From Cornus controversa (lineage: Eukaryota > Streptophyta > Magnoliopsida > Cornales > Cornaceae): a DNA stretch of 64,000 nt. Made by a program: the position numbers and the translations under genes. Below, piece by piece: positions 1 to 64,000 of this stretch. How positions within the stretch are numbered: position 1 is the stretch's first letter; each line of letters begins with the position of its first letter. Below the pieces are notes generated by a model. That model was not told where the DNA came from, searched no databases, and worked only from the letters and a program-made list of their open reading frames with translations. Location of the stretch: contig CM048846.1 of NCBI GenBank assembly GCA_026545225.1, positions 54,614,270-54,678,269 on the forward strand. The letters run 5' to 3'.

Positions 1-74
1 CATCTTCATGAATTATGCGGAAGACTTCGTTCTCCAATGGTCTGCAAAGTATCTTCAATTCTGTGAAGATAGAA
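1..74. other. Unassigned flank left of LTR D
   Basis: Short stretch before the apparent LTR D terminus at 75. I see no primer-binding site, coding region or repeat that ties it to the element, so it is probably the sequence into which family D inserted. It is too short to classify. Confidence 0.4.
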
Positions 75-389
75 TGTCAGGCTCCAAAATTTGGACTACC
101 GGGAATCTCGATTGTGAACCTGTCCGTTAACTCCAACAAACCATTTACCCACCACTCATATACCGTGGAAGCTTACTTTTCAATTGTACACATATGTACG
201 TGCACTGCAGACCTTACAAACCCTAATGGACCCCTCAAACATTCCCTTGCATCTCTCTACAAGAATCCAGAATCCATATACTTTGATGCATCGAAATAGT
301 GATTTCGATCCATCGAAAGTTCGATGGATTAAAATGATGATTATGATGCATCTTGAGTTTGATGCATCTCACAAGGATCGATCATGTAT
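75..389 (-). mobile_element. LTR of Tekay-like family D, part 1 (U5 end)
   Basis: Starts with TGTCAGGCTCC, which aligns with the TGTCACGCCCC terminus of the LTR of element A, so 75 is read as the U5 end of a minus-oriented LTR. It is interrupted after 389 by element A and resumes at 19572. The 5-bp target duplication TGTAT is at 385-389 and again at 19567-19571. The LTR totals about 2.68 kb once the insertion is removed. It is the 3' LTR of a minus-strand element whose pol fragment starts at 21936. Positions 281-376 hold the first half of a GATGCATCGAAA word cluster. Confidence 0.75.
281..376. repeat. Dyad word cluster of family D, left half
   Basis: Several degenerate copies of a GATGCATCGAAA / TTTCGATCCATCGAAA type word lie within about 95 bp, in both polarities. 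The cluster continues beyond the element A insertion at 19626-19715, where a perfect 14-bp palindrome TTCGATGCATCGAA is found. In LTR orientation the cluster lies about 200-460 nt from the U5 end. Confidence 0.7.
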
Positions 390-654
390 TGTCACGCCCT
401 GAAATTCGGACCGCCAGGACTCCCCCGGACCGACCCGAATCCCAGGTGTGAACCCGTTCATTTAAACCCCAATGAACCTCCTCATGTTTCCCAATTATCG
501 CGGAAGCCAATCATACGCATGTAATTCCCTATGCGTACACTCATCATAATCCATCCCAATGAGCCCCACATCGATCCATGCATCCATGGCATTCCATTTC
601 CACTCTTAAATCATGGAAAATTATAAAATTCTACATTTTTAAGGTTTCTGAGAC

Positions 655-846
655 TTTGAGGCACCTCAAACTTGAGTTTGAGTCGCCTGGAACTTCCAGA
701 AGGGTCGAAACCACTTAAAAAGCACTTTGAGGCACCTCAAACTCCACTTTGAGGCATCTCAAAGATTTCTAGGCGCCTCAAAGTGGACTTTGAGCCGCCT
801 CAAACTTTTCTAGGCGCCTCAAAGTGGACTTTGAGCCACCACAAAC
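655..846. repeat. TTTGAGGCGCCTCAAA word cluster, left LTR of A
   Basis: At least six copies of a word built from TTTGAGG and CCTCAAA half-sites occur here, spaced irregularly at about 20-35 bp. Some are full palindromes in the other LTR copy; others are mixed (TTTCTAGGCGCCTCAAA, TTTGAGCCGCCTCAAA). Here the core reads GGCACC where the right LTR has GGCGCC (first and second full copies), as expected from CpG transition. In element orientation it lies about 265-456 nt from the U5 end and the PBS. Confidence 0.85.
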
Positions 847-2807
847 TGCACCAGGTCTGAAATTTTGACACCACTCCTCAACCTGACTTCAGATGCTAAT
901 ATCTCATAATCCGTAACTCTGTTTGACTTGAAATTTGGTATGGATCATCCTCAACATGTCTAATTTCTAACTCAATTTGAATCATCCAAAAATACCAACC
1001 AGAACTCAAGTTATACTCAAATTAGTGGGTGTGTGTCAGATTTCCAACCCTTGCACCAAAACATGCATATCTTTCTCAATATAAATCGAAATAAGGCCCA
1101 TGACCTATCAAAATGAAGCTAACAAAATTATCTTTTCATATGCATATATCTCATTTGCTCCTTAAACTCAAAATGGACACTTTTGGGCATGTGTCCCCCC
1201 AATGGCTACTTTAATGCCTCAATGGCCATCAAGAATATTCACATAACATGCATGTCACATTCGAAATGTACTTCCATCTATTTTTCTCATCATCTTCACT
1301 CAACAACTCATGCATACATACTTTTCATGCTCCATTTACTCATGATTAACCATACAAGAAATCATAACTAAAGAGGTAAATAGTTCTATGGTGCCATACA
1401 TCTCCCACACATACACTTGTCTCAAAAGGTACATATCGGTAATATGATTTTCCAAGTTTATAGTCATTACAAGAATTCACGCATAAGGTTCAAAATGCAA
1501 CCAATTCTACCATGACTACAACTAGTTCATTACCGTGCCACAAGCCGGCACGGATAGCCTAATATACAAAACTAACAAGAAAAGGAGTTCTAAGACTCCG
1601 AGTCTAAATCATGAATGCTCAGTATCTGTCACTTCCTTGCCATGTCCTGAAAATGTTAATGTAGGGGGATGAGCAAATTCAACGGCTCAAGGTAATATGT
1701 TGTGCAATCCACTCAAGTCTACATTTTATAAAATTGCATAAAGGAATTATCAATGCACAATTTAGCTACGTGTCATGCTTCCTAGCATTCTAGTCAAAGC
1801 AATACGTTCATTTTCATGGCATACTCATCAAATACATTTGACAACCATAATTTCACAACATACCTCATTTCACAATCCATCATATCTACAACATATAATA
1901 CATACGAATTTATCAACAAATCCACTCACTTCACATAAGTCACGTCACTTCACATAGTTCAACACAAAAATCACATTGTACTCAGAATTGAACTCACACG
2001 CACACCACACACATGATATGTACCGTAGTCCCATATCTTAATAATTTTGCTATTTCGGGCTACTAACCCGTCTGGTCTCCACCCACTTGCGCAAGGTAGA
2101 GGACTTTCAACCCCAAGAGGATCCCTTCCTCTATAATTTTCTATGAGTCATTCCCGAGTATTCATCACAAACATAAAATATTTCACATCTTGCACGTACA
2201 TTCGCACATTAGGATGCATTGCACTCAATACATGCCCTATGTCCATTCTAGCATGTCAAACAATAATTCACAATGCCACAAGCATACTTTCAATTCCCAA
2301 ACTCATGCTTTTCAATAAATTCACCAAAGATTCCATAAATGCAATATATATGATCAATTTGCATAATTAAGCAATTCATGCATTCAATGACATCTACCAA
2401 CCATTTCTAATCTAAAAGACACACCTCATCAATTAAATCCAACAATAAATCCACAAAACCTCATTTTATCATATATAACACAATTACATCAATTTTATGC
2501 TAAAAATATGAAACTAAACTTGAAATGTAAGACACAACACACACCCCCTACCTCAATAGCTATAGTTTCAAGCTATTCCTTACTTCACTTGAGAAAATTT
2601 ACTTTCTTAAAAATTTGTTCCAGGCGGATCAAATTCAAGCTTTCGTCGCGTAGATCATTTCTTCCTTCTTCGACGAACTCAAAATCCCACCCGAAGTCCC
2701 TCTAAATTGATGAAGAAGAGAAGGAGGAGAAGTTGTTATGTTTGTGTATACATATATGATGTTCACCGCTGAGGGAAGAAGAGAATAGGGCTAGGTTCTC
2801 TCCTCTT

Positions 2808-2817
2808 CTATTTATAG
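2808..2817 (-). promoter_or_regulatory. TATA box of element A LTR (left copy)
   Basis: Minus-strand CTATAAATAG, followed downstream in element orientation by a CT-rich leader typical of plant transcripts. The same site in the right LTR is at 19178-19187. It lies about 380 nt into the LTR, matching the position of the TATA-like sites in families B and C. Confidence 0.65.
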
Positions 2818-3195
2818 AAAAAGGACATAACCATAATTACAACAATGCCATTACTTTTTCACTAAACCTTCCCGGGCTCATTTTTGGAGTTTCGTAACTC
2901 CGATTGACACGAAATCGATTCCGTAGCACGTCAAATATTTTATTTAAGCTACCCTCCGAATTTGAAGTCATTTTGAGACTTTTTGATTTTTTGGGCCCAC
3001 GGGGCCCGCACCCACGGGTTGACCGGACCCGAAAAAGTCAACCTTGCCAAACATTCCAAAAATTTCCCCAAACCTTAGATATGTTATCCAAACATGTATT
3101 TCACATTTAAAACACATATATAATCACTTAAAACATCAATATGACCATAAATGAAATTATACAAAAATCGGCCAAAAGTGGTCACGGTTCTTACA

Positions 3196-3208
3196 ACCTA
3201 CCCAACTT
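3196..3208 (-). other. Polypurine tract of element A
   Basis: On the minus strand this reads AAGTTGGGTAGGT directly before the LTR start TGTAAG. The equivalent sites of element B (36541-36553) and family C (25751-25761) read GGTTGGGAGGT, so this is the plus-strand priming site in the expected place. Confidence 0.7.
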
Positions 3209-3229
3209 AAAAGGATTTCATCCCCGAAA

Positions 3230-4280
3230 TCAGGTCATACCTGAAGGGAATAAGTCTGGATACTTAGAACGAACTTCCTACTCTTGCTCCCAAGTAGCCT
3301 CCTCTACATTATGGTGATGCCACAAAACCTTGACCAACGGAATGGTCTTACCCCTCAAAACTTGCTCTCTAGCATCAAGAATCTGAACTGGTCTCTCCTC
3401 ATAGGTGATATCCTCATCAACCTCAACATCTACCTAACTCAGAACATGTGATGGATCAGGTTCATATTTCCTCGACATCGAAACATGGAATACGTTCTGA
3501 ACCTTTTCCAACTGTGGTGGTAAAGCCAATCTGTAGGCCACCTCACCGACACATTCAAGAATCTCGAATGGTCCAACGTACCTCGGTGATAACTTACCAC
3601 TTCGCCCAAAATGCATTAATACTTTTCGTGGTGAAACCTTTAGGAACACATGGTCTCCCACCTCAAAGGATAACGGCATCTGCCTCCGATCGGTATAGCT
3701 CTTTTGTCGACTCTGAGCTGTCAACAATCGTTGCCTAATCAACTTAATATTTTCTGTAGCCTCATGCACAATATCTGGACCTAAGGCTGCGGTCTCGCCT
3801 ACTTCAGTCCAACAAACTGGAGATCTACAAGGTCTGCCGTATAATGCCTCAAATGTGTTATCTCAATACTGGCTTAGTAGCTGTTGTTGTACGCAAACTC
3901 CACAAGTGGTAAGTGGTCCTCCCAACCACCACCAAAATCAAGAATACAAGCACAAAACATGTCCTCTAATATCTGGATGGTACGCTTTGACTGTCCATCT
4001 ATTTAAGGATGGAATGCTATGCTAAAATGCAACTCGGTGTCCAACACAGTCTGAAATCCCTGCCAGAATCTCGAAGTAAACCATGGATCCCTATCCGAGG
4101 CAATGGATACTGGGACCCATGTAATCTCACAATCTGCTCCACATATTGCTTACTAAGCCTCCTCACATCATCATTCAGCCTCATAGGCAAGAAGTGAGCT
4201 ATTTTGGTCAATCTATCCACAACAACCCAAACTGTATCATTGCCCTTGTTTGACCTTGGAAGACTCGTCACAAAATCCAT
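3230..4280 (-). pseudogene. Element A integrase and chromodomain, degraded
   Basis: Minus-strand pol 3' end. At 4280-4017 an integrase-core stretch (MDFVTSLPRSNKGNDTVWVV...) shifts frame after the YVEQIVRLHG segment. At 3769-3434 the integrase C-terminal region is readable (EVGDHVFLKVSPRK, then PRYVGPFEILECVGEVAYRLALPP). After an in-frame stop just past HVLS, the reading frame continues through the chromodomain (ITYEERPVQILDAREQVLRG, then VKVLW and EEATWE) to about 3230, with another in-frame stop. Integrase inserts the cDNA, and the chromodomain of chromoviruses is thought to guide it to chromatin. The several stops and shifts mean no intact protein. Confidence 0.85.
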
Positions 4281-4668
4281 GGTAATATGTTCTCATTCCC
4301 ACTCTGCCACTAGTAATGGTTACAACAACCCAGCTGGCTTTTGGTGTTCTGCCTTTACTTGTTGATAAGTAAGGTATCTAGCCACAAACTGTGCCACATT
4401 TGACAACCAAATGGTACATTTTGGTCCCACCAGGATGAACTGCAAAACGAGAATGATGGAATTCCCATAGTACATCATCACGACACTTAGAAGGAACTGC
4501 CATCAACCCTCTAAATCGCAGACCTCCATCGAAATGCAAGGTCTAATCTCTCACTATCGAACCACCAATAATCTGTGAGTGAATAGACTCCAACTCACTA
4601 TCCTTCTTCTGGGCTTCGATCACCTTGTTCACAAGCATAGGTTGAGCTACCAAGCTAAACAACGTAGC
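4281..4668 (-). pseudogene. Element A pol linker (RNase H to integrase), unreadable
   Basis: This lies where the integrase zinc-binding (HHCC) domain is expected, between the RNase H remnant and the integrase core. On the minus strand I see broken similarity to the corresponding part of elements B and C but no sustained open frame. Treated as decayed pol. Confidence 0.5.
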
Positions 4669-5735
4669 TCACTCACTATCATCACTGAAATACAATCCTG
4701 ACTCTAAGAAATCTTCCATTATCTTCCATTCTCGAATGGCTATGCTAGCTAGAGTCCCGTGAGACTTTCTGCTCAACGCATCTGCCACCACGTTTGCTTT
4801 ACTCGGATGGTATTGCAAATCAAAATTATAATCCTTCATGTATTCAACCCATCGCCTTTGTCTCATGTTCAAGTTCTTTTGGGAGAAAAGGTACTTGAGA
4901 CTCTTGTGATCTGAATACACTTCAAATTTATCCACAATTCCATCACAAAAGTGTCAAGGTACTCATGAAATGCGCGGTTCATTAAGTTCATAAATGTCGC
5001 TGGTGCATTAGTCAAGCCGAATGGCATTACGAGGAATTCATAATGTCCATAACGCGTACAGAAAGTTATTTTATGAATATCCTCCTCCTTTACCCTCAAT
5101 TGATAATAACCTAACCTTAAGTCAATTTTTGAGAAGTAGTGAGCTCCCTTCAATTGATCAAATAGGTCATCTATCCTCGGCAACAGATACTTGTTCTTGA
5201 TTGTCACATGGTTCAACTTTCGGTAATCAATGCACAACCTCAAGGAACCATCTTTCTTCTTCGCAAACAACACCAGTGCTCCCCACGGCGATGCACTTGG
5301 TCTAATGAAGCCTTTGGCTTTTAAATCATCCAATTAACGCTTTAATTCCACCAACTCTGCCGGTGCCATCCGATATGGTGCCATAGAGATAGGCGTCGTA
5401 CCAGGTATAAGATCAATCCCGAACTCTACTTCTCTCTTAGGAGGCAAATCTGTCAAGTCCTCTAGAAAGATATCCAAGTACTCACAAACCACCACCGGGT
5501 ATTCCTCTCTCAACATCTCATCTCCCTCGGCCAATAAACTAGCCAAGATAAAACTGTCTCGCACTCGATTGCTAATGCCATAACATAGAGAAGTATAGGA
5601 ATCACTTCGATCCCTTACAAAGCAAAAGTAATTGCCCTCGGGCGTACAAATCATCACTCTCCCTCTAAAATAGTCTATCGTAGCCTGAAACTCTGATAAC
5701 CAATCAATCCCTAAGATAATGTCAAAACTACTCAT
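4669..5735 (-). pseudogene. Element A reverse transcriptase / RNase H with internal deletion
   Basis: Minus strand. 5735-5334 carries the end of the protease region (MSSFDIILGIDWLSEFQATI) and the RT lead-in, ending at an in-frame stop after VELKR. The same frame continues in 5333-4869 with RT blocks ([54 protein letters not shown]). After the residues LDTFVM it jumps directly into RNase H sequence ([17 protein letters not shown], read in another frame at 4935-4669). The block that should carry the FVDD catalytic motif and the start of RNase H, roughly 170 residues judged from elements B and C, is missing. This copy therefore cannot make active RT. Confidence 0.88.
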
Positions 5736-6195
5736 ATCTAGGAGAATGAAGTCAAACTATAGTGTCCTCCCAGCTATCTCAATAGCACACCCCCGGCACA
5801 CTCTATCAAGTATCACCGTACCACCTACTGGTGTATCTATACTTAAAGCTCCATCCAATATCAACGCCTCTAATTCTAAGGCAGGTGTAAAGACAAACGA
5901 TATGTAATTTTGGATAATTCACACGCTAGCATCATTTTCCCTCAACATATCGATCTTGCTCTCGATAATTTATTTATACTCTTGTATGAAATAAAAAAAA
6001 TCATAACAACTTTCTTAGATCACACAACTCGTCCTGGTCTTACATGCAATTTCAAAACTCAAAAAAATTTCATAACCCACAAAACACGCATTCAAGAAAT
6101 TAATCATGCTGAAATCATATTCAATATGAAAGAAAGAAAAATCTAAGGTTTTACAATACCTCGAACTATAGATGGATCTACTGAAGTCTCAGTTG
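5736..6195 (-). pseudogene. Element A protease remnant and decayed gag-pol junction
   Basis: From about 5920 to 5736 the minus strand still reads protease-like sequence ([19 protein letters not shown]), with an in-frame stop shortly before FDFILLDMSS. The expected DSGASHSF active-site segment is not readable in its normal form. From about 5930 to 6195 the sequence is AT-rich and I find no recognisable coding. Confidence 0.55.
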
Positions 6196-6200
6196 GAGTG

Positions 6201-7635
6201 TGATAGGCGTTGAATGTTACGCATTCTAGCCTCTTAACTTATGTATTTTATTCTCTTAGTGATAGATTATTTTGTGATTTTACTTTGTTTTAGTGTTTTC
6301 TGTATTTTCAGGGCCTTAATGATTATTTCAGTTAAAACCGTGATTTTGGGCTTTTAAAGATTACATGCAAGATGGTTAAATGAAGCCTACATCAATGAGA
6401 TCCATTCCACCATTTATTTCAACTCAAATCAGCCCAAGAAAGAGGTCCAAGAGAATTACAATTGCTTAAGAAGGTTTCGGGCCTGAAGCCCAAATCTGCG
6501 CATAATGCAGTCTTAATCCCGTTTTGGAAAACGGACCAGAAGTCTTATTTCCGAGCCTCAAATTGACATAATTCTCGCGTAGGATTGAACGAAATTCGAT
6601 TCTGTACACTTTTGTATTTCACGGAAATTCCGTGAATCGGACTTCTAGTGGGTCAAAAGTTGGGCTGAAGTCAGCAGGAGAAACCCACCTGATTAGTGCT
6701 GCGGGAAAACCTAATTTATTCCTAATTGGATTAGGACTTTGATGTATTCTCTTGGCTATTTAAAGTGACAAATTAGGGCTGTATTAGGGAGGCTTGGCAG
6801 CAGCTTTGAAGAGCTTTTGGGATAGAGAATCATTGGAGAACAAGGCGTATCATGAGCGGCTAGTTCAGCCACCAGGGTTTTGATGTAGCCCTAACTAAAC
6901 ATCACTGGTTTGATTGTTCTAATTATTGGAGATTTTTGTATTCATTCATAGATTGTGTAATTTAGAGGATTCTTATTATAGAATTGAGCAATAAAAGTCT
7001 TATAAATTCAGTTTCAATGATTTCTTATCTTGTCTTAGATATTTGATTGTTGTTATTGAACTCGTCCCTCTTATTTTCTGTGATCATGAGAGTGATTATT
7101 ACACAATGGTTTTCACTGAATATATCATTAAAAGCTTTGATGGATTATGCCTAGAGAAGATGAACCATACTGCACCCTAGATTAGAGTAGTTAGGCAGAT
7201 GGCCCATGCCAATCGAAGATAGTCCATGACTTAGCCTTAATCATATGTTATCTTCTTGACGGATGGAGGTGAGCTTGTAGCCACCGACACCATTTATGCA
7301 TGATATGATGCCCCATAGTTAGTTCAATTGACCATTGATTGTGAAGTTAGTGGTGAAATCAATTACCCTAGACTTATCTTATATTCTCTACACTCCTTAG
7401 TTTTTCTTGCTTTTGTTCAATCGCTTCATTAGATAATTTAGAATTAAAAATCAGAATTTATTTCTTTTAAATTTAATTAGAATTAATCCTAACAATTCAA
7501 CTCAATCAGACCACAGTCCCTGAGGTACGATACCCATTCCTTTCGATAGCCCTATTCTGCAAGGAATTCGTTCTATTGCGAAATGTGGAAATTTTTAATT
7601 GATATACTTTTTGAGTCACACTCACACACGAATCA
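6201..7635 (+). mobile_element. Solo LTR of family E
   Basis: A 1435-bp sequence starting TGATAGGCG and ending CGAATCA, flanked by a perfect 5-bp duplication GAGTG (6196-6200 and 7636-7640). Its reverse complement matches both LTRs of the gag-only element at 9495-16953, which are also 1435 bp. No internal region remains, so it is a solo LTR left by LTR-LTR recombination. It lies in the protease/gag part of element A, in the opposite orientation to the complete E copy. Confidence 0.93.
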
Positions 7636-7795
7636 GAGTGACCACACACGCCCGACTCTGCGTCCCCTGTCCTGGCTGTCCACTCTCTTGACAGTCAGAC
7701 GATTGAGTAGGAGTACTAGGAGTTACTCCCATCACTAGATGTGAACTCTGAATTGATGGCACAAGCTGAGGTAACTGTGGAACCCCAAAACTTGG

Positions 7796-8236
7796 CTACA
7801 CCCCAGAAGTCTGAGAATAGTGCTCTTGTGACCTCTTAGTACTATGAATTCTACCCTTCCTATGTGGGCAATCCCTCACTACATGACCGACTTGACCACA
7901 CTTATAACACTTTCTCGTCTCCTGTGAGGATTTCTTCAGCAAAGGAGTGGATGTTAATGACCGTGCTTGCTGTGGTCCCGCCACGTAGTGTGGGTTGTTT
8001 ATCCCTTGTGGATGCTTCTTCCTTAAGTGGCCAAACTGACCACACTTGTAACAAGCCTTTGGCACATGGCCTTGCATGACATGTGATTCCTTTCGTCTCT
8101 TACTCGAATAACTCTTAAGATAGGTCTCGTCCCCACCAAATAATCTCTTCGAACCTCTATCCCCAACTTGGCATTGGCCACTTTCACTGATAATCCTAGC
8201 CAACTGTTGAATGGTTGTCATCATATCTCTAATCAA
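7796..8236 (-). pseudogene. Element A gag remnant with two zinc knuckles
   Basis: A 146-residue frame. It begins with the gag N-terminal motif IRDMMTTIQQLARI, which parallels FMRDMVTTMRQIARE of element B, but then passes directly to the basic region and nucleocapsid. The large capsid-like gag core (roughly 200 residues in element B) is absent. Two zinc knuckles follow. The second (CYKCGQVGHVVRDCP) is a complete CCHC. The first (CYKCGQFGHLRKKHP) lacks its last cysteine. Gag normally forms the particle and binds RNA; this version could only bind nucleic acid. Confidence 0.8.
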
Positions 8237-9279
8237 CTGAGCTTCATTTGTTGGTGCTTGTGGGGTAGAACTTGTCCCTTTCCAGGTCCTCCATGTGGTG
8301 TCATATTTCTAAAAAGTCACAAGGAGAAATGATTAATCACAAATGCCAAGTAATTAACCAGCTCTAAATACTTACATCTTGTGCCAACTCACTTGGCAAA
8401 TTTGAAGCATAAAGGTTTCCTAACACTCGCTTTGACACATAAAGATAATCATATTACTCCAAACTAACATATAAACTGACTTGTACTCCTCGACCTTAGG
8501 TATTCAAACTTAATCCTATAACCACCAGGCAAAGAAAATCTTTTGTATTCAAAACACTTTAACCCCCATTCCTTACTCGTCGATACCCAACGAGTCAACT
8601 CTATAACTACTTGGACCCAACACATTGTAAGAGAAACACTAATCAAGGAAAAATGTCCAGCCGGGCCATTTTACCTCACTAGCCCAACTCTAACAACATG
8701 TCATTCTTGCCCTCACACCTTAAGGTTCAATCAGAACCTAACTATATCACTCTCAAACATACAAACCGTCACTTGTCCATTAAATCAAAAGGAATTAACT
8801 CAATTCCAAACATTCACCACTATATCAACAGTACACCTTAGATATACCCTGTCTAGAATTACGGTATCATAGAACTACCAATAGCCATACTCAATTGACT
8901 AACCTCTAGTCCCCAATACCCATGCAATGATATAGGTCAATGACAATAAGTTATCACATGCTATGGAGTCAATATGATCAAACTATAACTCAATATAACA
9001 ACAATATGTTATCATTTTGCACGTAAAACATAGATATGCTTCTCACCACACATTTAATCACGTAAACATGTTCTCAAGTCAACATATAACACATATCACA
9101 TGTTATCACATAAGCAAATACAGAGTGCTCATAAGTCGTCACATTCAACTATGTCCTGTCTACATGCGTCTCTAGGTTTTCAACTCAAAGTTCTAACCTA
9201 TCATAGAACTACACGTGATAAAATCCTTTACCCGTCGTCCCTAGGTATTCGACCTAGTTAAGCTCTTATAACAAGCTAT
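8237..9279 (-). other. Element A leader between PBS and gag
   Basis: About 1 kb between the PBS and the readable gag frame. The gag-proximal 70 nt contain a frame-broken gag start; the rest has only short chance frames on either strand. It is AT-rich with no repeat array that I can see. It probably represents the 5' untranslated leader. Confidence 0.5.
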
Positions 9280-9291
9280 GCTCTGATACCA
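9280..9291 (-). other. Primer-binding site of element A (initiator Met tRNA type)
   Basis: On the minus strand this is TGGTATCAGAGC, the usual complement of the plant initiator-methionine tRNA 3' end. It lies three bases from the LTR boundary at 9295. It fixes the transcription direction of element A as minus and identifies the right LTR as the 5' LTR. Confidence 0.93.
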
Positions 9292-9294
9292 TTC

Positions 9295-9494
9295 TGTCAC
9301 GCCCCAAAATTTGGACCACCAGGACTCCCCCGGACCGACCCGAATCCTAGGTGTGAACCCGTTCATTTAAACCCCAATGAACCTCCTCATGTTTCCCAAT
9401 TATCGCGGAAGCCAATCATACGCATGTAATTCCCTATGCATACACTCATCATAATCCATCCCAATGAGCCCCACATCGATCCATGCATCCATGG
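9295..9494 (-). repeat. 5' LTR of element A, part 1
   Basis: Starts TGTCACGCCCC and follows the left LTR closely up to CCATGG at 9494, where element E is inserted. The target duplication CATGG occupies 9490-9494 and 16954-16958. The rest of the LTR is 16959-19566. Confidence 0.93.
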
Positions 9495-10929
9495 TGATTC
9501 GTGTGTGAGTGTGACTCAAAAAGTATATCAATTAAAAATTACCACACTTCGCAATAGAATGAATTCCTTGCAGAATAGGGCTATCGAAAGGAAGGGGTGT
9601 CGAACCTCAGGGACTGTGGTCTGACTGAGTTGAATTGTTAGGACTAATTCTAATTAAATTTAAAAGAAATAAATTCTGATTTTTAATTCTAAATTAACTA
9701 ATGAAGCAATTGAACAAAAGCAAGAAAGACTAAGGAGTGTAGAGAATATAAGATAAGTCTAGGGTTATTGATTTCACCACTAACTTCACAATCAATGGTC
9801 AATTGAACTAACTATGGGGCATCATATCATGCATAAGTGGTGTCGGTGGCTACAAGCTCACCTCCATCCGTCAAGAAGATAACATATGATTAAGGCTAAG
9901 TCATGGACTATCTTCGATTGGCATGGGCCATCTGCCTAACTACTCTAATCTAGGGTGCAGTATGGTTCATCTTCTCTAGGAATAATCCATCAAAGCTTTT
10001 AATGATATATTCAGTGAAAACTATTGTGTAATAATCACTCTCATGATCACAGAAAACAAGAGGGATGAGTTCAATAACAACAATTAAGTATCTAAGACAA
10101 GATAAGAAATCATTGAAACTGAATTTATAAGACTTTTATTGCTCAATTCTATAAGAAGAATCCTCTAAATTACACAATCTATGAATGAATACAAAAATCC
10201 CCAATAATTAGAACAATCAAACCAGTGATGTTTAGTTAGGGCTCCATCAAAACCCTGGTGGCTGAACTAGCCGCTCATGATACGTCTTGTTCTCCAATGA
10301 TTCTCCATTTCAAAAGCTCTTCAAAACTGCTGCCAAGCCTCCTCAATACAGCCCTAATTTGTCACTTTAAATAACCAAGAGAATACATTAAAGTTCTAAT
10401 CCAATTAGGAATTAATTAGGTTTTCCCGCAGCACTAATCAGGTGGGTTTCTCCTGCTGACTTCAGCCCAACTTTTGACCCACTAGAAGTCCGATTCACGG
10501 AATTTCCGTGAAATACAAAAGTGTACAGAATCGAATTTCGTTCAACCCAATGCGAGAATTATGTCAATTTGATGCTCGGAAATAACACTTCTGGTCCGTT
10601 TTCCAAAATGGGATTAAGACTTTATTAAACGCAGATTTGGACTTCAGGCCCGAAACCTTCTTAAGCAGTTGTAATTCTCTTGGACCTCTTCCTTGGGCTG
10701 ATTTGAGTTAAAATATGGAGTTCAATGGATCCCTTTGATGTAGGCTTCATCTAACCATCTTGCATGTCATCTTTGAAAGCCCAAAATCCTGATTTTAACT
10801 AAAATAATCATTAAGGCCCTGAAAATAAAGAAAACACTAAAACAAAGTAAAATCACAAAATAATCTATCACTAAGAGAATAAAATACATAAGTTAAGAGG
10901 CTAGAATGCGCAACATTCGATGCCGATCA
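9495..10929 (-). repeat. 3' LTR of element E
   Basis: Direct repeat of 15519-16953 with scattered single-base differences. A minus-strand TATTTAAA at 10366-10373 is the best TATA candidate. Open frames here are short and non-conserved. Confidence 0.93.
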
Positions 10930-10941
10930 CACCCCCAAACT
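10930..10941 (-). other. Polypurine tract of element E
   Basis: On the minus strand this reads AGTTTGGGGGTG directly before the LTR start TGATCGG. Three further tracts with the core AAGTTTGGGGG lie upstream in element orientation (12203-12215, 12342-12355 and 12622-12636). Confidence 0.8.
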
Positions 10942-12944
10942 TACATATTGCTAGTTCCTTAGCAATAGAATAAAATAAAACTAAAACAAAAGAAACTACT
11001 AAATACTAACTAAACTACCCAACTCCACTTTCGTGGGAGAAACGATTGCATTTAGCATATGCAACAAGCCTTTAAACCCCTAGGTTCCCCCTAGTGGACG
11101 AGTATAGTCTCGTGAGGGTTTCCAGAAATGTTACCCACAAACATTCAAAATTCTGTTCCAACATTAATTCAAGAAGAAGATTACAATACATAGTTACAAA
11201 CTTGCATTCAAGAATAATTTCAAACTTTCAAATTCTATAATTCAAATCAATGGTTCACATGCATAATTCACATCAACATATCTCAAAATAACCAACTCTA
11301 GTTCCCTCGTGTAAAGTGAACTAGCAATCATCTCATGTGACATAACTTAGCTCTGAATATATTAAGGCACATACCCCTTCAACTCACTAGCTCCCCTTAT
11401 TGAAATCATACTTCCCAACATGCATACATGACTTTTTCAATTTTTTTTTCATCATTCCTTTTTTTTTCATTGCTTCATTGGTTGTGCAATGTCTTAATTT
11501 ATTAAGCTTTCTGAAAGATCCATGTAGCAAGCTTTCAGTCAGTGACTCCCAAACCAGATGGCTTTAGGGCACTAGACTTTAAGATACCCTGAAGACCTAA
11601 TTACTCGAATCAGTCAGGCTACAAATCAAGACAACTAATGCTTATCTTTTCTCACCCTTTCACTTTTGACACGAACACTCCGTGCTTCCTGAGGCATAGA
11701 GGCCCGGTTACTCATGAAAAGGATCAAATTGATTCGCTTATTCATCACTTTTTTTTTTCTTTTTCATCTCTTTTTTTTTTTCATTGAATTCAAGTAAAAC
11801 ACATTATCGGTACTCATTCTCAAGAGATACTAATTAATATCAAGCATATGTAACTCAATAACTCAAAACCACAGTTTATACCCCATAAGACTATGCTAGT
11901 GTGTCTGTGCATGTAAGGAAACTAAAATTAATCATTCCAAAATATGTTATTGCAAACCATGATTAAAACCACATAATTTAAACCACAGTTCCAAAAATTT
12001 AAAACATACTCAAAAATTGCAAGTTAGGCACCTACATAAGGCACTAATCCCTTGAATGATGTCAAAACATTCTATCTAAAAATAAAACAAAAGAAAATAA
12101 AAAACAAACTAACAAAATAAAATAAATAAAAATCCTAAAACAAGAAGAATTTCATTTAAATTTCCCCCATATTGCAATAAAGCACAAAAATAAGCATCGC
12201 CTCACCCCCAAACTTAAACTGTACATTGTCCTCAATGTACACCCAATCAAAGCATAGAGAAGGGTAAGAACGATGTTACCATGATCATGGAGTAGTAGTG
12301 AGAAAATATAGCAATCCAATAGCATGAAGGCAATGCAAGCACACCCCCAAACTTGAATGTAACAACCTGTCAAAACAAACCACTATACCCCAAAGACCAA
12401 GTGAAATAATATGGGTGAAAATAAAAATGAAATAATTTTTTTTTTTTTTACTGAAGAAAGAAAGAAAGAAAAAAAACAAAATGAAAAATAAAATAAAGAA
12501 GAAAAAAAAATATAAAAAAAATAAAAATACAAAAGATAGTTACCTCTGAAAAAAAATCAAGGAGAAGGTGGTGTCGGAACGTCTAAGTCAACCGAGTAGT
12601 CCACAATCAATGCGAAATGTCCTCCCCCAAACTTGTATTTCAAAACCCCTTAAAGAAATCCAACCAATTTTACAAAAATAAACCACACCTTCTTTGAAGA
12701 AGAAACTTGAGAAAGTTGGAGCTTCATTGAGAATTTGAAATAAGCAAGTTGGATTTAATGTTGATGATGATGATCATGGACACTCTTCAATCAATGTAAT
12801 CACCAAGTAGAAATTTGAGAATGTTGGTTGATGTAGGAGAGTCAAGAGAGACCCAAAGCATGCAATTTTCGAGTGCGAGCATGTAGGTTGTGAAGAGGGA
12901 GCGAAATAGCACAAAATCAGAGCAGCTGGGCCTAGATGGGCAGG
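10942..12944 (-). other. AT-rich untranslated 3' region of element E
   Basis: Two kilobases without a credible gene. It contains A-rich and T-rich low-complexity tracts (around 11440-11470, 11750-11785 and 12420-12530) and three internal copies of the AAGTTTGGGGG polypurine motif. An 8-bp inverted repeat (GTACATTG-TCCT-CAATGTAC) lies at 12221-12240. Short frames such as 12152-12373 look like chance. Confidence 0.6.
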
Positions 12945-12945
12945 G

Positions 12946-13140
12946 GCGATCGATCCCCCATGGGCTGGGCGATCGATCGCCCAGCTGTTGTTGATGATCT
13001 TTTAAAAATTCAAGGGGTGATCGATCCCCCTTGGGCTGGGCGATCGATCGCCCCAGCTGATGCTCCTTGGGCGTCTATCGTCCAAGGTCGACCGAGAGTG
13101 CAATTTTTGGAGGGTCCATCGCCCAAGGTCGACCGAGATC
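12946..13140. repeat. GGGCGATCGATCGCCC palindrome cluster of family E
   Basis: Four GATCGATC-centred copies plus degenerate ones. 12964-12985 is a perfect 22-bp palindrome whose core is GGGCGATCGATCGCCC. The same 16-bp core recurs at 13038-13053. Imperfect versions with GATCGATCCCCC lie at about 12945 and 13018, and weaker variants (GTCTATCGTCCAAGGTCGAC type) run to 13140. The cluster is strikingly GC-rich against its AT-rich surroundings and follows gag in element orientation. Confidence 0.85.
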
Positions 13141-13259
13141 TTGTTTTTTAACCCGTCTTGAGTCCAAATACCTCGATACACCTCCTGATATCCCTCGGAA
13201 GCAACTAAGACATCAAAGACTCAAGAAAAATACATTAAACGCAACTAATAATGGAAGAA

Positions 13260-13350
13260 AAATAAAGAAAAACATCAACTAAAAATAAAAATAAAAAATA
13301 AAAATAAAAATAAAAATAAAAAAATAAAAAAAATAAAAAAAAAAAGAAAA
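13260..13350. repeat. A-rich (AAAAAT)n low-complexity tract
   Basis: Almost uninterrupted A/T-only sequence with repeated AAATAAAAAT units between the palindrome cluster and the gag stop. No coding. Typical simple repeat in an untranslated region. Confidence 0.8.
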
Positions 13351-13433
13351 CTAAAGAAATTAAAGGATAGAAATACATACAAATCCTACAATTTAACGTC
13401 CGCAGGCGACGGTCATCGACTTCAATTGAAAGT

Positions 13434-15245
13434 TCACCTAATGCCACATCTCTTGAGGAGATTTAACCTCGTCCCCCCTATATGATCCTCACTTCCTTGT
13501 ACCAAACTCAAAGAAATCGAAATGGTGTCATTGACTTCAAAAAACACATCTCTCTGCCTTGACGAAATATGTTTCAATTTTACCCATGGAGGAGACTCTA
13601 ATGATGGCATCGGAGGAGTGCTAGAAAGAATAGGCAATGGCTTAATCGGAATCCTCCAAGGTGGAGTATTTTTCATGGCCACTACATCAAGTAAATCATT
13701 CACCCCCTCAATGGACTTCTCAACATCATGTGATAGAGCAATCGGATCAACTTCTTCAACATAATCATCAAAGCCATCCATGAAGAAACAATCACTCTCA
13801 TCTAGAGGATGTTGAATGACATTAAAAGTATTCAAGTTCACCTTAGGGTCATGAGAAATTTCAACATTTGGAATCTTTGTCACCTCTTCTGCATAACGCT
13901 TCTTCTCCCCCACCTTATTGTCACTTATTTCTCCACTTCTAAGAGTGGTGATGGCTTGAAATTGTTCATGGTGTGGGTTGCTCAAAGAAGAAATATGTTC
14001 AAGGACATGAACCCCTCTTGGGTTGGCAGCTGGTTGGCTTGGTAGTTTCCCCTCCTCTCTTCTACTCAAGGTATTGACAAGTTGTCCAAACTGAGATTCC
14101 AGTTTGGCAATCGACTGAGAGTGAGAGTGAACCAGTTGAATAGTGGATTGAAGTGTTGCTGCAGTAGCTTCCACCATCTCAACAATCGAGTCAAGCTTCT
14201 CAAGTTTTTCTAGGACAATTGTCATCTTGTCCTCAATGGCTGAATACCTCTGTGCCATAGGAACTTGTTCTTGATATAATTGTGAAGGCACATAGTTCTG
14301 AGGTTGAAAAGTGGGCTAAATTGCTGCCCTTTGCTCTTGTGGAAGATCAAAAAATTGCCCAAGTGAAGGACAATTATTGACATGGTGCATAGGACTAGAG
14401 CAAAAATCACATGGCTCATAAATAGAAGGATAAGAAGATGGATTTGGCACTTGACCAACCGCCATGAGTTGCACCACTCTCTGTGACACAGCATCCACAA
14501 TGGTAGACATAGCATCTGCAGAACCAACCTCAAAAATATCTTCTGCCTTCCTTGAATGGGTTGGTTTGCTAGAACGAGATGAAGACACATGTTGTAAAGA
14601 ATTATCACTGAGATTCTCGAACAAAGTCCAAGCTTCCTCTTCACTTTTTAACATAAAAGTGCCCCCACATGATGCATCCACCATCTGTCTGTTACTTTCT
14701 GTCAGTCCCTCATAGAAACACTGCACTAACTGCCACTTTGGAACTTGATGATGAGGACACTTCCTAAGAAGGTCTTTGAATCTCTCCCATGTCTCAAAAA
14801 ATTGTTCCCCCTCAAATTGAGAGAAACCAGTGATAGCTCGTCTGAATTGATTGGTCCTCCCTATCGAAAAATATTTCTTCAAGAACTCATGTTGGATTTG
14901 AGTCCATGTAGTGATAGAGCTCGCCGGTAGAGATCTGAACCAATACTTGGCCTTCTCCTTTAGAGAGAATGGAAAGAGTCGCATCCGAAAAACATCTTCT
15001 GAGAAGTGATGAATTTTCGTTAATGAGCAAACTTCTAAAAATTCATCCAAGTGCTTGTACGGATCCTCATGAGTCAACCCAAAATAAGATGGCAACATAT
15101 GAATGATACTGGGCTTGATCTCATAGTTCTGTGCTGTGACATTAGGCAATTGAAAATTAGCTGGCGAATTGTATGTCTCTGGGACATAGTAGTCTCTAAG
15201 CAATCTCGCTCTTTCCACAACAGCATTACCACGCACACCATCCAT
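13434..15245 (-). pseudogene. Gag of element E, 604 codons with one internal stop
   Basis: One continuous minus-strand frame from ATG at 15245 to the stop at 13434, broken only by a TAG at 14316-14318. The N-terminal half (309 residues) has the Athila-type retrotransposon gag domain: MLPSYFGLTHEDPYKHLDEF, FPFSLKEKAKYWFRSLP and FEGEQFFETWERFKDLLRKC. It ends with a knuckle-like CDFCSSPMHHVNNCPS. The C-terminal half (285 residues after the stop) has a likely coiled coil (MTIVLEKLEKLDSIVEMVEA...) and a Gln/Ser-rich linker, but no protease. Gag would form the particle that packages the element RNA. The stop could be an inactivating mutation or a readthrough site; I cannot decide. Confidence 0.85.
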
Positions 15246-15495
15246 GATGTAAATAATCTCTTCCTCTTGCTCAATGGTATGGTGATTGAAGTACCGGAAA
15301 GAAAGAAAAAATAAATAAATAAATTAGATTAGTAGCAAAAATAAAATTTCTAAACAAAAAAATAAAATAAAACTAATTAGTAATTAAAAAGAAAGCAATA
15401 AAAATAAATAAATAAATAAATAAAAGAAAAAAAAATTCCTAAACTAAAAATCTAATTAGAACTAATTCTAAAAATCCAAACAATCAAATAGACAA
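15246..15495 (-). other. Element E leader between PBS and gag
   Basis: 250 nt of A-rich untranslated sequence with AAATAAATAAAT repeats near 15310-15430. No coding is visible. Confidence 0.6.
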
Positions 15496-15513
15496 TCCCC
15501 GGCAACGGCGCCA
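15496..15513 (-). other. Primer-binding site of element E (Asp tRNA type)
   Basis: On the minus strand this is TGGCGCCGTTGCCGGGGA, 18 nt ending five bases from the LTR boundary at 15519. From established knowledge this sequence is the complement of an Asp tRNA 3' end and is the typical primer site of the Athila lineage. Confidence 0.9.
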
Positions 15514-15518
15514 AAAAT

Positions 15519-16953
15519 TGATTCGTGTGTGAGTGTGACTCAAAAAGTATATCAATTAAAAATTACCACACTTCACAATAGAACGAATTCCTTGCAGAAT
15601 AGGGCTATCGAAAGGAAGGGGTGTCGAACCTCAGGGACTGTGGTCTGACTGAGTTGAATTGTTAGGACTAATTCTAATTAAATTTAAAAGAAATAAATTC
15701 TGATTTTTAATTCTAAATTAACTAATGAAGCAATTGAACAAAAGCAAGAAAGACTAAGGAGTGTAGAGAATATAAGATAAGTCTAGGGTTATTGATTTCA
15801 CCACTAACTTCACAATCAATGGTCAATTGAACTAACTATGGGGCATCATATCATGCATAAGTGGTGTCGGTGGCTACAAGCTCACCTCCATCCGTCAAGA
15901 AGATAACATATGATTAAGGCTAAGTCATGGACTATCTTCGATTGGCATGGGCCATCTGCCTAACTACTCTAATCTAGGGTGCAGTATGGTTCATCTTCTC
16001 TAAGCATAATCCATCAAAGCTTTTAATGATATATTCAGTGAAAACTATTGTGTAATAATCACTCTCATGATCATAGAAAATAAGAGGGATGAGTTCAATA
16101 ACAACAATTAAGTATCTAAGACAAGATAAGAAATCATTGAAACTGAATTTATAAGACTTTTATTGCTCAATTCTATAAGAATAATCCTCTAAATTACACA
16201 ATTTATGAATGAATACAAAAATCCCCAATAACTAGAACAATCAAACCAGTGATGTTTAGTTAGGGCTCCATCAAAACCCTGGTGGCTGAACTAGCCGCTC
16301 ATGATACGTCTTGTTCTCCAATGATTCTCCATTCCAAAAGCTCTTCAAAGCTGCTGCCAAGCCTCCTCAATACAGCCCTAATTTGTCACTTTAAATAACC
16401 AAGAGAATACATCAAAGTCCTAATCCAATTAGGAATTAATTAGGTTTTCCCGCAGCACTAATCAGGTGGGTTTTTCCTGCTAACTTCATCCCAACTTTTG
16501 ACCTACTAGAAGTCCGATTCACGAAATTTCCGTGAAATACAAAAGTGTGTAGAATCGAATTTCGTTCAACCTAACGCGATAATTATGTCGATTTGATGCT
16601 CGGAAATAACACTTCTGGTCCGTTTTCCAAAACAGGATTAAGACTTTATTAAACGCAGATTTGGACTTCAGGCCCGAAACCTTCTTAAGCAGCTGTAATT
16701 CTCTTGGACCTCTTCCTTGGGCTGATTTGAGTTAAAATATGGAGTTCAATGGATCCATTTGATGTAGGATTCATCTAACCATCTTGTATGTCATCTTTGA
16801 AAGCCCAAAATCCTGGTTTTAACTGAAATAATCATTAAGGCCTTGAAAATACAGAAAACACTAAAACAAAGTAAAATCACAAAATAATCTATCACTAAGA
16901 GAATAAAATACATAAGTTAAGAGGCTAGAATGCGCAACATTCGATGCCGATCA
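15519..16953 (-). repeat. 5' LTR of element E
   Basis: 1435 bp, the same length as the left LTR and the solo LTR at 6201-7635. Starts TGATTCG next to the PBS and ends GATCA before the CATGG duplication. Differences from the left LTR are scattered substitutions. Confidence 0.93.
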
Positions 16954-16958
16954 CATGG

Positions 16959-19566
16959 CATTCCATTTCCACTCTTAAATCATGGGAAATCATAAAATTC
17001 TACATTTTTAAGGTTTCTGAGACTTTGAGGCGCCTCAAACTTGAGTTTGAGTCACCTGGAACTTCCAGAAGGGTCGAAACCACTTAAAAAGCACTTTGAG
17101 GCGCCTCAAACTCCACTTTGAGGCATCTCAAAGATTTCCAGGTGCCTCAAAGTGGACTTTGAGCCGCCTCAAACTTTTCTAGGCGCCTCAAAGTGGACTT
17201 TGAGCCACCACAAACTGCACCAGGTCTGAAATTTTGACACCACTCCTCAACCTGACTTCAGATGCTAATATCTCATAATCCGTAACTCCGTTTGACTTGA
17301 AATTTGGTATGGATCATCCTCAACATGTCTAGTTTCTAACCCAATTTGAATCATCCAAAAATACCAACCAGAACTCAAGTTATACTCAAATTAGTGGGTG
17401 TGTGTCAGATTTCCAACCCTTGCACCAAAACATGCATATCTTTCTCAATATAAATCGAAATAAGGCCCATGACCTATCAAAATGAAGCTAACAAAATTAT
17501 CTTTTCATATGCATATATCTCATTTGCTCCTTAAACTCAAAATGGACACTTTTGGGCATGTGTCCCCCCAATGGCTACTTTAATGCCTCAATGGCCATCA
17601 AGAATATTCACATAACATGCATGTCACATTCGAAATGTACTTCCATCTATTTTTCTCATCATCTTCACTCAACAACTCATGCATACATACTTTTCATGCT
17701 CCATTTACTCATGATTAACCATACAAGAAATCATAACTAAAGAGGTAAATAGTTCTATGGTGCCATACATCTCCCACACATACACTTGTCTCAAAAGGTA
17801 CATATCGGTCATATGATTTTCCAAGTTTATAGTCATTACAAGAATTCATGCATAAGGTTCAAAATGTAACCAATTCTACCATGACTACAACTAGTTCATT
17901 ACCGTGCCACAAGCTGGCACGGATAGCCAAATATACAAAACTAACAAGAAAAGGAGTTCTAAGACTCCGAGTCTAAATCATGAATGCTCACCATCCGTCA
18001 CTTCCTTGCCATGTCCTAAAAATGTTAATGTAGGGGGGTGAGCAAATTCAACGGCTCAAGGTAATATGTTGTGCAATCCACTCAAGTCTACATTTCATAA
18101 AATTGCATAAAGGAATTATCAATGCACAATTTAGCTACGTGTCATGCTTCCTAGCATTCTAGTCAAAGCAATACGTTCATTTTCATGGCATACTCATCAA
18201 ATACATTTGACAACCATAATTTCACAACATACCTCATTTCACAATCCATCATATCTACAACATATAATACATACGAATTTATCAACAAATCCACTCACTT
18301 CACATAAGTCACGTCACTTCACATAGTTCAACACAAAAATCACATTGTACTCGGAATTGAACTCACACGCACACCACACACATGATATGTACTGTAGTCC
18401 CATATCTTAATTATTTTGGCTATTTCGGGCTACTAACCCTTCCGGTCACCACCCACTTACACAAGGTAGAGGACTTTCAACCCCAAGAGGATCCCTTCCT
18501 CTATAATTTTCTATGAGTCATTCCCGAGTATTCATCACAAACACAAAATATTTCACGTCTTGCACATACATTTGCACATTAGGATGCATTGCACTCAATA
18601 CATGCCCTATATCCATTCTAGCATGTCAAACAATAATTCACAATGCCACAAGCATACTTTCAATTCCCAAACTCATGCTTTTCAATAAATTCACCAAAGA
18701 TTCCATAAATGCAATATATATGATCAATTTGCATAATTAAGCAATTCATGCATTCAATGACATCTACCAACCATTTCTAATCTAAAAGACACACCTCATC
18801 AATTAAATCCAACAATAAATCCACAAAACCTCATTTTATCATATATAACACAATTACATCAATTTTATGCTAAAAATATGAAACTAAACTTGAAATGTAA
18901 GACACAACACACACCCCCTACCTCAATAGCTATAGTTTCAAGCTATTCCTTACTTCACTTGAGAAAATTTACTTTCTTGAAAATTTATTCCGAACCGATC
19001 AAATTCAAGCCTTCGTCGCGTAGATCGTTTCTTCCTTCTTCGACGAACTCAAAATCCCACCCGAAGTCCCTCTAAATTGATGAAGAAGAGAAGGAGAAGA
19101 AGTTGTTATGTTTGTGTATACATATATGATGTTCACCACTGAGGGAAGAAGAGAATAGGGCTAGGTTCTCTCCTCTTCTATTTATAGAAAAAGGACCTAA
19201 CCATAATTATAACAATGCCATTACTTTTTCACTAAACCTTCCCGGGCTCATTTTTGGAGTTCCGTAACTCCGATTGACACGAAATCGATTCCGTAGCGCG
19301 TCAAATATTTTATTTAAGCTACCCTCCGAATTTGAAGTCATTTCGAGACTTTTTGATTTTTTGGGCCCACGGGGCCCGCACCCACGGGTTGATCGGACTC
19401 GAAAAAGTCAACATTTGCCAAACGTTCCAAAAATTTCCCCAAACCTTAGATATGTTATCCAAACATGTATTTCACATTTAAAACACATATATAATCACTT
19501 AAAACATCAATATGACCATAAATGAAATTATACGAAAACCGGCCAAAAGTGGTCACGATTCTTCCA
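16959..19566 (-). repeat. 5' LTR of element A, part 2
   Basis: Resumes the LTR after the E insertion and ends TTCCA at 19566, followed by the TGTAT duplication. It includes the word cluster 17024-17215 and a TATA box (CTATAAATAG, minus) at 19178-19187. Since transcription of A starts from this copy, the E insertion lies in its transcribed R/U5 part. Confidence 0.93.
17024..17215. repeat. TTTGAGGCGCCTCAAA word cluster, right LTR of A
   Basis: Homologous to 655-846 but better preserved. Perfect 16-bp palindromes lie at 17024-17039 and 17095-17110. Imperfect copies such as TTTGAGGCATCTCAAA, TTTGAGCCGCCTCAAA and TTTCTAGGCGCCTCAAA run to about 17215. Differences from the left copy fall mostly at CpG positions. 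Confidence 0.87.
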
Positions 19567-19625
19567 TGTATTGACCAAAACACACTCTCGGGACTTTTGA
19601 CATCCCAAAAATCTTACAGGTTTTT

Positions 19626-19715
19626 TGATGCATCAATACTTTCATTTCGATGCATCGAAGGATCGATGCATTGACATACATTTCGATACATCGAAATGTC
19701 CGGACTGATGCACCT
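19626..19715. repeat. Dyad word cluster of family D, right half
   Basis: Continues the cluster at 281-376. It contains a perfect 14-bp palindrome TTCGATGCATCGAA at 19646-19659, and degenerate copies TTTTGATGCATCAA, GATCGATGCATTGA and TTTCGATACATCGAAA. Element A inserted within this cluster. Confidence 0.8.
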
Positions 19716-20493
19716 ATAGAAAATGTTGTAACCTTTCACCTTGCTCATTTTGAACTCAAATCCTATTCTATCAACCTAGAATCTTCCATACATTATTCAT
19801 AACAAAAAGGAAAAGGTACCACATCAATCACACATTCTAAATCATGCTCATGATTAAATCATACGTCCACGAGAATCATCTCCCTCCACAAACATAGTGC
19901 CTTCATATTTAAAAGTATCTATCAAATGAACCAAGTGCAACCCAAGTGTTACATAATCAAATCCAAAGTCTTTACATAAACAAGAAGCTTATAGTCCAAG
20001 CATATATCGAAGTTACATTTATCCAAAATATAACTACAACCAAAACAGAGTCTCATGCCAAAAATCGGCATGGTTAGCTATAATATGTACGATATCCAAA
20101 AAAAATGAAATGCTCCAAGAATCCCACTTGGACACTTAATTCCCGTCCGTCATCGGTGCCTTATATGTAAAAAAAGCTTAAGAGAAAGGAGTGAGCACCA
20201 CAGCGGCTCAGTAGGGATACCCAAACCTACCTAAGTGCCGACTCAACACCGACCTACATGAATGCATGTCACTACATTACATGTATCATCAAATATATCA
20301 TATTCATTCACAAGAAACACATATATAGGAATGCATTAAACATACATCATGCTTCACAATTTGAAAATGGAAGCAATATCATACAATTGTCTCCCTCTCG
20401 GACTTAACCCGACACCCTCTCATGATTCTCGATCAACCACGCGGCATGGGACACTTCCCACACAATTATAGAATCCGTCACCAAGAACTCAAT

Positions 20494-20750
20494 CCTCTGA
20501 GGTGATTAGACCATTTCAAGACTCTCACCGAGTACCCCGTCCTCCCAGGTGATTAGATAGTTTCGAAATATGTCACCGAGAATTCAATCCTCCGAGGTGA
20601 TTAGACCGTTTCAAGATTCTAACCGAGTATCCACCTACTCCCAGGTGATTTGATAGTTTCGGAATACATCATTGAGAATTTAATCCTCCAAGGTGATTAG
20701 ATCGTTCATGAGCATCACCGAACATTTGTTACTCTAAGTGAATAGGTTAT
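20494..20750. repeat. 95-bp tandem repeat inside LTR D
   Basis: Units starting CCTCtGAGGTGATTAGA begin at 20494, 20589 and 20684, a constant 95-bp period with about 2.7 degenerate copies. Each unit itself contains two GGTGATTaGAT/C half-units joined by CACCGAG. The array is non-coding and lies in the transcribed part of the LTR. Confidence 0.7.
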
Positions 20751-21935
20751 TTTACCATTTTTCCTGTTTTCCTCACAACTGCCCTATTCATGTATTTCGA
20801 GCATAAAATGATCAAGCATATAAGATTCATGCTTCATATGTACAAGCTAGTTATAAAAGCATGTAGCATGCATTTCATCTCTACAAAACCACACATATAA
20901 TTATCTATACATGTAAACCTTAGCATAAGTCGCATATGCTCATAAAATTCACTTAACCACATTTTTGTCATGCTTCACCAATGTATACATTTTCTATATA
21001 AAGAAGGTATGAATTTTAACTCATACAGCATCACATAACACAAATATGCTCATTTAACATATTTTCACAAAAGTGTACCATACCCTAGCAGATAAGTGTA
21101 CATACTTATTTTCTCTCACTCATTCACTCCTCACATCATGTATACAACATATATATAATAATTGCATTTAAGAAACTACAGAGAGATAGAAAATTACCAC
21201 ATCCCACCCCTCTTACCATTCTAAAACATGCAATACACAACCCTAGCTCTCACTGTTTCTCCCGAAACCCTAGAATTGACAATTAAATGACAAGAGAAGC
21301 CCCTACTTCAAAATTGAAGGCCTTCCAAGCACTTCACCAATTTTTCAGCAACGTCTACCTTACTAAACTATGAAGATGTTCGATTCAAATGGAAGTCGTA
21401 GCCGTTCCCTACGTATCTCCCTTCTTTGGTGAAACACGAATCTAGCTTGAACGGCTCCGAAATGTAGAGAAAAGGTAGATAAGAGAAGAAGGAAGGGTTT
21501 AGAGAGAGAGTTATCCATGAGAAATGGTTGAGACTCCCTCATTCGTATGTTTTAAAAGTGTATTGGGGAGCAAAATGACTATTTCGCCCTTGGGTCACTT
21601 AACGTACCTTCCCGGACTCCATTTTTTATTTCAAAAACTCCTACGGCCTCAAAATCACTTTCTCTATTCTATAAATATTCCATCTAAGCCATTCTCAAAA
21701 ATAAATATTTCTAAAAAAATTTCAGATTCCCGGGCCCACTTAAACCTCATTCCGAGCCTCGGTTTGATCAAAAAGTTAACTTCTCTAAATCTTACAAAAA
21801 CTAACCAAAACCCTTAAAACACTTCCCAAACTTGTTCCCCACACTCAAAACATGTCAAACACCACTCAAAATGCATTTATGGCACTTATGATGCAAAAAA
21901 TGCAAAATCAGCCAAAATTGGTCACGGCCTCTACA

Positions 21936-22953
21936 ACCTCCCCTCTTTAAAGGAATTTCGTCCTCAAAATTAGAAACATATTTTAAGTAGTAAACAAGTC
22001 AGGGTACTTTGAGCGGATTTCTTATTCTCGCTCCCATGTAGCTTCCTCGACTCCGTGATGTCTCCAAATGACTTTAACCAATGGGATGGTCTTTTCCTGA
22101 AACACTTGCTCCCTAGTATCCAAAACATGTATTGGCCTTTCCTCGTAAGATGCGTCCTCCTACACCTCAAGATCTATCCAATCTAAAATATGTGATGGGT
22201 TCGGCTTATACTTTCTCAACATTGAAATATGGAAAGTATTGTGCACACTTGATAATTGCAGTGGCAATGCCAACGGTATGCAACCTCACCCACATGATCC
22301 AATATCTCGAATGGATCAATAAACCAAGGGGCTAGCTTTTAGCTATGCTCAAATCTCATCAAACCCCATCGTGGTGAGACCTTTAGGAAGACATGGTCCC
22401 CCACCTTAAATGCTAAAGGCCTCCGCCTTCTGTTGGCATAGCTTTTCTGACGACTTTGATCCGTAAGCAAATGTTGTCGTATGATCTTAATCTTTTCTGT
22501 AATCTCTCTAACTATATCTAGCCCCAAAGCCACTGTCTCACTGACCTCTGTCCAATATACCGGTGACCTATAAGGTTTACTGTACAATGCCTCAAATGGA
22601 GCCATCTCAATACTAGCTTGGTAGCTATTATTGTATGCAAACTCCACCAATGGAAGGTGATCCTCCCAACTACCTCGAAAATCAAGTGCACATGCTCTAA
22701 GCATATCCTCCAAGATCTGTATGGTACGCTCTGACTGACCATCCATCTGAGGATGGAAAGTCGTACTAAAATGGAGGTCTGTATCAAGTGTAGTCTGAAA
22801 ACTCTACCAAAATCGTGACATGAATCTCAAATCTCTGTCAGACACAATAGAAACTGGCACTCTGTGCAGCCTTAAAATATTATCAATGTACAGTCGACTA
22901 AGAGTATCCACATCGTCCGTCACTTGAATCGAAAGGAAGTGAGCCACCTTGCT
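21936..22953 (-). pseudogene. Family D pol fragment: integrase and chromodomain
   Basis: Minus strand, next to LTR D as expected for the 3' end of pol. At 22746-22339 the integrase is readable: [40 protein letters not shown], then the C-terminal FKVGDHVFLKVSPRW. Degenerate chromodomain sequence follows towards 21990. Upstream, the frame-broken integrase core runs to about 22953 (corresponding to the LTKVAHF segment of element C), where similarity stops abruptly at a junction with plus-strand RT sequence. No RT, protease, gag or 5' LTR of this element is present. Confidence 0.82.
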
Positions 22954-25713
22954 AAGTTAAAAAAGATAAATGACCAATTACAAGAGCTAATAGACAAGGG
23001 ATTTGTACGTCACAGTACTTCGCCTTGGAGAGCTCTGATTCTTTTTGCTAAGAAGAAGGACAGATCCTTGTTGCTTTGCATTGACTATTGGAAGTTGAAT
23101 CGGGCAACGATTAAGAATAAGTATCATTTGCCAAGAATAGTTGATTTGGTCAATCAACTGAAGGGTTCTAAATATTTCTCAAAGATTGACTTGAGATCGG
23201 GCTATTATCAGTGGGGGTTAGAGAGGCGGACATTCAAAAAACTATTTTTTGCAAAAGATACGGACACTACGAGTTCTTGGTGATTCTGTTTGGTTTGACG
23301 AATCCACCAGCAACATTCATGGATTTGATTAATCAAGTGTTCAATGTGTATTTAGACATATTTGTAATCTTGTTCGTTGATGACATCCTAATGTACTCAT
23401 CTTCAGAAGAGGAGCATGAGGATCACTTGAGGAGAGTATTACAACTCTTAAGAGAGCACCAATTATATGCCAAATACAAGAAGTGTGAATTTTGGCTAGT
23501 GGAGGTGAAATTCCTCGAGCATATTATGTCCGAAGGAGTTTCCATGGATCCATCCAAGATAGAAGCGGTGATGAGTTGGGAAAGACCTAAGAGCATATTT
23601 GAAATACGTAACTTCTTAGGATTGGCTGGGTACTATCAGAGATTTGTGAAAGACTTTTCGAGGTTAGCAGCACCAATGACCAACCTTACCAACCCGAAAA
23701 GGAGTGAAATTTGTGTGGAATGATGTTTGCGTTCATCCATTCATGGAATTAAAGAGTCATTTGACTTCGGCTCCAATTTTGATTATTCCATAACGTGGGT
23801 TGGGGTACACAATCTATTGTGATGCTTTACGACTTGGTTTGGGTTGTGTGTTGATGCAAATCGAAAGAGTAGTAGTGTATGGTTCGAGGTAATTGAAAAC
23901 TCGTGAACAAAATTACCCAACTCACGGTTTAAAGTTGGCAGTGGTGATTTTTGCACTCAAAGTTTGGAGGTATTTCTTATATGGTGAGAAGTTTAAAGTA
24001 TTATCTAATTACAAAAGTCTCAAATACCTTTTCTCACAAAAAGATTTGAATATGAGGCAACGGAGGTGGATGGAGTACATGGAAGACTATGACTTTGACT
24101 TGCAATATCATCCGAGAAAGGCCAATGTGGTCGTGGATGTCCTAAGCAAGAAGTCACATGGTAGTTTGGCAAACATAGCTATACGGGAGTGGAAAATGAT
24201 GGACGATATCTTAGAAATGGGGTTAAACTTCAGTGAGGATGACGGACCGGTAACTCCTTTTACTCTTATCTCTCAACCAACTCTTGTGAATAGAGTGATT
24301 GAAGAGCAAAGGAAAGATAGTGAGATTGATGTTATTCGCACTCGGCTTTCGGGTGGTAAGGTGGTGGATGGATGGATGATTCATTTCGATGAGAGCTTAA
24401 AATTCAGAGGGAAGATGTTTGTTCCCTTGACTTGTAGAGAAGAAGTCCTGAAGGAGTTTCATAATTTAAGACTAGCAGTGCATCCTAGTGGTACCAAGAC
24501 GTACCATAACCTACGACGACAATATTGGTGGAAGGGTAAGAAGAGAGATGTAGCTTAGTTTGTAGCGAGGTGCCTCACTTGTCAATAAGTGAAGGTTAAA
24601 CATCAGAGACCAGCAGGGTTATTACAGTCGTTGCCTGTGGTAATGTGGAAGTGGGAGCATGTCACTATGGACTTTGTGACAGGGCTTCCTAGGTCGAAGA
24701 AGAGTCACAATGCAGTTTGGGTTGTGGTTGATAGACTAACCAAAGTGGCTCATTTTTTTCCTATCCGAGTGACCGATGATGTGGATACTCTCAATAGATT
24801 GTACATTGAGCAGATCCTTAGACTTTATAGTGTGCCAGTTTCTATCATTTCAGATAGAGACCCACGATTTATATCTCAGTTTTGGCATAGTTTTTAGGCA
24901 ACACTTGATATAGATCTTCACTTTAGTATGACCTTTCATCCTCAGATGAAAGATTAGTCCGAGCATACTATACAGATTCTGGAGGCTATTCTACGGCATG
25001 TGTACTTGATCTTCGGGGCCAGTTGGGAGGATCACCTTCCATTGGTGGAGTTTACCTATAATAATAGCTATCAAGCTAGCATTGAGATGACTCCATTTGA
25101 GGCTTTGTATAGTAGGCCGTGTAGGTCACCTGTCTGTTGGACTGAGGTCAGAGAGACAGTTTCTTTGGGGCCAGATATAGTTCGAGAGATTACAGAGAAG
25201 ATCAAGATAATAAGGCAACAGTTGCTTACAACTTAGAGTCATCAGAAAAGCTATGCTGATAGAAGGCAGGGACCTTTAGCATTTGAGGTGGGGGACCATG
25301 TCTTCCTAAAGGTGTCACCGCGAAGAGGTTTGATAAGGTTCGGTCATATAGTTCGAGAGATTACAACCATTATTTATCGGACCATTTAAGATTTTGGATC
25401 AGGTTGGAGAGGTTTCTTATCACTTGGCATTGCCACCACGAATGTCAAGTGTGCATAACACTTTCCACGTATCTATGTTGAGAAAGTATGGAAGAGATCT
25501 GTCACATGTGTTTGATTGGACATAACTTGAGGTGGAGGAGGACGAGTCATAGAAGGAGAGATTGATTCATATTTTGGATACTAGAGAGTAAGTGCTTCGG
25601 GCCAAAACCATTCCTTTGGTTAAAGTGCTTTGGAGGCATCACGGATTAGAGGAGGCTACGTGGGAGCATAAAAAAAAAGTCTGCTCAAAGTACCCCGAGT
25701 TGTTCACCACTTG
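22954..25713 (+). pseudogene. Family C pol: RT, RNase H, integrase, chromodomain (decayed)
   Basis: Plus strand, starting abruptly inside the RT lead-in ([15 protein letters not shown]) at the inversion junction. RT continues over two frames: 22954-23283 ([28 protein letters not shown]) and 23211-23723 ([25 protein letters not shown] with the catalytic [18 protein letters not shown]). RNase H and the integrase zinc domain are at 23893-24558 ([37 protein letters not shown]). The integrase core is at 24589-24897 and 25000-25236. A chromodomain (VLRAKTIPLVKVLWRHHG-like) ends at the stop 25711-25713. Many stops and shifts; no functional protein. Confidence 0.88.
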
Positions 25714-25750
25714 AGGTATGTTTCTAACTTCGAGGATGAAATTTCTTGAA

Positions 25751-25761
25751 GGTTGGGAGGT
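25751..25761 (+). other. Polypurine tract of family C
   Basis: GGTTGGGAGGT immediately before the LTR start TGTAGAGAC at 25762. Same motif and place as in element B. Confidence 0.8.
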
Positions 25762-26846
25762 TGTAGAGACAGTGTCAAATTTTGACCAGTTTCCATTTTA
25801 AGCATCATTTTTGCCCTAATTACATTTTAATGATGTTTAGCATGTTGTGAATATGGGAAACATGTTTAGGGAGCTGTTTTAGGGTTGAAAAAGTTTTGAG
25901 AACATTTGGAGAAGTTTGACTTTTTGGGTTACGGGGCCTCGAGATGAGGTCCGGTGGGTTTGAGAATTTGAAATTTTTTTGAAAAAATCTTATTTTTAGT
26001 TATGGACCAAACTAAATGTTTAGAGAGTTAAGGAAGCAATTTTAGAGCCATAACCGCTTTTGAAATTAAAAATAGAGCTCGGGAGGGTACGTTAAGTGAC
26101 TCGGGGGCGTTTCGGTCATTTCAAACCCCAAGTGGAGATATAAATATCTAGAGGGGCTGAGATATTTCATTTTTCAGTAATCTCTCTCACCCTAACTCTC
26201 CCACTTCATCTCTCTCCCTTCTATCTACATTTCAGAGGTTTTGTGCTTTGATTTTGGATTTTCCAAAGAAGAGTAGATTGTTCCTCAAGCTAAGGGCTTC
26301 GGTTTGAACTGAACAAAAAGCATTTTTGGCAAGGTAGAAAGGGCTGGGATTTTCGAAACATAGCTTCCAAGCTTAGGATTTGAGGTAAAGGTGTAAAATT
26401 CTTCTTTATTTTGATTCTATAAGTCACATACTTGTGACATGAATGTTATTTTGAGATTTTATGAAAAGTATGAATTTGTGCATATATATATAAATTAAGA
26501 TTATGTATTGTGCATGAGTTGGTGATGTTTATGAACCCATATTACGAATTATGTTCGTTGAGAATCATTGTGAAAGCTGATTCTATGTGTAGAGTAAAGA
26601 CATGAAAAGAAGATTTTCTCGTAAATGCATTGGTTGTGATTTTCATAAAATGGGTGATTTTCATTGTAACAAGCTTGAGGTGAAAGTGTGTGCGTAAGCT
26701 TGACATAGATTATGCATTTGGTGAGAATTTTGAAAATTGTGAATTTGTGCATTTATGTGGTAAGTGTACATTATGTGAAAAGTGCATTTTTGGGGCATGC
26801 GTGAAAACTAAGAAGGGCTTGGAGCCCTAGGGTGCAAGACCCAAAA
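25762..26846 (+). mobile_element. 3' LTR of Tekay-like family C, part 1
   Basis: Starts TGTAGAGACAGTG after the polypurine tract. A TATA-like GATATAAATATC at 26136-26147 lies about 375 nt in, as in family B. It is interrupted after CAAAA (26842-26846) by a minus-oriented solo LTR and resumes at 40195. The whole LTR, without inserts, is about 2.58 kb. Confidence 0.85.
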
Positions 26847-28689
26847 TGTCACGCCTCGATTTCCAGTGCTCCTGGAATCCAAGGGTGAACTGTGTTTTCA
26901 TCTCATCATCTTAAACCTCAATCTTGTCATAAACTATTCAAATGCGGAAGCTATCAATATGCACACCATTATAGTGGCACACACTCATCAATACCCCTCA
27001 CAATGGGTTCCACATTTGGTTCTACACATAAAAATAACCAATTTATGAAAATAAACTCCTTGCATAATTGGAATTTGATTTTGAAACCTACACTATTGGA
27101 TAGAGAATTCAAAATTCTCAAATTCAAAAAAAAAACCACACTCAATTCTGATTTAAAATGAAGGAGTTATGTCAAAATGAAGTTTGGACCAATTTTTAAC
27201 TTTGTAGTGAATAGTAACTTTGATTGTGAGAAAATGGTATTTCAATTGTGCGAAACTGGTGTTTCAATTGTGTGAAAATTTGTTCGATTGTGCGAAAATT
27301 TTACCCTTTCGGGACTCTAGACCTACATTGTTTCGCACGATTGAAATGGGGGTTTCGATTGTGCGAAATTACCCCTGTCTGGACCCCAAAAACCACAATA
27401 TTTTGCAACCACTTCGCATGATCGAAAAATGGGCTTCGATCGTGCGAAATGGTCATTTTACACAATCAAAATGCCTTGCACAAGACATCTAACAACCTTG
27501 TGCATAACCCATTTTAAGCCCAAATCTCAACCAAACAACCTTGGATCTTTCATTCCACATAAAAATCATCTACCAATGATGCACCACCATATACATACTC
27601 TAATTTATACATTTGAAACCTCACAACCATGATCCAAATGTAAATCCACACCACTAAGTATTTAAACCCAAGAGTTATACACAATGAACTTGATACCAAC
27701 ATTCTTTCATTTAAACCCCACAAGTCACATATGGTCCATACATGATCATTACATTTGAAATTAGAGTACATCAACGTAAATCAAATGCAAATATAACATC
27801 AATAACATAGTCCATATGCCACAAACTGGCAAGGACATCTATCTACATCTCCAAAGGAGTCAAAAGTCCAAAATGGAACTCAACAAGCTCTATTGAGCTA
27901 TTCATACTTCATCTTCCATTGTCGCCTTATCTAAAAAAGGTTTTTGTAAAAAATGGTGAGCTTTATCCTCTCTCGCTCAGTAGAAATGATCCACCCATCC
28001 CCACTCTGACCCATCAGCCATGCATGAATACACATGAAATCACTACATGTCTACATGATAAGTATACATATTTTTTACCCATAAACAATCACGTTTTCAA
28101 AACATGCGTGATGCTCCACATCTCAATGCACATACATACATACATATATATATATATGTATATATATCACCCCACAAATTCTTGAAAATCAATTCAACTG
28201 AGGACTTCGCTTGTCATAATCCATAGTAAGGGTCGCTTTGGGACCACATACTCTGCTCACGCTTTTTGGGCTACTAACTCGATGGAAGCGACACCCGTTT
28301 GGCCAAGTTTTGGGTCTTGCACCCTAGGGTTCGAAACCTTCATTAATTCTCACACATGCCCCAAAAACTCACTTTCACATAGTGCACATAATCACATAAA
28401 TGCACATATCCCACATAATGCAATGCATTTTACAAAATCAATGCATTTTCCTCCTCAACTCAAACTTGCCACAATGTCATCCCACTCATCTCATAAAAAA
28501 CATCATGTTTATGCATATTTGAAAAAACTCATATTTTTCATGCACAAGTCTATATTGAAAATCATATTTTAATAAAAAATGATCACAATTTCAACAATAT
28601 GCATTCCTAGTCTCATTTTCACATACACAACATATATAAGTCCTAACCAACATGTCAGACATTTATATATACATAATTCATAATAGTAT
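26847..28689 (-). mobile_element. Solo LTR of family B, part 1
   Basis: Starts TGTCACGCC (the U5 end of a minus-oriented LTR) and is homologous to the reverse complement of the LTRs of element B. Flanked by CAAAA duplications at 26842-26846 and 40190-40194, with no internal region, so it is a solo LTR of about 2.5 kb. It is split at 28689 by element B (duplication AGTAT at 28685-28689 and 39514-39518) and ends at 40189. A TTTCGATTGTGCGAAAT word cluster lies at 27218-27475. Confidence 0.88.
27218..27475. repeat. TTTCGATTGTGCGAAAT word cluster, solo LTR B
   Basis: Numerous copies of a 15-17-bp word with TTTCG...CGAAA ends (CGATTGTGCGAAA, CGCACGATTGAAA, CGATCGTGCGAAA) occur in both polarities over about 260 bp. 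In LTR orientation the cluster is about 370-630 nt from the U5 end. Confidence 0.8.
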
Positions 28690-31629
28690 TGTAGAGACCG
28701 TGCCCAATTTTGGCTGATTTTTTAATTTTTGTCATTTATTTCTTTAGACACATTTTAAATGATATTTAACATGTTTTGGATGCGGGGAACATGTTTAGAA
28801 GGTTGGAATATGGTTTTGGGAAGTTTTGGAAACTTTTGAAAAAGTTTGACTTTTTGGTCAACGGGAGCCTAGGATTAGGTTAAGTGAGTCTGGGAATTTT
28901 GGAAAAATTCTGGAAATTTTATTTTTGACTATAGACTAAACAAAATATTAAGAGTGTTAAGGAAGTGATTTCGAGTCCAACGGAGATTTCGGGAATTAAT
29001 TCCGAGCTCGAGAAGGTACATTAAGTGGTCGGGGGTAAAATGCTCATTTCGTGCCCCTAGGGTTGAGATAAATATCTGAGAAGTCAGAGATTTTCATTTT
29101 TACGGATCTCTCTCTCTCTCTAAAGCTACCACTTCATCTCTTTCCCTTCTCTCTAGAGTTTGAGGGCCTTAAGGTGTGATTTGAAATATCTTGAAGAAGG
29201 AAAGTGTGTAGGGGACATCAAGAGCATCGGTTTAAACCGATCAAAGTCTCCGTTTCATGAAGTTGAGAAAGCTGGGATTTCTCAAAGTTGGATTCAAAGC
29301 ATAGGATTTGAGGTAGGGGTGCTGGACTCACCTTTACTTTGATTCTATAGGTCACATAATTGTGACATGAAAGATAGATTGGGATTTCTTGAGTTTAGGG
29401 TTTTGTGTATATGTATATATATATGAAAATGTGATTTATGCACGTGGATATGTCTAGCATGTTAGTTAGGTCTTATGTATATTGTGTATGTGCAAATGAC
29501 ACTATGAATGTTCTTGATGAAAAATGTGTTCATTAGGTGAAAACATGAAAAATATGAGTTTTTATAGACTTGTGCATGAAAGATATCATTTTTCTAGTCA
29601 AATGCATAAGCATGATGATTTTCATGACATGAGTGTGATGACATTGTGACAATCTTGAGGTGAAAGGAAAATGCATTGATTTGACAAAAAATGCATTCAT
29701 GGTGTGGAATAAGTGCATTGATGTGATTATGTGCACTATATGAAAAGCGAGTTTTTGGGACGTGACAACATTGAAAATTAAGGTGAGGGAATGGTCCCTA
29801 GGGTGAAAGACCCAAAACTTGGCCAAGAGGAGGCGCTCCCGTCGGGTTAGCAACCCGATAAAGCGTAAGCAAAGTTTGGGTGCCGAAGAGACCCTTACTA
29901 TGGATGGTGTGATAAGCTAGTCCCCATTGAAGTGATTTCCATATTTATGTGGCGTGAGTTATATATATATTGTGGCTTGCACAATTTGATATATATATAC
30001 ATATGTATGCAAATGCATTGAGATGTGAAGCATCACTCATGATTTGAAAAACGTGATTGTTTATGGGTTAAAAGTATGTATACTTGTCATGTAGACATGT
30101 AGTGATTTCATATGCATTCATGCATGGCCGCTTAAGTTAGAGTGGGGTTGGGTGGATCATTCCTACTGAGCCGTAGTGTTGCTCACCCCCCACTTATATA
30201 AAGTTTTTCAGATAAGGCACCGATGGAGGACGAAACATAATTAGCTCAATGAACCTGGTTGGGTTCTTTTTTTTTGGATTCTTGATCTTTTGGGATGTAG
30301 ATAAATGTCCATGCCGGCTTGTGGCATGTTGACCATAGTTGTAGTGTTGCCTTTACATTTGTATCTTCTTTTGTTTATGAACTCCAAATATAAATGCCAC
30401 ACTTGTAGGAAGGAGACTTTTGAGAAATACATGTATAATGGCTTCCTTTATTTGAGACTTGATGAATGTATGCATCTTGATAGAAATGTATGAGGATGGT
30501 GTGATCGTGGTAATTCAAATGTGTGATTTGGAGTATATGTGTGATGATATGTCATGTATAGATGATTTTAATGTTGAGGGAATGGTCCTAGGTGGTTAGA
30601 ATGAGATTTGGACCTAAAATGGATAAAATGTGAGGTTGCAGGAAATTCTGCAGAATGCAATTTCGATTGTGCGAAATGGCAATTTCGCATAATCATAATT
30701 TCCTGTTGTGCCCAAACTTCAAACGGGCATAACTCGTTTATTTTAGATCGGAATTGAGCATGATTTTTTTTTTTTTGAAATTGAGTATTTTTGGATTCTC
30801 TATCCAATGGTATTGGTTTCAGATTCAAATTCCAGTCATACTAGGAATTGAGTCCCAGGAGTGAGTGATTTCCATGTGTAGCAAGTTGGTAACCCTTGAG
30901 AAATGTGCTAATGTAAGCATTTGGACTTCATGAATGGTGTTATCATTCCTTTGATGTTTGAGAGGTTGTATGGATGAATGTGAATGATTCTAGACAATTA
31001 GAGTGAGAGTTGGGATAAAAAAGACTAAGTTGTGAAATAACAGAAATTCTCAACAGAGAGAATTTCGATCGTGTGAAATGACCATTTCGCATGATCAAAA
31101 ATTCGATTGTGCGAAATGACTATTTTGCACAATCGAGAAAATGTAGGCTTTTGAGGATGAAAAGTCCAGAGAGGGTTGATATTTCGATACTACTTCGCAA
31201 GCATCTCGATTGTGCGAAGTACTTCGATCGTGCGAAATTTAGGTTTCATACAATCAAAATTTCGATTGTGCGAAATGCACTTTTCGTTTCATCGAAAAGT
31301 TGCAAGTCTAGATTGTAAGGAATATGCAGATATGGCTTGAAATAGGGCTCGTTGAGCTTGGTTGAGATTGAGTAGTGTGCATTTATATGTAACAATTGAG
31401 TTGAGCTTCCACAATAAATGAGTGTAATGAGGGTTCATTGGGTTTAATGGATAGTCAACCTCTGGTCTTTCGAGAGTGGGAAAATGGGGCGTTATGGCAT
31501 GGTATCAGAAATGGATACTATCGCATGAGCGTGCTTGAGATAGTTCATGGAGTTGGGTGAATGGGTTCACACTCGGGATTCGGGGTCAGTCCGGGGGAGT
31601 CTCGGCGGTCCAGATTCTGGGGCATGACA
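28690..31629 (+). repeat. 5' LTR of element B
   Basis: 2940 bp, TG...CA. A TATA-like GATAAATATC at 29066-29075 lies 376 nt in, followed by a CT repeat leader (29106-29122) and a long transcribed part. Word clusters lie at 30657-30705 and 31065-31305. The hairpins are more decayed than in the 3' LTR copy. Confidence 0.93.
31065..31305. repeat. TTTCGATTGTGCGAAAT hairpin cluster, 5' LTR of B
   Basis: A series of words and inverted words (TTTCGATCGTGTGAAAT, ATTTCGCATGATC, TTCGATTGTGCGAAAT, CGCACAATCGAG-like) form adjacent imperfect hairpins with 4-8-nt loops. The cluster lies about 325-570 nt from the U5 end of the LTR. Confidence 0.82.
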
Positions 31630-31632
31630 GCA

Positions 31633-31644
31633 TGGTATCAGAGC
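31633..31644 (+). other. Primer-binding site of element B (initiator Met tRNA type)
   Basis: TGGTATCAGAGC, three bases after the 5' LTR ends at 31629. Minus-strand cDNA priming site. Confidence 0.95.
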
Positions 31645-31935
31645 TTAACCGAGTTTAAATACCTACGGACGACGGGAAATGGTTAGGCCACGTGTTGGAT
31701 TGAAGGAAATCAATGATTCATGGGATTTTGAAATTTAGATTCTGACCCTAGCTTTGAGGCTTTTGAGTGTAAGCTAAGAATATGTACAAATTGCATGGGA
31801 AATTCTTATGTGCTTAATTGTTTACATAACATGCTATTTGTGAAGTGCTTTAGCATGTTGAGTATGTATGAAGTGAGTTGGTCCAATACATTTATACACA
31901 AATTCTAAGTATCTTCTTGTCATCTATATAGAAGG

Positions 31936-32925
31936 ATGCCACCAAGAAGAGCTCGTGAGAGGACACCGGAAGTGGTCCCTATTGGAGGAGAGCAATTTAT
32001 GCGCGACATGGTCACTACCATGCGACAAATTGCAAGGGAAACACAATGGGAAACTCAAGAGGAGACCCAAGCTCCACCTAGAGCAGCTCCTCCTAGTAGG
32101 ATGATAACGGCGTTGGGGCATGTTAAGAAACATAGTCCACCGTCGTATTCTGGGGGATCCGATCCAATGGTAGCAGAAAGTTGGTTGGATGAGATGGTTA
32201 CACTCCTTAATGTACTTGAAATAGAGGAGGACTTGAAAGTTAAGGTAGCCACTCACTATCTTAAGGATGATGCCAAACGTTGGTGGAAATTCTTGGGAGA
32301 TTACCATGATTTGGAGACAATGGAATGGGATACATTCCAAGTGCTTTTCTTTGAGAAGTACTTTCCAGTGACAGTAAAGGACAGTATGAGGAGAGAGTTC
32401 TTTAACCTTGTTCAAGGGACAATGACGGTGATGGAGTATGAAACAAAGTTTACCTCCTTGGCTCAGTTTGCAAAGGAGATGATCCCAACAGAAGAGCTTA
32501 AAATTAAGCAATTCGTAAGAGGTCTCCGAACCTACATACGGGACAAGGTTGGGATTTTAGGTTTGACCAACTATGCAGAAGTAGTGGAGAGAGCATTGAT
32601 TTCTAAAGAATTTAGCAATGATAACCAAAGGATAAGAGAAGCACAGAACCAAGTAAGGGGCACGGGATCCCTTACGGACAATCGTGTTAAAAAGAAGATG
32701 AGGATTGGTGGGCCATCCTCACAAAGGCAACAAACCCAATCAGTGAGTTATGTGGCTATACCTTCTGGATCTTTTTGATTGAGAATAATCTGTTTCAATG
32801 GCCAGAAATTGGGACACAGAATGGCTGAGTGTACTCAAGGGTAAGTTTCGTTAGTGGCAGATAAAAAGTGCTACCATTGTCATCAAATGGGGCATATTAG
32901 TTGGAATTGCCCATAGAAAAATAGT
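31936..32925 (+). pseudogene. Gag of element B, with in-frame stops
   Basis: ATG at 31936 opens a frame of 280 residues: MPPRRARERTPEVV, then the retrotransposon gag core (AESWLDEMVTLLNVLEIEED, DDAKRWWKFLGDY, FQVLFFEKYFP, MRREFFNLVQGTMTVMEYE). It ends at TGA 32776-32778. The same frame continues through TAA 32842-32844 and TAG 32914-32916 into pol, so gag and pol were one polyprotein. The nucleocapsid stretch between these stops has one complete knuckle (CYHCHQMGHISWNC) and one lacking its second cysteine (CFNGQKLGHRMAEC). Gag packages the RNA; this copy would make only a truncated product without nucleocapsid. Confidence 0.9.
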
Positions 32926-34520
32926 GTGCAGGGTGTTACTGGTTCTCAGCAGTGTCCTACGCAGCCTACGACTTCACAATCAAGTTTCAGGACATTACCA
33001 CCACAGCAGACAATGCCTTCAGTTCAGAGTTCGCGGGCACCTACTAGAGGAGCTATGTCTAGTGCTCCCAGTCAGCAGTCGGGATATCAGGGTGCAGGAC
33101 AGCAGGGCCAGAAATCACAAGGCCGTGCTTTTACTCTTGTCCCAGTAGAGACCTCGGCGAGACCGTCAGTGGTCCAAGGTATATTTCTTGTATCTAGCTC
33201 ATGGGCTAGGGTTTTAGTAGATTCAGGTGCATCACATTCATTCATATCATATGCATTTGCTTGTGCTTTGGGGTTGGAGGTGTCATCTTTGGACTCAGTT
33301 TTATCCATTGATACACCAGTTGGTGGTAGAGTGGTTTTGAGTGATGTGTGCCGATCTTGCGAGATCGAGATTTTGGGACATCGACTAGTGTTTGATTTCA
33401 TTCTCCTTGAGATGTCTAGCTTTGACGTGATCTTGGGTATGGATTGGATATCGACCTATAGAGCCAATATTGATTGTCATCGGGGAAGAGTGACCTTGTA
33501 TACACCCTCTAGTGTTAGTATATGTTTCGTGGGGGAGCGGGATGACTTTTACTTGTCGTCTTTGCATGGTTCGAGTGATCAGAGAGGGCTTGGGCATTTC
33601 TTAGTGAGCCTACTAGTTGATGGAGATGATGAAACACTTGGAGAGCTTCCTCGTATAGTGTGTGAGTTTATGGATGTATTTTCGGGGGACTTGACACAGT
33701 TGCCTCCAAAATGGGAAGTGGAGTTTGTGATAGATCTTGCTTCAGGTACCGCACCCATTTCTATGGCACCGTACCGAATGGGATCGACTGAGTTGAAAGA
33801 GCTAAAAGACCAATTACAAGAGCTATTAGACAAGGGATTTGTACGTCCTAGTACTTCGCCTTGGGGAGCTCCGGTTCTTTTTGCTAAGAAGAAGGACGGG
33901 TCCTTGCGACTTTGCATTGACTATCGGAAGTTGAATCAGGTAACAATCAAGAACAAGTATCCTTTACCAAGGATAGATGACTTGTTCGACCAATTTAAGG
34001 GTTCGAGATGTTTCTCAAAGATAGACCTGAGATCAGGCTATTATCAGTTGGGGATTAGAGAGCCGGACATTCCAAAAACTACTTTTTGCACACGATATAG
34101 ACATTACGAGTTTTCGGTGATGCCGTTTGGTTTGACGAATGCACCGGCAGCATTCATGGACCTAATGCATAGGGTGTTCAATGCCTACTTGGACAAGTTT
34201 GTGGTTGTATTTGTTGATGACATCCTAGTGTACTCGTCTTCGGAAGAGGAGCACGAGGTCACTTAAGGATTGTGTTGCAACTTCTAAGAGAACATCAATT
34301 ATATGCCAAATATGAGAAATGTGAATTTTGGCTAGCGGAAGTGAAGTCCAAGGGAGGGGTTTCCGTAGATCCATCCAAGATAGAAGCGGTGATGAGTTGG
34401 GAAAAGCCTAAGAGCGTATTTGAGATACGTAGTTTTTTGGGATTGACAGGGTATTATCAGAGGTTTGTGAAAGACTTTTTGAGGTTAGCAGCACCAATGA
34501 CAAAGCTTACCCGAAAATGA
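32926..34520 (+). pseudogene. Protease and reverse transcriptase of element B
   Basis: In frame with gag. A Ser/Gln-rich linker leads to the aspartic protease ([18 protein letters not shown], active-site DSG) and its end ([20 protein letters not shown]). RT blocks follow in order: [70 protein letters not shown] and [13 protein letters not shown] with the catalytic VDD. The frame is lost at about 34262 by a one-base change after EEEHE, and the next frame (from 34272) reads the RT thumb ([20 protein letters not shown]) up to TGA 34518-34520. Confidence 0.92.
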
Positions 34521-36507
34521 GTAAATTTTGTGTGGGATGATGCTTGCGAGCATGCATTCATGGAGTTGAGAAGTCGATTAACTACGACGCCAATATTGAT
34601 TATTCCAGAACGTGGGTTGGGGTACACGATTTACTATGACGCTTCACGACTTGGTTTGGGATGTGTGCTTATGCAAACCGAATGAGTAGTGGCGTATGGT
34701 TCACGGCAGTTGAAGACGCACGAACAGAATTACCCGACACACGACTTGGAATTGGCAGCCGTGATCTTTGCACTTAAGGTGTGGAGACATTACTTGTATG
34801 GTGAGAAGTTTGAAGTGTTTTCAGATCACAAAAGTCTCAAATACCTTTTCTCACAAAAGGATTTGAATATGAGGCAACGGAGGTGGATGGAATACATGGA
34901 AGATTATGACTTCGACTTGCAATATCATCTGGGAAAGGCCAATGTGGTAGTGGATGCATTGAGTAGAAAGTCACATGGTAGCTTAGCGAGCTTAGCCATA
35001 CGGGAGTGGAAGATGATGGAAGATATCTCAGAAATGGGATTGCATTTCAGTGAGGATGATGGACCGGCAATGTTATTTACTATTATCGCTCAACCAACTC
35101 TTGTGAGTAGAGTGATTGAAGAGCAGAGGAAGGATGGTGAGATTGAGGCTATTCGCACACGGGTTGCTGGTGGCGAAGTGGTGGAAGGATGGACAGTTCA
35201 TTCAGATGAGAGCATGAGATTCAAGGAGAAAATGTTTGTTCCCTTAACTTATCGAGGTGAGATTCTGAGAGAGTTTCACAACTCGAGGCTAGTAGTACAT
35301 CCAGGTGGTACCAAGATGTATCATAACTTACGCCAACAGTATTGGTGGAAGGGTATGAAAAAAGATATAGCTCAATTTGTGGTGAGGTGCCTCACTTGTC
35401 AACAAGTGAAGGCCGAGCATCAGAGACCGGTAGGGTTGTTGTAGCCATGGCCTGTGGCTATGTGAAAATGGGAGCATGTCACTATGGACTTTATGACGGG
35501 ACTTCCAAAGTCGAGGAAGGGTCATGATGCAGTTTGGGTATTCATTGACAAATTGATGAAGGTGGCGCACTTTATTCCCATTAGAGTGACCAATGATGTG
35601 GATACTCTTAGTAGGTTGTACATTGAGCAGATCCTTAAACTTCATGGCATGCCAGTTTCTATTATTTTAGATAGAGACCCGCGATTTACATCTCATTTTT
35701 GGCAGAGTCTCCAAGCAGCACTTGATACGGACCTTCATTTTAGTACGGCCTTTCATCCACAGATGGATGGACAGTCTGAGCGTACTATACAGATTTTGGA
35801 GGATATGTTGCAGGCATGTGTACTTGATCTTCGGGGTAGTTGGGAGGATCACCTTCCTTTGGTGAAGTTTGCATACAATAATAGCTATCAAGCTAGCATT
35901 GAAATGGCTCCATTTGAGGCTTTGTATGGTAGACCGTGTAGGTCACCTATCTGTTGGACTGAGGTAGGAGAGACAGTTTCTTTGGGACCAGACTTAGTTC
36001 AGGAAACTACAGAGAAGATCAAGGCAATTTGGCAAAGATTGCTTATGCCCAGAGTCGTCAAAAAAGATATGCCAATAGAAGGTGGCGACCTTTGGCATTT
36101 GAGGTGGGGGATCATGTATTTTTGAAGGTCTCACCACGGAGAGGTTCGATCATAGTGGCAAGCTAGCACCACTATTCATCGGACCATTTGAGATTTTGGA
36201 TCGAGTAGGAGAGGTTGCTAATCGCTTGGCATTGCCACCGCAATTGTCAAGTGTGCACAACACTTTCCATGTGTTGATGTTGAGGAGGTATGAGCTAGAA
36301 GTACTTGATTGGGCAGACCTTGAGGTGGAGGAAGATGTGTCATACGAGGAAAGACCAATTCAGATTTTGGACACTAGAGAGCAAGTGCTTCGGGGCAAGA
36401 CCATTCCATTGGTTAAGGTGCTTTGGAGGCATCACGGGGTGAAAGAAGCTACATGGGAGCGAGAACAAGAAGACCACTCAAAGTATCCCGAGTTGTTCAC
36501 CACTTAA
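34521..36507 (+). pseudogene. RNase H, integrase and chromodomain of element B
   Basis: Continues in the frame of 34272. RNase H is readable (YTIYYDASRLGLGCVLMQ; TGA at 34683-34685; then [18 protein letters not shown]). The integrase zinc domain ([33 protein letters not shown]) precedes stops at 35442-35444 and 35463-35465. The core and C-terminus run 35484 to about 36050 (MDFMTGLPKSRKG, DRDPRFTSHFWQSLQ, FHPQMDGQSERTIQ). A frameshift near 36050 moves the C-terminal domain into another frame. The chromodomain (YEERPIQILDTREQVLRG, VKVLWRHHGVKEATWERE) closes at TTCACCACTTAA, 36507. Confidence 0.9.
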
Positions 36508-36540
36508 GGTACATTCGAATTTCGAGGACGAAATTCCTAT

Positions 36541-36553
36541 AAGGTTGGGAGGT
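36541..36553 (+). other. Polypurine tract of element B
   Basis: AAGGTTGGGAGGT directly before the 3' LTR at 36554. Priming site for plus-strand DNA. Confidence 0.85.
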
Positions 36554-39513
36554 TGTAGAGACCGTGCCCAATTTTGGCCAATTTTTCAAATTTTATCATT
36601 TATTACTTTAGACGCATTTTAAATGATATTTAACATGTTTTGGATGCGGGGAACATGTTTAGAAGGTTGGAATATAGTTTTGGGAAGTTTTGGGGACTTT
36701 TGAAAAAGTTTGACTTTTTGGTCAATGGGGGCCCGGGATTAGGTTAAGTGAGTTCGAGAATTTCGTGAAAATTCTAGAAAATTTTATTTTTGACTATGGA
36801 CTAAACGAAATGTTAAGAGTGTTAAGGAAGTGATTTCAAGTCCAACGGAGTTTTCGGGAATTAATTCCGAGCTCGGGAAGGTACATTAACTAGCCGGGGG
36901 TAAAATGGTTATTTCGTGCCCCTAGGGTTGAGATAAATATCTGAGAAGTCAGAGATTTTCATTTTTACGGATCTCTCTCTCTCTCTCTCTAAAGCTACCA
37001 CTTCATTTCTTTCCCTTCTCTCTAGAGTTTGAGGGCCTTAAGGAGTGATTTGGAAGATTTTGAAGAAGGAAAGTGTCTAGGGGACATCAAGGGCATCGGT
37101 TTAAACCGATCAAAGTCTCCGTTTCGTGAAATTGAGAAAGCTGAAATTTCTCAAAGTTGGATTCAAAGCATAGGATTTGAGGTAGGGGTGCTGGACTTAC
37201 CTTTACTTTGATTCTATAGGTCACATAATTGTGACATGAAAGATAGATTGTGATTTCTTGAGTTTAGGGTTTTGTGTATATGTATATATGTATGAAAATA
37301 TGATTTATGCACGTGGATATGTCTAGCATGTTAGTTAGTTCTTATGTATATTGTGTATGTGCAAATTAGACTATGAATGTTCTTGATGAAAAATGTGTTC
37401 ATTTGGTGAAAATATAAAAAATGTGAGTTTTTATAGACTTGTGCATGAAAGATATGATTTTTCTTATGAAATGCATAAGCATGATGATTTTCATGATATG
37501 AGTGTGATGACATTGTGACAATCTTGAGGTGAAAGAAAAATGCATTGATTTGACAAAAAATGCATTCATGGTGTGGAATAAGTGCATTGATGTGATTATG
37601 TGCACTATATGAAAAACGAGTTTTTGGGGTGTGACAACATTGAGAATTAAGGTAAGGGAATGGTCCCTAGGGTGAAAGACCCAAAACTTGGCCAAGAGGA
37701 GGCGCTCCCTTCGGGTTAGCAACCCGATAAAGCGTAAGCAGAGTTTGGGTGCCGAAGAGACCCTTACTATGGATGGTGTGATAAGCTAGTCCCCATTGAA
37801 GTGATTTTTGGATTTATGTGGCATGAGTTATATATATATATATTGTGGCTTGCTCAATTTGATATATATATATATACATATGTATGCAAATGCATTGAGA
37901 TGTGAAGCATCACTCATGATTTGAAAAACGTGATTGTTTATGAGTTAAAAACATGTGTACTTGTCATGTAGACATGTAGTAATTTCATATGCATTCATGC
38001 ATGGCTGCCTGAGTTAGAGTGGGGTTGAGTGGATCATTCCTACTGAGCCGCAGTGTTGCTCACCCCCTACTTATATAAACTTTTTCAAATAAGGCGCCGA
38101 TGGAGGATGAAGCATGATTAGCTCAATGAACCTTGTTGGGTTCTTTTTGTTTTGGATTCTTAATCTTTCGGGATGTAGCTAAATGTCCATGCCGGCTTGT
38201 GGTATGTTGACCATAGTTGTAGTGTTGCCTTTACATTTGTATCTTCTTTTGTTTATGAACTCCAAATGTAAATGCCACAGTTGTAGGAAGGAGACTTTTG
38301 AGAAATACATGTATAATGGCTTCCTTTATTTGAGACTTGATGAATGTATGCATCTTGATAGAAATGTATGAGGATGGTGTGATCGTGGTAATTCAAATGT
38401 GTGATTTGGAGTATATGTGTGATGATATGTCATGTATAGATGATTTTAATGTTGAGGGAATGGTTCTAGGTTATTAGAATGAGATTTGGACCTAAAATGG
38501 ACAAAATGTGAGGTTGCAAGAAATTCTGCAAAGTGCAATTTCGATTATGCGAAATGGCAATTTTGCACAATCGAAATTTCCTATTGTGCCCAAACTTTAA
38601 ACGGGCATAACTCGTTCGTTTTAGATCGGAATTGAGCGTGGTTTTTTTTTTTTGTTTTGAAATTGAGTATTTTTGGATTCTCTATCCAATGGTATTGGTT
38701 TCAGATTCAAATTCCAATCATACTAGGAATTGAGTCCCGGGAGTGAGTGATTTCCATGTGTAGCAAGTTGGTAACCCTTGAGAAATGTGCTAATGTAAGC
38801 ATTTGGACTTCATGAATGGTGTTATATCATTCCTTTGATGTTTGAGAGGTTGTATGGATGAATGTGAATGATTCTAGACAATTAGAGTGAGAGTTGGGAT
38901 AAAAAAGACTAAGTTGTGAAATAGCAGAAATTCTCAACAGAGAGAATTTCGATCGTGCGAAATGACCATTTCGCATGATCGAAATTTCGATTGTGCGAAA
39001 TGACTATTTCGTACAATCGAGAAAATGCAGGCTTTTGAGGATGAAAAGTCCAGAGAGGGTTGATACTTCGATACTACTTCGCAAGCATCTCGATTGTGCG
39101 AAGTACTTTGATCGTGCGAAAGTTAGGTTTCGCACAATCGAAATTTCGATTGTGCAAAATGCACTTTTCGATTGATCGAAAAGTTGCAGGTCTGGATTGT
39201 AAGGAATATGCAGATGTGGCTTGAAACGGGGCCCGTTGAGCTTGGTTGAGATTGAGTAGTGTGCATTCATATGCAACAATTGAGTTGAGTTTCCGCAATA
39301 AATGAGTGTAATGAGGGTTCATTGGGTTTAATGGATAGTCAGCCTTCGGTCTTCCGGGAGTGAGAAAATGGGGCGTTATGGCATGGTATCAGAAATGGAT
39401 ACTATCGCATGAGCGTGCTTGAGATAGTTCATGGAGTTGGGTGAACGGGTTCACACCCGGGATTCGGGGTTGGTCCAGGGGAGTCTCGGTGGTCTGGATT
39501 CCGGGGCGTGACA
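36554..39513 (+). repeat. 3' LTR of element B
   Basis: 2960 bp, nearly collinear with the 5' LTR. TATA-like GATAAATATC at 36932-36941. It ends GGGGCGTGACA, followed by the AGTAT duplication. Confidence 0.93.
38945..39185. repeat. TTTCGATTGTGCGAAAT hairpin cluster, 3' LTR of B
   Basis: Best-preserved copy. 38945-38963 (AATTTCGATCGTGCGAAAT) is an inverted match of 38968-38986 with one mismatch and a 4-nt loop GACC. A second hairpin follows at once with loop GACT, and further inverted word pairs run to 39185. A smaller pair lies at 38539-38575. On RNA these would form a row of short hairpins. Confidence 0.85.
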
Positions 39514-40189
39514 AGTATACATATATACACATATATATAACTCTAGGCTCAAGAAATAAAATCTATCTTTCATGTCACATAAAAGTGACCTATAAGACCA
39601 AAGTAAAGATGAGTCTATCACCCTTTCCTCGAATCCTAGGCTTTGAATCCAACTTTGAGAAATCCCAGCTTTCTCAACTTCACAAAACAAAGACTTTGAT
39701 CGGTTCAAACCGATGCCCTTGGTGTCCCCTACACACTTCCCTTATTCGGGAATGTCCAAATCATAAGCTAACTAGTCCGAAATCTAGAGAGAAGGGGGAG
39801 AGATGAAGTGGGAGAGGTAGAGAGAGAAGGAGATCTATAAATATGAAATATCCAAACCTAATTGATATTTATATCACTCCTAGGGGCGCAAAAAGACTGT
39901 TTTGCCTCTGGACCACTTAACGTACCTTGCCGACATATGTTTTTTATTTTGAAAATTCCGTTGGTCTCGAAATCACTCCCTTAACACTCTAAATATTTCG
40001 TTTAGTTCATATCCAAAAAATAAATTTTACCAATTTTTTTTGAAATTTTTGGACTCACTTAACCATACTCCAACCTTCTAAACATGTTCTCCGCATTCAA
40101 ACACATGTTAAATATCATTTAAAATGCATTTATAGCAATACATGATGAAAAAAATCAAAATCGACCAAAATTTGGGCACGGTCTCTACA
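39514..40189 (-). mobile_element. Solo LTR of family B, part 2
   Basis: Resumes after the AGTAT duplication as reverse-complement LTR B sequence, including the antisense of the CT-rich leader and the LTR start, and ends GTCTCTACA at 40189. The outer CAAAA duplication is at 40190-40194. Confidence 0.88.
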
Positions 40190-40194
40190 CAAAA

Positions 40195-40915
40195 CTTAGC
40201 CAAGCGGATGTTGCTTTCGTCAGGTTAGCAACCCGTAGAGCGTAAGCAGAGTTTGTGGTTTCAAAGAAACCCTTACTATGAAATTGTGATGAGCAGGATT
40301 CCTTTGTTGAATTGATTTTCGGATTATACGTGGTGTGATTTTACTTGTGAATTGTGACTTCATATAAATTGTTATATATTGAAATGTGAAGCATCACTTG
40401 TGATTTCTAAAACTTGTATGTTTTAAGTGTGAAGAGTATGGATACTTGTCATGTAGTCATGTATGTATTCGTGTATGGCTACTTGAATTAAGGTAGAGTC
40501 AGGTGGATCATTCCTATTGGGCGTAGTTGTATGCTCACCCCCTCCCCCAAACTCTTTTAAGACAAAGCTCACATGGAGGACGAGACATAGAGCTCTAGAG
40601 CGGATTTTGAGCTTATTTTTGGATTGCTTTTAGACATATGTATGTAGAAGTCTATGCCGGCTTGTGGCATGTTGACTATAGGTAGTAGTGTTGCATTTAC
40701 ATTTGGTTCACCACTTGTTTATGAATTTCAAATGTAATTGCCTCACTGACTCAGGTTGAACCTTTTGAGAGATATATGTACAATGAACTCATAGAAGTAT
40801 GACTTTTGGGATATGTACGCATAATGGATATTTTTAGTCTTTTATGTGTGGAAATGTGGGATTGGCATTTGAAAATGAGAAGTGTATATTTTCTTAACCT
40901 TCCATGTATATTATG
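40195..40915 (+). mobile_element. 3' LTR of family C, part 2
   Basis: Continues LTR C after the solo LTR: ACTTAGCCAAG..., homologous to the ACTTGGCCAAGAGG part of LTR B. Interrupted at 40915 by copia element F; the duplication TTATG is at 40911-40915 and 51099-51103. Confidence 0.85.
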
Positions 40916-42325
40916 TGTTACCCAAGAATTGACCCTAGAGGGGGGGTGAATAGGGTCAATGGCAATCAATGACAATTTTTCACAAATATAAATATCAAGA
41001 ACAAATCAAAATAAAGGTACTAGTGAAATGAGGGAAAATAGATGCACAAGAATTAAAAGAGAGAGTTAGAGAGAATCAAACACAAGTGACGCAAGATGTA
41101 GCGTGGTTCGGAATCCCCTACTCCACGACTCAAGATCCCTCTTGAGATTTCCCCAAATCCACTAAGGCTTCTCCTTTCGGGTGGAGAGCAAACCTTTACA
41201 ATGAAGCTAACAAGCTTCTTCCTTTCTCTTGCTAAGTGAAGTCCTCCACTTAGTCTTCTTGGGTTCAACCAACCCTTTACAATAAATGAGGAGAAGATTT
41301 ACAGCACAAAGAATATATCTCTCAAAGATAGAATCTCAAAATGAAGCTCACAAGACTAGTAGTTATATATGAATCTCAAGTTGAAGCTCAAGTCTAATAA
41401 ATGAGAATGATAGAGTATTGAATGTAATGAATTTTGCTCAGCAAAAATAGCTCAAGAGTGTTAGATGAAGAAATAAATGCAGAGCCATCAATATATATAG
41501 AGCCCCTTTGAGTTATAGCTGTTGGAAGGTAGTTGAGAGCATTAAATGCACTAAACTATCCGTTGGATTTGAATTCAGTATGTTTGAGGCGACTCAAAAT
41601 GAGTTTCAGGCGCCTCATAAACTTTGAGGTGGCTCAAAGTGCATTTTGAGGTGGCTCAAAGTGCAGTTTGAGGCGCCTCAAAATATTTTGAGGTGGCTCG
41701 AAATGAGTTTGAGGTGGCTCGAAATTAGTTTGAGGTGGCTCAAAGTGAGTTTGAGGTGGCTCGAAATGAGTTTGAGGCGCCTCAAAAAGTCTTCTCAAAA
41801 CTTCAATTTCTTTCTGTAACTTTGAGGTGGCTCAAACTGAGTTTGAGGCGCCTCAAAGTCCTCTAACCTTTAAAAAATCAAATTTCAAAGACAAGGTTAG
41901 GACATTGAGCTTGTTTGGTCTTAGAAAATCATTGAATTAATATCAAGACCTATTTCAAGAGAATTAGAGACCAATAAATGATATAAAAATGAATGCATGG
42001 TCCTATCATAGAATTGAGCTTCAATCATGTTATTCATAAATAACTTTGACAATGAAGTCCTAGCTCTCACCAACTTATTTCTACCCCATTTCTTCAAAAA
42101 TGGCCTTTGTCATTAAATCTTGGGGCAACACCTTCTTCTTCAATGGAATGCTTTCTTTGACATTATCCTCTTCATGACATCATCCTTAATGTGAATGCTT
42201 TCTTGAATAAACATCATTGCTTTAAAATCAATCACTCAAATTGGGAATTAGTACAAAACATCATTAATGATTTGTTATCATCAAAATTACAAGATTGCCC
42301 TTAGGTTAAAACCTTTGGGTCAACA
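40916..42325 (-). repeat. 3' LTR of element F
   Basis: 1410 bp. In element orientation it starts TGTTGACCC. The word cluster (41582-41870) lies upstream of the TATA box (about 41490-41500), and near the U5 end a TTGACCCTA/TAGGGTCAA stem with a poly-G loop lies at 40930-40965. Confidence 0.95.
41582..41870. repeat. TTTGAGG-GCCTCAAA word cluster, 3' LTR of F
   Basis: About a dozen copies in 290 bp. Perfect 16-bp TTTGAGGCGCCTCAAA palindromes lie at 41667-41682, 41771-41786 and 41842-41857. The others are TTTGAGGTGGCTCAAA/GAAA variants, in which the left half is kept and the right half altered. It lies just upstream of the LTR TATA box in element orientation. The same cluster is at 50354-50632 in the other LTR. 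Confidence 0.9.
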
Positions 42326-43087
42326 ATCTCCCCCTTTTTGATGATGACAAAACATTGATGTGTTCTAGGTAAATGTGGAGTAGCATTTTAAGATGCTCCC
42401 CCTATCAATATGCACGCTTTGAACACAATATCTAGGATATAAATAAATCAGCACTTTCTTTAAAAAATTTCATCTCATGAAAAGTGCAATATGAGTTCAT
42501 AGAGAATGCTTTGAAAATGATATTTAAGATAAGCATGTTACTCTCCCCCTATCAATATGCTCTCATTTAAAAGCATCACATAATTGTAAAGTTGCATATG
42601 TGTAAGCATTATAAGTGCACAACTCAACCAATAGTCAATCAATCAACCAATAATTCACCAAGTAAATCCCATCCTCCTTCATGCATAGAAAATCACAAGT
42701 TTCAAAGTTTCATCATTGAATTCTCATAGCATTCATAATGCAATACATGTATACATTAATCATTATACCATCATCATTGAAATCACAAGCATAGTCATAA
42801 AATGATCAAGATATAGCAAGTCAAGATATAATCAAAAAAGTTGGCAATTCATTCATCATAAAGGAAATTTGCATTTAGGCATAGATAATATATAAAAAAA
42901 AATCCAAAGCCCCAAAAGCCATACATATGCAAATATCCCATCATATCCAAGATAATAAAATCCTACTACATTGCCATTGCCATCCAACTACTACTACCCT
43001 AGAACATCCCAAAACATCCTAGAAAATCCCAAAACACCAAAATACTTCTCCCCCTTTGTCTTCATCAAAAAGGGTGAGATGCCATCA
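42326..43087 (-). other. Region between ORF3 and 3' LTR of F with multiple polypurine tracts
   Basis: No credible coding. On the minus strand, AAAAAGGGGGAGAT at 42326-42339 is the PPT at the LTR. Further GGGGGAG tracts lie at 42396-42412 and 42543-42560, which share the same 17-base CATATTGATAGGGGGAG context, and at 43047-43060. Repeated PPTs before the 3' LTR are a described Sirevirus trait. Confidence 0.75.
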
Positions 43088-44326
43088 TCAAGGATCATGA
43101 GGAGCGGGAGGAGTCTGGGGTTGAGTTCGGATAGCTGTGATATCATCCTGAATAGCAAGCAGCTGCATCCCCGTAAGTTCTACCTCTTCCTCATATCTAA
43201 GTTGGAAATGGTCAAAATCAGCTCTCAAGGTATCGACCTTTTCTTCGGTGAGTCGAGCAATTGTGATATGTTCGTCGAATCGAGAAATGAGTTGACGCAT
43301 AAGAGAGGCATTGTCATCCATGGGTGCCGGAGCATCCTCATTCAAATGGACATGTCCTCCTCCTTCTTCATCATTAGAAGCGTCATGTTCCTCATTAGCT
43401 TCAGCAGGTGCAAAATTTTCTCTCCTTGGATCATACCAGTACCCATCAGCATTCTGTTGGAGTTTCATGAGCAAGAGAGTGGTCCTATTTAGTCTTTCTC
43501 TATTACCAACTTCTCGAGATTGCTCACTTGATAGAGTCACCCTATGGGATTGAAAAATCTTGGTCAGAGGTAAGGCATAGTAGCACTGAGTGGCTGAGGA
43601 TCGAGTCTCTAGCATATGGTGATAGATAATGTGAGAGAGGTCTAGGCGCTTTTTGTTAAGCAAACACCAAATAATGAATGCTTCCATGCAAGTGACTTCA
43701 GTGCGACTACCTGATTTGGGCAAAATGAGATATCCAATAACATTATGAAGAATTCGAGCCTCCAAGGTCAATTGGGATGCAAAGATGTGACTTATGTTTT
43801 GGATATTGGGGTTATCACACATTTGTCGGATAGCTTCAAGAGGTTCGAATCCTTGAACATGAGCCCAAGAATGAGTGGAGAAAAACTGAAAATCCCCTTC
43901 ATCAATTTCAAGAATGGTTCTCAGCCTCTCTTTAGTGATTGTGATGGAAATGCCATTTGCAAAAGAGGTTAATTCATGACAGTTGTCTTCTTCCCTCAAA
44001 TGTGCATAAAAGATTCGCACTAATTTGGGGTACAGACGTTCCTCCATAGAGACAAAATGACCCCATCCAATATCATCAAAAAATTTGAAGGTGTTCAAAT
44101 GATTTTCTTCACAAAAAATTCTAGAAACAACCTTACCTCTAGCCACTTCCTTGTCGAGAAATTCTGTGTCATAGATCTTCTTGAATTCTGGAGATTCAAA
44201 TAGACGAAAGGTTGGAGCAGCCATGGGTGGAGGTGTGGGATTTGAAGATTCCCCTTCATGGCGAGCCTTGGTACGCCTCTCTGCATTAGGGTTTTTGGTT
44301 CTCTTACCAAAGATACGAGGAGGCAT
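43088..44326 (-). CDS. ORF3 of element F, plant-transposon-protein-like
   Basis: An intact 412-residue frame, same strand as gag and pol, in the position where some Sireviruses carry an envelope-like gene. The N-terminus is basic and low-complexity (MPPRIFGKRTKNPNAERRTK). Residues about 45-270 form a folded domain with FFDDIGWGHFVSMEERLYPK, LVRIFYAHLREED, ITITKERLRTILEIDEGDF, LTLEARILHNVIGYLILPKS and MEAFIIWCLLNKKRLDLSHI. From memory this resembles the plant-specific 'putative plant transposon protein' family. An acidic linker and a C-terminal coiled-coil-like stretch (about 335-400) follow. I see no signal peptide or convincing transmembrane segment, which argues against a classical envelope protein. 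Function unknown. Confidence 0.8.
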   Translation of the reverse strand: MPPRIFGKRTKNPNAERRTKARHEGESSNPTPPPMAAPTFRLFESPEFKKIYDTEFLDKEVARGKVVSRIFCEENHLNTFKFFDDIGWGHFVSMEERLYPKLVRIFYAHLREEDNCHELTSFANGISITITKERLRTILEIDEGDFQFFSTHSWAHVQGFEPLEAIRQMCDNPNIQNISHIFASQLTLEARILHNVIGYLILPKSGSRTEVTCMEAFIIWCLLNKKRLDLSHIIYHHMLETRSSATQCYYALPLTKIFQSHRVTLSSEQSREVGNRERLNRTTLLLMKLQQNADGYWYDPRRENFAPAEANEEHDASNDEEGGGHVHLNEDAPAPMDDNASLMRQLISRFDEHITIARLTEEKVDTLRADFDHFQLRYEEEVELTGMQLLAIQDDITAIRTQPQTPPAPHDP

Positions 44327-44510
44327 GATTCAAGGGTTTGGGATAGATGGGAGTGTGAGAGAAAGAAAATGGAAAAGAAATGAGGAGGAAAAACCAAGAG
44401 AATGAAGAAGAAAAGTGAAGAGAATGAGAGACCCAAACAGAGGTTGCGCCTGTTGAGAGAGAGGGATACGCGAAATGAGGGTTTCAGGCTCTCTTTTAAA
44501 TGGAACGACA
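44327..44510 (-). promoter_or_regulatory. Promoter-like leader of ORF3
   Basis: In minus orientation, just after the word cluster comes ATTTAAAAGAG (about 44493-44503), then about 165 nt of CT-rich sequence resembling a plant 5' UTR, then the ORF3 ATG with no intervening upstream ATG that I noticed. The order (word cluster, TATA-like box, CT-rich leader, ATG) resembles that of the LTR promoter. A separate transcript for ORF3 is an inference. Confidence 0.4.
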
Positions 44511-44718
44511 CTTTGAGGCGTCTCAAACTTGACTTTGAGGCGTCTCAAAATTTCCAGGCGCCTCAAAGTTGGGTTTCAGGTGCCTCAAAGACCTCTTTAG
44601 ATAGTCATAAAACATTCTGTAACTTCCAGGCACCTCAAAGTTGATTTCCAGGCGCCTCAAACTTGCTGGGATGACTTTGAGGCATCTCAAAGTGGATTTC
44701 CAGGCGCCTCAAAGTGGC
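44511..44718. repeat. TTTGAGGCGCC word cluster between pol and ORF3 of F
   Basis: At least nine word copies in about 210 bp, in forms such as CTTTGAGGCGTCTCAAA, TTTCCAGGCGCCTCAAAG and CTTTGAGGCATCTCAAAG. It starts exactly at the end of pol: the TGA stop (44709-44711) is part of a TTTGAGGCGCC word. The CCAGGCGCCTCAAAG variants match the cluster of gypsy element A better than the LTR clusters of F itself. Confidence 0.85.
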
Positions 44719-47700
44719 TGAGAATGTGTTTCAATCAAGGAACAGGTCAAGAACACTTCATTCTCCTTTGCCATGCCAATCTCTCTCCTAATGGTGCAAA
44801 ATCTATCTTCTTGGAGAGGTTTTGTGAATATATCTGCGAGTTGTTTCTCTGTGTTAACAAAGATGAGCTCAATGTCTCCTTTAGACACATGATCTCTCAA
44901 GAAGTGGTGCCTAATCTCAATATGTTTAGTCCTAGAGTGCTGAATGGGATTTTTGGAAAGACATATCGCACTCGTATTGTCACATCTAATAGGTATGTGA
45001 TCAAATGTAAGTCCAAAATCCTCAAGTTGTTGTTTAATATAGAGAGTTTGTGCACAACAACTACCGGCGGCCACATATTCGGCTTCCGCCGTTGACAAAG
45101 CAACCGAATTTTGTTTCTTACTTGACCATGAAACTAATGAGTGTCCTAGGAAGTGACAAGTGCCACTTGTGCTTTTTCTATCTAATTTACATCCGGCAAA
45201 GTCAGCATCCGAATAACTTATGAGATCAAAAGATGTATCCCTAGGAAACCAAAGTCCCAAGTCAATAGTACCACTCAAATATTTGAAAATTCGTTTAACG
45301 GCACTTAAATGGGATTCTTTGGGACATGATTGAAATCTTGCACATAAGCAAACACTAAACATTATATCCGGTCTACTTGCCGTTAAATACAAAAGACTTC
45401 CAATCATTCCTCTATATTTCTTGATGTCAACATTTTTTCCTTTTTCGTCCTTATCAAGTTTAGAGGAATTGCTCATAGGAGTTTTTGCATGTTTGGCGTC
45501 CTCCAAGCCAAATTTCTTTAGCAAATCTTTAACATATTTGGATTGGCAAATGAATATACCATCCAATGATTGTTTGATTTGCAATCCTAGAAAGAAGTTA
45601 AGTTCACCCATCATGCTCATTTCAAATTCATTTTGCATGTTTGAAGCAAATTCTTTACATAACTTCTCATTTGTTGATCCAAAGATGATATCATCAACAT
45701 AAATTTGAACAATCAACAAATTTTTATCAATGATTTTTGTAAAAAGGGTATTGTCGATTTTTCCTCTAACAAAATCATTTTCTAGAAGAAAACCACTCAA
45801 CCTCTCATACCAAGCTCTAGGAGCTTGTTTCAAACCATACAAAGCTTTAGATAATTTAAAAACATGGTTTGGAAGGTCATGACTTTGAAAACCCGGTGGT
45901 TGTTCTACATAGACTTCTTCTTCTATGAAGCCATTCAAGAAAGCACTTTTTACATCCATTTGAAATAGCTTGAAGTTCTTATGAGATGCATATGCAAGTA
46001 ACATCCTAATTGCTTCTAATCTAGCAACGGGTGCGAAGGTTTCCTCATAATCAATCCCTTCTTCTTGGTTGAAACCTTGGGCAACTAATCTAGCCTTATT
46101 TCTAATTATAACACCCGACTCATCCTTTTTATTTCTATAGACCCATTTGGTTCCTATGACGGTTTGATCTTTGGGTCTAGGAACTAAATTCCAAACTTGG
46201 TTTCTCTCAAATTGGTTTAGCTCTTCTTGCATAGCTAAAATCCATGACTCATCATTTTCGGCCTCAAAGATGTTCTTTGGCTCTAATTGAGATACAAAGG
46301 CTAAATGATCACACATGTCTCTAAGAGAGGACCTAGTGCTAACACCTTTTGAAGGATCGCCTATAACTTGGTCAAGTGGATGATAAGGAATGACTCTTTG
46401 ACCTTTTGGAAGAGAATCATGAATGTCATTTTGAGTGTTGTCCTCATTAGAAGCATTTTCTTGTGACTCATCAATGGTGGATTCTTTTGGTTTTTCAACA
46501 AGTGAAAGTCCATCAACATTCTTTTCAAGCTCAACTACCTCATCATCCAATTCTTGCCTAGGGGTAGGTAAAGGAGATTCATCAAAAACAACATGTATAG
46601 ATTCTTCTACCACCAAGGTTCTCTTGTTGAACACTCTATAGGCTTTGCTTTTGGATGAGTATCCTAGGAAAACACCTTCATCGGATTTAGCATCAAATTT
46701 TCCTAAGTTGTCCTTGTCATTCAACACAAAACATTTGCACCCAAAGACTTTGAAGTATCCTATATTTGGCTTATGACCATTCCAAAGCTCATAGGGGGTC
46801 TTATCAAGTTTCTTTCTAATGATGACTCTATTTAAAACATAGCAAGATGTGCTAACGGCTTCGGCCCAAAAGTATCTAGGCAACTTATGTTCATTGAGCA
46901 TTGTTCTAGCCATCTCTTGGAGGGATCTATTTTTCCTCTCAACGACCCCATTTTGTTGAGGAGTTCTTGGAGCGGAGAAGTTATGATCATAACCGTTTTC
47001 ATCACAAAATTTCTCAATATCTCGGTTATCAAATTCTCTACCTCTATCACTTCTAATGCTCTTAATCTTGCATTCTTTCTCATTTTGAACTTTTCTACAA
47101 AACTTAGAAAAAATAACATGAGTCTCATTCTTATGAGCAAGGAAGAATACCCAAGTAAGCCTAGTGAAATCATCTACAATAACAAAGGCATAAAATTTTC
47201 CTCCTAAGCTAGCAATTCTATCCGGACCGAAGAGGTCCATATGGAGTAATTCTAAAGGTCTTGAAGTAGTGATATCCTTCTTCCTTTTGAAGGAAGACTT
47301 GATTTGTTTGCCTAATTGGCAAGCACCACAAGTTTTATCCTTGGCAAACTTAGTCTTTGGGAGGCCTTTGACTAAGTCCTTTTTGGACAATTTTGAGATC
47401 AAGTCCATGCTAGCGTGTCCTAATCTTCTATGCCATAACCAACTATTGTCACTAGAGGAGATAAAGCATTTGACATTTTGATCAAGCAAGTCACATAAAA
47501 GGATGGTGTACAAATTGTCATTTCTATGTGCAACGAAAATTTGACGACCATCTTTTTCAATAATGCAATGATCGGATCTAAATGCAACATTAAAGCCTTT
47601 ATCACATAGTTGACTAATGCTAAACAAGTTATGCTTTAAACCATTAACAAGAAACACATTATCAATAGATAAGGAAGAAGATATACCTATGGTCCCGACG

Positions 47701-47858
47701 CCAACAATTTTACCTTTAGAGTTGTCTCCAAATGTGACGTTTCCTCCATCATAAGGCTTGAGAGAAGAAAATTTGGAGCGATCTCCCGTCATGTGCCTTG
47801 AGCAACCACTATCAAGAAACCACTTGTCCTTGGAGCTAGATGAGGATTTTAAGCATAC
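44709..47858 (-). CDS. Pol of element F: protease, integrase, RT, RNase H
   Basis: An open frame from just after a stop at 47859-47861 to TGA 44709-44711; the first ATG is 47792, inside the protease. Protease: [15 protein letters not shown] with the DSG active site, upstream of that ATG. GAG-pre-integrase: [17 protein letters not shown]. Integrase: D in [11 protein letters not shown] in IRSDRGREF and E in [52 protein letters not shown] and [12 protein letters not shown] with YVDD. RNase [58 protein letters not shown] and [12 protein letters not shown]. All catalytic motifs are present and there is no internal stop. It is in a different frame from gag, so it probably needs frameshifting or readthrough. 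Confidence 0.95.
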
Positions 47859-47871
47859 CTACAAGACAAGC

Positions 47872-49635
47872 TTAAGTGACTTCTTTTGGTACCCAAACCA
47901 TTTTGGGTCCAATTGGGTTAGCAATCATAGGGAATGTTCCTTTTGGAACCCAAACCATTTTTGTCAACTTTCTTTTTCTAAAAGGACAAGAGAATATTTT
48001 ATGTCCACTTTTTCTACAAAGATTGCATATAGAATTGAAGAAGTTGAATTGAGAGCTCTTGACAAAGAAGTGCTTCAAGGGCTTTAGCTTATCACTTTTA
48101 GAAGGAGGTTTTTTGATCAAAGATTTTTGTTTATCAAATGGATTATACCCAATTCCTTCTTTGTCATAAACATCCCGTTGTCTTCCAAGGAGAATAGTTA
48201 AGTTCTTTCTCCCCTTGGTGAATTTTGCAAGAATCTCAATTTGATCCTCAACAACTTTCTTCAAGTTTTCATTTTCAATTTGAAGATCATTTGAAGAAGT
48301 TTCTTTTGAAAGGATCTCTTTCTCTTTCTTGAAAGAGTCATTTTCCATTTGAACTTTTGAAAGTTCAAGTGAAGAAGAGTCTTTCTCCTTTCTCAATAAA
48401 ACATTTTCATTTTGAATTTTAGAAAGTTCTTGTGAAAGAGATGAGATTTTTTGTTTGAGAGAAGAGTTTTTCAAAATCACTTTTTCAAGTTCTTTATGCA
48501 AATCTTCAAAAGCATCTTGCAATTCATCATAGGAATAAGAAGACTCAATTGAAAGCTCAAGATTAGAATCTACCTCATCCTCGATTGCCATAAGGCAAAG
48601 GTTGGCAATTTCGTCATTATCACAATCCGAGTCGCTTGAGTCCGAATCATCCCAAGTAGCCTTCATTGCCCTTTTCTTTTGCTTATTTTCTTTATCTCTT
48701 TTGTACTTGGGACAATCGGCTTTGAAATGTCCCGGCTTTCCACATTGAAAGCAAGTAGGTGATTCCTTTTTGCTTGATTCACCTTTGAACTCATTTCTCT
48801 TGAAAGGTCTCTTCTTGAAGAGATGTTCTTTCCTCATGAATTTTTTGAACTTGTTAGAGATGAGAGCAAGTTCATCTTCTTCATCACTAACATCTTTATC
48901 ATCTTCCTCATTGACCTCTTGAATTGAAGTCTTTAAAGCCATGCTCTTCTTTTGCTCGGGCTTTTCTTGACGGCTTTTCATCTTGATTTCATGAGTCATG
49001 AGAGATCCCATAAGGTCTTCAAGACTTAATGAATCGAGATCTTTTGCTTCCGAGATAGCGGTAGCCTTTGCATCCCAACTTGTGGGTAGGCACCAAAGAA
49101 TTTTCTCCACATTGTCGGACGTAGAGTAATTCCTACCAAGATGAGATAAACTATTAATAATGTTAGTGAATCTAGTAAACATCTCACCAATAGTTTCATT
49201 CGGTTCCATCTTAAAGAGCTCATACTCACGAATCAACATGCTCACTTTGGTGGCTCTAACTTGCTTAGTGCCTTCATAGGTTACTTCAAGTTTATCCCAA
49301 ATTTCTTTGGCAGATTTACAAGCCGAAATTCTATTGAATTCGGATTTACTTAAAGCACAATACAAATTTGTAACCGCTTTGGCATTGACTTGAACAAGTT
49401 TTCGGTCATTGTCATTATATTCATGCAAGTCTTTTGGAACTCTTAGACCTTCTAAGGTTTTCATGGGAACTAAGGGTCCGTCACGAACAACTTCCCAAAC
49501 TTGGTAGTCAATAGATTGAAGAAACCAAATCATTCTTGGTTTCCAATAGCTATAGTCGATTCCATCAAACCAAGGTGGCCTATTGTTGGATTGACCTTCT
49601 ACATGAGATGCACCTTGCATGTTTGCCATGATCAA
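47872..49635 (-). CDS. Gag of element F
   Basis: 587 residues, intact; MANMQGASHV two codons inside is an alternative start. The N-terminus PPWFDGIDYSYWKPRMIWFL is the copia gag entry motif (DUF4219-like). The UBN2-type gag core follows (EIWDKLEVTYEGTKQVRATK, SMLIREYELFKMEPNETIGE, LPTSWDAKATAISEAKDLDS). A CCHC knuckle (CFQCGKPGHFKADC) lies near residue 300, then acidic and coiled-coil segments (LHKELEKVILKNSSLKQKIS), and a second knuckle-like CNLCRKSGHKIFSCP near the C-terminus. Gag forms the particle and packages RNA. It stops with TAA at 47872-47874, just upstream of the pol frame. Confidence 0.94.
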   Translation of the reverse strand: MIMANMQGASHVEGQSNNRPPWFDGIDYSYWKPRMIWFLQSIDYQVWEVVRDGPLVPMKTLEGLRVPKDLHEYNDNDRKLVQVNAKAVTNLYCALSKSEFNRISACKSAKEIWDKLEVTYEGTKQVRATKVSMLIREYELFKMEPNETIGEMFTRFTNIINSLSHLGRNYSTSDNVEKILWCLPTSWDAKATAISEAKDLDSLSLEDLMGSLMTHEIKMKSRQEKPEQKKSMALKTSIQEVNEEDDKDVSDEEDELALISNKFKKFMRKEHLFKKRPFKRNEFKGESSKKESPTCFQCGKPGHFKADCPKYKRDKENKQKKRAMKATWDDSDSSDSDCDNDEIANLCLMAIEDEVDSNLELSIESSYSYDELQDAFEDLHKELEKVILKNSSLKQKISSLSQELSKIQNENVLLRKEKDSSSLELSKVQMENDSFKKEKEILSKETSSNDLQIENENLKKVVEDQIEILAKFTKGRKNLTILLGRQRDVYDKEGIGYNPFDKQKSLIKKPPSKSDKLKPLKHFFVKSSQFNFFNSICNLCRKSGHKIFSCPFRKRKLTKMVWVPKGTFPMIANPIGPKMVWVPKEVT

Positions 49636-49670
49636 ACTCTAAGACGATTAAGTCCTATTCAAGAGTCCAA

Positions 49671-49682
49671 GCTCTGATACCA
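49671..49682 (-). other. Primer-binding site of element F (initiator Met tRNA type)
   Basis: Minus-strand TGGTATCAGAGC, two bases from the LTR boundary at 49685. It confirms minus-strand transcription. Confidence 0.95.
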
Positions 49683-49684
49683 AT

Positions 49685-51098
49685 TGTTACCCAAGAATTG
49701 ACCCTAGAGGGGGGGGGGGTGAATAGGGTCAATGGCAATCAATGACAATTTTTCACAAATATAAATATCAAGAACAAATCAAAATAAAGGTACTAGTGAA
49801 ATGAGGGAAAATAGATGCACAAGAATTAAAAGAGAGAGTTAGAGAGAATCAAACACAAGTGACGCAAGATGTAGCGTGGTTCGGAATCCCCTACTCCACG
49901 ACTCAAGATCCCTCTTGAGATTTCCCCAAATCCACTAAGGCTTCTCCTTTCGGGTGGAGAGCAAACCTTTACAATGAAGCTAACAAGCTTCTTCCTTTCT
50001 CTTGCTAAGTGAAGTCCTCCACTTAGTCTTCTTGGGTTCAACCAACCCTTTACAATAAATGAGGAGAAGATTTACAGCACAAAGAATATATCTCTCAAAG
50101 ATAGAATCTCAAAATGAAGCTCACAAGACTAGTAGTTATATATGAATCTCAAGTTGAAGTTCAAGTCTAATAAATGAGAATGATAGAGTATTGAATGTAA
50201 TGAATTTTGCTCAGCAAAAATAGCTCAAGAGTGTTAGATGAAGAAATAAATGCAGAGCCATCAATATATATAGAGCCCCTTTGAGTTATAGCTGTTGGAA
50301 GGTAGTTGAGAGCATTAAATGCACTAAACTATCCGTTGGATTTGAATTCAGTATGTTTGAGGCGACTCAAAATGAGTTTCAGGCGTCTCATAAACTTTGA
50401 GGTGGCTCAAAGTGCATTTTGAGGTGACTCAAAGTGCAGTTTGAGGCGCCTCAAAATATTTTGAGGTGGCTCGAAATGAGTTTGAGGTGGCTCGAAATTA
50501 GTTTGAGGTGGCTCAAAGTGAGTTTGAGGTGGCTCGAAATGAGTTTGAGGCGCCTCAAAAAGTCTTCTCAAAACTTCAATTTCTTTCTGTAACTTTGAGG
50601 TGGCTCAAACTGAGTTTGAGGCGCCTCAAAGTCCTCTAACCTTTAAAAAATCAAATTTCAAAGACAAGGTTAGGACATTGAGCTTGTTTGGTCTTAGAAA
50701 ATCATTGAATTAATATCAAGACCTATTTCAAGAGAATTAGAGACCAATAAATGATATAAAAATGAATGCATGGTCCTATCATAGAATTGAGCTTCAATCA
50801 TGTTATTCATAAATAACTTTGACAATGAAGTCCTAGCTCTCACCAACTTATTTCTACCCCATTTCTTCAAAAATGGCCTTTGTCATTAAATCTTGGGGCA
50901 ACACCTTCTTCTTCAATGGAATGCTTTCTTTGACATTATCCTCTTCATGACATCATCCTTAATGTGAATGCTTTCTTGAATAAACATCATTGCTTCAAAA
51001 TCAATCACTCAAATTGGGAATTAGTACAAAACATCATTAATGATTTGTTATCATCAAAATTACAAGATTGCCCTTAGGTTAAAACCTTTGGGTCAACA
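49685..51098 (-). repeat. 5' LTR of element F
   Basis: 1414 bp. The TATA box (minus TATATATA) lies at about 50263-50272, about 80 bp downstream in element orientation of the word cluster 50354-50632. Differences from the 3' LTR seen by eye are four transitions and a longer poly-G tract near 49710. Confidence 0.95.
50354..50632. repeat. TTTGAGG-GCCTCAAA word cluster, 5' LTR of F
   Basis: Counterpart of 41582-41870, with two single transitions within the words (GGCGCC to GGCGTC, GGTGGC to GGTGAC). In this LTR the cluster sits in U3, directly upstream of the TATA box that would drive the element. Confidence 0.9.
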
Positions 51099-51103
51099 TT
51101 ATG

Positions 51104-51880
51104 AACTCCATTATGTATGACCTTGTGGAAATTAAATGAATGATAGACTTTCGAGCTTCCTAATGTATGAAATTGTGAGAATGAATGTTGGAGATTGGTT
51201 TTGTATATATTTATCATGCTATGCTCTTTATAGATCATTTGTGGATGTTTTGGTTTCAAGGATAATGTATGTTAGGAGTAGAATTATGAAATTTATGGAC
51301 TTTGCACCTATGAGCCTCAAATGTATGGATTTGTGTAGTTTTTTTTTTTTATCATGTTTAAGATTGCAAATGAGTGTATGATCATAGAGATTGCATATAG
51401 ACTTGTGACAATCAGGTTTTGAGGCATTTTTAGACTTTCGGTCGCCTAGTCTCTACAGCAACCGGCCGAAACTGTGAGATCTTGAAGTTTTGCAAATGGG
51501 GTACCTATTTCAGATGATTGAAGGAAGGTTTCAGCTGACCAAAAGCTCTATTTCGACCTACCGAAGCTACCCTTTAGCCAACCGACATAATTGGAACCCT
51601 GAAGTTCAGCTGAAGCTAAGTTTCAGCCGACTGAAGGAGGTTCTAGCTGATAAAAACCTGGACATAATTAAAATTCTTCAAACTTTAGAATTTGAGCGAG
51701 TATGTATAGACGCATAGATCAGTGTGAGACCCATTGTGATGGGTATTGATGAGTATATGCCAATGTAATGGCATACGTATAGAAAGCTTCCGCAAATTGT
51801 AGGAGTGTTGATGTTTGATAATCTCCATTCACCTCCGTTTTCCTTATTCTTAATCGGGAGTCGAAAATCGGGACGTGACA
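51104..51880 (+). mobile_element. 3' LTR of family C, part 3 (U5 end)
   Basis: Resumes after the TTATG duplication and ends GGGACGTGACA at 51880, matching the GGGGCGTGACA end of LTR B. The bases after it (CCCCA) do not match those before LTR D (TAGAA), as expected if the two outer halves come from different insertions. Confidence 0.83.
51440..51665. repeat. Dyad word cluster of family C
   Basis: Degenerate words of a TTTCAGCCGACTGAAGG / TTCAGCTGAAGC / TTTCGACCTACCGAAG type in about 225 bp, with TTTC...GAAG ends. More decayed than the clusters of A, B or F. It lies about 215-440 nt from the U5 end. Confidence 0.6.
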
Positions 51881-52329
51881 CCCCAAACTCCCTTTCTTAT
51901 ATATACGTACGTGTTTAAATTCTTTATAAACACAATCATCCAAAATAGCGGGTCTAATTTATCCTCCACCGAAAAAAGAAAAAATGTACCCTTGAGTGGA
52001 TTACACTCTCCAGTTTCTAATAGATTAGTGGAGCCGTTTAATTAGCCATTTATTTATTAATGTAGTTCACTGAATCTTTCTCTTAATGATACTATATTAG
52101 TATGCTACTTTTCTGTGAGATTCTGCTACTACTACTGGTATATAGTATTATTTAATCTAACGCCACCATTTTTCATGTATCCAATCTCAGCTCGCCACGC
52201 TTCTCACCCATTTATAATGTAGAAAATTAAAAGCTTTAAGTTACCTAAATTGGCCATTATAAATTACCAAATTTACGCAACACCACTGCATTCGTTATAA
52301 ACGTACCCATCGACATTTTCATATTTGGT
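51881..52329 (+). promoter_or_regulatory. Upstream region of the host gene
   Basis: Single-copy-looking, AT-rich DNA after the last LTR. No coding or repeat is recognised. TATAAA-like sites near 52257 (TTATAAATT) and 52294 (TTATAAACG) precede a CT-rich stretch that looks like a transcript leader. Calling it a promoter is an inference from the downstream exon signals. Confidence 0.4.
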
Positions 52330-52439
52330 GTAACATAAGATCTCTATTCACTCTCTTTCAAAAAGCCTCTTCAATATCACATTCTCTCTCTCTCAAAAAG
52401 CGCCTTTTCTCTAACCCCACACCGTCATTTTCCTACCCA

Positions 52440-52515
<76 letters not shown>

Positions 52516-52636
52516 GCACACACTCTTACACATATTGATGCACGAGATTTTTGAACAACAACGAGATAAAGAGGTTCAGCAGATCTGCTTCCATTGACAT
52601 TAACAACCATGAGTGGAAGAATTTGAGAAAATGCAG
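52330..52636 (+). other. Putative 5' UTR exon 1 of host gene
   Basis: CT-rich leader with (CT)n and (TA)n(CA)n microsatellites, ending AAATGCAG before GTTTTTTTT at 52637, a plausible splice donor. The start is not defined. It contains at least two short upstream ORFs: ATG at 52538, 19 codons to 52597, and one in the last 30 nt. Together with the acceptor at 61910 it suggests a long first-intron region holding the TRIM and copia G. No long ORF is present. Confidence 0.45.
52442..52521. repeat. Compound microsatellite (CT)n(TA)n(CA)n
   Basis: Runs of CT (about 52445-52478), TA (52479-52500) and CA (52501-52518) follow one another. A simple repeat within the putative 5' UTR, likely length-polymorphic. 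Confidence 0.9.
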
Positions 52637-53161
52637 GTTTTTTTTTTTTCGCATTATCTGTTCATTTATTTATTTAATATTTTACTTTATCTGTCATTTT
52701 CTTTTTGGATGTTCAGATCTCTGAAGCTTCTCATTTGTACGTCATGTTACTGGATTTATTCTATTATGCTTATGAATTCGAGCCCCAACTCACAATTGGT
52801 TTCGTGCATTTAAGCGTAGTTTTATTATCAGATTAGTATGGGAATGAAATTAATATTTTTCTAAAAAAATTGTAACCAATTTGGGCATCGGCTAATACAA
52901 TTTTTTATGATTAGCGTATGTGTTTTGTAAATTCTTATTTATGTAAAACTTTTGCATTTTTATTTTTTATTTTTTTCAATATGTACTTGGATTATTTTAA
53001 TATTTTCTTGAGCACTGTTGAATACAAAAGTGGTAAAATGAGGATTAGAGGCTTAGGTGGCCTAGTCCAAATTGGTTGGTTTACTATTTTAGTTGGGTTT
53101 AGTTTACTTAAGTCGTTCATTATATTTTATGAATGAATAGAATTTGTTTTGAGTACCTATT
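52637..53161 (+). other. Putative first-intron sequence
   Basis: T-rich sequence following the donor at 52637, with no coding, repeat array or element recognised up to the TRIM at 53162. Small frames look like chance. Confidence 0.4.
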
Positions 53162-53411
53162 TGTTGAAGGATTTATATATTTAAGTTACACCTTCTCTAG
53201 TAGCTTAAGCTTTTAGAGTAGTTGGTTATTAACATGGTATCAGAGCCAAAGAGTCTCGAGTTCAAACCTTACCATCACCCTGATAATTAAAATTGAAACA
53301 CGTGTTGGACCAAAAAGAAGACCACACGTGAGGGGGCGTGTTGAAGGATTTATATATTTAAGTTACACCCTCCCTAATAGCTTAAGCTTTTAGAGTAGAT
53401 GATTGTTGACA
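53162..53411 (+). mobile_element. TRIM: 250-bp miniature LTR retrotransposon
   Basis: Two 73-bp direct repeats (53162-53234 and 53339-53411) both start TGTTGAAGGATTTATATATT and end ACA. The first is followed at once by the Met-type PBS TGGTATCAGAGC (53235-53246), and the second is preceded by the polypurine tract GTGAGGGGGCG (53328-53338). The internal part is only 104 bp and non-coding. A CCTAT duplication is visible on both sides, shifted by one base on the left. It must use proteins of other elements. Confidence 0.88.
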
Positions 53412-53540
53412 CCTATGGAGTGTCCATTGTGGTACTTGAAGAATCATGCAATTATTTTATGTGATACTTGGTAGTTAATTTGAGTTGATAATAGGTCACT
53501 TTTTGAGGAGCCTTTGCTTTATCTTTGCAAATGGTATATC
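53412..53540. other. Spacer between TRIM and copia G
   Basis: 130 bp of unclassified sequence, presumably intronic. Confidence 0.4.
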
Positions 53541-53545
53541 CTTAC

Positions 53546-53774
53546 TATTGAATAAGAACAGAGAGAAGAAAATGAAGAAGAAAGACATTTCATTGATATA
53601 TCGAACTTCCATACAGGAGGCCCAACTACTGATATATATATATTAGGGAAGAAGAAGAAATAAGAAATCAAAACAACCTGTCTATAGTTGTACAACCAAT
53701 GAACAAAATACACCTGTACAAGTCTAACAAACTCATATATACAATATTTACACGTGCTCTGTTATGCTCTGTTA
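53546..53774 (-). repeat. 3' LTR of element G
   Basis: 229 bp. It differs from the other LTR mainly by an extra 10-bp TGCTCTGTTA duplication at the end. Holds a minus-strand (TA)n TATA box near 53632-53642. Confidence 0.88.
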
Positions 53775-53781
53775 CTCCCCC

Positions 53782-54027
53782 TCAAGAAGGACGGTGAATA
53801 TCAAGAACCTCCATCTTGGATAGCAAATGGAAAAGCTGAGCAGCAGGTAAAGCTTTTGTAAAAACATCAGCAAGTTGATGTTGTGTCCGTATTGGAAGTA
53901 ACTTTAGAACACCTTCAGTAAGCTTATCACGAACGAAATGACAATCCATTTCAATGTGTTTGGTTCGTTCATGAAAGACAGGTTTAGTGGCGATATGGAC
54001 AGCAACTTGATTATCATAGAAAATCAA
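53782..54027 (-). pseudogene. Copia G pol fragment: end of RNase H
   Basis: 81 residues: MIFYDNQVAVHIATKPVFHE, RTKHIEMDCHFVRDKL and QHQLADVFTKALPAAQLFHL, the standard copia RNase H C-terminus. Separated from the preceding part by a frameshift at about 54060. Confidence 0.88.
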
Positions 54028-54059
54028 TGTTGGTTCATTGGTTGAGATTTGAAGATCCT

Positions 54060-55106
54060 TCAGCAGCTGTTGAATCCATACAATCTCACTAGCTGTAGCG
54101 CCAATGCATGATACTCCGCCTCAGCAGAGGATTTGGACAATGTGCTTTGTTTCTTAGCTTTCCAAGACACTAAGGAATCACCAAGAAACACACAGAAACC
54201 TGTTACTAATTTCCTAGAATCAAGGCATGAACCTCGGTCAGCATCAGCAAAGGCTCTAAGCTGGAAAGAAGATGTAGTAGGGAAAAGCAAACCCTGGCCA
54301 GGAGTGCCCTTTAAATATCGTAGGAGATGATGAGCAGCAACCATATGAGGCTGACGAGGTTGAGAGACAAATTGGCTCAATTTATGGACTGCAAAAGTGA
54401 TATCAGGCCGGGAAATAGTCAAGTATAGAAGACGAACAACAAGTCTTCGATAAGGAGATGGATCATCAAGTAAATTGCCTTCAAAAGAACTTAACTTGGC
54501 TTTAGGGTCCATCGGCAATGAAGCTGGTTTACAGGCAAGGAAACCAGTATCTTCAAGAAGCTGTAAGGTGTAATGTCTCTGAGAAAGAAACAGACCTTTA
54601 ACGGAACGAGCAATTTCTAAACCAAGAAAGTATTTTAAATGGCCAAGACCTTTGAGTTTAAACTGGCTGTAGAGAAAAACTTTCAAGGAAGTAATAGCAG
54701 TCAAATCAGAACCAGTGATGATAATATCATCAACGTAAACCATCAAAGCAACAAAAGATGAACCGGAACTCTTTGTGAACAGAGAGTAATCAGATTTTGA
54801 TTGGACAAAACCATGGAGAATAAGAGCATGAGAGAATTTGGAAAACCATTGTCTTGAAGCTTGCTTTAATCCATAAATGGATTTATGCAATTTGCATACT
54901 AATTTCTCCCCCTGAGTTCTATTATTAGGCAACTTAGAATAACCCATAGGCAAATCCATATAAACTTCCTCAAACAAGTCACCATTGAGGAAAGCATTAT
55001 TAACATCCAATTGGATTAAAGGCCATCTGTTACTAGCCGCAACAGCAAGAAGGATTTTGACAGTAACCAATTTTGCAACTGGTGAAAAAGTCTCCAGAAA
55101 ATCCAA
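54060..55106 (-). pseudogene. Copia G pol fragment: reverse transcriptase and RNase H start
   Basis: 348 residues: MDFLETFSPVAKLVTVKILL, IQLDVNNAFLNGDLFEEVYM and VALMVYVDDIIITGSD with the YVDD catalytic motif. Then LGLEIARSVKGLFLSQRHYT, SRPDITFAVHKLSQFVSQPR, FADADRGSCLDSRKLVTGFC and SWKAKKQSTLSKSSAEAEYH. It overlaps the upstream fragment in another frame, so a frameshift at about 55100 separates it from integrase. Confidence 0.92.
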
Positions 55107-56752
55107 TCCTTCTTGTTTTGTATCCCTTTTTCCACCAAACGAGCTTTATACCGCTCTAAACTTCCATCGGATTTATATTTGACCTTATAAACCCATTTAC
55201 ACCCTATGGAATGTTTGCCAGCAGGAAGAGCTGTAACTGTCCAGGTATTGTTGGTCTCCATAGCCTCTAATTCCTTGGACATGGCCTCTCTCCAATGAGC
55301 AAACTTAACAGCTTCATGGTAAAAGTGAGGCTCATATGTAGAAGATATAGTGAGGAGGTAATTAGAGTGAGAATTGGACAAATTGTCATAGCAAATGCAA
55401 TTTTCAAATGGATAGAGTGAAGTTGAGGTATGAGAAGGGTTATGAGATAAAAGATTACAGTGAAAATCCCTTAAGTAGGAAGGTGGTTTAATAATCTGAG
55501 AGGTTCTTCTAATTGGAGGGGAAGATTGTAAGATAGGTTGAGCTGGTAAAGGAGGTAAAGGAGAAACTGATGGTGCAGAATTCTTAATAGAAGGGGTTGG
55601 TACATGAGGTATATCAGGGATGGGTTTTGGTAAAACTAAATCTGGGAAAGGATCAATTAGATCATTGGAATGAGGTATGGAATGAAAGAGAAACAAATTC
55701 TCATGAAAAACTACATCTTGAGAATGAAAGAAGGATTTTGTGACAATGTTATAAAGTTTATACCCTTTAATACCTGGTGTGTATCCAACAAAAACACAAG
55801 CTGTGGCTCGGGTATGAAACTTGTGACGATGAGAAAGAAGAGTTGAGGCATAACACAAGCTTCCAAAGACTCGAGGAAAAGCATAATCAATAGGAGAATT
55901 ATACAGCAATTGAAAAGGAGCCTTGTTCTGCAATAATGGTGAAGGAGTTCTATTTATCAAATAAGTTGCCGTGAGCACACATTCCCCCCAGAATTTTATA
56001 GGAACTCTAGACTGAAAGAATAAAGCTCGAGCCACGTTGAGAAGGTGCTGATGTTTGCGTTCCACGACAGAGTTCTGTTCAGGTCTTTCGACACAAGAAA
56101 ACTGATGACGAACACCTTTGGAACTAAAGAAATCTGTGAAACGTAACTCAGGAGCATTGTCTGAACGAAATTGCTTAATGACTGTATTAAACTGAGTTTT
56201 AATCATGGAGAAAAATTTAGGAATAATGAAGCTCACATCAGACTTTTGTTTCATAAGAAAGATCCAGGTGAAACGAGTACAATCATCAACTAAAGTCAAG
56301 AAATATCTGTAACCAGCATGTGTTGGAACCTGATACGGACCCCATGTATCACAATGAACTAAATCAAAAGGAGACTTAGAAAGATTGTTGTGAGAAACAA
56401 AAGAGAGCCTTCTTTGCTTAGCCAAAGGGCAAATGGTACAATGATCAGTCTTATTTTCAGAAAATTGTAATCTATCTTTTAACATGTCCAGCTTCTTAAA
56501 AGATAGATGTGCAAGCTGGTGATGCCAAGTGTAAGAATTCACCTTATTAGAAACAGATAAACTGGAATTACAAGAATTAGTGGCAATGAAACAACTAGGA
56601 TTATTTGATATGGAAAAATCATCATCAAGAACATAGAGATCTGCCATTCTTTTACCCTTGCCAATCATCTTCAGGCTGTGCAGATCCTGGATGATACAAG
56701 AATCAGTGAGAAATCTAATATCCAGATGAACACCTTTTGTTAATGAACTCAC
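55016..56752 (-). pseudogene. Copia G pol fragment: integrase and start of RT
   Basis: 578 residues: GAG-pre-integrase (YTWHHQLAHLSFKKLDMLKD), zinc cysteines (HCTICPLAKQRRL), and a core with D in HCDTWGPYQVPTHAGYRYFL, D in QFRSDNAPELRF and E in PEQNSVVERKHQHLLNVARA. It also carries the conserved C-terminal LINRTPSPLLQNKAPFQLLY and the RT entry (REAMSKELEAMETNNTWTVT, GCKWVYKVKYKSDGSLERYK). It loses frame after this. The junction with gag (56753-56806) carries a small deletion and shift relative to the expected protease-integrase link. Confidence 0.9.
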
Positions 56753-56806
56753 TGATATCAGATTAAATCTGAACTGAGGAAAAAATGAACAGGAATACGA
56801 CTTTGA

Positions 56807-58123
56807 TTAGGCAAAATGACAAGAATTCTTGAGAGGTTTCATTGTGTGGAAGGCAGATTGATTGAAACAAATATGGCTGGTGGCACCTGAATCTATAATC
56901 CAATATTTAGGAGAATTAAAAATTGGATTAATAGCAGTAGAAAAACAAGTACCTGATGCCTGGGCAGAAATAGTATCAACTTCTGTGCCTATCTTTGCAG
57001 CAGAAAGATGAGTATTCAACATAGTCAGCAAATGTTGATACTGAGATGGATTAAGCATTTGAACAAAGCTTCCAAGATTTTCAGAGTTCTCAGCATTCCC
57101 ACGAGACAAATCATTAACTGAATTGGAGATTTGATTTGCAACAGCAGGATGTTGACTGGAAGAACCGCGATGAGAAGCATTAGACTTAGATTTGGGCTCA
57201 TATCCAGGAGGATAACCATGTAGCTTGTAACATTTATCAATTGTATGGCCAACATAGCCACAATGAGTACAGACAGGCTTATTAGAATTAAGATTATCTT
57301 TCCTTTGCCCTCTAGGAAAATTCTGACCATTGTTAGATCTAGCGACATCGTTTTTCACAGCAAAGGCCATAGATTCAGCACCTCTAGAACCAGTAGAAGT
57401 CACATTAACATTCCTTTGATGTGCTTCTTGAGAAACAAGGGAGAAAACGTTGTTGATGGGAGGAATTGGATCTATTAATAGCAACTGACAACGTACTTGA
57501 GCAAAGGAATCATGCAAGCCCATCAAGAAACTCATAACATACTCCATTTGATAGTGATCTGCAAGTGCTTTAGTTCCTCCACAAACACACTTTCCACAAG
57601 AACAGAAAGGCCTGTAATTACTAAGTTCTTCCCAAATTGTTTTCAATTTGGTGAAGTAAGCACTGACAGAAGATGAACCTTGAGTGTGATTCATCAGATC
57701 ACGCCTTAATTGAAAAATACGAGGTCCATTTTTCTGTTGAAAACGTTTTTTAAGATCTAACCACATTCCATAAGCAGAATCGGAGTATATAACACTAGCC
57801 GCCGAAATCTCCTTAGAAACAGAGTTAAGAATCCAAGAAATAACCATGATATTATTCCGGATCCAAGAATTGAGAAGAGGATCATTGACTTCAGGACGAG
57901 GAATGGATCCATCAATAAAACCTAACTTATTCTTCACTGACAGAGCAATCACCATAGCTTGACTCCACGAAGCGTAATTGTCTTCAGTCAGTGGTTGCGA
58001 CACAAGAATCAGCCCTGGATTATCTGACTGATGAAGATAATAAGGACTGGAACCATCTTCAATGGTGGAATTGATCCTCGATGCAGACGAAGGACCAAAT
58101 TGAGAAGAAGAATCGTTCGCCAT
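56807..58123 (-). CDS. Gag of copia G with protease start
   Basis: Start taken at the ATG at 58123 (MANDSSSQFGPSSASRINST), because the 21 residues from the earlier ATG at 58186 are hydrophobic and lie in the leader; the frame is 438 residues from here. The gag core has LTEDNYASWSQAMVIALSVK, NKLGFIDGSIPRP, WIRNNIMVISWILNSVSKEI and RIFQLRRDLMNHTQGSSSVS, the copia gag type of the Ale lineage. A CCHC knuckle (CTHCGYVGHTIDKC) is near residue 285, and the frame ends in the protease active-site region (WIIDSGATSHICFNQSAF), where it stops early at 56807. It could still encode gag but not a joined polyprotein. Confidence 0.88.
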   Translation of the reverse strand: MANDSSSQFGPSSASRINSTIEDGSSPYYLHQSDNPGLILVSQPLTEDNYASWSQAMVIALSVKNKLGFIDGSIPRPEVNDPLLNSWIRNNIMVISWILNSVSKEISAASVIYSDSAYGMWLDLKKRFQQKNGPRIFQLRRDLMNHTQGSSSVSAYFTKLKTIWEELSNYRPFCSCGKCVCGGTKALADHYQMEYVMSFLMGLHDSFAQVRCQLLLIDPIPPINNVFSLVSQEAHQRNVNVTSTGSRGAESMAFAVKNDVARSNNGQNFPRGQRKDNLNSNKPVCTHCGYVGHTIDKCYKLHGYPPGYEPKSKSNASHRGSSSQHPAVANQISNSVNDLSRGNAENSENLGSFVQMLNPSQYQHLLTMLNTHLSAAKIGTEVDTISAQASGTCFSTAINPIFNSPKYWIIDSGATSHICFNQSAFHTMKPLKNSCHFA

Positions 58124-58218
58124 GGAAAACCAGAAGAGAACGAATGAATCACAGAGAACACAGATCGAATCGAAAAGCAAGAACACGAAGAACGAGTACC
58201 CGCAAGAAGCACTTTAGT

Positions 58219-58230
58219 GCTCTGATACCA
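58219..58230 (-). other. Primer-binding site of copia G (initiator Met tRNA type)
   Basis: Minus-strand TGGTATCAGAGC directly adjoining the LTR end ...TTCAATA. The direct contact supports placing the LTR edge at 58231, so the LTR ends in TA rather than CA. Confidence 0.93.
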
Positions 58231-58449
58231 TATTGAATAAGAACAGAGAGAAGAAAATGAAGAAGAAAGACATTTCATTGATATATCGAACTTCCATACA
58301 AGAGGCCCAACTACTGATATATATATATCAGGGAAGAAGAAGAAATAAGAAATCAAAACAACCTGTCTACAGCTGTACAACCAATGAACAAAATACACCT
58401 GTACAAGTCTAACAAACTCATATATACAATATTTACACGTGCTCTGTTA
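58231..58449 (-). repeat. 5' LTR of element G
   Basis: 219 bp, nearly identical to 53546-53774 apart from the 10-bp repeat. The minus-strand TATA candidate is the (TA)n stretch near 58315-58328. Confidence 0.88.
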
Positions 58450-58454
58450 CTTAC

Positions 58455-58690
58455 TATTGATAGGGTGTCTTGTCTATTCCTTAGTAGCAGGCTAGCAGCT
58501 ATAGAGGCACTGCTGCGATGATCTTTATTTTACCCTTTCTAGAGGAATGGTGGAAATGGGGGTACACTGACCTCCCTTTTATAGGCCTGGGGCATGTACC
58601 TTGTAAGTTATATTTTGGTTGCCTTGAGGCTTGCTAATTGAAATCTTACCTTACTTACGAAAAAAAAAAAAAAAGAAAGAAAAAAGAAAA
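58455..58690 (+). mobile_element. Possible retroposon 3' tail with poly(A)
   Basis: A non-coding stretch ending CCTTACTTACG followed by a 15-base A run and A-rich sequence to 58690. This looks like the 3' end of a LINE or SINE copy (compare TTACTTATC before the A run of the LINE at 62248). I see no coding or clear target duplication, so the call is tentative. Confidence 0.3.
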
Positions 58691-59715
58691 ATTGAATATA
58701 AATTCAAAATTTAAAATAACTTCTGGCACATTTTTCTCTAATCATTATGTGATTCATAGGGTATAGAGGATAGTTTATGCAAAACTGGTTTGTTACTGCC
58801 AATTATTTTACATATCAGTGAAAGAGGGGAGGTACACAATAGAAGGAAAAGAAATCCAAAACAAATTACAGATGTTGGTAGTATTCAATGTAGGTTATTT
58901 TATTAATTTGAAAATACTTGTTTTAGTAGTTTCAGTTTTCTTATAATTGTCATTTGCTTAACGTTTCTGATTCAAGAGTTCTATTGAGTTGTTTACGAGT
59001 CCTTCTTTTGATGGAATTAGTGTATTACTTTTTATGTCAAAAAATGAGTCTGGTCTCTTTGTTAAAAATGAGTGAAATTTTTTTATTGATTTGATTGTGA
59101 ATCTCAATCAAGCCATCACGGATTAGGGTACTTCTCTCTTAGGTCCTATTTTTTTCCCTCCCTCCGATCTCTTTTGAATTTTCTGATCTTTTCTTAAACA
59201 GAACTGTTAACAGAAACGTCAATGCTCAAATTCATTGTTTTGGAAACCATAACCCTAGTATCCTTATTCTGAGAACTTAATCCATCATTTTTTACCTTGT
59301 AATTCTTCCCTAAAAGCTAAGAAACCTATTTTTGTGGCATTTCCTGTCAGACTTTTATTTTTGTTCTTATAAGCATGATCCTTGTGTTCATGTCCAAAAT
59401 TATGCACTTCAATTTATGTAACCTCATTGTTGAGTGTGGATTATATCTGAATGATGCACATAATTGTTTGGAAAATTTTCTTAGTGGAAAAAAAGAAAGA
59501 AATCAAATACTTCATTTCATAGTCTGGAAGACTATAAGGATAAGTATTTCAAGATTGAGTTTTCTTCCCAACTGGTGAGATGATGTACATTGTAGAGTAA
59601 AATAAGAAGTTCGATATATCATTTTAGGAAATATTTCTGAATAACTTTGGATTATTTATCAACTTAAAAGTAGGGGATTAACTATGGACTCTGTGTCTAA
59701 CTGAAATAATTGCAG
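58691..59715. other. Putative intron sequence, nothing recognised
   Basis: AT-rich DNA without repeats, elements or credible coding on either strand. Frames such as 59375-59578 show no recognisable domain. Confidence 0.4.
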
Positions 59716-59766
59716 AAATTACATTGCTTTTGAAGCTCTCTACAAAGGGTTGCTGTTTATTGCATT
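59716..59766 (+). other. Possible 51-nt 5' UTR exon of host gene
   Basis: Bounded by AATTGCAG before 59716 and GTAAGC after 59766, a good acceptor and donor pair. The 51 nt contain no ATG. It could be an internal untranslated exon between exon 1 and the coding-start exon; splice signals alone are weak evidence. Confidence 0.3.
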
Positions 59767-61909
59767 GTAAGCCTTTCGATGCATATTTTTAGGTTAAGAT
59801 TCTTTTTAGTCATTTTGGTTCACTTCATAATACAGTTGCAATTTAGATGGAGTACATGATTGGAAAGGTTGAGATGTTTGGTGTAATTGTTCAATGAAGT
59901 GAATGTCGTGGGTGCTAAGTTGTCTGACAAAGTGAATGTCAAAAATAGTAGGCAGGATTCGAAATTCGAGAATAACCAGAGAAATAAGACTTTCTATGAG
60001 ATGCTTTATATAATATTGAGTTATTGACTCATTTTTTCAGAAGACTCACTTGGTGCAGAAGGGTGTGATGTGGTAGTATAGTATCATCTTAACAACCATA
60101 TGGCTTCCTAAGCAGGAACAAAAGATGTGTAACTTTTGTTTCTTTTACTTTTTATTTTTTCTTCTCCTTTTTGGTCATTTTCTCTCTATTGATTGTTTAC
60201 AGTCCATGGGTTCTCATCTTAGAAGGGAGGACCATGGGGCTGGACTGTCAGCTAATTATCGAAGTTCATAAAACTCGGTGAATCAAAGCTCAAAAACCAT
60301 ATTTAAAACATAGAGAAAACATGTAAAATAATTGGAGCAACACAGTATAATAGAAAAATAGAAAGTAGGTCCAATGCATAAAAACCATCTATTTAATATC
60401 TACACATAAATTTTTAATGTAAAGTAATGTTCACAATTGAGTAGTTGGACCAAGAATTTCTCAAGCATGTAATTGCAGACAATAGTATCTTAGTAAATTG
60501 CCCGTATTTACTTCACTATGTTTAGATGAGTATATCCCCTGAAAGTTTGTAGGACTGAACCCGAGGCTCTGATAGAGGGTCGTGCAAGGCCCATGATCTA
60601 GACCTAGAAGTGAATAGGTCTTGTTGGTTGGATTACTTAATTTTAAGTACTTTTTGAATTTAAATGAAGTTAACAAAAAATTAAATTCAAATTATAATAG
60701 AATATTAAAAATACTCAATCCATCATTGAATCATGCAATCAACAAGCAAAAGCAATAAATCATGGATACATAGATTTTTTACATGGAAAACCCAACCAGT
60801 AAAAACCAGGGGACTTAGTCTAGGCAAACCAAATCCACTATGAGAAAGAGATATTATGACCTAGGTTAGTAGTTTTCCAAAACCGTAAAAAACCCTAGTT
60901 AATTCTTGATACAGTTGATCCGCCAAACTGTCCACGAGTCTCCAGGCTCACGATTTACTCGTTAACAAACTTTGCTCCTCACGACTCTATTTCTGGTACT
61001 AGTGTTAGCCACTAGTCGTAAATGAATCTCTGATCAATATATTGATGTTGGTGTTAAACTCTTCAGATGAACTCTGCAGCAATAGATGTCAACACACTAG
61101 TAACACTCCCCAATACTAAAGTGATGAATGCAAAGAAAAAGAGGACGCATTATAGAACTCACTAGTATGCTTTAGATAGATATTCTATATATAGTATTCT
61201 GCCTTAAGTGCACTGTATAAATAAGCAAAGTAGAGGTATATAGAGAGTAGGTTTAGTGTTTTAATTTAAAAGGAAATCCTCATTGCTCGATCCATTAGTC
61301 AATCAGTCGACACAACTTCGGTGACCCTTGATCAATCAAAGTCTACTGCAAGTTTTATACTTAGGAAACTCTAGAAAGGAAGCTTCCAAGAACACTTTCA
61401 TGCATGTCAAATAGGATTTTGAGAATCAAATCAAATCAAATCATGAAATCTTAATGCATTTTATGAAAGCATGAACCCTAATTGGTGAGTGCATCCAAGT
61501 GTTAAATTACCTTTTTACCCTTGGTGTTGAAGATTATGAATTTACCGTTGCATGTAGCTTCAATTTCATCTTTAACGAGGAGAAAGAGGTAACAACTAAC
61601 ACTAACTAACTTTTGAAATTTCTAATCTAAACTAGAAATTAAAAACGAAAGTTACAGAATTAAGTTTTGTTCTACGAAATTTGCCAATCTAAGACTTATT
61701 GACATAACATCCTCTATTAAATTTTTTGCTTTTTGTTTGCAACTTACTTTTCAAGGACATTTAATAGTACGTTTTTTTATTGCAGAGTCAATTTTAAAAC
61801 TTCAAGTCCTAAAGCTTTTATATAGAGTAGTATGACTAGACTTGCACTGCTTATATGGATTTTTATTTATATTTTAAATTGATCTTTTTTCCTTTTTCAA
61901 TTTTTACAG
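59767..61909. other. Putative second-intron sequence with possible old LTR remnant
   Basis: No credible coding. About 60700-61480 reads like a decayed LTR: it has leader-type text similar to LTRs elsewhere, and a small patch near 61285-61345 with AATCAGTCGAC, CTTCGGTGACC and GATCAATCAAAG that resembles a degraded dyad-word cluster. I could not find paired ends or a target duplication. The last 30 nt before 61910 are a strong pyrimidine tract ending TTTTTACAG. Confidence 0.35.
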
Positions 61910-62219
61910 TTGAAGCTGAAAGCAGTTGTAACAAAAAGTCATGATGGATTTTTTATGAATATCTTCAGTTGGAGAATCTTGAAGTCCTCATCTCCACTAT
62001 AATTGATAGATGCCAACGAGGGTTGACTGAGGAGTATTATCTTTTAGTGTGTACTTGCGGAGATGAAAGGAGGAAACTTTAGTAGATTATGGGGGAGACA
62101 TTTTTCTTTTACTCTGGTTGTTCTTATTTTTACTACCTTTTTCCTTTGGTCTTGGGAGAAAAACCCACTTCTCACAACTTTACTTTCAGCTCAAGATCAG
62201 TTCATAATGCCTTCTTCAG
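61910..62219 (+). other. Host gene exon with translation start
   Basis: Starts after a pyrimidine-rich tract ending TTTTTACAG and ends TTCTTCAG before GTTAGT, a near-consensus donor. The first 153 nt are untranslated and hold a 5-codon upstream ORF (MMDFL then stop). The main ATG is at 62063. The exon is followed after only 28 bp by an antisense LINE. Confidence 0.6.
62063..62219 (+). CDS. N-terminal coding segment of a putative signal-anchored membrane protein
   Basis: 52 codons plus one base before the splice donor. The start MKGGNFSRLWGRH is short and basic, and is followed by a hydrophobic span FSFTLVVLIFTTFFLWSW (about residues 14-31) and then the polar EKNPLLTTLLSAQDQF. This is the layout of a type II signal anchor, as in Golgi glycan-modifying enzymes, but the family cannot be identified from this segment and the remaining exons lie beyond the LINE or outside the window. 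I chose this ATG because it is the only one followed by an open frame to the donor. Upstream ORFs in the leader could lower translation. Confidence 0.5.
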
Positions 62220-62326
62220 GTTAGTACTCTCTGTATGCATGCATATGTTTTTTTTTTTTTGATAAGTAAAGATTTTATTAGAAAGCACCCAGAAAAAGGG
62301 AGGGGCAACCCTTGAATAAGAACCAA

Positions 62327-62700
62327 TTACAGGGCAAAGGAACTTAAGAAGTCAGTCATTTCTCCCATGGAGTTACAAGATCTACTTTGTACCCAATAAC
62401 AGAGTGTACAAAGAATTGAGAATTTAAGCACCCCATTAGGAGTCTCTTCGTCATCAAACGTTCTTCGGTTTCGCTCCTGCCACAAGCACCACCACATGCA
62501 TAGGGGGGTTGCCTTCCAGAAATTGCGAACAGGGGTGTCCACTAAAGCACCACTCCAGGCTTCCACCAAACCTCTAGTGGAACTAGGCATGACCCACTGA
62601 ACCCTGAACAATCCCAAGAGTAAGCTCGGTTAACCGACTCCTTATTTTGCTTGCACATACAACACCCGGTCACAATGATCCGTTGCCTTTTCCTCAAATT
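62327..62700 (-). pseudogene. LINE ORF2 C-terminal zinc-finger-like region
   Basis: Minus strand. Around 62660-62640 a CCMCKQNKESVNR stretch matches the zf-RVT region at the end of plant LINE ORF2. The frame 62617-62327 continues with LVDTPVRNFWKATPLCMWWC and LWQERNRRTFDDEE, typical of the ORF2 tail. It is frame-shifted against the RT portion. Confidence 0.75.
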
Positions 62701-62828
62701 GTCAAGCATTAAAATCCTTCCATGAACAGCGGTCCATCCGAAGAAGGCTACCCGAGGGGGGGGGGGTGTCTAGTGCGCCACACAGTCTTCCATGGGAAAG
62801 TTGTCCCTTCGAACCCAGAAATACTCCT

Positions 62829-63320
62829 CTAGAAGGATCTCACCTCGAAGCCTTTTGGAGAGGGTATCCATATCATTGAGTTGTCCCTCCCACTATTCAC
62901 AGCTTGGAGATAAAGCGACTCCAAAAAGCGAATGGCATCCTCGATCTCCCAGTCCTGAAGATTTCTCGTGAACCCAACATCCCATATTGTTCTTCCACTA
63001 TCAAGATGGTAGCAGTAAGAAACAAAAGCATGGCGGTTGCGCGAGATCCAATAAAGACTAGGAAAAAGTTGAGCCAAAGGCCTATCACCACACCACCAGT
63101 CCTCCCAGAAATGAATATTTATACCATTCCCGACCTTTAATTTGATGTATTTGGAAAACTCTGGCCACCCTTTTCGGATAGACTTCCAAGCACCAACCCC
63201 CACAGGAATCCTTACCTCCCTAGAGCACCACCCTCCACTCTCTTCCCCATATCTACTGAGGATGAGTCTCCTCCAGAGCCTCTGCCTCTCTTCCCCAAAT
63301 CCCCACCAACCACTTCCCAA
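62829..63320 (-). pseudogene. LINE ORF2 region after RT
   Basis: 163 residues: [40 protein letters not shown] and GNGINIHFWEDWWCGDRPLA, the conserved segment between RT and zf-RVT in plant LINEs. It overlaps the upstream RT frame in another frame, showing a frameshift near 63300. Confidence 0.82.
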
Positions 63321-63981
63321 GGAGCCCCTTATTAAAGGCTCCCAAACTCCTTATGCCTATCCCTCCTAACTTGACTGGCTTGCAAACTTGATTCCAACTG
63401 ACCAAATGGTATTTAAATTCATCACCGAGGCCCCCCCACAAAAAGTTGCGCTGAAGTCTCTCGAGCCTCTCTATTTCTGAGATAGGAATCTGGAAAAGGG
63501 ACAAGAAATATGTAGGGAGAGAAGATAGAGAACTTTTAATCAAAGTAACCTTACCTCCTTTGGATAGGTACTGTTTCTTCCATCCCGCAAGCCTTCTCTC
63601 AAACCTCTCCACTATCGGGTCCCATCCTCCCACCCTTCCGGCGGAGTCTCCCAACGGCAGACCCAAGTACGTGATTGGGAGAGAGTCGACACCTTAATCT
63701 AGAATATTAGCCAAGACTATAATATTTGGCATAACTCCCACCGGAACCAACACACTCTTCCTAACATTGATTCGAAGCCCTGAAATTGCCTGAAAGCAAA
63801 TCAACACACACCTCAAATATCTCATCTGAGATTCTTTCGCGTCACAAAACACAATAGTGTCTTCTGCAAATAACAAATGGGAGATTTCAATCTGACTGGC
63901 GACGTCTCTACCCACCCTGAATCCCCTAATGAATCCCAGATCAACTGCTTTTCTCATCAATCTACTGAGGCTCTCCATCAC
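63253..63981 (-). pseudogene. LINE reverse transcriptase C-terminal half
   Basis: One minus-strand frame with a single TAA near 63683. The upstream part (63981-63694) carries ISHLLFAEDTIVFCDAKESQ, where the usual FADD catalytic motif reads FAED, and SGLRINVRKSVLVPVG. The downstream part (63666-63253) carries [49 protein letters not shown] and [20 protein letters not shown]. The Asp-to-Glu change, the stop and the later shift argue for a dead copy. Confidence 0.85.
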
Positions 63982-64000
63982 AATGGATCATGTTATTCAT

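Follow-up and report, generated by a model that had tools for sequence, protein, structure and literature searches.

Arrays of dyad words in the LTRs of Tekay-like and Sirevirus-type retrotransposons of Cornus controversa: candidate DNA sites whose word set may switch

We analyzed a stretch of 64,000 nucleotides of Cornus controversa DNA (the window) and found that LTR retrotransposons in it carry arrays of short dyad words. Each word is about 16 bp long and consists of outer half-sites and a core, and in two of the elements, B and D, the places of the words are kept while the cores have changed. We interpret the clusters as homotypic dyad-site arrays in non-coding LTR retrotransposon DNA, and we give roughly even chances to their being DNA sites for a dimeric factor, of which the whole word set can switch. 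Elements A to D are presumably of the Tekay type, a label taken over from the initial annotation.

Dyads with at least two G/C per arm number 239 across the window, vs 68-119 in 10 shuffles, and all ten 500-nt bins holding at least five dyads contain word arrays. The dyad count of each cluster was compared with 300 shuffles. Words were also counted by matching to consensus words picked after inspecting the sequence; up to 5 mismatches were allowed, a choice with some bias against words altered on both sides. In the lists, each dyad count is given against the shuffled value, followed by the number of shuffles that reach it. The features of elements A, B and D are as follows.

390..3195, minus strand: 3' LTR of element A, ends read; 97.7 per cent identical to the 5' LTR part over 2614 nt
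655..845, minus strand: A word array, 3' LTR; 8 words of the TTTGAGGCGCCTCAAA type; 9 dyads vs 0.64, 0/300
17024..17214, minus strand: A word array, 5' LTR; 8 words; 9 dyads vs 0.65, 0/300
28690..31629, plus strand: 5' LTR of element B, 94 per cent identical to the 3' LTR
36554..39513, plus strand: 3' LTR of element B, 94 per cent identical to the 5' LTR
31063..31297, plus strand: B word array, 5' LTR, by word match; 6 dyads vs 0.73, 0/300
30661..30698, plus strand: outlying B word pair, 5' LTR, by word match; 3 dyads vs 0.18, 0/300
38947..39181, plus strand: B word array, 3' LTR, nine slots; 10 dyads vs 0.81, 0/300
27218..27471, minus strand: word array of an inverted, truncated B-like LTR; 9 words vs 0.63, shuffle maximum 3
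281..391, minus strand: D word array, U5-proximal part, split by element A; by word match
19564..19696, minus strand: rest of the D word array; joined D array 8 dyads vs 0.83, 0/300

Dyad clusters had been described in four Tekay-like families. This holds for A, B and D (6-10 dyads vs 0.6-0.8 shuffled), and none of the 300 shuffles reaches the count in either LTR of A, in either LTR of B or in D. Among eight control stretches, one is raised (B 29800-30050, 2 dyads vs 0.32, reached by 10/300 shuffles). The dyad count of the inverted B-like array is not significant (1 vs 0.46, reached by 108/300). Family C is weak: neither its dyads (1 vs 0.45, 108/300) nor its folding (z -1.9) is significant, and word matching modestly supports its array. 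Words also occur in the gag-only element E, where the dyad count is again not significant (2 vs 0.61, 40/300).

51508..51656, plus strand: C word array, degenerate; 4 words vs 0.17 (maximum 2), or 5 vs 0.40 (maximum 3)
12944..13124, minus strand: words of the GGGCGATCGATCGCCC type in element E; 5 vs 0.23, maximum 2

The distances of the clusters from the U5 end agree with those first reported for A, B, C and D. The words lie at 265-455 nt in A (U5 end at 390), 332-566 nt in the B 3' LTR (with the outlying pair at 937-974 nt), about 370-625 nt in the inverted B-like LTR, and about 206-440 nt in D; in C, matched words span 224-372 nt and fuzzier ones extend to about 445. A block downstream of the cluster is common to seven aligned LTR ends. 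In A, a TATA-like box, TATAAATA (offset about 380), precedes the array by about 2 kb; in B the array stands about 2 kb downstream of GATAAATATC, a TATA-like box at an offset like that of A, found by eye and missed by the pattern scan. The A word TTTGAGNNNNCTCAAA has 27 matches vs 0.02 expected. Spacing is 21 or 22 bp, i.e., about two helical turns, in 38 of the 68 spacings (A and B each contributing both of their LTR copies), and is similar across families with unrelated words; spacings of 16, 18-19 and 49-50 misfit strict helical phasing. A scan of the window with Rfam at the gathering threshold gave one match, snoR71 at 14743-14848, and none in the arrays.

Between B and D it is mainly the cores of the words that differ; the outer arms, TTTCG...CGAAA, are common to both (12 exact matches vs 0.02 expected). 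The two arrays have nine slots in common, are spaced alike and have homologous central spacers. The cores are unlike in all slots (2-4 of 6 bases match): core identity between B and D is 0.41 in the same slot, equal to that between other slots, whereas between slots within a family it reaches 0.78 (B) and 0.91 (D). The slot-swap test gave 2/512, which is the minimum of the test. Aligned on spacers only, B and D score 19.5 vs a null maximum of 12.0 (0/300), in a masked alignment that covers chiefly the long central spacer. Aligned identities are 93/132 in spacers and flanks, 63/90 in the arms and 22/54 in the core; D slots 5 and 6 match the B arms at just 4/10. The initial idea that position is kept while sequence is replaced is thus sharpened for this pair: slots and central spacer are kept, and the cores are changed. 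The switch may have come about by recombination with another array instead of word by word. Because B and D keep the places of their words and differ in the middles, sites for a DNA-binding factor that itself changes are favoured over RNA folds.

The word of family A was also found outside the Tekay-like families. Inserted in C is a Copia element of the Sirevirus type, with the following features.

40916..51098, minus strand: Sirevirus-type Copia element, with Copia pol and gag domains; LTRs 99.4 per cent identical
41583..41857, minus strand: word array of the 3' LTR, 12 words, upstream of TATA; 13 dyads vs 0.63, 0/300
50356..50630, minus strand: word array of the 5' LTR, 12 words
44512..44713, minus strand: array between pol and the env-position ORF, 8 words; 4 dyads vs 0.48, 1/300

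The LTR array ends about 84 nt ahead of TATA (LTR position 827), and the ORF that follows the array at 44512-44713 matches Pfam PF20167, its envelope identity being putative at most. Bousios et al. (2010, PMC2829016) describe for Sireviruses a PPT motif, AGGGGGAG, followed by AT/TG. This motif has four copies near the 3' LTR (at 42328, 42396, 42543 and 43048), and at the 3' LTR junction AGGGGGAGATTG shows the motif and then AT/TG. Judged from its sequence, the element agrees in layout with published Sireviruses: its arrays precede TATA and the env-position ORF. Its word, TTTGAGGCGCCTCAAA, has no CGG-CCG core, and it has no CpG island (CpG ratio 0.60 and 0.42); CpG is not enriched in the arrays of A and of the Sirevirus (0.42-0.60). 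The closest named protein match of its pol is from Cornus florida (79 per cent over 43 per cent of the pol), and three other proteins rank higher. Tekay A and the Sirevirus share one word at different transcript positions, and this, together with the words in E, shows that the layout is not specific to Tekay. With spacers only, A aligned to the opposite strand of the Sirevirus LTR scores 13.0, above all 300 shuffles, and A aligned to the opposite strand of B scores 11.5 (1/300). Since 30 comparisons were made and the second value is also high, we do not claim that the arrays of A and of the Sirevirus have a common origin extending past the words themselves.

In the Sirevirus LTR, the array forms a tandem repeat of 21 bp whose words have the same orientation, and the inverted B array is rearranged. 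Both observations would suit neutral minisatellite turnover, in which a palindrome is amplified by slippage and then homogenised or replaced, the word having no function. We regard this as rather unlikely: the slots and central spacer of B and D are kept while their cores change, unrelated words have similar spacing, and the arrays of A, B and D occupy one LTR position.

The initial annotation favoured selection for self-complementarity in the RNA leader over a protein site. Here hairpins or palindromic loops made by the words would serve to dimerise or package the genome, with sequence free to drift. Predicted folding of the arrays is strong (z -5.6 to -10.9, C excepted), those of A and B lie downstream of the TATA-like box, and in yeast Ty3 a palindrome at the 5' end mediates dimerisation (PMC11381356). 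Furthermore, since the B words alternate in orientation, neighbouring ones are able to form RNA stems: adjacent words are complementary at 12.4-13.4 of 16 bases, vs 10.7-11.7 for other pairs. However, folding of the antisense strand is about equally extreme, and the Sirevirus LTR has the same word as A upstream of TATA. Among arm mismatches on the sense strand of 72 words (11 of 12 words per B LTR, one weak match each being left out), there is no excess of G.U over A.C (31 vs 35, p 0.71), in a test blunted by the decay of the copies after insertion. The 17 distinct TTTGAG words (leaving out two found solely in the 5' Sirevirus LTR) contain no compensatory pair, against 2.3 in shuffles. The B word itself is no true palindrome, as it had been taken to be: on average 8.4-9.6 of its 16 bases self-pair, and its core is mostly not self-complementary. 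A further pairing test drew on 33 distinct words, with 6 of the 9 D words and with weak B matches left out. Taken over G.U vs A.C, covariation within words and complementarity of neighbours, a signature of RNA pairing is absent save for the alternating orientation of the B words. Selection on the leader RNA is therefore improbable in our view.

The host might also read the arrays as hairpins, making them a source of small RNA or a silencing target while they are kept for another reason. Sirevirus palindromes are reported as small-RNA hotspots (PMC10760457, PMC5311732), and strong folding on both strands and the frequent spacing near 22 nt would fit. Yet the account of maize Ty3 elements in PMC10760457 gives them no obvious hairpin peak, and the concerted change of cores is left unexplained. 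We consider this, too, to be quite unlikely.

Sites in double-stranded DNA bound by a dimeric factor would instead make these candidate cis-regulatory or identity arrays, and of the roles first proposed, a "fast-evolving recognition code" fits best when taken at the DNA level. Element B yields Gag, protease, RT, RNase H, integrase zinc and SH3_Tf2-1 domains, along with rve (0.0013) and Chromo (0.0045), both under the curated cut-offs. The closest named protein matches to the B query are one from Cornus florida, at 64 per cent across 98 per cent of that query, and one from Tanacetum, which ranks first (67 per cent over 40 per cent). The frames of at least 200 aa between its LTRs are of the gag-pol type, plus one antisense frame of 210 aa within gag. 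As Tekay B has no long sense frame besides the gag-pol type, the factor is probably encoded by the host. A change of the factor or of its specificity would change every word of an array and leave the slots in place, which could account for the B-D pattern.

A broader reading, which we hold tentatively and think somewhat doubtful, is that the LTRs of Tekay elements hold a recognition code that can be switched: each family would fill an unchanging lattice of slots with a single dyad word, and a change of the trans-acting reader would rewrite all cores in place, at a faster rate than the spacers. The code would be common to the Ty1 and Ty3 superfamilies, because within one genome a Sirevirus, which is of the Ty1 type, can use the word of a Ty3 family. 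If so, palindromic repeated-motif arrays would be a device of both Ty3 and Ty1 retrotransposons and no peculiarity of Sireviruses, B and D would be a case of a full set of sites rewritten in place, and the coevolution of sites and reader would become testable among the young families within a single genome, on the model of VANC and its motifs from Arabidopsis.

Six words taken from A, B and the Sirevirus had no exact match in the PMC literature. Among the papers listed for Tekay or chromoviruses together with palindromes, tandem repeats or cis-regulation, none mentions such Tekay LTR arrays in its title or abstract opening. The TTTGAGGCGCCTCAAA pattern occurs in three IMG/VR contigs, which we estimate to be roughly chance level, and of two protein-guided scans of viral, bacterial, archaeal or plasmid DNA, one gave 0 relatives and the other 1 distant relative at 38 per cent. 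Retroviral and yeast Ty3 dimerisation palindromes also lie near the RNA 5' end, but those described in PMC11381356 are of 6 nt, with one active, whereas here 16-mers are arrayed some 2 kb inside the leader. The VANC arrays of VANDAL transposons (PMC5735166) are short, non-coding tandem motifs that differ among relatives and diverge together; in contrast, the binder VANC is encoded by the transposon, and Tekay B showed no gene of this kind. The text of that article does not contain "palindrom". Maize Sireviruses have palindrome clusters with hairpin potential in their LTRs (as cited in PMC10760457 and PMC5311732), but these are Copia elements, and the maize hairpin peak is not obvious in Ty3 (PMC10760457). 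The arrays also resemble the repeated-motif (RM) boxes of Sireviruses, where the motif differs between elements and the place is kept. As presented in PMC2829016, RM is held to be specific to Sireviruses, with a CGG-CCG core, upstream of TATA; Tnd-1 is given as one RM-bearing Sirevirus without that core. At least eight motif copies, as in RM boxes, are present in A (8), B (12 per LTR) and D (9, with up to 5 mismatches), but C has just 4-5. The A and B arrays differ in that the TATA-like box precedes them by about 2 kb, while RM boxes stand just upstream of TATA; the words of A, B and D lack the CGG-CCG core, and the host elements are of the Ty3 type. The arrays would then work like RM boxes in Ty3-type elements, and the best reading is that the Tekay arrays are the Ty3 counterpart of the Sirevirus RM boxes.

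The window is plant DNA that consists largely of nested LTR retrotransposons, with protein matches mostly from plants. The elements were mapped by self-comparison, sequence reading and Pfam:

Main LTRs of the window
390-3195 (3' LTR) and 9295-9494 plus 16956 to ~19563 (5' LTR), minus strand: Tekay-like element A, nested in the LTR of D
26847 to ~28688: inverted B, a truncated B-like LTR
28690-31629 and 36554-39513: LTRs of element B
U5 end at 51880: LTR C, split by the Copia element 40916-51098

The 5' LTR of A is split by a gag-only Ty3-type element, E (9495-16955), whose LTRs are ~95 per cent identical to a solo E LTR that self-comparison places at 6198-7635, within A's internal region. At 14743-14848, a plus-strand snoR71 match (Rfam) runs antisense to E's gag ORF. 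Two LTRs look head-inverted: the one at 25762-28688, which starts in plus orientation and continues in minus with some overlap, and LTR C, whose first ~670 nt (39514-40189) are inverted. The U5 of B carries, at ~31486-31509 and ~39370-39394, text resembling B's own LTR end and primer-binding site (GGGGCGTTATGGCATGGTATCAGA), reminiscent of an earlier LTR end incorporated into the LTR. We take these elements to be Tekay-like from the label of the initial annotation, general features of the lineage and a sub-threshold chromodomain match.

The initial annotation placed a cluster of short dyad words near the U5 end in each of the four Tekay-like LTR families. Counting dyads with arms of at least 6, a loop of up to 8, and at least 2 G or C per arm, we found 239 in the window; ten dinucleotide shuffles gave 68-119. 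Ten 500-nt bins contained at least five dyads, and every one of them holds an LTR array of A, B, D or the Copia element; the fullest bin in shuffles had 3-5. The arrays of A (9 and 9 dyads), B (6 and 10), D (8) and the Copia LTR (13) were each matched in 0/300 shuffles, and the internal Copia array (4) in 1/300. The counts at C (1), inverted B (1) and E (2) were not significant, being reached in 108, 108 and 40 of 300 shuffles. Folding z-scores on both strands ranged from -5.6 to -10.9 for arrays other than C, and were -1.9 and -1.3 for C and -4.3 and -3.6 for a 71-nt early piece of B. They never fell below -2.3 in eight control stretches, one of which, in B, had 2 dyads versus 0.32 (10/300 shuffles). 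In a word-match test using consensus words picked post hoc, each of inverted B, C and E exceeded its 200 shuffles. Hence, in this one window, with a single copy each of C and D, the array layout stands in families A, B and D, with C a weak case. The LTR of D also has a tandem repeat of 48/96 bp (20478-20706), unrelated to its word array.

The claim that position is kept while sequence is replaced was supported between B and D, which have nine word slots in common. Word spacings are 22,16,22,81,18,22,16,22 in the 3' LTR of B and 20,16,22,94,16,22,16,22 in D, where ~10 of the 94 come from the target duplication of A's insertion. With words masked, the spacers still aligned (score 19.5, null maximum 12.0, 0/300), the alignment lying in the long central spacer. 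Over aligned columns, identity is 93/132 in spacers and flanks, 63/90 in the arms, which B and D share, and 22/54 in the six-base core, with 0.11 at each of core positions 8 and 9. The cores differ in concert: they are uniform per family, matching their own consensus at 0.87 (B) and 0.94 (D) and each other between slots at 0.78 and 0.91. Same-slot core identity between B and D is 0.41, equal to the other-slot value and near the 0.36 that chance would give. When words were exchanged within slots, the observed contrast arose in 2/512 arrangements, the minimum of the test. Two observations speak against full slot homology: slots 5 and 6 of D match the arms of B at just 4/10, and the last slot of B is already closer to the D type (core 4/6).

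Nine slots drifting independently would scarcely produce this pattern. In-place rewriting by a common selector would be expected to produce it, and replacement of the array via recombination with another might do so. Neutral minisatellite turnover of the arrays seems to us unlikely; in its favour, B-D spacer homology was demonstrated mainly in the central spacer. Element A itself inserted within D's word array, where CATGTATTG flanks it at both ends (383-391 and 19565-19573); palindromes are reported to be frequent targets of LTR retrotransposons (PMC6911290).

The initial annotation suggested that the words reflect selection for self-complementarity in the RNA leader. If they were kept for RNA pairing, sense-strand arm departures should favour G.U over A.C. 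Among 72 words (5' LTR of A, 3' LTR and pre-env array of the Sirevirus-type Copia element, both B LTRs, inverted B, D and C), there was no G.U excess (31 G.U, 35 A.C, p 0.71); among 55 distinct words, the counts were 27 and 25. The split is uneven across arrays, with 0 and 10 in the Sirevirus LTR and 5 and 2 in inverted B. In 17 distinct TTTGAG words, 0 pairs were altered on both sides (2.3 in shuffles); for B and D together (33 distinct words), both-side changes occurred in 7 cells versus 16.8 in shuffles, a value inflated by mixed orientations and cores. Stems between neighbouring words are favoured solely by B's alternating word orientation, and one type of array sits 5' of the TATA box. 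Together, these results favour double-stranded DNA sites over RNA pairing, with decayed copies weakening the G.U/A.C test.

One word is common to both superfamilies: TTTGAGNNNNCTCAAA occurs 27 times versus 0.02 expected, in both LTRs of A, both LTRs of the Copia element 40916-51098 and its gap between pol and the env-position ORF. The initial annotation omitted the Copia occurrences. This element has its TATA box at LTR position 827; close to its 3' LTR are four AGGGGGAG tracts, of which the last is followed by AT/TG. Its layout is the one that Bousios et al. 2010 (PMC2829016) describe for Sireviruses: boxes of palindromic repeated motifs precede a TATA box in the middle of the LTR and, in elements with an env gene, also precede env. 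These boxes were called Sirevirus-specific and a regulatory role was suggested. Hence, one of the array types found here belongs to a known kind. In the literature searched, we found no description of a Ty3 counterpart; for maize Ty3 elements, Martin et al. 2023 (PMC10760457) report that no obvious peak of hairpin structures occurs. Such words are not shared by every element in the window, since the Copia element at 53546-58449 (219-bp repeats at both ends) had 0 of the exact words sought.

The commonest word spacing is 21-22 bp (38/68). The words may be bound by a dimeric factor, probably host-derived, and the arrays may have a regulatory or identity role. For rewriting, the closest working analogy is the VANC system, whose target motifs are described as tandem repeats that vary among related transposons (PMC5735166). 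In anatomy, the arrays are closest to the repeated-motif box of Sireviruses.
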